From Tachypleus tridentatus (Eukaryota; Arthropoda; Merostomata; Xiphosura; Limulidae), in NCBI RefSeq assembly GCF_004210375.1, contig NW_027467782.1, positions 33,717,771-33,781,770 on the forward strand: a stretch of DNA of 64,000 nucleotides. The letters are read 5' to 3'. Below, piece by piece: positions 1-64,000 of the stretch; positions within the stretch are counted from its first letter, which is position 1, and each line of letters starts with the position of its first letter. The position numbers and the translations under genes are program-made. The notes beneath the pieces were generated by a model. The model was not told the DNA's origin. It saw only the letters and a list, made by a program, of their open reading frames with translations, and searched no databases.

Positions 1-1043
1 TCCTTTAGATTTTTTATGAGTAAAATTTCTGAAGACAGTGATTGTATAGACTTATGAAAAGTTAACAAATGTTTGAAAACGTCTTGATATTACTATTTTT
101 TGACTACAATTTTCATGATAACAAAACACTGCATTTACATCTCAAAAGGTCCAAAATCAAATTCTATGACTACATGATGCACTAAACTCATACCTCACTG
201 AATAACAAAATATACAACATGTTTACTCCAGTTATGTTTTACCAGATAAGGAAGATCATCAACACCTAAAGGCTATAATTACCTTTCTTCAGGAAATGAA
301 ATTCACAACATAATCACCAAATCAATGTAGTTAAACCCCACTATGTAATAAAGCATGTATCAAAACTACTCAAAAAACATAACTGATTATAACCAGAAAA
401 AAAAAATACATACCAGCACTGTTTGTACACTAAGTCCTGTCTAATCAGATAAAACATTGTACAGTGGCCAGCTGTGGTTTTGTGCAGAGAAAACCCATAC
501 AATGGATCTCTGTGGAGAGCATATGTCAGCTTCCACTTGATAAATCCACTACTGCTGCTACATGGCACATGAACACATTAGCAAATTTTTTATATGTATG
601 GAATTTTTCCATTGTCTTGTGACTCCTAAAAATAACCCTCAAAGCTGATAATGAAAACATAATGATATGAGCTGTCTCAGATATATATTTTTTCAGCTTT
701 ACGAGATTCTAGATTGACCAAATGTTATTATTTTACATGAATAATAAATGTAAAAAGGTTCAGTCATAAAGGAGAGATATTCTAATAAAATATAATAACT
801 TTTAAATAGTTGTGTGAAAAAAATAGAGAAAAATTACAAATAAACTTTAAGAATATAATATAACAAGTTAGAAACTTAAAATCTCCCTCTGAATGCATTA
901 ATTAATTTAAAAACTACATGTACTTTGGACTTCAAAGGTTTATTACATGCATTAATGATCTAATGATTTCATTCATATATAATTTCAGTCAGACAATACG
1001 GTGAGTGGATGGTAGATAATATTCTAGACATATCAGACAGAAT
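1..1043. other. AT-rich non-coding stretch
   Basis: No exon, RNA gene or recognisable repeat was found on either strand. The short open frames here have no family resemblance and no splice context. Confidence 0.6.
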
Positions 1044-1160
1044 GTGTTTGTTCTGTTATAGCAAAGCAGCATCAGGCCATCTACTGTGTCCACCAAGGGG
1101 AATCAAAGCCCTGATTTTAGCAATGTAAATTCAAACACTAACCTCTTTCCTACTAGGGAA
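1044..1160 (-). repeat. Degraded tRNA-derived SINE, second family
   Basis: Read on the minus strand, a B-box-like stretch (gggctttgattcccc) is followed by sequence ending in a 'gctttgctataacag' block and an aacaaaca tail. The same layout recurs at 15900-16026 and 47056-47142, so these look like old copies of one short SINE distinct from the abundant 270-bp family. A clean target-site duplication is not visible here. Confidence 0.55.
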
Positions 1161-1846
1161 CAGACAATGAACACTTGTATAACAGTTGTTATGGAGTGAA
1201 TACCTTTTCTAAGTTAGCATTCACCAACTTCATATCATAAAAACTGTTGTAATAACAAACTACTTACATCAATAGTATTCCAACCACTACTGTAGTTGTT
1301 GTATGCCAGTGAGCCTTATAAGCTATTAAATGCAATGGTAGCCCACATCAAAATCTTATATCAAGGTTAAAATAGCCTTCTTGTTTTCAAATTATAAATT
1401 TCTCTAAAAAAAAGATTCCTAATTCTTTTAGCTTGTTTCACCACAGCCAAATACATTAGACTACTGAAGGTTTTTCAATGTGTGTAAATAATCATACTTA
1501 AATAATTTTAAACCTTCACACTACCATTATTTTCTAATGGGATTCAAAACATATTTATATATGGTGTCTTTGTTGTTAAAATTTGCAATAATTTTATCAA
1601 GATACAAATAATAGTTGATACTATGGAATAAGAACCAGAATCTCATTTGATTAAGTAAGTGGTTCAAAAGTTGTATGAAGTTCAAAGTTAGAAAATTGAA
1701 AACAGATGTTTAATTTCAAAGAAAATGGCTGATATTTACCTGTAAGTATTTTGCAGTAAAAACAATATTTCATGGTTAAGAAGGCTCCAATACATACAAA
1801 GATACATTAACAAATCCACCATCATATCATATTATTTACAGTTGGT
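1161..1846. other. AT-rich non-coding stretch
   Basis: Nothing recognisable: no conserved exon, tRNA-like sequence or terminal repeat was seen. Confidence 0.55.
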
Positions 1847-2150
1847 GGCCCGGGATGGCCATGTGGGTTAAGGCATGCGACTTGTTATCTGAGGGTCTCG
1901 GAAGAGCAACGACTTAACACTACCTATTGCCAACCCTAGGTTAGTCTTTTACCAAACATGCTTGACCTTTCAGCTGTGGAGGCATTATAATGGTTCAGTC
2001 TATCCAACTGTACGTTGGTAAAGAGTAGTTCAAGAGTTGGCATTGGGTGGTGATGACTAGCAACCTTCCCTCTAGTCTTAAATTAGGGACAACTAGCGCA
2101 GGTAGCCCTCGGTAGCTTTGCGCAAAATTCAAAAACAAAACAACAATTTA
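1847..2150 (+). repeat. tRNA-headed SINE, first (abundant) family, rearranged head
   Basis: It starts with the family head (cccgggatggccatgtgggttaagg) and ends in the common 3' body (gactagc..cttccctctagtctt..attagggac..tagctttgcgc) and an AAAAC-rich tail. About 50 bases after the 'gagggtc' element, where the B box should be, do not match the other copies in the window. The copy is otherwise close to full length. Confidence 0.85.
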
Positions 2151-2321
2151 CAGTAGGAAAATAATTAAATGTATAAAAACTATTACCTTTTAAAATTATG
2201 TAAGAGTGTACACGTTATCTTATATACTTATAGATAACTCAAATTGTAAAAATATTATGCTAAAATATTTTAAAATTGTTTTACAAACTCGCGAAAGTTT
2301 ATGACTGTATATATACATATA

Positions 2322-2480
2322 TGGCCGACATGGCCAAGCGTGTTAAGGTGTTCGACTCGAATCCGAGGGTCGCGGGTGCGAATCCCGGTCACACCAAACA
2401 CGCTCGCCCACCCAGCCATGGGGCTTTATAATGTTACAGTCAATCACACTATTCGTTGGCAAAGGAGTAGCAGTCTCCAT
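2322..2480 (+). repeat. SINE first family, 5' part only
   Basis: The tRNA-like head is well kept (tggccaagcgtgttaagg A box; gggtgcgaatcccgg B box). It is followed by the family body up to 'cactattcgttggcaaaggagtag', after which family sequence stops. The 3' half and tail are missing. The head ends in 'cacacca' like a tRNA 3' end, but the rest of the copy shows it is a SINE and not a tRNA gene. Confidence 0.85.
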
Positions 2481-2796
2481 ATAAGGCAAACACCGAGGTG
2501 GATATTCAGGTCTCAGAGGAAATAACATAAATGTAGAACCTTCCAGGAGTACAAGAGAAGCAAAATAACAAAATAATGTACTTTTAAGTCTATCCACCTC
2601 ACAAAACATATTTTGTTGTGTTACTTTTCGCGTAATGTTTCTGGTACAAAGAAACGAAGACAACATGTAGTATTCAGTATTCATTTTCCTTTATTGAGTC
2701 ATTTGTACCATGGATTATTTCTGAATTCGAAGTTTCTCACTCCACCTTATCACCAGACAGAAGAAATATTTTCTAATACCTGTAATTACTTTGAGA

Positions 2797-3003
2797 GTCC
2801 CCGTCACATTAAACATGCTCGCCCTTTTAACCGTGGGAAGGTTATAATGTGACGGTCAATCCACTATTCGTTGGTAAAGAGTAGCCCAAGAGTTGGCGGT
2901 GATGACTAGCTATCTTCTCTCCAGTCTTACACTGCTAAATTAAGGACAGCTAGCACAGATTAGCTCGAGTAGCTTTGTGCGAAATTCAAAACAAGCAAAC
3001 AAA
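2797..3003 (+). repeat. SINE first family, 5'-truncated
   Basis: It begins at the end of the tRNA-like head (ccccgtcacattaaacatgctcgccc), then runs through the full body to 'tagctttgtgcgaaattcaaaac' and an aagcaaacaaac tail. The A and B boxes are absent, as expected for a 5'-truncated copy or one that has lost its head. Confidence 0.85.
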
Positions 3004-4330
3004 CCCTAGGTTTAGTTCACGTGTAGTTTCGATTGTAACGGCATTTCATTAACATATATTTATTTTAATATGAACGATTCTTTTAGTTAAATGTATATTA
3101 ATATTTAGAAATATACGCCACTTCTTGTGTTAAATATGTATTGCGAAATTCTCCTCTATTTTATAAATTTGTAGAAGATTCTAGAGTAAAGAATCATCAA
3201 TTGCAGATATGTGTGTTTAAGTTCTAGTTACTGCCAGTATTGTTGCCAACTGAAATTTGAACTTTGTCTAATGATTATGAAAGATAGTCATCAAACTCGC
3301 TGAGAAATAGCATATATTGTTAGTTTGTAACAGTTAGTATACTATAAACCTCAGAACTGATAACTGTTATAAGCGCTTATTAATCGAAAAAAAAACTACC
3401 TATATTTGACCAAGAACGTTCATTGATGTCGAACACTGCAAACCATTTAACTTTAGGCGATAGTATTTTTACGAGGACATTAGATATTTTCCGCGGTTAA
3501 AAGTCAGCTTATAAACGGCGTGAGTCCAGCGAATAATAGAGTTAGCTAGTTTCCTCGTTAAGTGAACTGCATCTATATCAACTTGAAAGTTATTATCATG
3601 CCAGATAGAGGACTTGATATTGTTTTTGTGTGTATGAATCTTGTTGGCAATTATTATAAATTTGATACACGTTCACATTAAATTTCTCGCTGCTTTCATT
3701 CATATAAGAAAAACTACAAAGACATTTTAGTTTCCCATGTTGTTTTACCATTTATATTATACTTATGTAAATATATATTGTTTCCATAATCTTTCCAAAT
3801 ACAGACAAATACTATAAAACGAGTTTATATAAAATTGTGTTATGATGCAGTTGAAGATAAAATATTAATAACTAAATCAAACTTCAAAGAGATTGCAATA
3901 TTTACAGAAATACTATGTACTATTCATGTTAATGTAACACAAATAATATTTAATAAATAGATGTATGTCGGAATGAACATGAATTCGTGAAATCAAAGTA
4001 TTTTGATGGCTAAAAATTATTATACCAAGATATTGAGTCTTACATTTACTAAAGAAAAACAAAGCAATTCTATAAAGATATAAGACGAAACCCCAATTTT
4101 CAAATTAAAAAAAAAAACATCGATGCAAAAAATAGTAATAATGGACACTTCATAAAAAAGGCATAATGTCAAACAAACAAATACATTAAAATTTTAGAAA
4201 TAAATAACTTCACTTTTGTCATCCTGCAATTATTATGTCAAATACATAAGCAAATACCTAATTGGATTACCGAAACGATTCACTAAGAAACACATCGACA
4301 TATATACCATAATCACACCAAATCCAGATA
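3004..4330. other. AT-rich non-coding stretch
   Basis: No coding similarity, RNA gene or repeat family could be recognised on either strand. Confidence 0.55.
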
Positions 4331-5470
4331 TTCATTAAGAAGGATGGCATCTGAATAGTGCTTGATATTGGTGGTGTTGCACAGCATCATCCTTATCATA
4401 CAGTTGAATGTTTCTGCAGAGTTGACATGGCACCTGCTGAAATTGGTAAATCCATCTAGTATTAAAAAATGCTGTCTTCTCTGTAAATCCTGTCTTCATT
4501 AGGATTTGGCAATAACCTTTACTGAGGTTGATCTTTGAAGAGAACCTGACCTTATAATTTCTAGGTTGTCCACAGTTTCAGAGTTGAACTTCATCACAAG
4601 ATTCAGCTTTTGGAAATTTATTAAGAAACAGTTAACCTATCTCTAATTTTTGTGATTAAAACTGGTAAATGGTAGGCTAAATTTGAAGGCTTAACAATTC
4701 CAGCTTCCAACATTGCCTCAGCTTCTTGCTTTGTAAGGTACAGTGGAGCCATTAAACATGAAATTGCTTAAGCCGCTGTAGCAAGTCTTGTCCCAGAATT
4801 TTTGATGTATTAAATCTACTACCTGGCTTTCTAAAGTTTCTCACACTCTCCTTGTCGTTGACACTGACATGACGAATATGGCGAGGATTATCGCGGCTCA
4901 CCGCTAATTTAAGAAAGTGCAAAAACGTGGCTTACAAATTTAATCCTGGCTTTATAACTTCAAGGAGATATTTAAAAAGGATTTGCTTTAATTTGGGAAA
5001 TAAATAGAATATATTACAGTAGAAATTGACCGTTAATCTACCTTATCCGCTCTGTATGCCAGCTTTATGGAGGCTGCCATTGTTACCGAATCACACCTCT
5101 CCATACATTAAACTTAATCCGCGGTAAATCCGTGAAAAAGTGATCAATAATTAAAGTATTATTTTAAATTCGATAATCCAATATTTTTATGGAATTGTAT
5201 AAATATTAGCCACACACCCAATAGACATCACTTCAGTTTCTGAGCTGTTGGCGACTTCGGCTTTTCAGTCACAAAGGTTTAATCCGTGGACCTATTAAGC
5301 CGTGGTTAACAAGGTTGACTCCCCAAATACTGCATCTTAACGGCGCTCCACTGTATTTCATTGCATAAGGTATCTGAAAGGGCTTCACTTTAGCTGGATA
5401 CCATGTTGTTGTGTTGCACAAGGCCTATCTTTCCTGATGATGACAAAACTTTTTCCAAACACTATACATT
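4331..5470 (-). mobile_element. Fossil LTR-retroelement RT fragment (Ty3/Gypsy-like), split by a MITE
   Basis: On the minus strand, short stretches resemble the Ty3/Gypsy reverse-transcriptase N-terminal region, with a 'QEAEAMLEAGIVKPS' type segment and a later 'SKINLSKGY' type segment. The copy is broken and old: many breaks, no LTRs recognised, only part of the RT region left. The MITE at 4741-5353 was inserted into it afterwards, because RT-like sequence lies on both sides. The family call rests on motif likeness only. Confidence 0.6.
4741..5353. mobile_element. MITE with inverted ends and TA target duplication
   Basis: The left end reads cagtggagccattaa and the right end, reversed, reads cagtggagcgccgttaag, so the two ends are imperfect inverted repeats. 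Both are flanked by the dinucleotide TA (4739-4740 and 5354-5355). That is the signature of Tc1/mariner/pogo-type elements. The 613-bp interior has no transposase-like frame, so it is non-autonomous. CAGTGGAGC ends recall pogo/Tigger elements, but the superfamily is inferred only from ends and TA duplication. Confidence 0.8.
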
Positions 5471-8400
5471 CATTATCATGTTAAACTTTTAATAAGATTT
5501 GTTATCAGTTCAACCCATCTTTAAACTCTATAAGCTTACTTACCTTATGCAAAGTTATCATACATTTTCTCTTTGAATAAAATTTCTTTAGCTTTAAAAT
5601 ATAATTTTATACACAAATACATTCAGAATTCACAACAAAAGAAACTTTACAAAGCTATAAAAAACAACCTATATTTTAACTTTATCAACACATGATAGTC
5701 TATGTGCTATATCCAAGTACATTTAAACTTTCTCAACAATTGTTATCATAGCAAGAATAGTTTCTCTATTTCTTTTATGAAGAGAGGGTCCAATTAGACT
5801 TCTAGTGGTTTAATTAATAAGTGTACATCACATTCATTGTTTTTATTATTTATACCTGTGTTACAAGTCATTAGTGATAAAATTAATTAGAAAGTCTATT
5901 ATTATTAGTTCATATAGGTTGTAATGAACAATTTAAAATCTATATCTTTATTTCTACTAATGTGATCAATTGGAAAATAAAAACAAACATTTTAAACTTT
6001 AATTGAAATAAATTATTATATTTTGAAAGGAAAACCATGTCTACACCTCTATTCACATTTTAGTGTTTGCAAACATCAGTTTGTTTTCAATTCTTTTTTG
6101 TCACTTGCATTTTTACTTATTTTGGATATCAACAGTACTAAAACATTTGTGACATTATAAGTTTCAAACAATGAAAAACAGATTTTAAAGTAGGCATATG
6201 TTACAAGAGCTACAAGTGTCATAAATATAAGGGCTACAAATGATGTAAGAAATAATAACCATAAATTTTTTTTATTACCATTTAGATAAAAAAGGTAATT
6301 TTTTTCTAACTTCATTACCAAAATGTCTGGTGCAGACAGCCTAGTTGCTTTGCACCATGAAATGCCAAGCTAACCAACCAACAATGAAAATGTCTAAATC
6401 CCTCCACTGTGCATTATAAATTCAGAAAAATAATGCTAACTTTATTAAAAACAAATCTCCATAAAGTCTAGAATGCATGCACACTGTTAATTTCTGGAAA
6501 AAAGCCAAGGCCTGATAATTTACCAGGGAAACATTCAGTTGATGTTCATATTATTGTATTCATAAGTTAATGGCTGAATCTACACCTGACTGTTACAGAT
6601 TCAAAATAAAGTAAATTCAAATAAATAATAATAAAGGTAATTAATAGACCAATCAAACAGATATTGAAACCTAATATTTATTTTCAATACTATTGACTGT
6701 TTTCCTAATTAAATGAATGGGGGGAAATGGAGGGAGGAGTTAAGACCCCACAGATAAAAACATTAAATGATACAGGTATTACTTTAAAAAAAAACAGCTA
6801 GAAGGGATGGGGTTTAAACTCCCTTGATCTCTACCTTAAATTCATGTCTATTTAAATATAATATAAAACAATATTATTATTATTTTCTGAAAAATGTGCA
6901 TAATGTTTACCCCTATGGATCCCTTCACCTCACCTGCATTCTCTCATACATAACTGAAGAATACAGTTATTAAATACTAAAAATATGAATGACTGGACCA
7001 CTTGGGCTCACACTTATACAACTTTAAATAATAGTGATACAATTGTAAAGCAAAAACATCACACAGTGTGAGAAAAAAAATCAAAATACAATAAATTTAC
7101 ACCTTATTATTAAAATAGCCAGAAAGTTGACAGTCAATGGTTCAAAATTGGTGCAGTGATAGATAGCTTCTGTAGCTTTGCAGTAACAATGACAGGAATA
7201 GTAAATTTAATGCAAATGGAAGTCGTAAAGCATCCCCCACACCTGCCTCTTATGCAAGTTTGTACCTAACAAATATTTTGATCATCTGGATATTTGGAAT
7301 AACTGGAAACATTAATTTCAATTAGTTTATTATTAACATGACAACTGATTCAATCATAATTTTGATTAATTGCTAAAATAATTATTACAAACACTTATTT
7401 TGATTGGTTAAATGATTCAGTTCTTCTGTAAGCAGATGCACGTTAACATCACATTAGTAAAGAAATCACAAGTTTTACTAATGAAGAAAATTAAACTTAA
7501 AATGAAAAACATTTTACAACATACAATACATAATGCAAGACATGAACCAGTAAATGTTGTTACTATTATATGGATGCAGGCAGTGTGTATGGGTGAGAAG
7601 TTTCACTGATCTTTCAGTTCCCACTAAAGTGAATACAAACAAGTTTGATCCATAGTTCACATCTCCACAAAGATAGAATACATTTAACTGCAAGAAATGT
7701 GAGGTGAAGAACATTTGAACTGCTTGTTCCAAACCTGAAAAGGAGAAGGCTGGGCCCAAATGAGGTTGAAAAGAAGAAAACTACCCAAATGAATGGGTTA
7801 TTGAGAGGAGTTAAGAATGGATTTCCCCCACTGTCATGAGGAATCCTCCCTCTATTGTATCTTGTAGAATCAGTGGAGTGTGGTCTATGGACTGTGAATG
7901 AGCAGAAGCAAACATTATCTAGTTATTCATAGAGAGAAGAGCACAAATTATCATAGAGTGAAAAAAGAATTGAGGTTTGTCCAAACAAACAGGAAAGTCC
8001 TTAAATGGAAAACATGATATAGGGCAATGAAGTGGACACTGTGGGGAAGAATTTTAAATTGTGGATTATGAAGGGAAAATGGTTTAGCACATGATTAACA
8101 ATTTTGAAAAATAAAATAATTATATGTTACTAGTAGTAATAATTGTAACTTACAAATAATCTAGGCTAAACATACCTAGTTAAATTACTAATAATGAACT
8201 AACAAAGCCATGAAATCTGTTGAGACCACAAAGTATGTAAGATTAATGTACTTGCAAAGTGATTAAATGTATCTAGTAATAACACAATCAATAATCAACA
8301 TCTCATTTACAATTCATTTAAAATAACTTAGGTGAATAAAGACATATAAATATCTAACTTACCAAAATCCATACATTAATGACATGAAATACTCAATTCT

Positions 8401-9407
8401 CCCATGTGTAAATAAGAGTAAAGCCACACAAATGACATCTGAGTCACAACTACCATAGGTATATCAACCAGATTTGAAGTGTGGTAAAGTTTATCAACAT
8501 GTACCGGTCCCCTGGTAGAACTGGTATCAACAGAAACAAAAGTATGAGAAGAGCAATTCTCTCCCAAAACAAACAACTTGGAAGCATGAAAAGTAGTGGA
8601 AAACTAAAACTCTTGAAATGGTGTGGAATATGACAGGCTAAAATAAAAAGTGTTAAAAACAAAGAAAAACAGGCTCAAATGTCTTCTTATTGATTACATT
8701 CTTACTTAGAAACATTGTTTTACTGAAAAGAAGAAGAAATCAGTGGCTAAACCCATGAATCTAATTTCCTTAGAATTAGTCTGTATATAACGTTGAATTA
8801 AATTCCTGGAAAATCTTACCAGTAGCATGTTTAGCTATAATGGGAAATTCTATAGTCAATACACTGATCATATATTACTGCAGCAGTAATTTGGTTTGTC
8901 AACATATTAGATACCCAGAGCTCTCATAAATGTGAACAAGTGACCTCAATGTCAGGCTCAGGGAAAAGAGGAAAAATACCAAAGACAGGAATTTTGTTTC
9001 TTTTGTTGTTGTGGTTTTACTTCTGAAAATATTTTTGACTATTTGAAAGCTGCAGGAATATTCTTCTATGATATCATATGTTTATTCTGGTTTATCAAGT
9101 GCAGTATGCAATAATTGATTGAAATCCAAATTATTTATTAGATAAAAATTCATCTTGACCAAAAAATATAGAATTTAAACTTTTTATATTTGAAATGAAA
9201 GATATAAACTCTTAACAGAATTAGATTTATCTACATTAATTTTCTAAAAGGTACAACTGAAGATTGCCATTTAAACTCTTAAAATGCTTCAGTAGTCTAA
9301 CACTAATAATGCAAACACAGAAAACCATACAGTTGATTTAAAAAACCTTTATACTTTACGTTTTTAGTAGATAATAGATACATAGATAAAAAAATAAACT
9401 ACATTAC
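5471..9407. other. AT-rich non-coding stretch downstream of the ZC3H15 remnant
   Basis: No further ZC3H15 exon could be recognised, although downstream exons of a minus-strand gene would lie here. An 81-residue frame at 6076-6321 (minus) is hydrophobic but unsupported. No RNA gene or repeat family was seen. Confidence 0.5.
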
Positions 9408-11804
9408 CTTCATCTCTCAAGTCTACATAAATACTCTTCTTTTCACTCTTATTTTCAACATCATCGTGGGAAAACTTGCATTTGTCACCTTTCTTACACT
9501 GTTCTTACTTATAAAAAAACATACAGTACAGATTTAGGATCAGTTCCTTAAATTAAAATAGTTATATCACCTTTCTGCAAGAGATGAATATAACTGAACT
9601 GTAGCCTTGTTGAGAGTAACAAGATAAAACACTTCAATGCTGTGGTATGTGATTTACATTAAGCAGACTTTTATCACTTGTTTTGATTCACCCTAAGAAT
9701 ATCAGTGACCTAACTATTGAAAAACACACAAAAATTATGAACGCTCATTTAATATTAAAGATAGTTATGTACAGTATAATAATTCATGCTTTTAGTTAAT
9801 ATGTACACAATACTTGTACCACACACTTGTTACATAAGTTGTTTTAATTTTTAAAGTTATAAAAACAGATAAAATGTACCAGCATGCATTTTTAAAATGT
9901 ATAAAAATAACATTCAATAAAATTACAGTAATATAATAGCTTATGCTTTTTGTTTTGAATGAGTTTTAGCTACGTAAATAATGTCATTGTACTTATAAAG
10001 CCAATTATTGTTGGTTAGTCACAATTATCTACCTGATTTATGTCTCTGCTAAGTGTTATAACTGCAGAACTCATATGGAATAAAACTGTATTTCTTTCCA
10101 ACCACTCCGAAAGAAAATATTTAACTCTCACTGATAAAGAATAAATATTTATAATTACAAGTTATACATTAGTACAATTTTAGTGCCAGACCTTAAAAAA
10201 ATAATGAAAATAAATATTTAGAACTTTAAATGGGTGAAATTGTAAACCTGATGTTCCACACTTTAGAAATTCTTTTATATATGACTAATGCTAAAAAATC
10301 CTCACTTATGTCAGGAAATGTATCTCTAAAAGTAGAAAGCAAAGAGGTTCCATCTTTAAACACATTTAAGACTACATGTCAAGAGCAATATTAATATGGT
10401 AGAATACATCATGATGTATTTCAGTTTCTATATAATACATAAGGTATAAAAACCATAATAATTCTGGAAAGTATTTTAACTTTTTCTTGAATAACTCAGT
10501 TTGAAAGAGTTATCAACTTATGTTATTTGCTATTTCTAAAAATAATATCTTAAAATCCTTTATCACCAACTTAGACAGCCAGATCATTGATGTATCCAAA
10601 GATAATCTGTATTAATAACATTTTATGTAGTAATTCTTAAAGTCTTCAGTTAACTATAAAATCCTATGTTTTTTTAGTACTATTAAACCTCACATTGACA
10701 TATTCTCCTGCTCATTTTACACCACTTCAAAACAAGCAAAAGCAATACTGGAAAAAAAGAAAAATCTTTGTATTTATATGTTTACAAAAACATGCCATAT
10801 CAACATGTAGGGAGAGGTTAAGTGATTAACAATATATCACGTATTTCGTGATGACGAGAAACCAACTTGAAGTAAAAAATGTATTTCAGGACAACTGTTG
10901 CAAACTCCTTCTTTGTTAATCTGGAGATGACCTAAGAAGGTCAAAACATTGTTCTCAATTTTGTTTTGGTATCACCAGTTGTCCTAAGATACATATCACA
11001 TACTTGTTATGTTACTGGAAAGTGATACAACAATGGGAATATACAAATTTCAGAATTTCCTGCTCACACTCTCTATCAAATTACATAGAAATAACTTATG
11101 GGAAAGCTTGTCTAATCTAGCATTTGTATTAGGTAAAATTAAAATAATAAACCTTTACACTCCATACAAAAATTATACTGCACAACAATTTTTTTTAAAT
11201 TTTTTGCTTCCTGAAAAGGTTTTGCTGATTGTGGCAGGTATCTGGTGGGTATGCACAAATATAGTTTTGGTTTTGCTTCATCAGTAGAAACTTTGAGAAA
11301 TAGTTAGTTAACTGTTTACTGGCAATAACTTATTTAATTGTGTTTATGTTTGTAATACACTATTAAGTTCAACATAATTAAAAGTGTTTTGCTCCTAATT
11401 TTTGTTTGTATTCAATGTCCAGTGCATCACGTTCCAGTGTTCAAGAGTAGTCAGCAAGCATTGACAAATTCCAGTTGCCCTGATATTGTTTTCCCATTGT
11501 AGCAAAACTGAAGATTTCAATGAAACTATACGTAATGGGCAAATGTGGACGTGATTTTCATGATCAGCAGCCAAACATCTATAAGGAACACCCAACAGTG
11601 TTCAAGAAGCAAAAACTTTGTTGTGCAGTGTTATCTAACATTAACTTCATTCTCCACAAGCAAGGAAAGGTGACAGAAAAAAAAACCTATTTCTTAATAT
11701 AAAGAGTAGTATTTTACCTTTCTCATCTTTCTGTGTTGTTACAGATTTTAATGTCAAGTTCAGGTCCTCAATTTCCTTCTTTTTCTTCCTACTTGTTGAT
11801 CTAC
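9408..11804 (-). pseudogene. ZC3H15: ZC3H15 (DFRP1)-like unprocessed pseudogene or decayed paralogue, two exons
   Basis: ZC3H15/DFRP1 is a cytoplasmic CCCH zinc-finger protein that binds and stabilises the GTPase DRG1 near ribosomes. Two minus-strand exons are visible. Exon 11718-11804 encodes a Lys-rich stretch then EIEDLNLTLKSVTTQKDEK, ending AAAG|GTAAAA (phase 1); it matches the region before the zinc finger (human KELQELNELFKPVVAAQK). Exon 9408-9546 follows a TTTAAG acceptor, completes a Gly codon and reads TDPKSVL, then [13 protein letters not shown] and SIYVDLRDE before donor GTAATG, aligning residue for residue with human [13 protein letters not shown]...RDE. Between SVL and QC, one extra base shifts the frame, a TAA replaces an expected Gln codon, and the first zinc-binding Cys codon reads TAT. 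Introns are retained, so this is a decaying duplicate, not a retrocopy; sequencing error is less likely because several changes cluster. Intron 9547-11717. No other exons recognised. Confidence 0.75.
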
Positions 11805-14800
11805 CTAAGGTAATGTGAGTAGAGTGTGATTACTCTTATATTACCAACAATTTGTTTGAACCTTTGTATCAATAACTTTAATAAACATGGCATACTATTT
11901 CACTGATTAAGTAAACAAATTATGCATTACAAAGATAATTAGAGTTTTAAAATATTCAAAACATATTATGTAATAAATGTTCATTAAAAATAAAAAATGT
12001 GACAGCTGTTAAGATGAAAATTACACTTTATGAATTTGACATTAATGTGGTACTTATAAGATAACTATATGGAAGTATTATTTTACACAGCCTTTCATAC
12101 TGTTTTCTTCATACTTTTCTACAGACAATGTTGATGATAATTATGAAATTACAAAGTGTTAAAGACATGTTAAAAGGTCAACAGAAAATTCTGCAGTTTC
12201 AAACACTGGTAAAAGTTAAGGTAGCCTTGGATACCTTGTTTGACTAATATTTTGAATGCTAATGCACTGTCTTCTCATAAGTTTATAAGAACTGACCACA
12301 CCTTTTCAGCACGATATTAAAGCAGTAAAATGAAGTAAATAACACCCAGAATTTGCCTTTATCAGACCCAATTTAAATTCATCTGATCTATTTAGGATGT
12401 GTGTGTGTTGATGTGCATCACCACTGAATATACCCCAAATCAGTCATTTTCTGACCTCAACAAAGTATTTGGTTATTTCAAAATCAGATTTGATACACTA
12501 GCCAAAGAATACTATAAAAAACAGAAACAAGAAACAGTCTCATCTTTACCTGACACACCATCTCATGTGCACCAGACAAAACAATATCACCAAACAAGAA
12601 GCATCACAATGTAATTTGAAAAACAATTAGTCAACATGACTGTAATCCATCATTACTACACAACCTGTGTGAGGAAATTAGTCACTCACACAATCAGCAG
12701 AACTTCACAAGTAGCATGGAAATTTCTAAGGCAGACATAAAGACAGCTTTCTGTGCAAGACATGAACTGCCTCTAAAAAGATTAATTTTTGATTACTGAA
12801 TATTGAAGATGGTAATAATTGGACACACAAGTTGATTATTTTCATAAAATTAATTGATTACTTTGCATGAAACTAACTCATGTATCAATTCTCATTCTGA
12901 TTAAGAAATTTTGAAATTTAACCATGAATTTTGCAACAAGTTATTTTATGGTCTGGCCTAAAGCTAAGCAATGTAAATCTAATTCAGATAGTCAAAGTGA
13001 GAGAAAAATAGTGCCACCATCAACACAGATAACCATTTATTTTAGTTTCTGTTCATATACATTAAAATTACAAATGGTTGATATAAATAAATCAACTTTT
13101 TTTAGACTGTTTGCAAATTTTTAACACTGCTTCCACAAGCCAGACACCCAGGATTTGTGCTGAATGGCTATCCTTAATAAATAACATCATTCTAGAATGA
13201 GCTAAAACTCACTTTTAGTTTTCTGGTTGAACAAAAATCTCCTACAAAGTTTTATGAAAAAAATATGCAGATTTAGTAATGCTATTGAAAGTTTTTGACT
13301 CCCATAGTACACAGTAGTAAACTTGGAAGATGTGTATGTTATGTTATTAACTATTTGTTCTCATTCTTGCTTTTTGTTTTCAGAGTAGGTACAAAGGCCA
13401 TGACCTTCACATCAGTGGGATAATTCTCATCTAGCTATTTCAAAAGTTTGTTCTTCAATCTATCTTTCATTTCTTTAAACATCATTGACTAGAATATCAG
13501 AGCAAGTATAACTTTTCTGGCAAAACTTGTTGCACATTATTGGCATATGAGAATAGTTTTGTATTATCAGATTTAATTGTATTTCCAGTCATGTTCATAA
13601 GATCATCTGGATCTCCTGGAAGTAATGTAGTACTAAAAATCCTTAATCCTGCCATGCAGAATGCAAGCAATCAACTGTTCTTTTCAAGAGCACTGAAACT
13701 TGATGCTTTTCATCGAGCTTCTTGATTTGGAAAGTTTAATGTTGTTGTGCATTCAATACCAAATTGAATCGGCATTGCTCCTGTGCCATGTTGAAATACC
13801 ACAACGTCTTGCTTTTACACTTCAATTCTTGGATTATCTGCATCATTCATTCAGTGTCACAAACTCCATGGGATCCTCAGAAGTTCTGCTAGACATTTCG
13901 TCTTGGCACTCTCAGTGGAATAGATGAATCAGTCCTTTATTTTCTCTTTCTTCATACTTTTAAATTACCTTGCAGTTCTTTCACACCTGTTTTTATGCAA
14001 TTTTGACCTCTAGGTCTGAACCATTACATCTACACTGTCACTTTGAACTTACAAGTCACTTTCTTCTTTTCCTGTATCAATGTTACTTTATCAATACAGG
14101 ATCAGCACACTTAATCACTGAATGTTGTAGCATGTTGACATCTGTTTTGTGGCCAGCTGTAGATCAAATTTTCACAAAGTGTGCAACAGTTATCTGTATT
14201 TTGGCCAATCAGGTTTTGGTAAAGGTATCAACCAATTAACTAAAGATCGAAGTGACTGCAAAGTGCAATTATCTACCCATGCTGTTTTTGGTCTTGTATC
14301 TGATTTTGTTTTAATGAAAAACTATTTAATATTATAAAAACTAGTTTTTCATAGTTTAAAACTTGCACATAAAGAGTCATTAATACAATTAAGTTATTAA
14401 GAGAAGTACTTGCCCTGTTAAGTGCTCTTGAAGCTTTACTAGTTGCTTCACGTGTACAAGTGACAGTAAGAATAAAACCATAATAACCTGTAGGACTCAC
14501 TCAACCACTAGAAATACCTTTTCTGATTACAATAGAGCCACAATTCGAAGCACGTTTTCACCATTGCCTTTAAAGTCTAAAATTGTAAATTTACAATTTA
14601 TGTAGTCCCAACTTATAAGTTTTATACTAATAATTTCATTTTAAAATGTTGTCCAAATCTACTTACACAATTCGGCAGACACTACTTGTAATGAGAATGA
14701 ACAATTATTAATTATGTGGTTAACTAACTCGTTTTCGTATTAACCCTCACAGACCAGCATTAGGCTTAGCAGCTACGATAAATTCAAGTTACAGTACATT

Positions 14801-15324
14801 TTTACAAGTACAAATATTGCACTGGTTTATATTTACAATGTCCTTGTACACGACAATAAAATTTAAATATGTTTCACTTTTTTTTCTTCTTGTAAATTTT
14901 CTTTCCTGATTCGTTTGGTTTTCCTTGGGGTGATCACTTCACATAAATAAATCTATAAACATTTTACTGCATCATATCTTTTAACCCCAACGTATTGAAT
15001 GCAATATTTTGCTTGAAAATTGTCAGTGACCTGCGTAGTAAGCTACATGTGTTATCGAGCGACCTCTACAATTCCAAAAGTGCCAAGCGAATCTGCAAGA
15101 AAATTCTCGTCATATTAAGAATATTAAAAAGCGTACGTATGCTTATATTCTTGTCATTGTTAGTAGAATGGAATATTTTGTAATTCTAGCAGTATTATGA
15201 GATTAAAAGGTGACAAATAGGACTTGGATGATATCACAATAGTTGTCTCCAGATCTAAGGTAAGTAATTAATGTGATTTTAATCTGTAATGTTTAATATT
15301 GCATTAGTACTAAAACTGGCGCTC
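11805..15324. other. AT-rich non-coding stretch
   Basis: Upstream ZC3H15 exons were expected here on the minus strand, but none could be supported. A Lys/Arg-rich reading at about 14868-14932 (minus) faintly recalls the N-terminus but has no start codon. No RNA gene or repeat family was recognised. Confidence 0.5.
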
Positions 15325-15335
15325 ATGCCCACGAA
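15325..15335 (+). repeat. Target-site duplication, left copy
   Basis: atgcccacgaa directly precedes the SINE and is repeated exactly at 15611-15621, directly after its tail. Confidence 0.9.
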
Positions 15336-15610
15336 GGCCCGGCATGGCCTAGCGCGTAAGGCGTGTGACTCGTAATCCGAGGGTCGCGGGTTCGCGCCCG
15401 CGTCGCGCTAAACATGTTCGCCCTCCCAGCCGTGGGGGTGTATAATGTTACGGTCAATCTCACTATTCGTTGGTAAAGAGTAGCCCAAGAGTTGGCGGTG
15501 GGTGGGGATGACTAGCTGCCTTCCCTCTAGTCTTACACTGCTAAATTAGGGACGGCTAGCACAGATAGCCCTCGAGTAGCTTTGTGCGAAATTCCCAAAC
15601 AAACAAACAA
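15336..15610 (+). repeat. Full-length SINE, first family, with perfect target-site duplications
   Basis: This is the best reference copy in the window. The head starts ggcccggcatggcctagcgc and has an A box and a B box (gggttcgcgcccgcg). The body then runs through 'taaagagtagcccaagagttggcg' and 'gctagcacagatagccctcg' to 'gcgaaattcccaaac' and an (aaac) tail. An 11-bp duplication (15325-15335 and 15611-15621) brackets it. The head most resembles a tRNA-Thr with anticodon CGT (ctcgtaa in the loop position), by inference. Such SINEs are transcribed by RNA polymerase III and moved by a partner LINE. Confidence 0.95.
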
Positions 15611-15899
15611 ATGCCCACGAAATGTGTAAAGCTAAAATTCTACGTCGGATGTTGATCAAAGCTGGTAGTAGCGGTAGTTGTGAGTTTATTATTGCAATTA
15701 CAAACTATAAATTAAAGTACTTCAAAGTGTATATGAGATTGGGATAAATGGCTCATTTATTATTTGAGTTCATATTGTTTTGTGATACAATAACTTGTAA
15801 GTTACTCAAAATTTCGAATACAAAGACTTACATTTTCAAAGCAGTATAGTTTTGTAATAAACTTTTCAAATTCCGAGTGAAAATTCGTTGGATATCAGT

Positions 15900-16026
15900 T
15901 TGTTTGTTTGTTCAGAATTAAGCACAAAGCTGCACAATGTGCTATCTGTGCTCTGCCTACCATGAGCTTCGAAACCCGGGTTTTAGTGGTGTGAGCCTGC
16001 AAACAAACCGCTGTACCATTTGAAGC
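15900..16026 (-). repeat. SINE, second family, with 12-bp target-site duplications
   Basis: On the minus strand it reads tggtacagcggtttgtttgc (A-box-like), gggtttcgaagc (B box), a short body and an (aaac) tail. The 12-bp sequence ttggatatcagt flanks it exactly at 15888-15899 and 16027-16038. At 127 bp it is much shorter than the first family, and it has a different tRNA head. Confidence 0.9.
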
Positions 16027-16038
16027 TTGGATATCAGT

Positions 16039-16559
16039 ATGAGCACCTTTCTAAAATCTAAATTGTATTTCATTAGGTGTCAACTAAGTCCTAAAACGTA
16101 ACCTTAAGAATATTAGCAATAGAAATAATACATTTAGCAGATTAAGAATAAAATATTAGTTCTTAAAGCTATAGTCTTTGATTGACAATGTAGTACCAAA
16201 GAAACTGCTGTTGTGGCATATAACACAACTCATTAAGGATGTTCATTCGAAGCATTCAATTTCACACACACACACACATATATACATACATTCTTTTGGG
16301 ATCACTGGCCATTAATAGGAAGCCAAAGGGTCTGATATTAATGAAGATGAAAAAAGTTCTTAAACTGTTCAGTTACTTATTTTGCTTATGCTTGTGACGT
16401 TTTTGGATAAAATACATATAATTTTCACAATAAAAGATTATTACTTAAATCTCAAATATTTGCGTATTTTATACAAATTTATTATAAAAACATTTTCAGC
16501 ATTTCAGTGTTGATTTGATAAAAATACACATGTACTGATTATACTTTATATATGTATAT
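16039..16559. other. Non-coding stretch with a short CA/TA microsatellite
   Basis: A (ca)n(ta)n run lies near 16263-16285. Nothing else was recognised. Confidence 0.6.
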
Positions 16560-16690
16560 ATTTGTTTGTTTGTTTTGAATTTCGTGCAAAACTGCTCGAG
16601 GGCTATCTGCGCTAGACATTCCTAATTTAGTAGTTTAAGACTAGAGGGAAGGCAGCTAGTCATCACCACCCAGCGCCAACTTTTGGGCTA
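16560..16690 (-). repeat. SINE first family, 3' half, joined to LINE A
   Basis: The (aaac) tail and the 3' body of the first SINE family are present on the minus strand. At about 16690, in the middle of the 'agttggcgctgggtgg' element, the sequence changes directly to reverse-transcriptase coding sequence of the neighbouring LINE in the same orientation. The head of the SINE is absent. Confidence 0.8.
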
Positions 16691-17117
16691 ATATTAGGTT
16701 TATTCGCTGGCTTTCCTTCCTTATAGAACATTAATATATTTGCAAGCTTCCAAGAAACTTGGATGTATCCTGAGGATAGTGATAAGTTAAAAAAGTGAAT
16801 TTAAGTGGTCAAACAATTTTGGAGTGCCCTTTTTTAGGAGGATAGCTTGTATTTCGTCTTCATCTGGTGCTTTGTTTTTTGTGTTTTTTATTGCTTCTAG
16901 TAATTCATGAAGGGATATTTCATTTGTTATTAATGTGCTTTCATAATCTGTATCGGAACTTGTATTTGTATCAGTTATGTTTACTGGAAAAATTGGCTCA
17001 AATTGATGTTTATTGTTTACTATGTGATTAGTGACTATTGTAGAAAAATGTATTCATATCTGGATCAGTGTGAGTTTCAAATATATTTTGGAGTTGATCT
17101 TTGAAAGCTTCGGCTAT

Positions 17118-17468
17118 TTATTTATTTGTGTGTGCTATAGTGTTATTATGTTCGAGTGGAGGATATTTCTTTGTGTTTGTGTTTTCATTTGTGAGTCTTT
17201 TAAGATGTGACCAGAATTTTTTCGAGTCAGTCTTATCATTTAGTTTATTGCAGTAATTGTCCCATTTATTTTGTTTTTGTTGTTTTATATGTGTTCTGAT
17301 GTGATTTCTAATGTTGTTTATTTGCGTTTTGGTTTCTCTGTTTCTTGTAATCATGTACTGGCTTCTTAATTGTCTTCGTTTTTTGATTATATTGATCATT
17401 TCTGTGGTGGGTTTACATGTGTTGTTTGTTGTTTTGGTATTGTTAACTTGGCTGCTTTCTGAAGGCAC
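17118..17468 (-). pseudogene. LINE A ORF2 linker between endonuclease and RT
   Basis: This frame overlaps the end of the endonuclease frame and continues the same protein in a shifted register: 'TEMINIIKKRRQLRSQYM' then 'KQNKWDNYCNKL' and 'SKKFWSHLKRLTNE'. That is the Arg/Lys-rich helical region found just before the RT in Jockey-like ORF2. LINE B carries the matching 'IHLIKERRKLRRQY' at the same place. A frameshift at about 17400-17460 separates the two pieces. Confidence 0.75.
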
Positions 17469-18286
17469 TCCGTAATTGTTTGACAGTAGTTATCCATTTC
17501 AATATGGGTTTTAACTTCTTTTATAACTTTATTAGGTAACAGGTTGTCTAATTCCTGTTTGTAATTTTGCCAATTTGCTTTTCTGTTATTAAATTTTTCT
17601 TTCCTAAGTGTTATATTTTTATGGGGGGCAAGATCAAAGACACAATATATTGGGAGGTGATCACTGTCAACATCCTTTCCCACTTGAAATTTTATCAATT
17701 TCTGGCTTAGGTTATATGTGCACATACACAGGTCTAGTATGTCACTGGAGTTAGTGGCATACGCTGTATGTGTGGGGGTGGTATCATTTACTAAAGCTAT
17801 ATTATTATCGTCTATGAATTTTATTAGATTTCTACCATTGGAATTTGAGCTTCGGCATCCAAAGGTAACATTTTTACTATTTAAGTCACCCATAACTATG
17901 GAGTTTTGGTTGTGGGAAAGGATGTTGCTAAGTAATGTTATATCTATTTGTTTGTTAGGTGAGCAGTAAATTCCTGCTACTGTTACTTCAGTTTTATTCC
18001 TTTGCAGGATATCTACAGTATCATGTTCATTGCTGCTGCTAAATTTAATTTCTATTACTGAAAGCTCCACTTTGTAGAAAAGCATTATGCCTCTGTTTTC
18101 ATCATTTTTATTTGTTCTGTCTTTTCTTATGGTTGAATAATTTGCTATTTTAAATCTATTGTTATTGTATATTAGAGTTTTGCTTACTATTATAATATGG
18201 GGGTTAGTTTCTTGTATTAGGTCTTCGATCTCATGTTTCTTGGAAGCTATTGCACCTTGGATGTTGATATATACTACTGTGAACAT
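17396..18286 (-). pseudogene. LINE A ORF2, apurinic-type endonuclease domain
   Basis: The 296-residue open stretch starts FTVVYINIQGAIASKK and carries the family landmarks in order: an N-terminal 'INIQG' strand, 'GIYCSPNKQ' near residue 106, 'GDLNSKN' near residue 133 and the catalytic 'DSDHLPIYCVF' near residue 209. This domain nicks the target DNA to prime reverse transcription. It ends by frameshift; the next frame (17118-17468, minus) continues with the basic linker to the RT. The starting Met is the one facing the preceding ORF1 end. The nearby LINE B carries the same domain. Confidence 0.85.
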
Positions 18287-18699
18287 TGTGCTGTGAGCAT
18301 GTATCCAGTAAGTGTTGATATTATGTCGGGTGTGATGTGTTTTTTGGAGATATTGATCAGTAGTTCAAAACAGTTAGTTGTCTGGTTTGGTTTAGTGTAT
18401 TCTGTTACGAATTCTGTAATTATGTTTTGATTATTGTTGTGAATAGGCTTGTTTTATCTGATGTGTTAATATTTGTTTCTTGTATGGTGGGGCTGTTTTC
18501 TTCTGGTTTTTGTGTTTGTGTTAAAGTGTTCTTGTCCTGGGTTTTAATGTTCTGCTCTTGCTGTTTGTGGGGTTGTTTTACTTTCAGCATTTACGTGGTT
18601 TTTGTTGTTTTATTGAATTCTGTTGATATGTCTGTTTTAGGTAAGCTGTTTGTATTAGGTTGGTTTTGTTCTGTTGGTGTTCTGATCTGATAAATACGT

Positions 18700-19290
18700 T
18701 GTTTTATTTGTTTGTATTTATCACATCCTTAGTAATTTGCTGTATGGGTTTGACCACAGTTACAACATTTAGGTGTTTCCTTATCTTTTTTTGCATTGGT
18801 TGATATGGTGTTCCCATACATCCGCAGCATCTCGGTGTTGCTAAGCAGGCTGCTGAGACATGCCCATATCTTTGGCAATTGTAGCATTGTGTTACAACAA
18901 CTACCGGAGTTTTCAGTTGCTCTACTTGGTATTTTTTATACCAAAGCATTATTCCATTATTTATTAATTTTTATATGTTGTAACTGTCGTCAATATCAAT
19001 GCGTATGAGATTCGTGGGTGCCTGTGTTTTCTTTGAGATTATACGTTCTATTTTATTGTGTGGAATGCCTTGTTCATCTAAAGCTTGTGTGACTGATTCT
19101 AAGTTAATGGTCTAGTGAACCCCTCTTACCACAATGGCTTTAGGCTGCTGCTTACTTCCTGGAAGGTGAATTTTAATTTTTCCTGGTTTTAAGGTATCTG
19201 CTGGCCCCTACTTTACTAATCTGTTAAGGTTAGCTACGTCATGCCCTTGAACAAAGACACCACTTCTGGGCAGACGCTTAATATTAACTG
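18700..19290 (-). pseudogene. LINE A ORF1 (gag-like, CCHC zinc knuckles)
   Basis: The frame before the knuckles carries an RNA-binding gag-like stretch ('PKAIVVRGVH', then 'DEQGIPHNKIERI'). The knuckle region follows as CYNCQRYGHVSAAC (C-x2-C-x4-H-x4-C) with further Cys pairs after it. This protein coats the LINE RNA in the retrotransposition particle. The frame has at least one in-frame stop, between the RNA-binding and knuckle parts, and continues only in pieces downstream, so it is not functional. Confidence 0.75.
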
Positions 19291-19295
19291 TGGTT

Positions 19296-20689
19296 AATTA
19301 AGTTACTTTTATTATTGTGGTAAGTAAACTTGGCAACAAAACTTAGCTTGTAATACAAATTTGGAAATTATATAGTTTTAATTTCCTAGTTTTATGGACA
19401 ACATTTAAAATGTCTTCAATTTTCCATTGTTTCAGAATTGTGATATTTGCATTTTAAGTATTTCCTCTTTTCTCATTTATTGACCACTTCTTGAAGAACT
19501 ACAAAATTTGACATAAGTCGCTCATTGTAATATTGTTATTACTCAAACAAAGTATAATTTTTTTTATAGCCTTCAATCTTATTTGGTTACAGAGCTATAA
19601 ACTAGAAAATCAAGTCCCTTTAGCCACACCCATAATTAAGTTTTCTCTTTCACAAGTTTCCAATATTTAGTTCTCTTTGATATTTAAAACTATATTACTT
19701 TTAACCAACAGAAATCCAAATATTATATTACATAATTTTCTGTACAGGAGTTTGTTTATTTTGCTTCCAGTGCAAATTTTATTCCCACAGGAAACACATT
19801 GGCAAGTTTAGCTAAATTTTTATTGGGTCTTACTGAATGGTAAGAAAGCCAGAAAATTTTGATAGTCCTAGGACAATATGTGCTTTAAGCATGTTATTTT
19901 GTATTCTTTGTTGCAATTTTGATTATCTAAAAATCATTTAGTGCAGTAATACCATTATAATAATAGTTTTAATTGAGAGTTGATAAAAAAGGCCCAGGTA
20001 AATACTATATTTCTAGTTTTCATGTGTACTATTTATTATTATAAAGGTAAATAAAATATAAGTTTTAGATTACGTTAAATAAAAAAAAAAAAAACGTTTT
20101 CCTGTGGTATGCTCATTAGTAACCAATGCATTACATAATTTCTTCAGGTAACATAAGCTACATGTTTACAAAGTGGTTCACAACTTGTGTGGTGATATCA
20201 TTAGTTAGACACAGTTCAAAGAGCAATAAAATTTAAGCATAAATATACATATATTGTTAAGGGCTTAAAGCTATTTAAGATAGTCAAATGTATCGTGAAG
20301 TCATTCTTGAAAATAAAAAGGGCAATATGTTTTCTTTTCACGGTATATGAGGTGTAGAGTTAGAATGGGGAAAATAACATAACACGTAAAGTTTTACTGA
20401 AAAAACACATTGAAATTCCAGTGCAATTACCCACCCTTTTTCACAGTTATAGCTATTTTTCATATGATTTCCTTCTCGTGCACAGATTGTCACTCACTAC
20501 TAGCTGTGAATTACTATCTAATTGCACATGTATGCCACATGTGTAAATTAGCATTCAACAACTCTCCACCAGTATGAGTGTAACACATCCTTTTTCTGAT
20601 ATTTATATTACCACATCAACCTGCCACAATCAAGGCAGGTTATCTTGATTGCAGGGTATAGCCATACATTACAAACCCTCTCAGATATT
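19296..20689. other. Non-coding stretch between two LINEs
   Basis: AT-rich with a poly(A) run near 20080. No exon, RNA gene or known repeat was recognised. The last few hundred bases may be degraded LINE sequence upstream of the gag end at 20690. Confidence 0.5.
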
Positions 20690-21350
20690 TCCAGTGTCAG
20701 TGTTTCGGTCGCTCAAAGACGTCATGTTGTGGTTCATTGAACTGTGCTCATTCTTGCCCAGAATGGTTAGAAGAAAAAAGAGATGCATCATTTGAAAACG
20801 ATTTATAACATTACTTATCCTGAGGCTTGAAAATTGCTGTCCAGCACTTCATCTCAGATGTATGGCTGCTGCATGTCATCCCACAACTACAGTGGGAGTG
20901 CAGACAGATATCTCTGTGTCTCCAAAAGAATCATTCTCAAACCAAATGAAAAGGATTTTGACCTGCATTGTTAAAAAGTTGATGAATTAGCAACATCCAT
21001 CTCTGTCCCTAACATACATTCCAGCAAATCCCAAGATCCACTTTCTCTGGTTCTGGGTACAGGCATTTCTTTGGGTGCATCACCTTCTCCCACCACAAGA
21101 TGCAAAAGGATCATTTGTTCTTGTCCCCAGTCACTGGAATCCTCTTTAAACAGCATAGACCTACCCAATTGACCCAGGACAGGATCCATGGAGGTTGACA
21201 GACCTCCCTCAAATAAAAGACAGTAAAGAACAAAAGACATGGACGAAAACAGAAGGGTTCTCCACCCAACTTCCTTGCACATGAGTAATAATGTCCAACT
21301 TGATACAATGGAACTGTCGAGGTTTACGTTGTAATCTGGATGACATCAAA
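20690..21350 (+). mobile_element. LINE E: gag C-terminus and first residues of the endonuclease
   Basis: The plus strand, in several frames, shows gag C-terminal landmarks of an R1/Jockey-type LINE: a Cys-rich end with 'CPEW', 'YNITYPEA', 'TTTVGVQTDISVSP' and 'MEVDRPPS'. At 21291 a new frame opens with SNLIQWNCRGLRCNLDDIKT, the usual start of the endonuclease of ORF2. After DDIKT the sequence passes into the 63-bp array. The gag part has frameshifts and stops; the element has no recognisable 3' part on the far side of the array. Confidence 0.75.
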
Positions 21351-24300
21351 ACACAGCATCTTGAATCTATCTCTGTTCTGATTACTAGTGTTAGTATATG
21401 TCTAGTTGTAACTTTACAACATCTTGAATCTATCTCTGTTCTGATTACTAGTGTTAGTATATGTCTAGTTGTAACTTTACAACATCTTGAATCTATCTCT
21501 GTTCTGATTACTAGTGTTAGTATATGTCTAGTTGTAACTTTACAACATCTTGAATCTATCTCTGTTCTGATTACTAGTGTTAGTATATGTCTAGTTGTAA
21601 CTTTACAACATCTTGAATCTATCTCTGTTCTGATTACTAGTGTTAGTATATGTCTAGTTGTAACTTTACAACATCTTGAATCTATCTCTGTTCTGATTAC
21701 TAGTGTTAGTATATGTCTAGTTGTAACTTTACAACATCTTGAATCTATCTCTGTTCTGATTACTAGTGTTAGTATATGTCTAGTTGTAACTTTACAACAT
21801 CTTGAATCTATCTCTGTTCTGATTACTAGTGTTAGTATATGTCTAGTTGTAACTTTACAACATCTTGAATCTATCTCTGTTCTGATTACTAGTGTTAGTA
21901 TATGTCTAGTTGTAACCTTACAACATCTTGAATCTATCTCTGTTCTGATTACTAGTGTTAGTATATGTCTAGTTGTAACTTTACAACATCTTGAATCTAT
22001 CTCTGTTCTGATTACTAGTGTTAGTATATGTCTAGTTGTAACTTTACAACATCTTGAATCTATCTCTGTTCTGATTACTAGTGTTAGTATATGTCTAGTT
22101 GTAACTTTACAACATCTTGAATCTATCTCTGTTCTGATTACTAGTGTTAGTATATGTCTAGTTGTAACTTTACAACATCTTGAATCTATCTCTGTTCTGA
22201 TTACTAGTGTTAGTATATGTCTAGTTGTAACTTTACAACATCTTGAATCTATCTCTGTTCTGATTACTAGTGTTAGTATATGTCTAGTTGTAACTTTACA
22301 ACATCTTGAATCTATCTCTGTTCTGATTACTAGTGTTAGTATATGTCTAGTTGTAACTTTACAACATCTTGAATCTATCTCTGTTCTGATTACTAGTGTT
22401 AGTATATGTCTAGTTGTAACTTTACAACATCTTGAATCTATCTCTGTTCTGATTACTAGTGTTAGTATATGTCTAGTTGTAACTTTACAACATCTTGAAT
22501 CTATCTCTGTTCTGATTACTAGTGTTAGTATATGTCTAGTTGTAACTTTACAACATCTTGAATCTATCTCTGTTCTGATTACTAGTGTTAGTATATGTCT
22601 AGTTGTAACTTTACAACATCTTGAATCTATCTCTGTTCTGATTACTAGTGTTAGTATATGTCTAGTTGTAACTTTACAACATCTTGAATCTATCTCTGTT
22701 CTGATTACTAGTGTTAGTATATGTCTAGTTGTAACTTTACAACATCTTGAATCTATCTCTGTTCTGATTACTAGTGTTAGTATATGTCTAGTTGTAACTT
22801 TACAACATCTTGAATCTATCTCTGTTCTGATTACTAGTGTTAGTATATGTCTAGTTGTAACTTTACAACATCTTGAATCTATCTCTGTTCTGATTACTAG
22901 TGTTAGTATATGTCTAGTTGTAACTTTACAACATCTTGAATCTATCTCTGTTCTGATTACTAGTGTTAGTATATGTCTAGTTGTAACTTTACAACATCTT
23001 GAATCTATCTCTGTTCTGATTACTAGTGTTAGTATATGTCTAGTTGTAACTTTACAACATCTTGAATCTATCTCTGTTCTGATTACTAGTGTTAGTATAT
23101 GTCTAGTTGTAACTTTACAACATCTTGAATCTATCTCTGTTCTGATTACTAGTGTTAGTATATGTCTAGTTGTAACTTTACAACATCTTGAATCTATCTC
23201 TGTTCTGATTACTAGTGTTAGTATATGTCTAGTTGTAACTTTACAACATCTTGAATCTATCTCTGTTCTGATTACTAGTGTTAGTATATGTCTAGTTGTA
23301 ACTTTACAACATCTTGAATCTATCTCTGTTCTGATTACTAGTGTTAGTATATGTCTAGTTGTAACTTTACAACATCTTGAATCTATCTCTGTTCTGATTA
23401 CTAGTGTTAGTATATGTCTAGTTGTAACTTTACAACATCTTGAATCTATCTCTGTTCTGATTACTAGTGTTAGTATATGTCTAGTTGTAACTTTACAACA
23501 TCTTGAATCTATCTCTGTTCTGATTACTAGTGTTAGTATATGTCTAGTTGTAACTTTACAACATCTTGAATCTATCTCTGTTCTGATTACTAGTGTTAGT
23601 ATATGTCTAGTTGTAACTTTACAACATCTTGAATCTATCTCTGTTCTGATTACTAGTGTTAGTATATGTCTAGTTGTAACTTTACAACATCTTGAATCTA
23701 TCTCTGTTCTGATTACTAGTGTTAGTATATGTCTAGTTGTAACTTTACAACATCTTGAATCTATCTCTGTTCTGATTACTAGTGTTAGTATATGTCTAGT
23801 TGTAACTTTACAACATCTTGAATCTATCTCTGTTCTGATTACTAGTGTTAGTATATGTCTAGTTGTAACTTTACAACATCTTGAATCTATCTCTGTTCTG
23901 ATTACTAGTGTTAGTATATGTCTAGTTGTAACTTTACAACATCTTGAATCTATCTCTGTTCTGATTACTAGTGTTAGTATATGTCTAGTTGTAACTTTAC
24001 AACATCTTGAATCTATCTCTGTTCTGATTACTAGTGTTAGTATATGTCTAGTTGTAACTTTACAACATCTTGAATCTATCTCTGTTCTGATTACTAGTGT
24101 TAGTATATGTCTAGTTGTAACTTTACAACATCTTGAATCTATCTCTGTTCTGATTACTAGTGTTAGTATATGTCTAGTTGTAACTTTACAACATCTTGAA
24201 TCTATCTCTGTTCTGATTACTAGTGTTAGTATATGTCTAGTTGTAACTTTACAACATCTTGAATCTATCTCTGTTCTGATTACTAGTGTTAGTATATGTC

Positions 24301-27300
24301 TAGTTGTAACTTTACAACATCTTGAATCTATCTCTGTTCTGATTACTAGTGTTAGTATATGTCTAGTTGTAACTTTACAACATCTTGAATCTATCTCTGT
24401 TCTGATTACTAGTGTTAGTATATGTCTAGTTGTAACTTTACAACATCTTGAATCTATCTCTGTTCTGATTACTAGTGTTAGTATATGTCTAGTTGTAACT
24501 TTACAACATCTTGAATCTATCTCTGTTCTGATTACTAGTGTTAGTATATGTCTAGTTGTAACTTTACAACATCTTGAATCTATCTCTGTTCTGATTACTA
24601 GTGTTAGTATATGTCTAGTTGTAACTTTACAACATCTTGAATCTATCTCTGTTCTGATTACTAGTGTTAGTATATGTCTAGTTGTAACTTTACAACATCT
24701 TGAATCTATCTCTGTTCTGATTACTAGTGTTAGTATATGTCTAGTTGTAACTTTACAACATCTTGAATCTATCTCTGTTCTGATTACTAGTGTTAGTATA
24801 TGTCTAGTTGTAACTTTACAACATCTTGAATCTATCTCTGTTCTGATTACTAGTGTTAGTATATGTCTAGTTGTAACTTTACAACATCTTGAATCTATCT
24901 CTGTTCTGATTACTAGTGATTACTAGTGTTAGTATATGTCTAGTTGTAACTTTACAACATCTTGAATCTATCTCTGTTCTGATTACTAGTGTTAGTATAT
25001 GTCTAGTTGTAACTTTACAACATCTTGAATCTATCTCTGTTCTGATTACTAGTGTTAGTATATGTCTAGTTGTAACTTTACAACATCTTGAATCTATCTC
25101 TGTTCTGATTACTAGTGTTAGTATATGTCTAGTTGTAACTTTACAACATCTTGAATCTATCTCTGTTCTGATTACTAGTGTTAGTATATGTCTAGTTGTA
25201 ACTTTACAACATCTTGAATCTATCTCTGTTCTGATTACTAGTGTTAGTATATGTCTAGTTGTAACTTTACAACATCTTGAATCTATCTCTGTTCTGATTA
25301 CTAGTGTTAGTATATGTCTAGTTGTAACTTTACAACATCTTGAATCTATCTCTGTTCTGATTACTAGTGTTAGTGTTAGTATATGTCTAGTTGTAACTTT
25401 ACAACATCTTGAATCTATCTCTGTTCTGATTACTAGTGTTAGTATATGTCTAGTTGTAACTTTACAACATCTTGAATCTATCTCTGTTCTGATTACTAGT
25501 GTTAGTATATGTCTAGTTGTAACTTTACAACATCTTGAATCTATCTCTGTTCTGATTACTAGTGTTAGTATATGTCTAGTTGTAACTTTACAACATCTTG
25601 AATCTATCTCTGTTCTGATTACTAGTGTTAGTATATGTCTAGTTGTAACTTTACAACATCTTGAATCTATCTCTGTTCTGATTACTAGTGTTAGTATATG
25701 TCTAGTTGTAACTTTACAACATCTTGAATCTATCTCTGTTCTGATTACTAGTGTTAGTATATGTCTAGTTGTAACTTTACAACATCTTGAATCTATCTCT
25801 GTTCTGATTACTAGTGTTAGTATATGTCTAGTTGTAACTTTACAACATCTTGAATCTATCTCTGTTCTGATTACTAGTGTTAGTATATGTCTAGTTGTAA
25901 CTTTACAACATCTTGAATCTATCTCTGTTCTGATTACTAGTGTTAGTATATGTCTAGTTGTAACTTTACAACATCTTGAATCTATCTCTGTTCTGATTAC
26001 TAGTGTTAGTATATGTCTAGTTGTAACTTTACAACATCTTGAATCTATCTCTGTTCTGATTACTAGTGTTAGTATATGTCTAGTTGTAACTTTACAACAT
26101 CTTGAATCTATCTCTGTTCTGATTACTAGTGTTAGTATATGTCTAGTTGTAACTTTACAACATCTTGAATCTATCTCTGTTCTGATTACTAGTGTTAGTA
26201 TATGTCTAGTTGTAACTTTACAACATCTTGAATCTATCTCTGTTCTGATTACTAGTGTTAGTATATGTCTAGTTGTAACTTTACAACATCTTGAATCTAT
26301 CTCTGTTCTGATTACTAGTGTTAGTATATGTCTAGTTGTAACCTTACAACATCTTGAATCTATCTCTGTTCTGATTACTAGTGTTAGTATATGTCTAGTT
26401 GTAACTTTACAACATCTTGAATCTATCTCTGTTCTGATTACTAGTGTTAGTATATGTCTAGTTGTAACTTTACAACATCTTGAATCTATCTCTGTTCTGA
26501 TTACTAGTGTTAGTATATGTCTAGTTGTAACTTTACAACATCTTGAATCTATCTCTGTTCTGATTACTAGTGTTAGTATATGTCTAGTTGTAACTTTACA
26601 ACATCTTGAATCTATCTCTGTTCTGATTACTAGTGTTAGTATATGTCTAGTTGTAACTTTACAACATCTTGAATCTATCTCTGTTCTGATTACTAGTGTT
26701 AGTATATGTCTAGTTGTAACTTTACAACATCTTGAATCTATCTCTGTTCTGATTACTAGTGTTAGTATATGTCTAGTTGTAACTTTACAACATCTTGAAT
26801 CTATCTCTGTTCTGATTACTAGTGTTAGTATATGTCTAGTTGTAACTTTACAACATCTTGAATCTATCTCTGTTCTGATTACTAGTGTTAGTATATGTCT
26901 AGTTGTAACTTTACAACATCTTGAATCTATCTCTGTTCTGATTACTAGTGTTAGTATATGTCTAGTTGTAACTTTACAACATCTTGAATCTATCTCTGTT
27001 CTGATTACTAGTGTTAGTATATGTCTAGTTGTAACTTTACAACATCTTGAATCTATCTCTGTTCTGATTACTAGTGTTAGTATATGTCTAGTTGTAACTT
27101 TACAACATCTTGAATCTATCTCTGTTCTGATTACTAGTGTTAGTATATGTCTAGTTGTAACTTTACAACATCTTGAATCTATCTCTGTTCTGATTACTAG
27201 TGTTAGTATATGTCTAGTTGTAACTTTACAACATCTTGAATCTATCTCTGTTCTGATTACTAGTGTTAGTATATGTCTAGTTGTAACTTTACAACATCTT

Positions 27301-30300
27301 GAATCTATCTCTGTTCTGATTACTAGTGTTAGTATATGTCTAGTTGTAACTTTACAACATCTTGAATCTATCTCTGTTCTGATTACTAGTGTTAGTATAT
27401 GTCTAGTTGTAACTTTACAACATCTTGAATCTATCTCTGTTCTGATTACTAGTGTTAGTATATGTCTAGTTGTAACTTTACAACATCTTGAATCTATCTC
27501 TGTTCTGATTACTAGTGTTAGTATATGTCTAGTTGTAACTTTACAACATCTTGAATCTATCTCTGTTCTGATTACTAGTGTTAGTATATGTCTAGTTGTA
27601 ACTTTACAACATCTTGAATCTATCTCTGTTCTGATTACTAGTGTTAGTATATGTCTAGTTGTAACTTTACAACATCTTGAATCTATCTCTGTTCTGATTA
27701 CTAGTGTTAGTATATGTCTAGTTGTAACTTTACAACATCTTGAATCTATCTCTGTTCTGATTACTAGTGTTAGTATATGTCTAGTTGTAACTTTACAACA
27801 TCTTGAATCTATCTCTGTTCTGATTACTAGTGTTAGTATATGTCTAGTTGTAACTTTACAACATCTTGAATCTATCTCTGTTCTGATTACTAGTGTTAGT
27901 ATATGTCTAGTTGTAACTTTACAACATCTTGAATCTATCTCTGTTCTGATTACTAGTGTTAGTATATGTCTAGTTGTAACTTTACAACATCTTGAATCTA
28001 TCTCTGTTCTGATTACTAGTGTTAGTATATGTCTAGTTGTAACTTTACAACATCTTGAATCTATCTCTGTTCTGATTACTAGTGTTAGTATATGTCTAGT
28101 TGTAACTTTACAACATCTTGAATCTATCTCTGTTCTGATTACTAGTGTTAGTATATGTCTAGTTGTAACTTTACAACATCTTGAATCTATCTCTGTTCTG
28201 ATTACTAGTGTTAGTATATGTCTAGTTGTAACTTTACAACATCTTGAATCTATCTCTGTTCTGATTACTAGTGTTAGTATATGTCTAGTTGTAACTTTAC
28301 AACATCTTGAATCTATCTCTGTTCTGATTACTAGTGTTAGTATATGTCTAGTTGTAACTTTACAACATCTTGAATCTATCTCTGTTCTGATTACTAGTGT
28401 TAGTATATGTCTAGTTGTAACTTTACAACATCTTGAATCTATCTCTGTTCTGATTCTGTTCTAGTTGATTACTAGTGTTACAACATCTTGAATCTATCTC
28501 TGTTCTGATTACTAGTGTTAGTATATGTCTAGTTGTAACTTTACAACATCTTGAATCTATCTCTGTTCTGATTACTAGTGTTAGTATATGTCTAGTTGTA
28601 ACTTTACAACATCTTGAATCTATCTCTGTTCTGATTACTAGTGTTAGTATATGTCTAGTTGTAACTTTACAACATCTTGAATCTATCTCTGTTCTGATTA
28701 CTAGTGTTAGTATATGTCTAGTTGTAACTTTACAACATCTTGAATCTATCTCTGTTCTGATTACTAGTGTTAGTATATGTCTAGTTGTAACTTTACAACA
28801 TCTTGAATCTATCTCTGTTCTGATTACTAGTGTTAGTATATGTCTAGTTGTAACCTTACAACATCTTGAATCTATCTCTGTCTAAATACTTGTGTTAGTA
28901 TATGTCTAGTTGTAACTTTACAACATCTTGAATCTATCTCTGTTCTGATTACTAGTGTTAGTATATGTCTAGTTGTAACTTTACAACATCTTGAATCTAT
29001 CTCTGTTCTGATTACTAGTGTTAGTATATGTCTAGTTGTAACTTTACAACATCTTGAATCTATCTCTGTTCTGATTACTAGTGTTAGTATATGTCTAGTT
29101 GTAACTTTACAACATCTTGAATCTATCTCTGTTCTGATTACTAGTGTTAGTATATGTCTAGTTGTAACTTTACAACATCTTGAATCTATCTCTGTTCTGA
29201 TTACTAGTGTTAGTATATGTCTAGTTGTAACTTTACAACATCTTGAATCTATCTCTGTTCTGATTACTAGTGTTAGTATATGTCTAGTTGTAACTTTACA
29301 ACATCTTGAATCTATCTCTGTTCTGATTACTAGTGTTAGTATATGTCTAGTTGTAACTTTACAACATCTTGAATCTATCTCTGTTCTGATTACTAGTGTT
29401 AGTATATGTCTAGTTGTAACTTTACAACATCTTGAATCTATCTCTGTTCTGATTACTAGTGTTAGTATATGTCTAGTTGTAACTTTACAACATCTTGAAT
29501 CTATCTCTGTTCTGATTACTAGTGTTAGTATATGTCTAGTTGTAACTTTACAACATCTTGAATCTATCTCTGTTCTGATTACTAGTGTTAGTATATGTCT
29601 AGTTGTAACTTTACAACATCTTGAATCTATCTCTGTTCTGATTACTAGTGTTAGTATATGTCTAGTTGTAACTTTACAACATCTTGAATCTATCTCTGTT
29701 CTGATTACTAGTGTTAGTATATGTCTAGTTGTAACTTTACAACATCTTGAATCTATCTCTGTTCTGATTACTAGTGTTAGTATATGTCTAGTTGTAACTT
29801 TACAACATCTTGAATCTATCTCTGTTCTGATTACTAGTGTTAGTATATGTCTAGTTGTAACTTTACAACATCTTGAATCTATCTCTGTTCTGATTACTAG
29901 TGTTAGTATATGTCTAGTTGTAACTTTACAACATCTTGAATCTATCTCTGTTCTGATTACTAGTGTTAGTATATGTCTAGTTGTAACTTTACAACATCTT
30001 GAATCTATCTCTGTTCTGATTACTAGTGTTAGTATATGTCTAGTTGTAACTTTACAACATCTTGAATCTATCTCTGTTCTGATTACTAGTGTTAGTATAT
30101 GTCTAGTTGTAACTTTACAACATCTTGAATCTATCTCTGTTCTGATTACTAGTGTTAGTATATGTCTAGTTGTAACTTTACAACATCTTGAATCTATCTC
30201 TGTTCTGATTACTAGTGTTAGTATATGTCTAGTTGTAACTTTACAACATCTTGAATCTATCTCTGTTCTGATTACTAGTGTTAGTATATGTCTAGTTGTA

Positions 30301-33300
30301 ACTTTACAACATCTTGAATCTATCTCTGTTCTGATTACTAGTGTTAGTATATGTCTAGTTGTAACTTTACAACATCTTGAATCTATCTCTGTTCTGATTA
30401 CTAGTGTTAGTATATGTCTAGTTGTAACTTTACAACATCTTGAATCTATCTCTGTTCTGATTACTAGTGTTAGTATATGTCTAGTTGTAACTTTACAACA
30501 TCTTGAATCTATCTCTGTTCTGATTACTAGTGTTAGTATATGTCTAGTTGTAACTTTACAACATCTTGAATCTATCTCTGTTCTGATTACTAGTGTTAGT
30601 ATATGTCTAGTTGTAACTTTACAACATCTTGAATCTATCTCTGTTCTGATTACTAGTGTTAGTATATGTCTAGTTGTAACTTTACAACATCTTGAATCTA
30701 TCTCTGTTCTGATTACTAGTGTTAGTATATGTCTAGTTGTAACTTTACAACATCTTGAATCTATCTCTGTTCTGATTACTAGTGTTAGTATATGTCTAGT
30801 TGTAACTTTACAACATCTTGAATCTATCTCTGTTCTGATTACTAGTGTTAGTATATGTCTAGTTGTAACTTTACAACATCTTGAATCTATCTCTGTTCTG
30901 ATTACTAGTGTTAGTATATGTCTAGTTGTAACTTTACAACATCTTGAATCTATCTCTGTTCTGATTACTAGTGTTAGTATATGTCTAGTTGTAACTTTAC
31001 AACATCTTGAATCTATCTCTGTTCTGATTACTAGTGTTAGTATATGTCTAGTTGTAACTTTACAACATCTTGAATCTATCTCTGTTCTGATTACTAGTGT
31101 TAGTATATGTCTAGTTGTAACTTTACAACATCTTGAATCTATCTCTGTTCTGATTACTAGTGTTAGTATATGTCTAGTTGTAACTTTACAACATCTTGAA
31201 TCTATCTCTGTTCTGATTACTAGTGTTAGTATATGTCTAGTTGTAACTTTACAACATCTTGAATCTATCTCTGTTCTGATTACTAGTGTTAGTATATGTC
31301 TAGTTGTAACTTTACAACATCTTGAATCTATCTCTGTTCTGATTACTAGTGTTAGTATATGTCTAGTTGTAACTTTACAACATCTTGAATCTATCTCTGT
31401 TCTGATTACTAGTGTTAGTATATGTCTAGTTGTAACTTTACAACATCTTGAATCTATCTCTGTTCTGATTACTAGTGTTAGTATATGTCTAGTTGTAACT
31501 TTACAACATCTTGAATCTATCTCTGTTCTGATTACTAGTGTTAGTATATGTCTAGTTGTAACTTTACAACATCTTGAATCTATCTCTGTTCTGATTACTA
31601 GTGTTAGTATATGTCTAGTTGTAACTTTACAACATCTTGAATCTATCTCTGTTCTGATTACTAGTGTTAGTATATGTCTAGTTGTAACTTTACAACATCT
31701 TGAATCTATCTCTGTTCTGATTACTAGTGTTAGTATATGTCTAGTTGTAACTTTACAACATCTTGAATCTATCTCTGTTCTGATTACTAGTGTTAGTATA
31801 TGTCTAGTTGTAACTTTACAACATCTTGAATCTATCTCTGTTCTGATTACTAGTGTTAGTATATGTCTAGTTGTAACTTTACAACATCTTGAATCTATCT
31901 CTGTTCTGATTACTAGTGTTAGTATATGTCTAGTTGTAACTTTACAACATCTTGAATCTATCTCTGTTCTGATTACTAGTGTTAGTATATGTCTAGTTGT
32001 AACTTTACAACATCTTGAATCTATCTCTGTTCTGATTACTAGTGTTAGTATATGTCTAGTTGTAACTTTACAACATCTTGAATCTATCTCTGTTCTGATT
32101 ACTAGTGTTAGTATATGTCTAGTTGTAACTTTACAACATCTTGAATCTATCTCTGTTCTGATTACTAGTGTTAGTATATGTCTAGTTGTAACTTTACAAC
32201 ATCTTGAATCTATCTCTGTTCTGATTACTAGTGTTAGTATATGTCTAGTTGTAACTTTACAACATCTTGAATCTATCTCTGTTCTGATTACTAGTGTTAG
32301 TATATGTCTAGTTGTAACTTTACAACATCTTGAATCTATCTCTGTTCTGATTACTAGTGTTAGTATATGTCTAGTTGTAACTTTACAACATCTTGAATCT
32401 ATCTCTGTTCTGATTACTAGTGTTAGTATATGTCTAGTTGTAACTTTACAACATCTTGAATCTATCTCTGTTCTGATTACTAGTGTTAGTATATGTCTAG
32501 TTGTAACTTTACAACATCTTGAATCTATCTCTGTTCTGATTACTAGTGTTAGTATATGTCTAGTTGTAACTTTACAACATCTTGAATCTATCTCTGTTCT
32601 GATTACTAGTGTTAGTATATGTCTAGTTGTAACTTTACAACATCTTGAATCTATCTCTGTTCTGATTACTAGTGTTAGTATATGTCTAGTTGTAACTTTA
32701 CAACATCTTGAATCTATCTCTGTTCTGATTACTAGTGTTAGTATATGTCTAGTTGTAACTTTACAACATCTTGAATCTATCTCTGTTCTGATTACTAGTG
32801 TTAGTATATGTCTAGTTGTAACTTTACAACATCTTGAATCTATCTCTGTTCTGATTACTAGTGTTAGTATATGTCTAGTTGTAACTTTACAACATCTTGA
32901 ATCTATCTCTGTTCTGATTACTAGTGTTAGTATATGTCTAGTTGTAACTTTACAACATCTTGAATCTATCTCTGTTCTGATTACTAGTGTTAGTATATGT
33001 CTAGTTGTAACTTTACAACATCTTGAATCTATCTCTGTTCTGATTACTAGTGTTAGTATATGTCTAGTTGTAACTTTACAACATCTTGAATCTATCTCTG
33101 TTCTGATTACTAGTGTTAGTATATGTCTAGTTGTAACTTTACAACATCTTGAATCTATCTCTGTTCTGATTACTAGTGTTAGTATATGTCTAGTTGTAAC
33201 TTTACAACATCTTGAATCTATCTCTGTTCTGATTACTAGTGTTAGTATATGTCTAGTTGTAACTTTACAACATCTTGAATCTATCTCTGTTCTGATTACT

Positions 33301-36300
33301 AGTGTTAGTATATGTCTAGTTGTAACTTTACAACATCTTGAATCTATCTCTGTTCTGATTACTAGTGTTAGTATATGTCTAGTTGTAACTTACAACATCT
33401 TGAATCTATCTCTGTTCTGATTACTAGTGTTAGTATATGTCTAGTTGTAACTTTACAACATCTTGAATCTATCTCTGTTCTGATTACTAGTGTTAGTATA
33501 TGTCTAGTTGTAACTTTACAACATCTTGAATCTATCTCTGTTCTGATTACTAGTGTTAGTATATGTCTAGTTGTAACTTTACAACATCTTGAATCTATCT
33601 CTGTTCTGATTACTAGTGTTAGTATATGTCTAGTTGTAACTTTACAACATCTTGAATCTATCTCTGTTCTGATTACTAGTGTTAGTATATGTCTAGTTGT
33701 AACTTTACAACATCTTGAATCTATCTCTGTTCTGATTACTAGTGTTAGTATATGTCTAGTTGTAACTTTACAACATCTTGAATCTATCTCTGTTCTGATT
33801 ACTAGTGTTAGTATATGTCTAGTTGTAACTTTACAACATCTTGAATCTATCTCTGTTCTGATTACTAGTGTTAGTATATGTCTAGTTGTAGTTGTTACTT
33901 TACAACATCTTGAATCTATCTCTGTTCTGATTACTAGTGTTAGTATATGTCTAGTTGTAACTTTACAACATCTTGAATCTATCTCTGTTCTGATTACTAG
34001 TGTTAGTATATGTCTAGTTGTAACTTTACAACATCTTGAATCTATCTCTGTTCTGATTACTAGTGTTAGTATATGTCTAGTTGTAACTTTACAACATCTT
34101 GAATCTATCTCTGTTCTGATTACTAGTGTTAGTATATGTCTAGTTGTAACTTTACAACATCTTGAATCTATCTCTGTTCTGATTACTAGTGTTAGTATAT
34201 GTCTAGTTGTAACTTTACAACATCTTGAATCTATCTCTGTTCTGATTACTAGTGTTAGTATATGTCTAGTTGTAACTTTACAACATCTTGAATCTATCTC
34301 TGTTCTGATTACTAGTGTTAGTATATGTCTAGTTGTAACTTTACAACATCTTGAATCTATCTCTGTTCTGATTACTAGTGTTAGTATATGTCTAGTTGTA
34401 ACTTTACAACATCTTGAATCTATCTCTGTTCTGATTACTAGTGTTAGTATATGTCTAGTTGTAACTTTACAACATCTTGAATCTATCTCTGTTCTGATTA
34501 CTAGTGTTAGTATATGTCTAGTTGTAACTTTACAACATCTTGAATCTATCTCTGTTCTGATTACTAGTGTTAGTATATGTCTAGTTGTAACTTTACAACA
34601 TCTTGAATCTATCTCTGTTCTGATTACTAGTGTTAGTATATGTCTAGTTGTAACTTTACAACATCTTGAATCTATCTCTGTTCTGATTACTAGTGTTAGT
34701 ATATGTCTAGTTGTAACTTTACAACATCTTGAATCTATCTCTGTTCTGATTACTAGTGTTAGTATATGTCTAGTTGTAACTTTACAACATCTTGAATCTA
34801 TCTCTGTTCTGATTACTAGTGTTAGTATATGTCTAGTTGTAACTTTACAACATCTTGAATCTATCTCTGTTCTGATTACTAGTGTTAGTATATGTCTAGT
34901 TGTAACTTTACAACATCTTGAATCTATCTCTGTTCTGATTACTAGTGTTAGTATATGTCTAGTTGTAACTTTACAACATCTTGAATCTATCTCTGTTCTG
35001 ATTACTAGTGTTAGTATATGTCTAGTTGTAACTTTACAACATCTTGAATCTATCTCTGTTCTGATTACTAGTGTTAGTATATGTCTAGTTGTAACTTTAC
35101 AACATCTTGAATCTATCTCTGTTCTGATTACTAGTGTTAGTATATGTCTAGTTGTAACTTTACAACATCTTGAATCTATCTCTGTTCTGATTACTAGTGT
35201 TAGTATATGTCTAGTTGTAACTTTACAACATCTTGAATCTATCTCTGTTCTGATTACTAGTGTTAGTATATGTCTAGTTGTAACTTTACAACATCTTGAA
35301 TCTATCTCTGTTCTGATTACTAGTGTTAGTATATGTCTAGTTGTAACTTTACAACATCTTGAATCTATCTCTGTTCTGATTACTAGTGTTAGTATATGTC
35401 TAGTTGTAACTTTACAACATCTTGAATCTATCTCTGTTCTGATTACTAGTGTTAGTATATGTCTAGTTGTAACTTTACAACATCTTGAATCTATCTCTGT
35501 TCTGATTACTAGTGTTAGTATATGTCTAGTTGTAACTTTACAACATCTTGAATCTATCTCTGTTCTGATTACTAGTGTTAGTATATGTCTAGTTGTAACT
35601 TTACAACATCTTGAATCTATCTCTGTTCTGATTACTAGTGTTAGTATATGTCTAGTTGTAACTTTACAACATCTTGAATCTATCTCTGTTCTGATTACTA
35701 GTGTTAGTATATGTCTAGTTGTAACTTTACAACATCTTGAATCTATCTCTGTTCTGATTACTAGTGTTAGTATATGTCTAGTTGTAACTTTACAACATCT
35801 TGAATCTATCTCTGTTCTGATTACTAGTGTTAGTATATGTCTAGTTGTAACTTTACAACATCTTGAATCTATCTCTGTTCTGATTACTAGTGTTAGTATA
35901 TGTCTAGTTGTAACTTTACAACATCTTGAATCTATCTCTGTTCTGATTACTAGTGTTAGTATATGTCTAGTTGTAACTTTACAACATCTTGAATCTATCT
36001 CTGTTCTGATTACTAGTGTTAGTATATGTCTAGTTGTAACTTTACAACATCTTGAATCTATCTCTGTTCTGATTACTAGTGTTAGTATATGTCTAGTTGT
36101 AACTTTACAACATCTTGAATCTATCTCTGTTCTGATTACTAGTGTTAGTATATGTCTAGTTGTAACTTTACAACATCTTGAATCTATCTCTGTTCTGATT
36201 ACTAGTGTTAGTATATGTCTAGTTGTAACTTTACAACATCTTGAATCTATCTCTGTTCTGATTACTAGTGTTAGTATATGTCTAGTTGTAACTTTACAAC

Positions 36301-39300
36301 ATCTTGAATCTATCTCTGTTCTGATTACTAGTGTTAGTATATGTCTAGTTGTAACTTTACAACATCTTGAATCTATCTCTGTTCTGATTACTAGTGTTAG
36401 TATATGTCTAGTTGTAACTTTACAACATCTTGAATCTATCTCTGTTCTGATTACTAGTGTTAGTATATGTCTAGTTGTAACTTTACAACATCTTGAATCT
36501 ATCTCTGTTCTGATTACTAGTGTTAGTATATGTCTAGTTGTAACTTTACAACATCTTGAATCTATCTCTGTTCTGATTACTAGTGTTAGTATATGTCTAG
36601 TTGTAACTTTACAACATCTTGAATCTATCTCTGTTCTGATTACTAGTGTTAGTATATGTCTAGTTGTAACTTTACAACATCTTGAATCTATCTCTGTTCT
36701 GATTACTAGTGTTAGTATATGTCTAGTTGTAACTTTACAACATCTTGAATCTATCTCTGTTCTGATTACTAGTGTTAGTATATGTCTAGTTGTAACTTTA
36801 CAACATCTTGAATCTATCTCTGTTCTGATTACTAGTGTTAGTATATGTCTAGTTGTAACTTTACAACATCTTGAATCTATCTCTGTTCTGATTACTAGTG
36901 TTAGTATATGTCTAGTTGTAACTTTACAACATCTTGAATCTATCTCTGTTCTGATTACTAGTGTTAGTATATGTCTAGTTGTAACTTTACAACATCTTGA
37001 ATCTATCTCTGTTCTGATTACTAGTGTTAGTATATGTCTAGTTGTAACTTTACAACATCTTGAATCTATCTCTGTTCTGATTACTAGTGTTAGTATATGT
37101 CTAGTTGTAACTTTACAACATCTTGAATCTATCTCTGTTCTGATTACTAGTGTTAGTATATGTCTAGTTGTAACTTTACAACATCTTGAATCTATCTCTG
37201 TTCTGATTACTAGTGTTAGTATATGTCTAGTTGTAACTTTACAACATCTTGAATCTATCTCTGTTCTGATTACTAGTGTTAGTATATGTCTAGTTGTAAC
37301 TTTACAACATCTTGAATCTATCTCTGTTCTGATTACTAGTGTTAGTATATGTCTAGTTGTAACTTTACAACATCTTGAATCTATCTCTGTTCTGATTACT
37401 AGTGTTAGTATATGTCTAGTTGTAACTTTACAACATCTTGAATCTATCTCTGTTCTGATTACTAGTGTTAGTATATGTCTAGTTGTAACTTTACAACATC
37501 TTGAATCTATCTCTGTTCTGATTACTAGTGTTAGTATATGTCTAGTTGTAACTTTACAACATCTTGAATCTATCTCTGTTCTGATTACTAGTGTTAGTAT
37601 ATGTCTAGTTGTAACTTTACAACATCTTGAATCTATCTCTGTTCTGATTACTAGTGTTAGTATATGTCTAGTTGTAACTTTACAACATCTTGAATCTATC
37701 TCTGTTCTGATTACTAGTGTTAGTATATGTCTAGTTGTAACTTTACAACATCTTGAATCTATCTCTGTTCTGATTACTAGTGTTAGTATATGTCTAGTTG
37801 TAACTTTACAACATCTTGAATCTATCTCTGTTCTGATTACTAGTGTTAGTATATGTCTAGTTGTAACTTTACAACATCTTGAATCTATCTCTGTTCTGAT
37901 TACTAGTGTTAGTATATGTCTAGTTGTAACTTTACAACATCTTGAATCTATCTCTGTTCTGATTACTAGTGTTAGTATATGTCTAGTTGTAACTTTACAA
38001 CATCTTGAATCTATCTCTGTTCTGATTACTAGTGTTAGTATATGTCTAGTTGTAACTTTACAACATCTTGAATCTATCTCTGTTCTGATTACTAGTGTTA
38101 GTATATGTCTAGTTGTAACTTTACAACATCTTGAATCTATCTCTGTTCTGATTACTAGTGTTAGTATATGTCTAGTTGTAACTTTACAACATCTTGAATC
38201 TATCTCTGTTCTGATTACTAGTGTTAGTATATGTCTAGTTGTAACTTTACAACATCTTGAATCTATCTCTGTTCTGATTACTAGTGTTAGTATATGTCTA
38301 GTTGTAACTTTACAACATCTTGAATCTATCTCTGTTCTGATTACTAGTGTTAGTATATGTCTAGTTGTAACTTTACAACATCTTGAATCTATCTCTGTTC
38401 TGATTACTAGTGTTAGTATATGTCTAGTTGTAACTTTACAACATCTTGAATCTATCTCTGTTCTGATTACTAGTGTTAGTATATGTCTAGTTGTAACTTT
38501 ACAACATCTTGAATCTATCTCTGTTCTGATTACTAGTGTTAGTATATGTCTAGTTGTAACTTTACAACATCTTGAATCTATCTCTGTTCTGATTACTAGT
38601 GTTAGTATATGTCTAGTTGTAACTTTACAACATCTTGAATCTATCTCTGTTCTGATTACTAGTGTTAGTATATGTCTAGTTGTAACTTTACAACATCTTG
38701 AATCTATCTCTGTTCTGATTACTAGTGTTAGTATATGTCTAGTTGTAACTTTACAACATCTTGAATCTATCTCTGTTCTGATTACTAGTGTTAGTATATG
38801 TCTAGTTGTAACTTTACAACATCTTGAATCTATCTCTGTTCTGATTACTAGTGTTAGTATATGTCTAGTTGTAACTTTACAACATCTTGAATCTATCTCT
38901 GTTCTGATTACTAGTGTTAGTATATGTCTAGTTGTAACTTTACAACATCTTGAATCTATCTCTGTTCTGATTACTAGTGTTAGTATATGTCTAGTTGTAA
39001 CTTTACAACATCTTGAATCTATCTCTGTTCTGATTACTAGTGTTAGTATATGTCTAGTTGTAACTTTACAACATCTTGAATCTATCTCTGTTCTGATTAC
39101 TAGTGTTAGTATATGTCTAGTTGTAACTTTACAACATCTTGAATCTATCTCTGTTCTGATTACTAGTGTTAGTATATGTCTAGTTGTAACTTTACAACAT
39201 CTTGAATCTATCTCTGTTCTGATTACTAGTGTTAGTATATGTCTAGTTGTAACTTTACAACATCTTGAATCTATCTCTGTTCTGATTACTAGTGTTAGTA

Positions 39301-42300
39301 TATGTCTAGTTGTAACTTTACAACATCTTGAATCTATCTCTGTTCTGATTACTAGTGTTAGTATATGTCTAGTTGTAACTTTACAACATCTTGAATCTAT
39401 CTCTGTTCTGATTACTAGTGTTAGTATATGTCTAGTTGTAACTTTACAACATCTTGAATCTATCTCTGTTCTGATTACTAGTGTTAGTATATGTCTAGTT
39501 GTAACTTTACAACATCTTGAATCTATCTCTGTTCTGATTACTAGTGTTAGTATATGTCTAGTTGTAACTTTACAACATCTTGAATCTATCTCTGTTCTGA
39601 TTACTAGTGTTAGTATATGTCTAGTTGTAACTTTACAACATCTTGAATCTATCTCTGTTCTGATTACTAGTGTTAGTATATGTCTAGTTGTAACTTTACA
39701 ACATCTTGAATCTATCTCTGTTCTGATTACTAGTGTTAGTATATGTCTAGTTGTAACTTTACAACATCTTGAATCTATCTCTGTTCTGATTACTAGTGTT
39801 AGTATATGTCTAGTTGTAACTTTACAACATCTTGAATCTATCTCTGTTCTGATTACTAGTGTTAGTATATGTCTAGTTGTAACTTTACAACATCTTGAAT
39901 CTATCTCTGTTCTGATTACTAGTGTTAGTATATGTCTAGTTGTAACTTTACAACATCTTGAATCTATCTCTGTTCTGATTACTAGTGTTAGTATATGTCT
40001 AGTTGTAACTTTACAACATCTTGAATCTATCTCTGTTCTGATTACTAGTGTTAGTATATGTCTAGTTGTAACTTTACAACATCTTGAATCTATCTCTGTT
40101 CTGATTACTAGTGTTAGTATATGTCTAGTTGTAACTTTACAACATCTTGAATCTATCTCTGTTCTGATTACTAGTGTTAGTATATGTCTAGTTGTAACTT
40201 TACAACATCTTGAATCTATCTCTGTTCTGATTACTAGTGTTAGTATATGTCTAGTTGTAACTTTACAACATCTTGAATCTATCTCTGTTCTGATTACTAG
40301 TGTTAGTATATGTCTAGTTGTAACTTTACAACATCTTGAATCTATCTCTGTTCTGATTACTAGTGTTAGTATATGTCTAGTTGTAACTTTACAACATCTT
40401 GAATCTATCTCTGTTCTGATTACTAGTGTTAGTATATGTCTAGTTGTAACTTTACAACATCTTGAATCTATCTCTGTTCTGATTACTAGTGTTAGTATAT
40501 GTCTAGTTGTAACTTTACAACATCTTGAATCTATCTCTGTTCTGATTACTAGTGTTAGTATATGTCTAGTTGTAACTTTACAACATCTTGAATCTATCTC
40601 TGTTCTGATTACTAGTGTTAGTATATGTCTAGTTGTAACTTTACAACATCTTGAATCTATCTCTGTTCTGATTACTAGTGTTAGTATATGTCTAGTTGTA
40701 ACTTTACAACATCTTGAATCTATCTCTGTTCTGATTACTAGTGTTAGTATATGTCTAGTTGTAACTTTACAACATCTTGAATCTATCTCTGTTCTGATTA
40801 CTAGTGTTAGTATATGTCTAGTTGTAACTTTACAACATCTTGAATCTATCTCTGTTCTGATTACTAGTGTTAGTATATGTCTAGTTGTAACTTTACAACA
40901 TCTTGAATCTATCTCTGTTCTGATTACTAGTGTTAGTATATGTCTAGTTGTAACTTTACAACATCTTGAATCTATCTCTGTTCTGATTACTAGTGTTAGT
41001 ATATGTCTAGTTGTAACTTTACAACATCTTGAATCTATCTCTGTTCTGATTACTAGTGTTAGTATATGTCTAGTTGTAACTTTACAACATCTTGAATCTA
41101 TCTCTGTTCTGATTACTAGTGTTAGTATATGTCTAGTTGTAACTTTACAACATCTTGAATCTATCTCTGTTCTGATTACTAGTGTTAGTATATGTCTAGT
41201 TGTAACTTTACAACATCTTGAATCTATCTCTGTTCTGATTACTAGTGTTAGTATATGTCTAGTTGTAACTTTACAACATCTTGAATCTATCTCTGTTCTG
41301 ATTACTAGTGTTAGTATATGTCTAGTTGTAACTTTACAACATCTTGAATCTATCTCTGTTCTGATTACTAGTGTTAGTATATGTCTAGTTGTAACTTTAC
41401 AACATCTTGAATCTATCTCTGTTCTGATTACTAGTGTTAGTATATGTCTAGTTGTAACTTTACAACATCTTGAATCTATCTCTGTTCTGATTACTAGTGT
41501 TAGTATATGTCTAGTTGTAACTTTACAACATCTTGAATCTATCTCTGTTCTGATTACTAGTGTTAGTATATGTCTAGTTGTAACTTTACAACATCTTGAA
41601 TCTATCTCTGTTCTGATTACTAGTGTTAGTATATGTCTAGTTGTAACTTTACAACATCTTGAATCTATCTCTGTTCTGATTACTAGTGTTAGTATATGTC
41701 TAGTTGTAACTTTACAACATCTTGAATCTATCTCTGTTCTGATTACTAGTGTTAGTATATGTCTAGTTGTAACTTTACAACATCTTGAATCTATCTCTGT
41801 TCTGATTACTAGTGTTAGTATATGTCTAGTTGTAACTTTACAACATCTTGAATCTATCTCTGTTCTGATTACTAGTGTTAGTATATGTCTAGTTGTAACT
41901 TTACAACATCTTGAATCTATCTCTGTTCTGATTACTAGTGTTAGTATATGTCTAGTTGTAACTTTACAACATCTTGAATCTATCTCTGTTCTGATTACTA
42001 GTGTTAGTATATGTCTAGTTGTAACTTTACAACATCTTGAATCTATCTCTGTTCTGATTACTAGTGTTAGTATATGTCTAGTTGTAACTTTACAACATCT
42101 TGAATCTATCTCTGTTCTGATTACTAGTGTTAGTATATGTCTAGTTGTAACTTTACAACATCTTGAATCTATCTCTGTTCTGATTACTAGTGTTAGTATA
42201 TGTCTAGTTGTAACTTTACAACATCTTGAATCTATCTCTGTTCTGATTACTAGTGTTAGTATATGTCTAGTTGTAACTTTACAACATCTTGAATCTATCT

Positions 42301-42558
42301 CTGTTCTGATTACTAGTGTTAGTATATGTCTAGTTGTAACTTTACAACATCTTGAATCTATCTCTGTTCTGATTACTAGTGTTAGTATATGTCTAGTTGT
42401 AACCTTACAACATCTTGAATCTATCTCTGTTCTGATTACTAGTGTTAGTATATGTCTAGTTGTAACTTTACAACATCTTGAATCTATCTCTGTTCTGATT
42501 ACTAGTGTTAGTATATGTCTAGTTGTAACTTTACAACATCTTGAATCTATCTCTGTTC
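21351..42558 (+). repeat. 21.2-kb tandem array, 63-bp unit, about 337 copies
   Basis: The unit is catcttgaatctatctctgt followed by tctgattactagtgttagta and tatgtctagttgtaacttta plus caa: 63 bp, so reading frame is kept. Almost all copies are identical. Exceptions are a few T-to-C changes (near 21916, 26342, 28854, 42403), a 10-bp duplication at 24913-24930, a 6-bp one near 25371, a rearranged unit at 28455-28485, a changed unit near 28881, a 1-bp loss near 33390 and a 6-bp gain near 33890. In one plus-strand frame the unit has no stop and encodes QHLESISVLITS then VSICLVVTL. It begins inside the LINE E endonuclease start. Confidence 0.97.
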
Positions 42559-43816
42559 GTTATCCCTCACTTATCAGTTTTATTTTTCTGTTATTTATCT
42601 TTTCGTTTGCTTACGTCATTTCATTACAACAATTGATTCAAGAGTATTGTTGCATTTCCAACCAATGCGAAGAAAGACAACGATAAAATGGAACCACAAT
42701 ATTCCTGAATATTTGTACACAGTAACTAAAGAGACGAGACTTTAAATTAAGCGGCCGAACTTTGAGAAGAAAGAACAAAATGTTACAGCAAAAAATTACT
42801 CACCTTGCATTCCACTGGTATTTCCACTAGTGCAATTTGTAGGTATAAAGTTTTGTATAAATATTTTAGTTGTATATTCACATAAGGTCATTTTATAAAA
42901 ATGAATTAAGTTCTTGAAATGATAAACAAAAGTCAAACAACTAGTAAGCAATATTCACTTTTCTCTGCAAGCTGTAGGAAGCAAGGAGGTCCTGTTAACT
43001 AACACTACTGTTTTAAAAAGCGTCGTATTAAAAAAATCGGAAAAGGGACTTTTCTAAGAGAAAAATATACGGAAGTTAGTGCAGGGGAAAACTGTTCTGA
43101 TTGCCGTAAGACAAATACGATTTTTGATCTATTAAGTATGGTACCGTTTATTTAAAATTTAACAGTTTTTTAACTGCATTCCTGAAAAGTATTTTTATAA
43201 ATTACATCAATAAAGATATAATCAAACATTCAGATTTAGGACAAGTGAAAGTCGGGTTCTTGTTACGAGGACAGTACTTTAAAATTCTGTTCTTTGATAA
43301 ACAAAGGTTTGTCGTACGTATCGTAGCTATTTGTATAATTGTCTGAATTTAGAATACCAACGTGGAATTTTTTTCACAGATTTTATTTTGCGGTGTCGTT
43401 TAATAGATACTGACACAATGTATTTATTATTTCGGTCATATACGACGTGTCATTTATATAATAGTAAGATTAGAAAATATCACCAAATTAATACCTGATA
43501 TTGGATTTACCAAATAATAATAATCTTCAACGTTACACTGCTGGCCAATATCTTAAGGCCAATGAACATAAAAACAAAATATGCATTTTGCATCGTAAGA
43601 CTAAACGACACATTTGAGTAGAGCTTCGAAAGATGAAAATAAAAAAGGGGAAAGTAAAAATGAAAAACTTTTTATCATTTAATAGAGGAAATGTGAACAG
43701 TATGAAATCAGCCTAAGTAACTAAAGAAGTCCTAAACAGGGTAGGAAACGCCTAACAAGAGGTCTCAGTACTGAGTTGCATGGTCGTCATTGTGAATAAT
43801 TTCAAATATTTCCTTT
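42559..43816. other. Non-coding stretch after the array
   Basis: The array stops abruptly within a unit at 42558. No LINE sequence follows. At 43541, 'acactgctggccaatatctt' resembles the terminal sequence of some Tc1/mariner elements, but no opposite end was found. Confidence 0.5.
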
Positions 43817-44168
43817 TAATACATAGTGGTTAAATTAATTAAATACAGAAGTAGTCACGAAAGGTTATTTAATGATTGAGAAAATTAAACATAACTATTT
43901 AACTCTATAAACAAGGGAAACTCCTGGCTGCAGTACCATGTATGGAAGCGTGATAAACCACGGGAAGGTCTTCTTACCAATTCTAGCTAACCTATACCAA
44001 ATAGAAAGGCCGAACTTACACCAGAAACTGCCCTCGAGGCAGACTGTAATATTGAGTAGGGGAACGTATCTTTGCATTACGCATCGGAAATGCATTGTTT
44101 CTGCATTCTAGACAAGGCTGGATTGTTCATAGCTGCTAGGAACGTGATCGATGTTCACAGATGTCCTA
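43817..44168 (+). repeat. Unclassified direct repeat, copy A
   Basis: From 'ttaatacatagtggttaaattaattaaatacag' to 'gatcgatgttcacagatgtc', the sequence is repeated with many differences at 44478-44830. Shared islands include 'tttaatgattgagaaaa', 'gaaggtcttctt', 'gaggcagactgtaat' and 'ggaatgcattgttt'. No coding potential is shared, so the unit looks like a non-coding repeat of unknown class. Confidence 0.75.
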
Positions 44169-44477
44169 GACATACGCTTCCAAAACTATAGCTCTAATAT
44201 TTTTCTGCTCCTTTATCACTCTTAATTTCTTTTGTTACTCAAGAGCATTACATGCAAAGTAAAAGTTGCTTTGCGTGTAAAATGTTTTTATCACAGAAAT
44301 GAAGACAACAGGTACTACACAATGCTCATCATCCTTTTTGACTTCAACTGACAGCAGAAATGTTTAGAACGTACAATGAGAGTTTACATGTCAGAGACAT
44401 ACACAAGACCTATCGATAAAGTTCTTTTGATGACTTTATGGTAAGTACCCTTATGTCAATCTTTTATCAAACTTCGT

Positions 44478-44847
44478 TTAATACCTGGTGACGGAATTAA
44501 TTAACTACAGATGTAGTGAGGAAAATTTACTTAATGATTGAGAAAATAAAACATGACTATTTAAGTCTATAAACAAGTGCAAAATGATGTCTCCAGTACC
44601 ATTTATGGAACCGTCACAAACCACGAGAAGGTCTTCTTCCCCATTTTAGCTAACCTATACTAAAGAGAAAGGCCCAACTTACACCCTCATCTGCTTAAGA
44701 GGCAGACTGTAATTTTGACTTGGGGCACTTAACTGTGCGTTTAGGCATCGGGAATGCATTGTTTCCGCTTTCGAGGAAAGGGTGAACAGGTGATAGCTTA
44801 AAGGGCCTTGATCGGTGTTCACAGATGTCAATCTTTTATCAACTTCT
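44478..44847 (+). repeat. Unclassified direct repeat, copy B
   Basis: Diverged second copy of 43817-44168 in the same orientation. About 310 unrelated bases separate the two copies. Copy B runs directly into the start of a third, partial copy. Confidence 0.75.
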
Positions 44848-44905
44848 TTTAATATTTAGTCGATGAATACAGAAATAGTCACTAAAAGTTAATTCATTAT
44901 GTAGG
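44848..44905 (+). repeat. Unclassified direct repeat, partial copy C
   Basis: ttaatatttagtcgatgaat followed by 'acagaaatagtcactaaaag' repeats the start of copies A and B, then stops. The head-to-tail order of B and C suggests a once-tandem repeat of about 370 bp. Confidence 0.6.
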
Positions 44906-44946
44906 TGTGGCATGGTTTCATTTCATTCGATAACCATTTAAAACTT

Positions 44947-45040
44947 ATCTATTAATAATAATAATAAAATAATAATTATTTAATAAATAATTAGATAATA
45001 ATAAATATTATCTATTAATAATAATAATAAAAAATCATGT
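44947..45040. repeat. TAA microsatellite block
   Basis: Two blocks of 'tatctattaataataataa' type sequence lie about 60 bp apart, with AT-only sequence between them. Confidence 0.85.
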
Positions 45041-45218
45041 CGTTTCCCTAATTTGGTTTCAGGTACATTTATATTTGTAATTGTACTCGCTTGTTTTTTT
45101 CGGTAATACATATTTCGTGGTTTATTTTCTTTCGCTCCTAACTTATTCATTCTTGTTATATAATTGTAGGTTTTCTGGTGTTTGCTCTATTGTTAATGTT
45201 ATTTTAAATCTGGCAGTT

Positions 45219-45498
45219 GACCCGGCATGGCCAAGCGTGTTAAGGCGTGCGATTCGTAATCTGAGGGTCGCGAGTTCGCATCCCGGTCGCGCCAAACATG
45301 CTCGCCCTTTCAGCCGTGGGGGCGTTATAATGTTACAGTAAATCCCACTATTCATTGGTAAAAGAGTAGCCCAAGAGTTGGCGGTGGGTAGTGATGAATA
45401 GCTGCCTTCCCTTTAATCTTACACTACTAAATTAGGGACGGCTAGCACAGATAGCCCTCGAGTAGCTTTAAGCGAAATTCAAAAAAACAAACAAAACA
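45219..45498 (+). repeat. Full-length SINE, first family
   Basis: It has a head with A box (tggccaagcgtgttaaggcg) and B box (gagttcgcatcccgg), a complete body and an aaaacaaacaaaac tail. No convincing target-site duplication is visible. It shares 'gtgatgaatagctgccttcc' and 'ttaatcttacactactaaat' with the copy at 52693-52959, so these two may belong to one subfamily. Confidence 0.93.
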
Positions 45499-46054
45499 AA
45501 GCTTTATTTTCCTTGGAGTATCCGTTCTTTTCTTAAAACTGGTGTCATGTTGTATGTAATATTAGATGTATGTGTGTATTAGAAGAGATGGATAATATAT
45601 ATTCTTACAAATTTTGTTTATACTTTGAAGAATGTTACAGTAATGTTAAGCTGTTAAGAAAATGTTCTAAATATCAAGGTCCGAAGACGAATTTTTAAGT
45701 TTCTACAGTGGTACGTCTGCAGTTTTATGTCGCTAGAAACCGGATTTCTATACCCATGGTAGCCAATGCACAGATAGACCTTGTATAGAATAGATTGTAA
45801 AATTAAATGCATAATAAAATATAAATTGCTTTATTAAAAGTGGGAATTTAAAAGTTCGTTCTTTGATCTGTATATATATATATATATATAAGTACTTTAA
45901 TTAACTAGAATTCGAAGATATTATTACAGGTTATATAGAAAGCTCAGTCCATCATTTCTTCCCGTTTATCTCTCTAAACATAATGGTTATGAATGAACAT
46001 GTGTACAACACTTTGGACAGTAAGCCATTTATAACTGACCTAATGTCGCTACAT
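45499..46054. other. Non-coding stretch with a short TA microsatellite
   Basis: A (ta)n run lies at about 45872-45890. Nothing else was recognised. Confidence 0.6.
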
Positions 46055-46312
46055 GGCTTAAACATCAAAACTTAATATTTTTCTTTTACTTAGGTCCGTG
46101 TTTTCAATTTTGTTCACAAAATCTACACTGTTTTGGATATGTAATAATGAATTTGTTGTAACAACTGGGGATAGATGTCCCGCTAATTGTTTTGATAATG
46201 TGTTTGTGACAGAACCCACTTGAGATATTATCAGACTCAAAGGACAGTCTTTATGCGTTTTAGACAAACCGTACGTGTAAAGTGTAATGTATTTTAACAT
46301 TACTTAAGTAAT
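46055..46312 (-). mobile_element. Penelope-like element RT fragment
   Basis: The minus strand reads 'LYTYGLSKTHKDCPLSLIIS', then 'GSVTNTLSKQLAGHLSPVV', 'NSVDFVNKI' and 'KILSFDV'. This matches the conserved N-terminal RT motifs of Penelope-like elements (YGLPKIHK, PLRPIVS..GS, LSK.LA, SFDV). Only about 80 residues remain, and no GIY-YIG endonuclease or terminal repeats were found. It is an isolated remnant. Confidence 0.75.
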
Positions 46313-47055
46313 CATCAAGTATATATTATGTGGTCTGTTAGAGTCAGACACCTCTTCAGGTAAGCTTAATTTTCATAAACATGCCCATCCATAAGATGTT
46401 CTAAATTTCTCTCACAAACGATTTTGTTCATAGTAACGATTTAGTTCGTTTTGTCTTACTTTTTCATTACAATATCGTTGTTAAACTTCAATTATTAAGA
46501 AAGAAGTATGGTTAATTTAGAGTAGAAATGCAGAAGCAGGTATCAAAGAAGTGAAAGGAATTATTAGAAGAAACTCAAAATATGGACCCTTAGAGACCAG
46601 TATTAACTATTAAACGGTTTGTTCAGTAGCTATAGCAGAAAGACAAGGGTTAGATAAATAGAAAATATCTAATTCAGCAAAGATGACTTTATGATTAACA
46701 GTGACACTAGATAACATAATGTTATATATTAAACGAGACAAACTGGTTTTGGTAAAGCTGAGGGCAATATATGGGCTGTGAAAATTCAAAATGAATGAAA
46801 GAACAAAATCAGAGAACGATAGGTTATCTTATTCATAGCTAATAACAGTCAAACTAAATGGCTAAGACCCATCTAATCATGACATAAATTAATTGTGTAG
46901 ACTGTTGATACACTTAGGTTAGTTTAACGAATCGGTAAGGTTAACCGATTATAAAGTTAATACAGTAAAGCAAAACTAACAGACTTACAAAAATTCAAGA
47001 ATCATCCAGCTTTAGTTTATAAATGACGACAAAAGAAGATAGTTAATAAATCAGA
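46313..47055. other. AT-rich non-coding stretch
   Basis: Nothing recognised on either strand. Confidence 0.55.
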
Positions 47056-47142
47056 AGTGTTTGTGTGTGTTTTATTATAGCAAAGCCACATAGGGCTATC
47101 TGCTGAGGCCACTGAGAGGAATCGAATCCCTGATTTTAGAGT
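47056..47142 (-). repeat. SINE second family, partial
   Basis: The minus strand has a B-box-like 'gggattcgattcctc' followed by 'cagatagccctatgtggctt' and 'gctataataaaacacacac'. This is the same layout as the copies at 1044-1160 and 15900-16026. The A-box end is not clear. Confidence 0.6.
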
Positions 47143-47765
47143 TAAATCAGAAATGAGATAGATACAATGACATGACGAGAATGAAATGAGTGATAAATAA
47201 AGGAGGAATGAGAATTTGAATAACTTAAAGACATTATGTACGTGTCAAATCACGAGACCAGTGAAACTGATTTGATATGATGTTGATAGAGTTATGAACA
47301 AAACGTTATATTAAGACTACAGGGAAAAAGTTATCAACTAAGAAGATTTTAGTTATTTCTTTTATCGACAACTGGAATGTCATGAACAGATCCATTGGAC
47401 TTACCATCAGCCATCTCATGAACATTGTACCAAATAGAAGAATCATGCACTCTAAAATTGGAACACTAATAGCGATTGGCAGATGTTTCCGAGGAGTTTT
47501 AGTAAGAACAGGAGCTTCTGATCCGTTACTTACTATATGTCATTTTTATTTTTGTGGTGTTAATGTATGTGCGATGTACTTGATATAATCCAGTTAATAA
47601 CTGGATAATATTTCAACTTAAATACTCGGGTATTATAAATATATATGTATGTGTATAAACATATATTAATAAGGGTATTAAATATGGTAATATTGTATTA
47701 CATGAATAAGAAGATAAGAGCTCATTTTTAAAATAAAATTTTAATAATATCCTTTCTTTTTCTCA
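47143..47765. other. AT-rich non-coding stretch
   Basis: Nothing recognised. The 68-residue frame at 47382-47588 has no family likeness. Confidence 0.55.
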
Positions 47766-47962
47766 CGAACTCGTAATCCGAGGGTCGTGGGTTCGAATCC
47801 AGGTCGCACCAAACATGTTCACCCTCCCAGCTGGGGGGGTGTTATAATGTCACGGTCAATCCCACTATTTGTTGGTAAAAGAGCAGCCCAAGAGTTGGCG
47901 GTGGGTGGTGATGACTAGCTGGCTTCCCTCTAGTCTTACACTGCAAAATTAGGAACGGCTAG
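47766..47962 (+). repeat. SINE first family, both ends missing, abutting LINE F
   Basis: It starts at 'cgaactcgtaatccgaggg', inside the head, and ends at 'ggaacggctag', inside the body. Its neighbour on the right is LINE reverse-transcriptase sequence on the opposite strand, with no tail between them. Confidence 0.85.
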
Positions 47963-48783
47963 CTAAGCTGTTGGCGTGTAACTGGGAAGTCGATAAGCCA
48001 GTCGAATGGCAAGATTCTGGGCTTGTTGCAATTTTTTTAAGGTGGTTGAGGGGTGCGTTCGCAGTAATCATGTTGCCGTATTCAATGATCGGCCAAATGT
48101 AAATCTTGTAAATGGTAAGAATCGTTTTAGTTCTACAGCCTTTGGCAATCATACTGATTCTTCTGAAGATTCGTTTGTAGACTTTTGAGAGTATGGTTCT
48201 GAAGTGATCAGTCCAAGTGAGTTTCTTGTTGAACGTGATACCAAGAAATTTAATAGTGGGGGAGAATTTAAACTTAGTCAGTTTGTCTTTAGGGATGGAT
48301 TTGCTTTTTCTCGATATTTTGAGTTTAAAGGTTATAGCCTGAGTTTTAGTTGCATTAAGCACGACCCGCCAGGTGTTAGTTGCACCAAGTAGTAATACTG
48401 TTCAGTGTGAATTGAACTTTAGAGGTGTCCAGTAGGGGTTCGCGTGACGCATTCCATACTGCTATGAGGTCAGCATATCGCGACGCATAGGTGTACTTAA
48501 CTTAAGGAAAAGGGATGTCGTTAACATATACATAAAAGAAGGCTGAGTACTGAACCTTGGGGAACGCCTGTCGAGAGTTGACCAATGTTAATTCTTACTT
48601 CAGCTGTTCTATTGTCTAAAAAGTTAGATATTCATCTTGTTAAGGTGGACGGGAAGTTAAACTGAAGGAGTATAAACTTGAGGTCCTGGTGCCAGACTGA
48701 GTCAAAGGCTTGTTTAACGTCTGAAAATAAGCCCACTGTAGTGTGGTTTTTATTAAATCCTTGTATGATAGATTAAAATAACC
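47963..48783 (-). mobile_element. LINE F: reverse-transcriptase fragment
   Basis: On the minus strand, starting right after the tRNA-Tyr gene, the sequence reads 'GFNKNHTTVGLFSDVKQAF' (RT palm, first catalytic Asp in SDVKQAFDSVWH), then 'LSTGVPQGSVLS' (RT block 4), then the thumb frame at 47949-48362 with 'FLGITFNKKLTWTDHF' and 'TILTIYKIYIWPIIEYG'. The FADD box region is degraded, and stops occur after the GVPQGSVLS block. Endonuclease, ORF1 and 3' end are absent. Confidence 0.85.
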
Positions 48784-48869
48784 TCCCACGAGGCGGATTT
48801 GAACCACCGACCTATGGATAACTATAACCCTCCTACAGTCCACCCCTCTACCAACTGAGCTATCGTCGG
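48784..48869 (-). tRNA. tRNA-Tyr: tRNA-Tyr (GTA anticodon) with a 13-nt intron
   Basis: On the minus strand the sequence folds as a standard tRNA: acceptor CCGACGA with TCGTGGG, D arm GCTCAGTTGGTAGAGG, anticodon stem GTGGA with TCCAT, loop CT-GTA-G, variable AGGTC, T arm GGTGG-TTCAAAT-CCGCC and discriminator A. An intron of 13 nt (gagggttatagtt) sits after the base 3' of the anticodon, where eukaryotic tRNA-Tyr genes usually carry one. A TTTT terminator follows within a few bases. Two pairs are mismatched (third acceptor pair G-G and outer D-stem pair G-G), so it may be a slightly decayed copy. LINE F begins immediately at its 3' end. Confidence 0.88.
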
Positions 48870-49063
48870 ATGTTATAGACTAAACCAACTAGTTTTAACT
48901 GAAAATCGTACTTGACGTCGTTAAGCTCCGCCCAGACCTGACTGAACTTTCAAAAACTGAGCGGTAAACTCTATATAGTCCCTTCAGCTCTCATCTGATG
49001 GAAACTTATGGAAAAGATAACAGACTCTTGTTTGATATAGAAACTAGTAATATTATCAATGAC

Positions 49064-51935
49064 ATTCAAAATGCAGCCCGGCATCAGACCAGCGATTACA
49101 TTAACTGAAACTATCTTTCAAGCATTCAACCCTAAACATATGACAGTTGCAGCATTCCTGAATGTTAAAAAAAACATTCGTTTGGCATAACGGACTACCG
49201 TTCAAACTGTACCAACTCAAAATTACATAACGGACTGCCGTTCAAACTGTACCAACTCAAAATTACATAACGGACTGCCGTTCAAACTGTACCAACTCAA
49301 AATTACATAACGGACTGCCGTTCAAACTGTACCAACTCAAAATTACATAACGGACTGCCGTTCAAACTGTACCAACTCAAAATTACATAACGGACTGCCG
49401 TTCAAACTGTACCAACTCAAAATTACATAACGAACAGCCGTTCAAACTGTACCAACTCAAAATTACATAACGGACTGCCGTTCAAACTGTACCAACTCAA
49501 AATTACATAACGGACTGCCGTTCAAACTGTACCAACTCAAAATTACATAACGGACTGCCGTTCAAACTGTACCAACTCAAAATTCCATAACGAACTGCCG
49601 TTCAAACTGTACCAACTCAAAATTACATAACGAACAGCCGTTCAAACTGTACCAACTCAAAATTACATAACGGACTGCCGTTCAAACTGTACCAACTCAA
49701 AATTACATTACGGACTGCCGTTCAAATTGTACCAACTCAAAATTACATTACGGACTGCCGTTCAAATTGTACCAACTCAAAATTCCATAACGAACTGCCG
49801 TTCAAACTGTACCAACTCAAAATTACATAACGAACAGCCGTTCAAACTGTACCAACTCAAAATTACATAACGGACTGCCGTTCAAACTGTACCAACTCAA
49901 AATTACATAACGGACTGCCGTTCAAACTGTACCAACTCAAAATTACATAACGGACTGCCGTTCAAACTGTACCAACTCAAAATTACATAACGGACTGCCG
50001 TTCAAACTGTACCAACTCAAAATTCCATAACGAACTGCCGTTCAAACTGTACCAACTCAAAATTACATAACGAACAGCCGTTCAAACTGTACCAACTCAA
50101 AATTACATAACGGACTGCCGTTCAAACTGTACCAACTCAAAATTACATAACGGACTGCCGTTCAAACTGTACCAACTCAAAATTACATTACGGACTGCCG
50201 TTCAAATTGTACCAACTCAAAATTACATAACGGACTGCCGTTCAAACTGTACCAACTCAAAATTACATAACGAACTGCCGTTCAAACTGTACCAACTCAA
50301 AATTACATAACGGACTGCCGTTCAAACTGTACCAACTCAAAATTACATAACGGACTGCCGTTCAAACTGTACCAACTCAAAATTACATAACGGACTGCCG
50401 TTCAAACTGTACCAACTCAAAATTACATAACGGACTGCCGTTCAAACTGTACCAACTCAAAATTACATAACGAACTGCCGTTCAAACTGTACCAACTCAA
50501 AATTACATAACGGACTGCCGTTCAAACTGTACCAACTCAAAATTACATAACGGACTGCCGTTCAAACTGTACCAACTCAAAATTACATAACGGACTGCCG
50601 TTCAAACTGTACCAACTCAAAATTACATAACGGACTGCCGTTCAAACTGTACCAACTCAAAATTACATAACGGACTGCCGTTCAAACTGTACCAACTCAA
50701 AATTACATAACGGACTGCCGTTCAAACTGTACCAACTCAAAATTACATAACGGACTGCCGTTCAAACTGTACCAACTCAAAATTACATAACGCACTGCCG
50801 TTCAAACTGTACCAACTCAAAATTACATAACGGACTGCCGTTCAAACTGTACCAACTCAAAATTACATAACGGACTGCCGTTCAAACTGTACCAACTCAA
50901 AATTACATAACGGACTGCCGTTCAAACTGTACCAACTCAAAATTACATAACGGACTGCCGTTCAAACTGTACCAACTCAAAATTACATAACGGACTGCCG
51001 TTCAAGCTGTACCAACTCAAAATTACATAACGGACTGCCGTTCAAACTGTACCAACTCAAAATTACATAACGGACTGCCGTTCAAACTGAACCAACTCAA
51101 AATTCCACACACAATTATTCGCTGTATCTCAAGTTTTCTCCCCAACATACAGGCCAGAGCACAATTCAATCAAATACATTCCCGCTTATTCAGGCTGGTG
51201 GCAGACGTACCGCAAGGGTCTGCTGTCAGCTCACTCTTGAACTTAATATACTTCAACAACGTTCGGCTCCTCAAACTCGGGTATACTCAGGCGTCACAAT
51301 ATGCTAATAACGCTGCTGTTTCGAGTACGTCAAGAGAATAATTAGTCGCAGCTAGTAGAGCTCAAACGTCGCTCAATCACATAACCGAATTGTGTGATCG
51401 CAGACGTATAGCTTTAAATCCTAACAAAATACAGGCAATTGTATTTCACCCATGTTGTAAAAAGAAAAATAATAAATTAATCCAACCAAAACTTACTCTA
51501 CTAGACACCGATATAAAATTAACTAATTCTATAAATACATCGAAGTCACCTTCAATCGGTCTGTATAATAGACGGGTCACTTTAGCAAAATTTGTAAATT
51601 TGTCAATCAACGTAATACTTTTTTTCAGACGCATTGGGGGTACTCACAAAGGACGCTTGGCCAGTACCACTACAACTATTTACAAAGCTTATATTAGACC
51701 ACTTACTGAATATGGATACATAGTCGCGTGCAGCATGCTCAATGACCTCATGCAAAAGTTAGAAACACTACGATATCGAGTTCCCCGTGTAGCACATCGT
51801 TTACCAAGGTATACGCCCCAAGGCTACTTAGATTCACTACGGATATTACCTAAACTTAGTGAAATAACCCACAATTTAGCCGCAAGATATTATCAAAGAG
51901 CCAGAACAAGAAAAACAATTCTTAAACTTAGCTGA
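49064..51935 (+). mobile_element. LINE D: reverse-transcriptase region split by a 40-bp array
   Basis: Before the array the plus strand reads 'LTETIFQAFNPKHMTVAAF' and 'LNVKKNIR', the RT palm region; after it 'IIRCISSFLPN', 'ADVPQGSAVSS' (block 4), 'YTQASQYANNAA' where FADDTA is expected, and the thumb frame 51390-51935 ('CDRRRIALNPNKIQAIVF', 'IYKAYIRPLTEYGYIVA'). The catalytic Asp pair is changed to Asn-Asn and a stop precedes the thumb frame, so it is dead. Both sides of the array belong to one ORF. Confidence 0.85.
49186..51105 (+). repeat. 40-bp tandem array, 48 copies, inside LINE D RT
   Basis: The unit is cataacggactgccgttcaa followed by actgtaccaactcaaaatta; 1920 bp hold 48 units with no length change. 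Read in the RT frame, the unit encodes HNGLPFKLYQLKI, i.e. the segment after 'AFDxVW' in LINE RTs. Because 40 is not a multiple of 3, the frame cycles through all registers and stops appear. Variant units (cgaacagccg, cgaactgccg, aattcc, cattacgg with ttcaaattgt) recur as blocks spaced 200 and 240 bp apart, which shows duplication of multi-unit blocks. Confidence 0.97.
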
Positions 51936-52471
51936 AACACCCAACACGTGGCGCCCCCACTAGTCTCCTTAATATATTTGTAGTGTATAGAGTACTAACC
52001 ACTTTCCCCTACACCAGATTCTTGACACAGGATCTATAGATCCCACACCACTCTGAAGGACCCTAAGTCCCATACCGGTCGTTTATCTTTGTGATACTTA
52101 CTAGTCGGTACCTGTCGTCAGTTTTTCCGCCGCTGCTTGCTTGCCTATTATCCATAACCACAATTTGTTTGTTTATACGTGTCAGTAATGTACGTAAGTA
52201 TTTACATACGTGAATTCGCACGTCCTTTGTTGTTGTTTTTTCTCATGTAGCTTTACCTAATATCCAGTCACGAGTAGGTAGGAGAGAAAATAAATTTCTG
52301 AGTTGATTCTGACTCATAACCTCGGCTAGGGACCAGTTAGATCTTAAACCGAAATATCTGCATGTTTTCTCTGCTGTAGATAAAGTTAGAGAGAAATAGT
52401 ATTCAGGAAGACCTTTCCTCTGCACATTTTGTCTGGTCGCTATTTTTTACGTTTTTCTACTCTTTTCAAAT
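51936..52471. other. Non-coding stretch between LINE D and the hAT relic
   Basis: Nothing recognised; part may be the LINE 3' UTR or the hAT 5' end. No terminal inverted repeat was identified. Confidence 0.5.
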
Positions 52472-52692
52472 ATGGGGTGTTACGAAACTAATGAAGTGTA
52501 TTCATATTTCATAATCGCTGGTTCTCGCGAACACGAAAAAGCAACTTGCAGTGTAACTGGTTGCACTAAGGTTTTAAAGAATCCTTGTGTTATTAATCTA
52601 ACATTACACATGGAGAGACACTATAAAGCAGAATTTGAAAATCTAGTAAGAAGACGCGAAGCTTCAACTATGAAAAGATCACTCCTTCAAGG
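52472..52692 (+). pseudogene. hAT transposase N-terminal BED zinc finger
   Basis: The frame from 52472 reads MGCYETNEVYSYF and then 'ATCSVTGCTKVLKN' with two Cys, followed by 'LTLHMERHYKAEFENL' with two His. This is the C-x4-C ... H-x4-H arrangement of a BED finger, which binds transposon ends or promoters. The frame runs into the SINE inserted after 'KRSLLQG', so the original downstream sequence is lost from this piece. Confidence 0.7.
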
Positions 52693-52959
52693 ACCCGGCA
52701 TGGCCAGGTGGGTTAAGGCGTAATCCGAGGGTCGCGGGTTCGAATCCCGGTCGCACCAAACATGCTCGCCCTTTCAGCCGTGGAGGCGTTATAATGTTAC
52801 TGTCAATCCCACTATTCGTTGGTAAAAGAGTAGCCCACGACTTGGCGGTGGGTAGTGATGAATAGCTGCCTTCCCTTTAATCTTACACTACTAAATTAGG
52901 GACGGCTAGCACAGATAGCCCTCGAGTAGCTTTGTGCGAAATTCAAAACAAACAAAAAC
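52693..52959 (+). repeat. SINE first family inside the hAT relic, directly followed by LINE C
   Basis: The head (acccggcatggccaggtggg) has lost about ten bases between A and B boxes; the body and tail (aaaacaaacaaaaac) are complete. The left neighbour is hAT coding sequence. The right neighbour is LINE RT sequence in the same orientation, beginning within a few bases of the tail. actccttcaa (52681-52690) and actcctgcaa (52960-52969) match in nine of ten positions; this may be a target duplication or chance. Confidence 0.9.
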
Positions 52960-53648
52960 ACTCCTGCAATATGAGAATAAACACAGCAACACATTTCGTA
53001 GTCTTTACGAAATCCACAAAACACAAAAAACAACAGCCAGAACTATATATGAATGGCACTCTACTCCAGATTGCCCCATCGGCAAAATTTGTAGGTCTGA
53101 CCTATTATTCAAAACTAACTTGGATCAATCATGTGAACGAAATTAAAAATAAAGTCTGGCGAAGAACTAACTATGCTAGGAGTCTAACTGATAAAAACAG
53201 TGGAGCATCTACAGATAACATACTAAAAATCTATAAAACATATATTAGACCTGTAATAGATTATGCAGCTCCAGCATGGATAACTGTAAGCAATAAAATA
53301 ATTAAACCCAAACTACAAACAATCCAAAACACACTCCTCACAACTGCATACAGAGTTCCAAGAACAATATCATCTCAGTTCATTCACAAATACTCGAACA
53401 TACCAACCATACCAGATAGACTCCTACATATTACAATAATGTACTTTAATAAGAATTGGATGAAAAACGAATTACTATGCGAACTAGACAGGTACCTCAT
53501 ACATGATGAAGCTAGTCCTAAATATCTCTCCCCAGTTAACTTATATTTCAAATATAAAAATAAATAAAAGAAGAAAATATATAAACTTTAAATAAAAATT
53601 AAAAAATATATATTTATAGTTTATTTATTTATGTATTTAAAAAAAAAA
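52960..53648 (+). mobile_element. LINE C: RT thumb, C-terminus and 3' UTR with poly(A)
   Basis: The open frame (to 53567) reads 'NMRINTATHFVVFTKS', 'YMNGTLLQIAPSAKFVGLTY', 'LTWINHVNEIKNKVWR', 'IYKTYIRPVIDYAAPAW', 'AYRVPRTISSQFIH' and ends 'PVNLYFKYKNK' before a stop. This is the post-catalytic part of a Jockey-like ORF2, 5'-truncated, followed by an AT-rich 3' UTR and an A run at 53639-53648. It is the least damaged LINE end in the window and can be compared directly with LINE B. Confidence 0.88.
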
Positions 53649-53879
53649 TGCCACCAGCAAACTTGACATTCTGCTAATAGAATAATAACTGTATACAAGC
53701 CAAAATACATGGACATTGTCCTGTAAAAGACCAAATAAAATTCAGTTCACAGTCATAAATATCAATCAGCCAAGTACGGGGAGGAGGAAGAGATCATAGA
53801 GAACTTGACCCTACCAGGGTATGTACCCAAACACCGACGACATTCACAATATGAGAAGACTCAAGACCACAGCGACACC
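53649..53879. other. Unassigned stretch between LINE C and the rest of the hAT relic
   Basis: Neither LINE nor hAT similarity is clear. It could be LINE 3' UTR, hAT linker or another insertion. Confidence 0.4.
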
Positions 53880-54604
53880 AAGCGTAGAAAAACTATTCAC
53901 GAGTTGTTGTTTTTTTTCAACGATAAATATTCCAGTGGACATAAAAAGGTTTCATAATGCTATGATTGAGTTGGTAACCCTAAATTTGAGACATTTTCCT
54001 ACAGTATAGGAGAGTATGTTTTTAAAGTAATCGATCCAATTAAAAATGTTCTTAACACAATAGATTTAGTTGATAAAAAAGCTATAGAAATTGTAAAACA
54101 AATAAGTGAAGAGCTGCAAAACAGATGTTTTCATTGAAAATTAACATCGCATCTTGTCTGGATAGGTCTGTGCTAGCCATTAATGTCCAAGTCATTGATA
54201 GCGACTCTCTTCAAATAAGAACGTTAGCTGTTACAAACTTATATTCAGGACATTTTGGTAAAAAAAAAAAAAAACACCATAGAAATAGATATAAATGTGT
54301 TATCGAAATACAACTTGAGTGTATTCTATCACTACTGATAATGCTAGAAATATGGTTAAAGTTGTGGAATTAATTTCCGATGACGGAAATGTGACTGTTA
54401 GTGATGAAAGTGAACTATATTAAACTAGGCAGTGTTGTTTCTGTTAAATATGCTGCTTACACTTTGCAACTTGCAGTAATAGATAGGTTAAATAAAGAAC
54501 TGTGTGTAATTACTATATCTGTCGAAAAAGCTGCGAACTCCAGCTATAAAGAATATTTCAAAGACAAAGAAATATCATATGCTTATTGTGGACGGGAGAT
54601 GCGA

Positions 54605-54974
54605 TGGTGCTCAACATGTGATGTGATCTCACGTTTAGTGGAACTTGGTGCTCAACATGTGATGTGATCTCATGTCTAGTGGAACTTAGTGCTCAACATG
54701 TGATGTGATCTCCCGTTTAGTGGAACTTGGTGCTCAACATGTGATGTGATCTCCCGTTTAGTGGAACTTGGTGATCAACATGTGATGTGATCTCCCGTGT
54801 AGTGGAACTTGGTGCTCAACATGTGATGTGATCTCACGTTTAGTGGAACTTGGTGCTAAACATGTGATGTGATCTCCCGTTTAGTGGAACTTGGTGCTAA
54901 ACATGTGATGTGATCTCCCGTTTAGTGGAACTTGGTGCTCAACATGTGATGTGATCTCCTGTTTAGTGGAACTT
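54605..54974 (+). repeat. 41-bp tandem array, nine copies, inside the hAT relic
   Basis: The unit is tggtgctcaacatgtgatgt then gatctcacgtttagtggaac plus one base. Nine copies differ by a few substitutions (tcacg/tcccg, gctc/gatc/gcta, gttt/gtgt/gtct). The first unit lies in the transposase frame and encodes the conserved segment RW-CSTCDVISRLVEL, so the array grew from transposase coding DNA. Because 41 is not a multiple of 3 the frame is lost. Confidence 0.95.
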
Positions 54975-55300
54975 CCACCGTTTATTTAAATAACTAAAAA
55001 CATTCTTTTCAATCCCGAAATAAATTACAATAAATTGTACTCGTATTAGAACCGGCTAAAAAGCTGCAGTACAGTTACAAGAAGAAAATTTAACTCCTGG
55101 AGACTTCTATAAAGTGTGGCTTGTTTGTAAAAGTGAAATATCCATAATCAAACGTCTGCTGGCTCACAACATCACAGAACTAATGAAAGCTAGGAAAAAA
55201 ACTTCTTAAAAATGAAGTAATACTGGCATCGTTATATCTAGATTATAGATTTAGTGTTTTGTTATGTGAAGCAGAACAGGAACAAGCCGTAAATCATTTG

Positions 55301-55400
55301 ATCAAACTTAATGGCAGATTATGTGCAATGAATCCTAAACTTGAACTTTAATCAAACTTAACGTCAGATTATGTGCAATGAATCCTAAACTTGAACTTCA
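55301..55400 (+). repeat. 50-bp tandem duplication in the hAT relic
   Basis: atcaaacttaatggcagatt through 'cctaaacttgaacttta' (55301-55350) is repeated next to itself with two differences. Both copies lie in transposase coding sequence shortly before the C-terminal domain. Confidence 0.9.
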
Positions 55401-55701
55401 AGTAGCTTCAGAATCTGAAGAGCAGATGGCATCCAGTACATCAGGGGATGAGTTGGAAAAGATGCTTAGATTGGCTATAAAAAGCAAGAAAAACTCGAGT
55501 ACTTCAAAAAAGGGCATTGCTTCGGCTCTGAAGAACTTTGGGAATACTGAAATAATTCCAGCACACAGCAGTCTAACTTCATGGTGTAACTCAATGAAGA
55601 TAGAACATGAAGACTTGTACAAACTGACTATAGTTGTGCATGCTGCTCCAGTGATACAAGACAATGTCGAAAGGTTATTTTATATATTTAGTGATCTTTA
55701 G
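55378..55701 (+). pseudogene. hAT transposase C-terminal dimerisation domain
   Basis: The 107-residue frame ends 'SWCNSMKIEHEDLYKLTIVV' followed by 'HAAPVIQDNVERLF', matching the hAT C-terminal motif (W...YP.LA.LA....VPATS...ERLFS). The first part is an acidic and Ser/Lys-rich linker typical of the region before it. The frame keeps a good match up to its stop at 55701, so decay of this end is mild. Confidence 0.8.
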
Positions 55702-56764
55702 TTCCTAAAGAAACAGTTTGTTGCCTGAAAACATTGAGAATATCTTAGTTGTTCATTCTAATTTCAACTTGTGTTTATAATGCTTGTATGTTTTATATAA
55801 TAAAGGAATTGCAGTAGAAACTCCTTTTTACTATTTCTCTTTTACAACTTAATGTGTTTCTAAAACTGTGAGCTGAAAAGTACTAAAGAGTTTAAATACA
55901 CTATGAAAATTAAATAAAACAGTATCGGAAAGAATGAGTGGTTTTCTGTTAAATACGTTGATTTTATTAATACTTGTCTTAAATGTGTGTTAAAAATATT
56001 GTAACTGTAAAAATAATAATAAATAGGAGGAGACAAACTCAGTGATTCATCCTTCAGAAAGAGAAAAGAAACGGGACAGTAGAAGGAAAAATAGAGAAAG
56101 TTACTAAGTGTGGAATTTATATAGAGTTTAACTATAAAAACTTATACACAGAGATGAAAAAGATATCTTTCAAAAAAAGGTGTGAATGCACATGTATAAT
56201 AAGGTCACAAGTTACCAAAAGAGTGCATAATGGTGCAGAAGAAAGTAATAACAATTTTAAAGAAATATGAAAAACCGGAATTAAAATCAAAACTGATCTG
56301 AACTGGAAAACTGAAATCGAAAAAGGAATGTGAATCGAAAAATATAAAAAAACAACTTGAATCGAAGCTGAAATCGAACAAACATAACAGCTCAACTTTT
56401 CTTGATTTTCATAGAAAACCATAAAATAAACAGAGTTTAAAAAGTTATTTCATACAAATATACACAAACATACATGGTTTTAAATTATGTTTTCAATGTT
56501 TTAATTTAGATGTTAGCTGGAGGGAACATAAAGTTAAGATTCAGTAAACTATACTAAGATATATTTAGGTACATAGATATACATACAGTTAAACAATTAG
56601 TTCATTAATTTACAGTGAAGTATTCATTTGAGTAGAAGTGAATCAGAATTCAAAGAAGTCATACACTAGATGATTGTATATATTCATTGTTTGTAGTCTG
56701 TTATGTTAATCTTTCGACTAGTATATAAATTCTGTTGAAAGTGAAAACTATACAGTGTAATATA
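55702..56764. other. AT-rich non-coding stretch
   Basis: Probably the 3' side of the hAT relic at first, then unrecognised sequence. A purine-rich block with repeated 'gaaatcgaa' type words lies at about 56270-56380. Confidence 0.5.
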
Positions 56765-56870
56765 GTAGCCCAAGAACTTGCGTGGGTGATGATGACCAAT
56801 TGCCTTCCTACAGTCTTATACTGATAACTTAGGGACGGCTAGCTTTACGGGAAATTCAAAAACAAACAAG
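56765..56870 (+). repeat. SINE first family, 3' half, degraded
   Basis: The 3' body (gtagcccaagaacttgcgtg, 'agggacggctagc') and the tail 'aaattcaaaaacaaacaagc' are present. The head is missing. Its tail touches the inner end of LINE B, which lies on the other strand. Confidence 0.8.
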
Positions 56871-56879
56871 CCAAACCTT

Positions 56880-59285
56880 TGAACGTAATGCGTTTTCTAT
56901 TATAGGTCTAATGTATGTTTTGTAGATTTTTATTATATTATCAGGTGATGTGCCTTGATTTTTACCCGATAGGCTTCTTGCATAATTTGCTGTTTTCCAG
57001 ATTCTAGCTAGTGTATTGTTATTATGCTATATCCACGTTAACTTGGTATCGTAGGTTAATCCTAAAATTTTTGCCGAGGTACCAGTCTGTAATAGTGATC
57101 CGTTCATGTATATCTTTGATGGATATTTTTCAATTTGTTTAATCTGGTGAATAGTATTACTTGGTTTTTCAGAATATTTATTTTTATTCTATATTTCTGG
57201 CAGTATTGTTCTAACTGGTTGGAGGTTTCTTGCTGCTATTGAAGGATTGGGGGTACTTTTCCAGACTGCTACATCGTCAGCAAATTGTGATGCAAAACAT
57301 ACATTTAGGTCCGACAGTGGGATATTACTCACATACATGATAGATAAGATAGGGCTAACTACCCCTCCCTATGGGACTCCTGCTTCAGGTGAAAAAGATC
57401 CTGAGTGGGCCCCATTCACATCTACTTTACACGTTCTATTGTTCCAGAAAGTTAGATAGCCCGTGAATAATTCCCTGGAATAAATCCATTTCCGTCAACC
57501 GGTGACGTAATCCGTTATGCCAGATCGTGTCGAATGCTTTCTCAATGTCGACAAAGCAAGCTAAAGTACATTAGTTTTTGTTAAAGCTGTCTGTAATTGT
57601 TTCAGTTAATCTGATTAGGTAGTCTGTAGTTTGTCTATATTTTCTAAATCCGTTTTGAATTTAGAGTAATTTTAAATTTACTTCTAAGTATATAAATAGT
57701 CGGTTAATAATTATTTTTTATAAAATTTTTCCGTGCAGCTGGTTAGACTAATCAGGCGGTAATTGTTTGGTTTATTCGCTGGCTTTCCTTCTTTCTAGAA
57801 CATTAAAATTACTGCTTCCTTCCAAGAAACAGGGAAATATCCAGCTGAGAATGATAAGTTAGGTGCTCATATAAGTTCTGAGCACCATGTTTTAGGAGGA
57901 TAGCTTGTATACCATCTTCTCCAGGAGCTTTGTTTTTGTGTTTTTGATGTTCATGATGAGTTTTGAACGTGTTTTGTAGATGGTCTTTAAATATCTCTGC
58001 TTTTTATAGCTAGTGTAAGCTGTTTTGTCATATGATTCGAATGGTGGGTACTCTTTGTTTGTTTTTCCTGTGTTGGTATATCTTTTAGAAGTGTGTCCAG
58101 AATTGTTTTGGATCTGTTTTATGATTTAATTGTGTCCCAACTGTCTTGTTTTTGTTGTTGGATTAGATGTCTTATTTTATTTCTTATACTGTTTATTTGT
58201 GTTTATAGTGTCGGATTTCCATTTTGTATGTACTGTCTGCGTAGTTTTCTTCTTTCTTTTATCAAGTGTATTATTTCTTGATGTGGTTGCCATACGTGTG
58301 TTGTTATGAAGTGTTTTTGTTTCGGTATAGAGCTGTTGGCTGCACGTTTTAGGCACTCAGATATTATATGACTATATACATCTATATCTGATGTGTCCAT
58401 GTCAAAGTTTAGTACTTCAGTTGGTAAAATTTGATCTATGACTGATTGAAATAGTGGCCAATTAGTTTTATTATAATTTAATTTAAATTTTACTTTAATT
58501 TTGTTTAAGTGGGGGTGAGATTGAAAATACACCAGACTGGAAGGTAATCACTACCTATATTGTGACCAACAGACAAGTTTATGAATTTGCGACACATATT
58601 GTACGAACACAGGCGTAAGTCCAATATTTTACTGTGCCCATGTGAGTACGAGATATGTGTCGTTGTTGCATCATTTAACAAAATCATATTAGTTTCGGTT
58701 GGAAATTAATAAAGTATTTTACCATTAGGGTTTGTACCTATACACTTGAAGGTGATATTTACTATTTAAATCTCTTATAATTACTATATTAAGGTTGTGG
58801 TTATATATGGAATGTAATAGACTGACATCTAATACTTTGCTAGACGAGCAGTCAATGCCCGCCACTGTTACTGAATTTTATACGTCTATTACTACTGATT
58901 CATTAGAGGAAGGTATTCAAACTCCTTGAACTATAAGTTCAGTTTTATACCGTAATAAAATTCCTCTGTTTGAATCTCTCTTACCCTTTCAATCTTGTCT
59001 GATAATAGATTATCCTTTTATTTTAAATATGTGGTAGTTATAGAGGGTTGTTTCACTAACTACAAAGACATCTGGTTTTATGATGTTGGTTATGTCTTCC
59101 ATCTCATGTTTCTTGGAAACAATAGCATCCTGGATATTGATGTGTAGTACTGTGAATTTATCCATGGTTGATAGAGTTCATGATATATGTTAAGATCTAT
59201 GGCAGGTATTTTTGGCATAATTATTTTAATGACTATGTCTATTAAACTGTTTACATTATTTCGATTAGTGTATTCGGCCATTATT
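56880..59285 (-). mobile_element. LINE B: inverted 5' part (ORF1 end, endonuclease, RT)
   Basis: On the minus strand: end of ORF1 (59281-59090), endonuclease start 'FTVLHINIQDAIVSKKHE' at about 59166, 'TTTHISYSHGHSKILDLRL', 'GSDYLPVWCIF' (His of the SDH motif replaced by Tyr), linker 'IHLIKERRKLRRQY', RT block 4 reading GVP-stop-GG, the catalytic 'FADDVAVWK' (about 57290), 'YMNGSLLQTGTSAKILGLTY' and 'IYKTYIRPIIENA' at the left edge. Several stops and frameshifts make it inactive. It shares its domains with LINEs A and C and is probably the same or a sister family. Confidence 0.88.
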
Positions 59286-59660
59286 TCAGAGAAAGTGGAT
59301 GTAATAGAGACAGTATCTGATAGACACTTGCATAATGCACTAAACTATTTTTATAAAAACCGACATAAAAATGATTTATTGTGTATCTTCATACATGATA
59401 AACATAGTACCTCTCTCATATGAATATATATTTAAGAAATAGAAATCACTAGACGCCTAGAACTGGTATAATATACATAGCTTTTTTATGTTATTATTTT
59501 TTTTTTTTTTTATTTTCTGTTTCTTTCTTTCTCTTTTTTTCCGTTAAATATATATATATATATATATAAACTAAAAATAAAATAATAATGGAAAGAAATA
59601 TATAAAAGAAGAAAATAAAAGTGTGCAATTTTTGTACATAGTTACTCACCATCATATACG
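59286..59660 (+). mobile_element. LINE B 3' end in opposite orientation
   Basis: The plus strand reads 'TVSDRHLHNALNYFYKNRHK' and 'NDLLCIFIHDKHSTSLI', matching LINE C 'IPDRLLHITIMYFNKNWMKN', 'ELLCELDRYLIHDEASPKYL'. The AT-rich 3' UTR follows, with T-rich and TA microsatellite sequence, and 'tataaaagaagaaaataaaa' near the end, which LINE C also has. It meets the 5' part of LINE B head to head. Confidence 0.75.
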
Positions 59661-60145
59661 AGTGGTTAATCTTTTTCGATTTTGGTTTTACAATGTAATA
59701 TTTTTAAACATTTTTTTTTTATATGAACATGCAATTTTGTGGTAATTTTAAGATGTCATAAAATAAACACAATTCTAAATTGACTCACATCTAAAAGATA
59801 AATCACTTGAATTATGTTTATGATTTACTCTTAAAATGATAAATCGTTTTAAGTAATACAATTTTCTGAAAGAGAGATGAATTAAAGAATGCCTTTAAGA
59901 AATGCATTGAGACTTAGTTCAGGTAAAATCCCATAGATGGCAGCAAAGTCGAATTTTTTAGTTTATCGTTATTTGCATTGACCGGGCCTGATCTTTGCAC
60001 TTATTTTTATCACAAAGAATTCTGCACTTCTACCTATTATTACAGGGATATATAACTTATTCTCACCTGCCCCCTGCAGAAGGGTTCTTTTAAAATCGTC
60101 AATCGTAATTTGGTATGCGTTCATTATTACGCGTTTAGATATAAA
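59661..60145. other. AT-rich non-coding stretch
   Basis: Nothing recognised. Confidence 0.55.
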
Positions 60146-60380
60146 TTTGTTTGTTTGTTTTTTGAATTTCGCACAAAGCTAGCTATCTGTGCTAGCCGTC
60201 CCTAATTTAGCAGTGTAAGACTAGAGGGAAGGCAGCTAGTCATCACCACCCAGCGCCAACTCCTGATCTCCTCTTTTACCAACGAATAGTGGGATTGATC
60301 GTAAATTATAACGCCCTCACGGCTAAAAGGGTGAGCATCTTTGGCGCGACGGGGATGCAAACCCGCGACCCTCAGATCAC
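60146..60380 (-). repeat. SINE first family, left arm of an inverted pair
   Basis: The (aaac) tail, body and B box (gggtttgcatccccg) are read on the minus strand; the A box is shortened. The body carries a small change near 'gagatcaggagttggcgctg'. Confidence 0.88.
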
Positions 60381-60402
60381 AACACACATGGCTATATTGT
60401 TT

Positions 60403-60532
60403 ATCATCCCCTTCGCGCCAAACATGCTCGCCCTTTCAGCCGTGGGGGCGTTACAATATGTCGGTCAATCCCACTATTCATTGGTAAAAGAGTAGCCCAA
60501 GATTTGACAGTGGGTGGTGATGACTAGTTGCC
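60403..60532 (+). repeat. SINE first family, right arm of an inverted pair
   Basis: It begins at the end of the head (tcgcgccaaacatgctcgcc), runs through the body to 'ggtggtgatgactagttgcc' and stops without a tail. It lies head to head with the copy at 60146-60380, so RNA read through both could fold into a hairpin of about 110 pairs. Confidence 0.85.
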
Positions 60533-62303
60533 AACGCTGAACTGTACGTACACTAACAGATCCATGGTCGAATGCCTGGTTGATGTTCCCTGTAGTTTCG
60601 GTAGCTTTAATATTTGACTAATATTCAGATCTTATTTCATCAAATTTTTCTGTATACTCAAATTTATATTTAAAATCTACTTATATATATATATATATAA
60701 AAGGAACAAATGTGACAAACCACCTGTCCAGTATGAGCAGTCTTTGTTGTGATATAGAATGCAAGTCTACTATCAGTAGACTTTGGATGTTCAAAAAGGT
60801 AAGATCGATTCGACACAAAGTGATATTTAACCATAAATACAAACGGATCAGTTAGTCAGGTACAGCTGAACACATGCTCCAAGAATTTTTAAAAGTTTCA
60901 CATTTAATTCAGTAGTGTATGAAAAGGATATATTTTCTCAACTACAGATTTTCTCCAATCATGTGAAAAATCAAACAAGTAATGTTGTTGTTAAAGACAA
61001 AACATCTTAAATTAGAAACTATTTCCACACTTGTCTTAAATACAAGAAGATTCTTTTATTTCTGCACCTTCACGTATGTGATGATGTTTCAAAGTTACTA
61101 CAGTTTTATTCAAGATACTTCTGTTCTTTTATCTTCGTATTATAAGGTATGGATAAAGGGTAATTGATAAAGGACATTTCGACGATAATTTAACCCATCC
61201 TATTTTTACAGATATTTTAACAGCTTGTATAAAAGGTTCATATGAAATCCTCTGTCAGTCAGGTAACTATATTCGCACTCACACATATACGTATGTATAC
61301 ATATTTATAAACAGAAATATAAAACTATGGTATCTTCGTATGAGATTAATTCAATAGTTCCAACTTTAGTACCTGTGTTTTATAACTTGTTGACACTTTT
61401 GTTCATGTTGCAAATTAATTATAATTTATTCTGTTTGTTGATTGGCGATTCAACTGAATTAAACACTGAATAGAAAACAGCTTAAACTCATGAACCAGTA
61501 ATCTGAAGTGTCGTAAAATTCAAGAAAAACATGGATGAATAAAGTTACGTGGGTCGAAATCTCCCTTGAAAGATGCTAGGGCAATGTATTGTAGGCTGAA
61601 ATTGTTGTTCGCCTAACAAATGTCCCCTCGGTAGCTTTAAGCTTAACAAACGAGACATTTATTAAACTAATTACACAGTGACAGGAACACCAACACGAGT
61701 ATTCGTTTTGAAAGAATCATAACGATTTCTTAAGGTTCGTATTACCACCTTACAAGAACAGATGATGAACAAAGTTTTTATAGAACGTGCATTAATTCAC
61801 TATATTTTGTATTATTATTACTCAAATGTTAGGTTTGAAAACACACATAATTGTTCGATGTTTTAAGTTATCTGGTTTCATCTTGTTAATGAGATTGTGA
61901 TATATAGTGAAGAGCCACATCTTATTATCCACATGAAAATAATGCACTAGTTGAAAGAACTAGATATTAACCAGTTACATTCCGTTATAGTGAATGTCAA
62001 CCGTAACAAACAATAGTATTTCATGTTTGGTATAGGTTGATACTATGTTTTTAAGTGTTAAGCCTATATTAGTATACAGGCTTATTTGTGTTGTATTATT
62101 CATGTTTTGAAGGAGCCGGCGAGATCTTAAAGTGTGGGATGTAATTCTAGAAACATTTCAGTAGGAGTAAGAAAATCTAGGAAAACAGATGTAATTACAG
62201 GTGAATTTAATGCTATTTGTTTGATGCGTATTAGATAATCCTTTATATTTACTAACTCACGGTAGTTGTTCTAACCAAACTAGAAATACCAGTCTAATTT
62301 TGT
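60533..62303. other. AT-rich non-coding stretch
   Basis: A (ta)n run lies at about 60685-60700, and a tiny SINE-like scrap ('cctcggtagctttaagc') at about 61628. Nothing else was recognised. Confidence 0.55.
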
Positions 62304-62317
62304 AGATACTACAAGAG

Positions 62318-62583
62318 GCCTGGCATGGCCTAGCGCGTTAAGGCGTGCGCTTCGTAATCTGAGCGTCGCGGGTTCGCGCCAAACATGCTTGCCCTCCCAG
62401 CTGTGGGGGCGTTATAATGTTACGATCTATCCCAGTTTTCGTTGGTAAATGAGTAGCCCAACAGTTGGCGGTGGGTGGTGATGATTAGCTGCCTTCCCTC
62501 TAGTCTTACACTGCTAAATTAAGGACGGCTAGCACAGATAACCCTCGAGTAGCTTTGTGCGAAATTCCAAAACAAACAAACAA
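62318..62583 (+). repeat. SINE first family with 14-bp target-site duplications
   Basis: Head, body and (aaac) tail are complete except for a deletion of about ten bases just after the B-box start. The 14-bp sequence agatactacaagag flanks it exactly (62304-62317 and 62584-62597), so insertion is recent compared with most copies here. It lies downstream of the metallothionein gene. Confidence 0.95.
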
Positions 62584-62817
62584 AGATACTACAAGAGAGG
62601 ATGAAAGTCTCTGGTACTGCAGTAATTAGGGGTAGTATTTATAGAACGATTAAGTCACATTTCAGTTGTAGCTTATAGATCAAGAGGAAATAAGATATTT
62701 AATAATTATGGTTCAACTACAATAGTTGCAAGTATAAAAAAGTACAGTCAATGTTCATGAAGCTTTAGTTAAGTGATTTTAGATTGATAATTTACACCGG
62801 AATATCAAATTTTAAAA

Positions 62818-62823
62818 TTTATT
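62818..62823 (-). terminator. Poly(A) signal of the metallothionein-like gene
   Basis: AATAAA on the minus strand, 109 bases after the stop codon, giving a 3' UTR of ordinary length. It is in an AT-rich region, so chance occurrence is possible. Confidence 0.5.
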
Positions 62824-63255
62824 AATTTGCAAATAGAATAATAAAAAGTAAAAAATATAACAAAGTAAACAATCAAATAGAATACATTAAATAGCAACCT
62901 AAATATGAACCTGGCAAACGTTTTGGGAAATTCAGTCCGCCTTTCTGATGTTCAACTGTATGCAAGTGCATGATGTGCAACTGCAGGTTTCTCCTTCTAG
63001 AAAGGAATAAATAAGATTACATGTATGATAAAAATCGAAGTTTAAACAAGGGATAAACGTTTAGTAATGAGTGACGAAATTATACAAGTGTTTTGGGTTA
63101 AAGTTGAATTCTATACAATATGGACTAAACAGGAAGATTATACATACCTGTACACTGGCATCGATCCTCAGTTTCCGCTTTTTTATTGCAAATGATGCAC
63201 TCACAACCGTCTTTCTTACCACATGTGCACTTCTCGATACATGTGCATGTAGGAT
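62818..63255 (-). CDS. Metallothionein-like gene, last two coding exons
   Basis: Metallothioneins are small cytosolic Cys-rich proteins that bind zinc, copper or cadmium as thiolate clusters. Two minus-strand exons are visible. Exon 63148-63255 follows a pyrimidine-rich CTTTACAG acceptor, reads DPTCTCIEKCTCGKKDGC then ECIICNKKAETEDRCQCT and ends CAG|GTATGT. After a 151-bp intron (62997-63147, GT...TTTCTAG), exon 62932-62996 reads GETCSCTSCTCIQLNIRKAD and stops at TGA (62932-62934). Both junctions are phase 1, so the frame is kept. The visible 58 residues carry 13 Cys, nearly all in C-x-C or C-x2-C pairs, and no aromatic residue, as expected for the family. A poly(A) signal lies at 62818-62823. 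The start exon is not found up to 64000 and is probably beyond the window. A different Cys-rich metal-binding protein is the main alternative. Confidence 0.78.
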
Positions 63256-64000
63256 CTGTAAAGAGGAATGTGGCACAAATTAATTAGGTGTTATGATACA
63301 TTGAAGTTCACATTAATAGTTGATTATGTCAGAAACGTTACTTTGTGGTTGACGTTAAGTTAAACAACTGACACAGTTTAACTTGTGTAATCCACAATAG
63401 ATTAAATCCAATAATGAAGTGTATATAGTGTGGGTTAGTTATAACACTTCGTAAAGTACAAGTCATTAAGATACGAAATATTGTTGAGATAGGAGGTGAA
63501 GGTGTGGTTTGAACTGGAAGTTTTAACCATGTTGAAACTGCTAATGAAACTTCCATTGTTTTTTTTAGATTAAAGATGTCAGACAATAGGTTTAGCTCTT
63601 ATGTCCCAGTATCACACTTAAATAAACGTGACAGCTTAAGTAGTGTTAAGCTTTCGAAATCAGTTTCAGTGGTAAATTAGGAAGTCAGTAGAAGGTGAGA
63701 AATTCCGCAAAAGTTAGAGGATTACTATTGTTCAACCACGAGCTATCTTAATACATGTTGGTAAGAGTTAGATGTGGTTAAAGGCATATAAAATAATGGT
63801 AATTCTCTCTGTATATAGTTTGACAAGTAACTGACGTAGTTTGATAAAAGTTATTTACCTAAGTGAAAAAATGTATTAGATGATTTTGTAAACCACTTTC
63901 CATATTACATAAGACGTACCTAGATATTAAGAATAACTGACATAGCCCTAGATAATTAGGGCTGGTTATGTTCTAAAAGGCGGTTTAGGTAATATTTGAT
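63256..64000. other. Probable intron or upstream region of the metallothionein-like gene
   Basis: No Cys-rich first exon with a phase-1 donor could be found on the minus strand. A donor-like GTACGT near 63915 follows a short frame that has an in-frame stop. Confidence 0.5.

Follow-up and report, generated by a model that had tools for sequence, protein, structure and literature searches.

Tandem repeats derived from transposable elements are already well described, and growth within transposons is an ordinary route for repeat DNA to arise. In human DNA, Ahmed and Liang (2012; PMC3389668) report 7,276 such loci, making up 23% of minisatellites/satellites, with units longer than 20 bp, at least two copies and at least 95% identity between units. 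Nearly all of their clusters (5,747 of 5,932) occur at a single locus and were enlarged by local duplication. The same survey names two hot spots in AluS and two in LTR12, and none in AluJ or AluY.

Satellites that come from transposon coding sequence are described by Zattera and Bruschi (2022; PMC9659126), and include chicken HinfI from CR1 ORF2, PROsat and Pvc 20 from L1 ORF2, and CficCl-61-40 from the transposase of a CACTA element. According to that paper, repetitive and non-coding parts of transposons prevail as sources of satellites, and there is no conclusive evidence that specific transposon parts are preferred. No entry for the hAT superfamily was seen in its table.

The window considered here, a stretch of 64,000 nucleotides from Tachypleus tridentatus, can be compared with both groups of examples. 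As in the human survey, it holds tandem repeats that match or overlap a transposon by at least one period, in one array and probably in others. The human loci are chiefly in Alu, ERV/LTR and L1 sequence, with a mean of 2.3-2.4 units in Alu (PMC3389668), whereas arrays of 9 and 48 units lie here in a hAT-like relic and a LINE. With the examples quoted from PMC9659126 the window shares a unit drawn from LINE or DNA-transposon coding sequence; those examples are satellite families, whereas the present units are known from this window. The reading that we favor, and consider probable, is that the window contains ordinary minisatellites born in dead transposons together with one young, large array, which abuts a LINE-like fragment.

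Tandem features and transposon relics of the window

TRF recovers all four tandem features at the positions given for them in the original prediction (Table 1). With 9-336 copies at 95-99% match, the 63-, 40- and 41-bp arrays are beyond chance. These three (99, 97 and 95%) fall within the unit, copy and identity limits quoted above from PMC3389668, and the 50-bp pair is just short of them (94%). The consensus units have G+C contents of 30% (63-bp), 40% (40-bp), 46% (41-bp) and 32% (50-bp), so that the filter of G+C of at least 40% given in the same survey passes the 40- and 41-bp units and excludes the 63- and 50-bp units.

That the three array units are mutually unrelated was also part of the original prediction, and it holds: the pairwise local scores among them were reached by 333, 265 and 373 of 500 shuffles each. 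The spread of one satellite as the origin of all the arrays is excluded by this lack of mutual similarity.

Table 1. Positions of the tandem features and of the transposon-like sequences in and around them
Feature	Positions	Strand	Basis and remarks
LINE E, LINE-like 5' fragment	20649-21352	+	Reading frames; degraded ORF1 (zinc-knuckle-like stretch), then ORF2 start MSNLIQWNCRGLRCNLDDIKT
63-bp tandem array	21353-42558	+	TRF: period 63, 336.4 copies, 99% match
LINE C, paralogous RT piece	48635-48772	-	Pfam RVT_1 columns 64-99; 40-bp segment single
LINE D, left RT flank	48968-49185	+	Stops just before the 40-bp array
40-bp tandem array	49186-51104	+	TRF: period 40, 48.0 copies, 97% match
LINE D, right RT flank and C-terminal part	51105-51935	+	Pfam and tblastn
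hAT-like relic	52472-55700	+	Degenerate frame, ORFs; motifs presumed to be of hAT
SINE-like copy and LINE fragment interrupting the hAT-like relic	~52695-53567		
41-bp tandem array	54605-54974	+	TRF: period 41, 9.0 copies, 95% match; in the hAT-like relic
50-bp tandem duplication	55297-55398	+	TRF: period 50, 2.0 copies, 94% match; also in the hAT-like relic
LINE G, second paralogous RT piece	57484-57600	-	tblastn with LINE C, E 5e-8; segment single (TIWHNGLRHRLTEMD)

Arrays within the LINE D and hAT-like relics

The 40-bp unit had been predicted to be a segment of the reverse transcriptase (RT) of LINE D, and this identification is upheld. Each of the 48 units corresponds to the RT segment, with the first reading HNGLPFKLYQLKI, and RT sequence is found in both flanks. 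On the left side, the ORF at 49041-49187 aligns with LINE C at a score of 51 and with LINE G at a score of 44, neither of which was reached by any of 2000 shuffles. The first unit itself (WHNGLPFKLYQLKI) aligns with LINE G (WHNGLRHRLTEM) at a score of 40, also with 0/2000 shuffles. On the right side, the piece at 50991-51338 matches Pfam RVT_1 columns 89-160 at an E of 0.11, below the cutoff, and the last unit together with the right flank carries on the alignment with LINE C, weakly (88/2000 shuffles). For the sequence at 51342-51932, tblastn finds LINE C (E 1.2e-9) and 52932-53477 (E 1.1e-7); a Pfam query with this sequence alone gave no match. The match of LINE C to RVT_1 has an E of 3.9e-4 and 20.6 bits, under the 29.6-bit cutoff, and counting by hand puts one phenylalanine, shared by LINE C and the right piece, at RVT_1 column 89 in each.

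In LINE C and LINE G, two further LINE copies of the window, the 40-bp segment is single-copy. With RT on both flanks and the segment present once in each of these paralogues, one RT segment has been turned into 48 copies. The 40-bp array is, on the evidence of its sequence and flanks, an in-situ growth out of transposon coding sequence, and its overlap with transposon sequence extends over one period or more, the criterion used in PMC3389668.

Variation among the units gives some indication of how the array was enlarged. Eighteen of the 48 differ from the consensus, and the variants repeat at lags of 5 and 11 units (the maximum was reached by 147/5000 shuffles), a recurrence that suggests block copying. 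The 40A>C variant is the base found at the right border of the array, so units with 40A>C may preserve the first junction.

The original prediction held further that the arrays had grown "at a conserved motif", and here it probably reflects ascertainment. In the paralogues FSDVKQAFDSVWH and FVDIEKAFDTIWH the 40-bp segment lies just downstream of what we take to be the aspartate motif of RT, and not on it. A 40-bp piece can be identified as RT only if it is recognizable, which by itself would produce an association with motifs.

The 41-bp array and the 50-bp duplication are carried by a relic that we take to be a hAT element from the motifs TTDNARNM, AAYTLQLAV, RWCSTCD and VERLF, which occur in its ORFs in this sequence order, presumably the order expected. 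The reading predicted for the 41-bp array was found in its first unit, RWCSTCDVISRLVEL; the hAT label that went with it drew no match in the searches that were made. Pieces of the relic gave no hAT match in eleven Pfam queries, and tblastn of the relic against plasmids likewise gave none. PDB sequence searches with two of the hAT-like ORFs returned 6 matches and 1 match, none better than E 0.17 and with no transposase among them, which were taken as chance. Patterns for the hAT motifs found 0 stretches in viral contigs, then 4, all in frames of 17-26 codons. A hAT is the likely host of the 41-bp array. One of the nine units equals the consensus, and there are seven distinct sequences. Growth in situ out of transposon coding sequence is likely for both the 41-bp array and the 50-bp duplication, each of which is in register with its flanks.

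Register was assessed as array length modulo period, because duplication in place should give whole units, give or take the junction homology. The remainder is -1 bp in the 40-bp array, +1 bp in the 41-bp array, +2 bp in the 50-bp duplication and +26 bp in the 63-bp array. For three features (40-, 41- and 50-bp) all to fall within 2 bp of zero, the chance is about 5/40 x 5/41 x 5/50 = 0.0015. Remainders near zero are expected if a single-copy ancestor was duplicated in place; the 26 bp by which the 63-bp array is over fits a remade edge or arrival from elsewhere.

The junctions themselves are short. Scored by eye, homology spans 2 bp in the 40-bp array, 1 bp in the 41-bp array and 2 bp in the 50-bp duplication; where the 63-bp array begins on the left, it is at most 3 bp, possibly ACA. 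A by-eye check of the four features found no flanking direct repeats of at least 5 bp at the array edges. In this they differ from 300 human loci that have flanking direct repeats of 5-20 bp, and from the model of Haber and Louis, in which slippage takes place between direct repeats of that length (both as given in PMC3389668). Microhomology of 1-2 bp is no more than chance gives, so slippage is not singled out; the junctions are compatible with slippage or microhomology end joining, and prove neither.

Hairpin propensity was considered as a shared cause and ruled out, as folding was better than in shuffled sequence only for the 40-bp dimer (z -2.57, 1/200); the 63-, 41- and 50-bp stretches were equaled by 115, 131 and 174 of 200. 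The longest perfect stem is 7 bp in the 63-bp unit (24/500 shuffles) and 5 bp in the 40-bp unit (116/500), and the 41- and 50-bp units contain no perfect stems of at least 5 bp.

The 63-bp array and its edges

The 63-bp array comprises 337 units, of which 330 are exactly 63 bp long and 325 are identical to the consensus. Of the other twelve, five carry a single substitution, six are internal length variants and one is a 26-bp terminal piece. Internal duplications of 10 and 6 bp occur in units 57 and 64, and a near-exact internal duplication of 6 bp in unit 199, each in that one unit only. The 61T>C variant is found in four dispersed units (9, 79, 119 and 334). With 325 of 337 units identical, either the array is young or its copy number is partly a product of assembly. 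To judge from its uniformity, the array is recently amplified or homogenized.

That the copy numbers, above all the 337 x 63 bp, are partly an assembly artefact we consider quite unlikely. The identity of so many units speaks for it, as do the six internal length variants, each of them unique and confined to one unit as consensus errors might be, but the dispersal of 61T>C over four units is a pattern that simple assembler duplication would not easily yield.

As predicted, the array starts directly after the reading frame MSNLIQWNCRGLRCNLDDIKT. This frame belongs to LINE E, a fragment that we assign to LINE by motif, and it is here termed endonuclease (EN)-like. The 63-bp unit amounts to 21 codons, which stay open when read in the ORF2 frame of LINE E. 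In rotation its peptide (ICLVVTL...ESISV) is faintly like what we take to be an EN stretch, ICLQET...SIS.

Database and pattern searches were made with both the fragment and the unit. Pfam returned 0 families for 21288-21479, 20649-20792 and 20662-20805, and no match for the unit inside a 64-amino acid query. The EN of LINE B gave 0 matches at E 0.1 in a PDB search. Degenerate patterns for relatives of the EN-like start found 1 stretch and then 0 in viral contigs, and 2 stretches in genome contigs. Two candidate relatives, L001, whose ORFs are phage-like, and L002, whose frame is interrupted by a stop, were taken as chance.

A comparison within the window used LINE B and LINE G, its LINE copies with an EN N-terminus. 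The 63-bp unit in six frames against these two N-termini (12 comparisons) was at best reached by 35/500 shuffles, twice, and its direct comparison with the EN of LINE B by 1904/2000 shuffles. As a control, the EN-like start of LINE E was compared in the same way, and scored 1164/2000 and 1393/2000 shuffles against LINE B and 741/2000 against LINE G. Since the EN-like start itself fails to match EN, the comparison has little power for the 63-bp unit.

In a tblastn search of the window with 19 LINE/hAT-like pieces, the array being masked, no match at E 0.5 was found in the right flank (42559-45416). The 63-bp array abuts a LINE-like fragment at its left edge, with LINE-like sequence recognized on one side only. 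The window holds no second full copy of the unit, the best being 23 bp at 87%.

A little short of an even chance is given to the view that the array is a pre-existing or transported satellite, to which the LINE-like fragment became joined by deletion or rearrangement. It draws on the recognition of LINE-like sequence beside one edge only, on the non-integral copy number (+26 bp) and on a unit that matches none of the LINE pieces. It has to contend with a window that contains the full unit nowhere outside the array, and with the fact that an array grown in situ that later suffered a deletion at its right edge would look identical; the tests of the unit, moreover, have little power.

Origin and growth of the arrays

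The claim that the arrays grew out of transposon coding sequence therefore stands for the 40-bp array, is likely to be correct for the 41-bp array and the 50-bp duplication, and is putative for the 63-bp array. The four features total 23597 tandem bases, 21206 of them in the 63-bp array alone, and this count does not so far bear out the further suggestion that much of the satellite DNA here comes from dead transposons.

In the favored reading, the first step would have been a tandem duplication of a short, degenerate coding stretch, with 1-2 bp of homology at the junction, in the 40-bp case and probably in the 41- and 50-bp cases; replication slippage or microhomology end joining is the presumed mechanism. 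Each added unit of 40, 41 or 50 bp throws the reading frame out, which makes growth unexpected in a working element. Local copying of units may then have enlarged the arrays, with multi-unit blocks also copied in the 40-bp array, as its variant pattern suggests, to reach an end state of 48 and 9 copies between the original flanks. The 63-bp array would have been amplified or homogenized recently to its 337 nearly identical units. It lies out of register beside DNA not recognized as LINE, which suggests that at least one of its edges was remade by deletion or rearrangement, or that the array came from elsewhere.

Whether transposon bodies are favored sites for such events is a separate matter. 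Transposon coding spans, partly assigned by eye, occupy 9787 of the 40403 non-array bases (24.2%) of the window. Four features have a period of at least 30 bp, and three of them are located within these coding spans (P 0.047, one window). Among merged TRF loci with a score of at least 50, four of eight are inside transposon sequence (P 0.10), or five of eight once the 63-bp array, which abuts such sequence, is included (P 0.024). With two of the features in a single relic, and a window selected post hoc, these P values are no more than suggestive. In the human survey, transposons are the source of 23% of minisatellites/satellites and make up at least 44% of the genome, so the human share is no excess over transposon coverage, in what is a rough comparison given the survey's filter of G+C of at least 40% (PMC3389668).

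It is against this background that two stronger proposals, and one of a different kind, have to be weighed. All three arrays, the 63-bp array included, could come from transposon coding sequence, with transposon bodies acting as hot spots of array birth in the genome. We regard this as unlikely, although the 63-bp array does begin in an EN-like frame with a possible 3-bp junction homology (ACA, by eye), its 21 codons are open in that frame, and its peptide is faintly like what is presumably an EN stretch. The mismatch of the unit to the EN comparators tells little, as the EN-like start also fails, and five of eight loci within or abutting transposon coding sequence, where coverage is 24%, point the same way. 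These points are set against a right flank that matches none of the LINE pieces tested, a unit that matches neither EN N-terminus in the window (12 comparisons, the best at 35/500 shuffles), an array 26 bp out of register, and a value of P 0.10 when only the four loci strictly inside transposon sequence are counted; the human survey also gives no excess over coverage (PMC3389668). The fuller version, in which decaying LINE/hAT bodies are the preferred birth sites of minisatellites and one endonuclease-frame seed grew recently into a 21-kb, 337-copy, almost mutation-free block, is judged improbable. Very improbable, in our view, is the proposal that the arrays already existed in their transposon families and spread with them, as PMC3389668 suggests for human LTR12. 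The 40-bp segment is single in LINE C and LINE G, though these are diverged copies, perhaps of other families, and a 40- or 41-bp unit disrupts the reading frame of an enzyme that is needed, which makes an autonomous source unlikely.

The reading of ordinary minisatellites in dead transposons, beside one young array, is thus the one adopted here. Should the enrichment prove true, dead transposons would be a main source of new satellite DNA, and the route from one seed to a young 21-kb array would be traceable at a single locus. As it is, the window offers one clean, well-bounded case in which an array arose in situ within an RT gene. The register test, the simple remainder of array length over period, helps to tell arrays that are still at their birthplace from arrays with remade edges.

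Diverged, duplicated and nested repeats

One LINE type is present as two diverged copies, whose endonucleases are 36% identical (tblastn, E 6e-46); the copy at 16740-18970 retains a 322-codon open frame with the endonuclease (Pfam PF14529, E 1.1e-19). A 353-bp stretch forms a pair of direct repeats with 79.9% identity and starts 662 bp apart. The tRNA-derived SINE-like repeat, which we take to be similar to a repeat common in horseshoe crabs, was recognised by eye and through additional short tblastn matches, and partial copies lie at other places in the window. Its third listed copy is followed directly by the C-terminal piece of a LINE reverse transcriptase, and both are nested inside the hAT-like relic.

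Coordinates of the features in the window
Feature	Position	Strand
LINE copy	16740-18970	-
LINE copy	56832-59171	-
Direct repeat	43815-44165	
Direct repeat	44477-44829	
SINE-like repeat	15335-15615	
SINE-like repeat	45215-45495	
SINE-like repeat	52695-52955	
SINE-like copy plus LINE piece	52695-53567	
tRNA gene	48783-48870	-
63-bp array	21353-42558	+
40-bp array	49186-51104	+

A tRNA gene beside a LINE fragment

The tRNA gene (Rfam RF00005, 46.9 bits) was called Pro-AGG by ARAGORN in bacterial mode; by eye, tRNA-Tyr(GTA) with an intron is presumably the better reading. About 10 bp past its 3' end, and on the same strand, begins the reverse transcriptase frame of the fragment termed LINE C.

Inverted repeats within the array units

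In the 63-bp unit, a 2-base loop separates the perfectly matched 7-bp arms of an inverted repeat (GTTGTAA CT TTACAAC). This inverted repeat spans the unit boundary as drawn by the tandem-repeat finder; a length of 7 bp was reached in 24 of 500 shuffled units. Within the 40-bp unit lies the hairpin AACGG-ACTG-CCGTT, and the dimer of this unit folds better than its shuffles (z -2.57).
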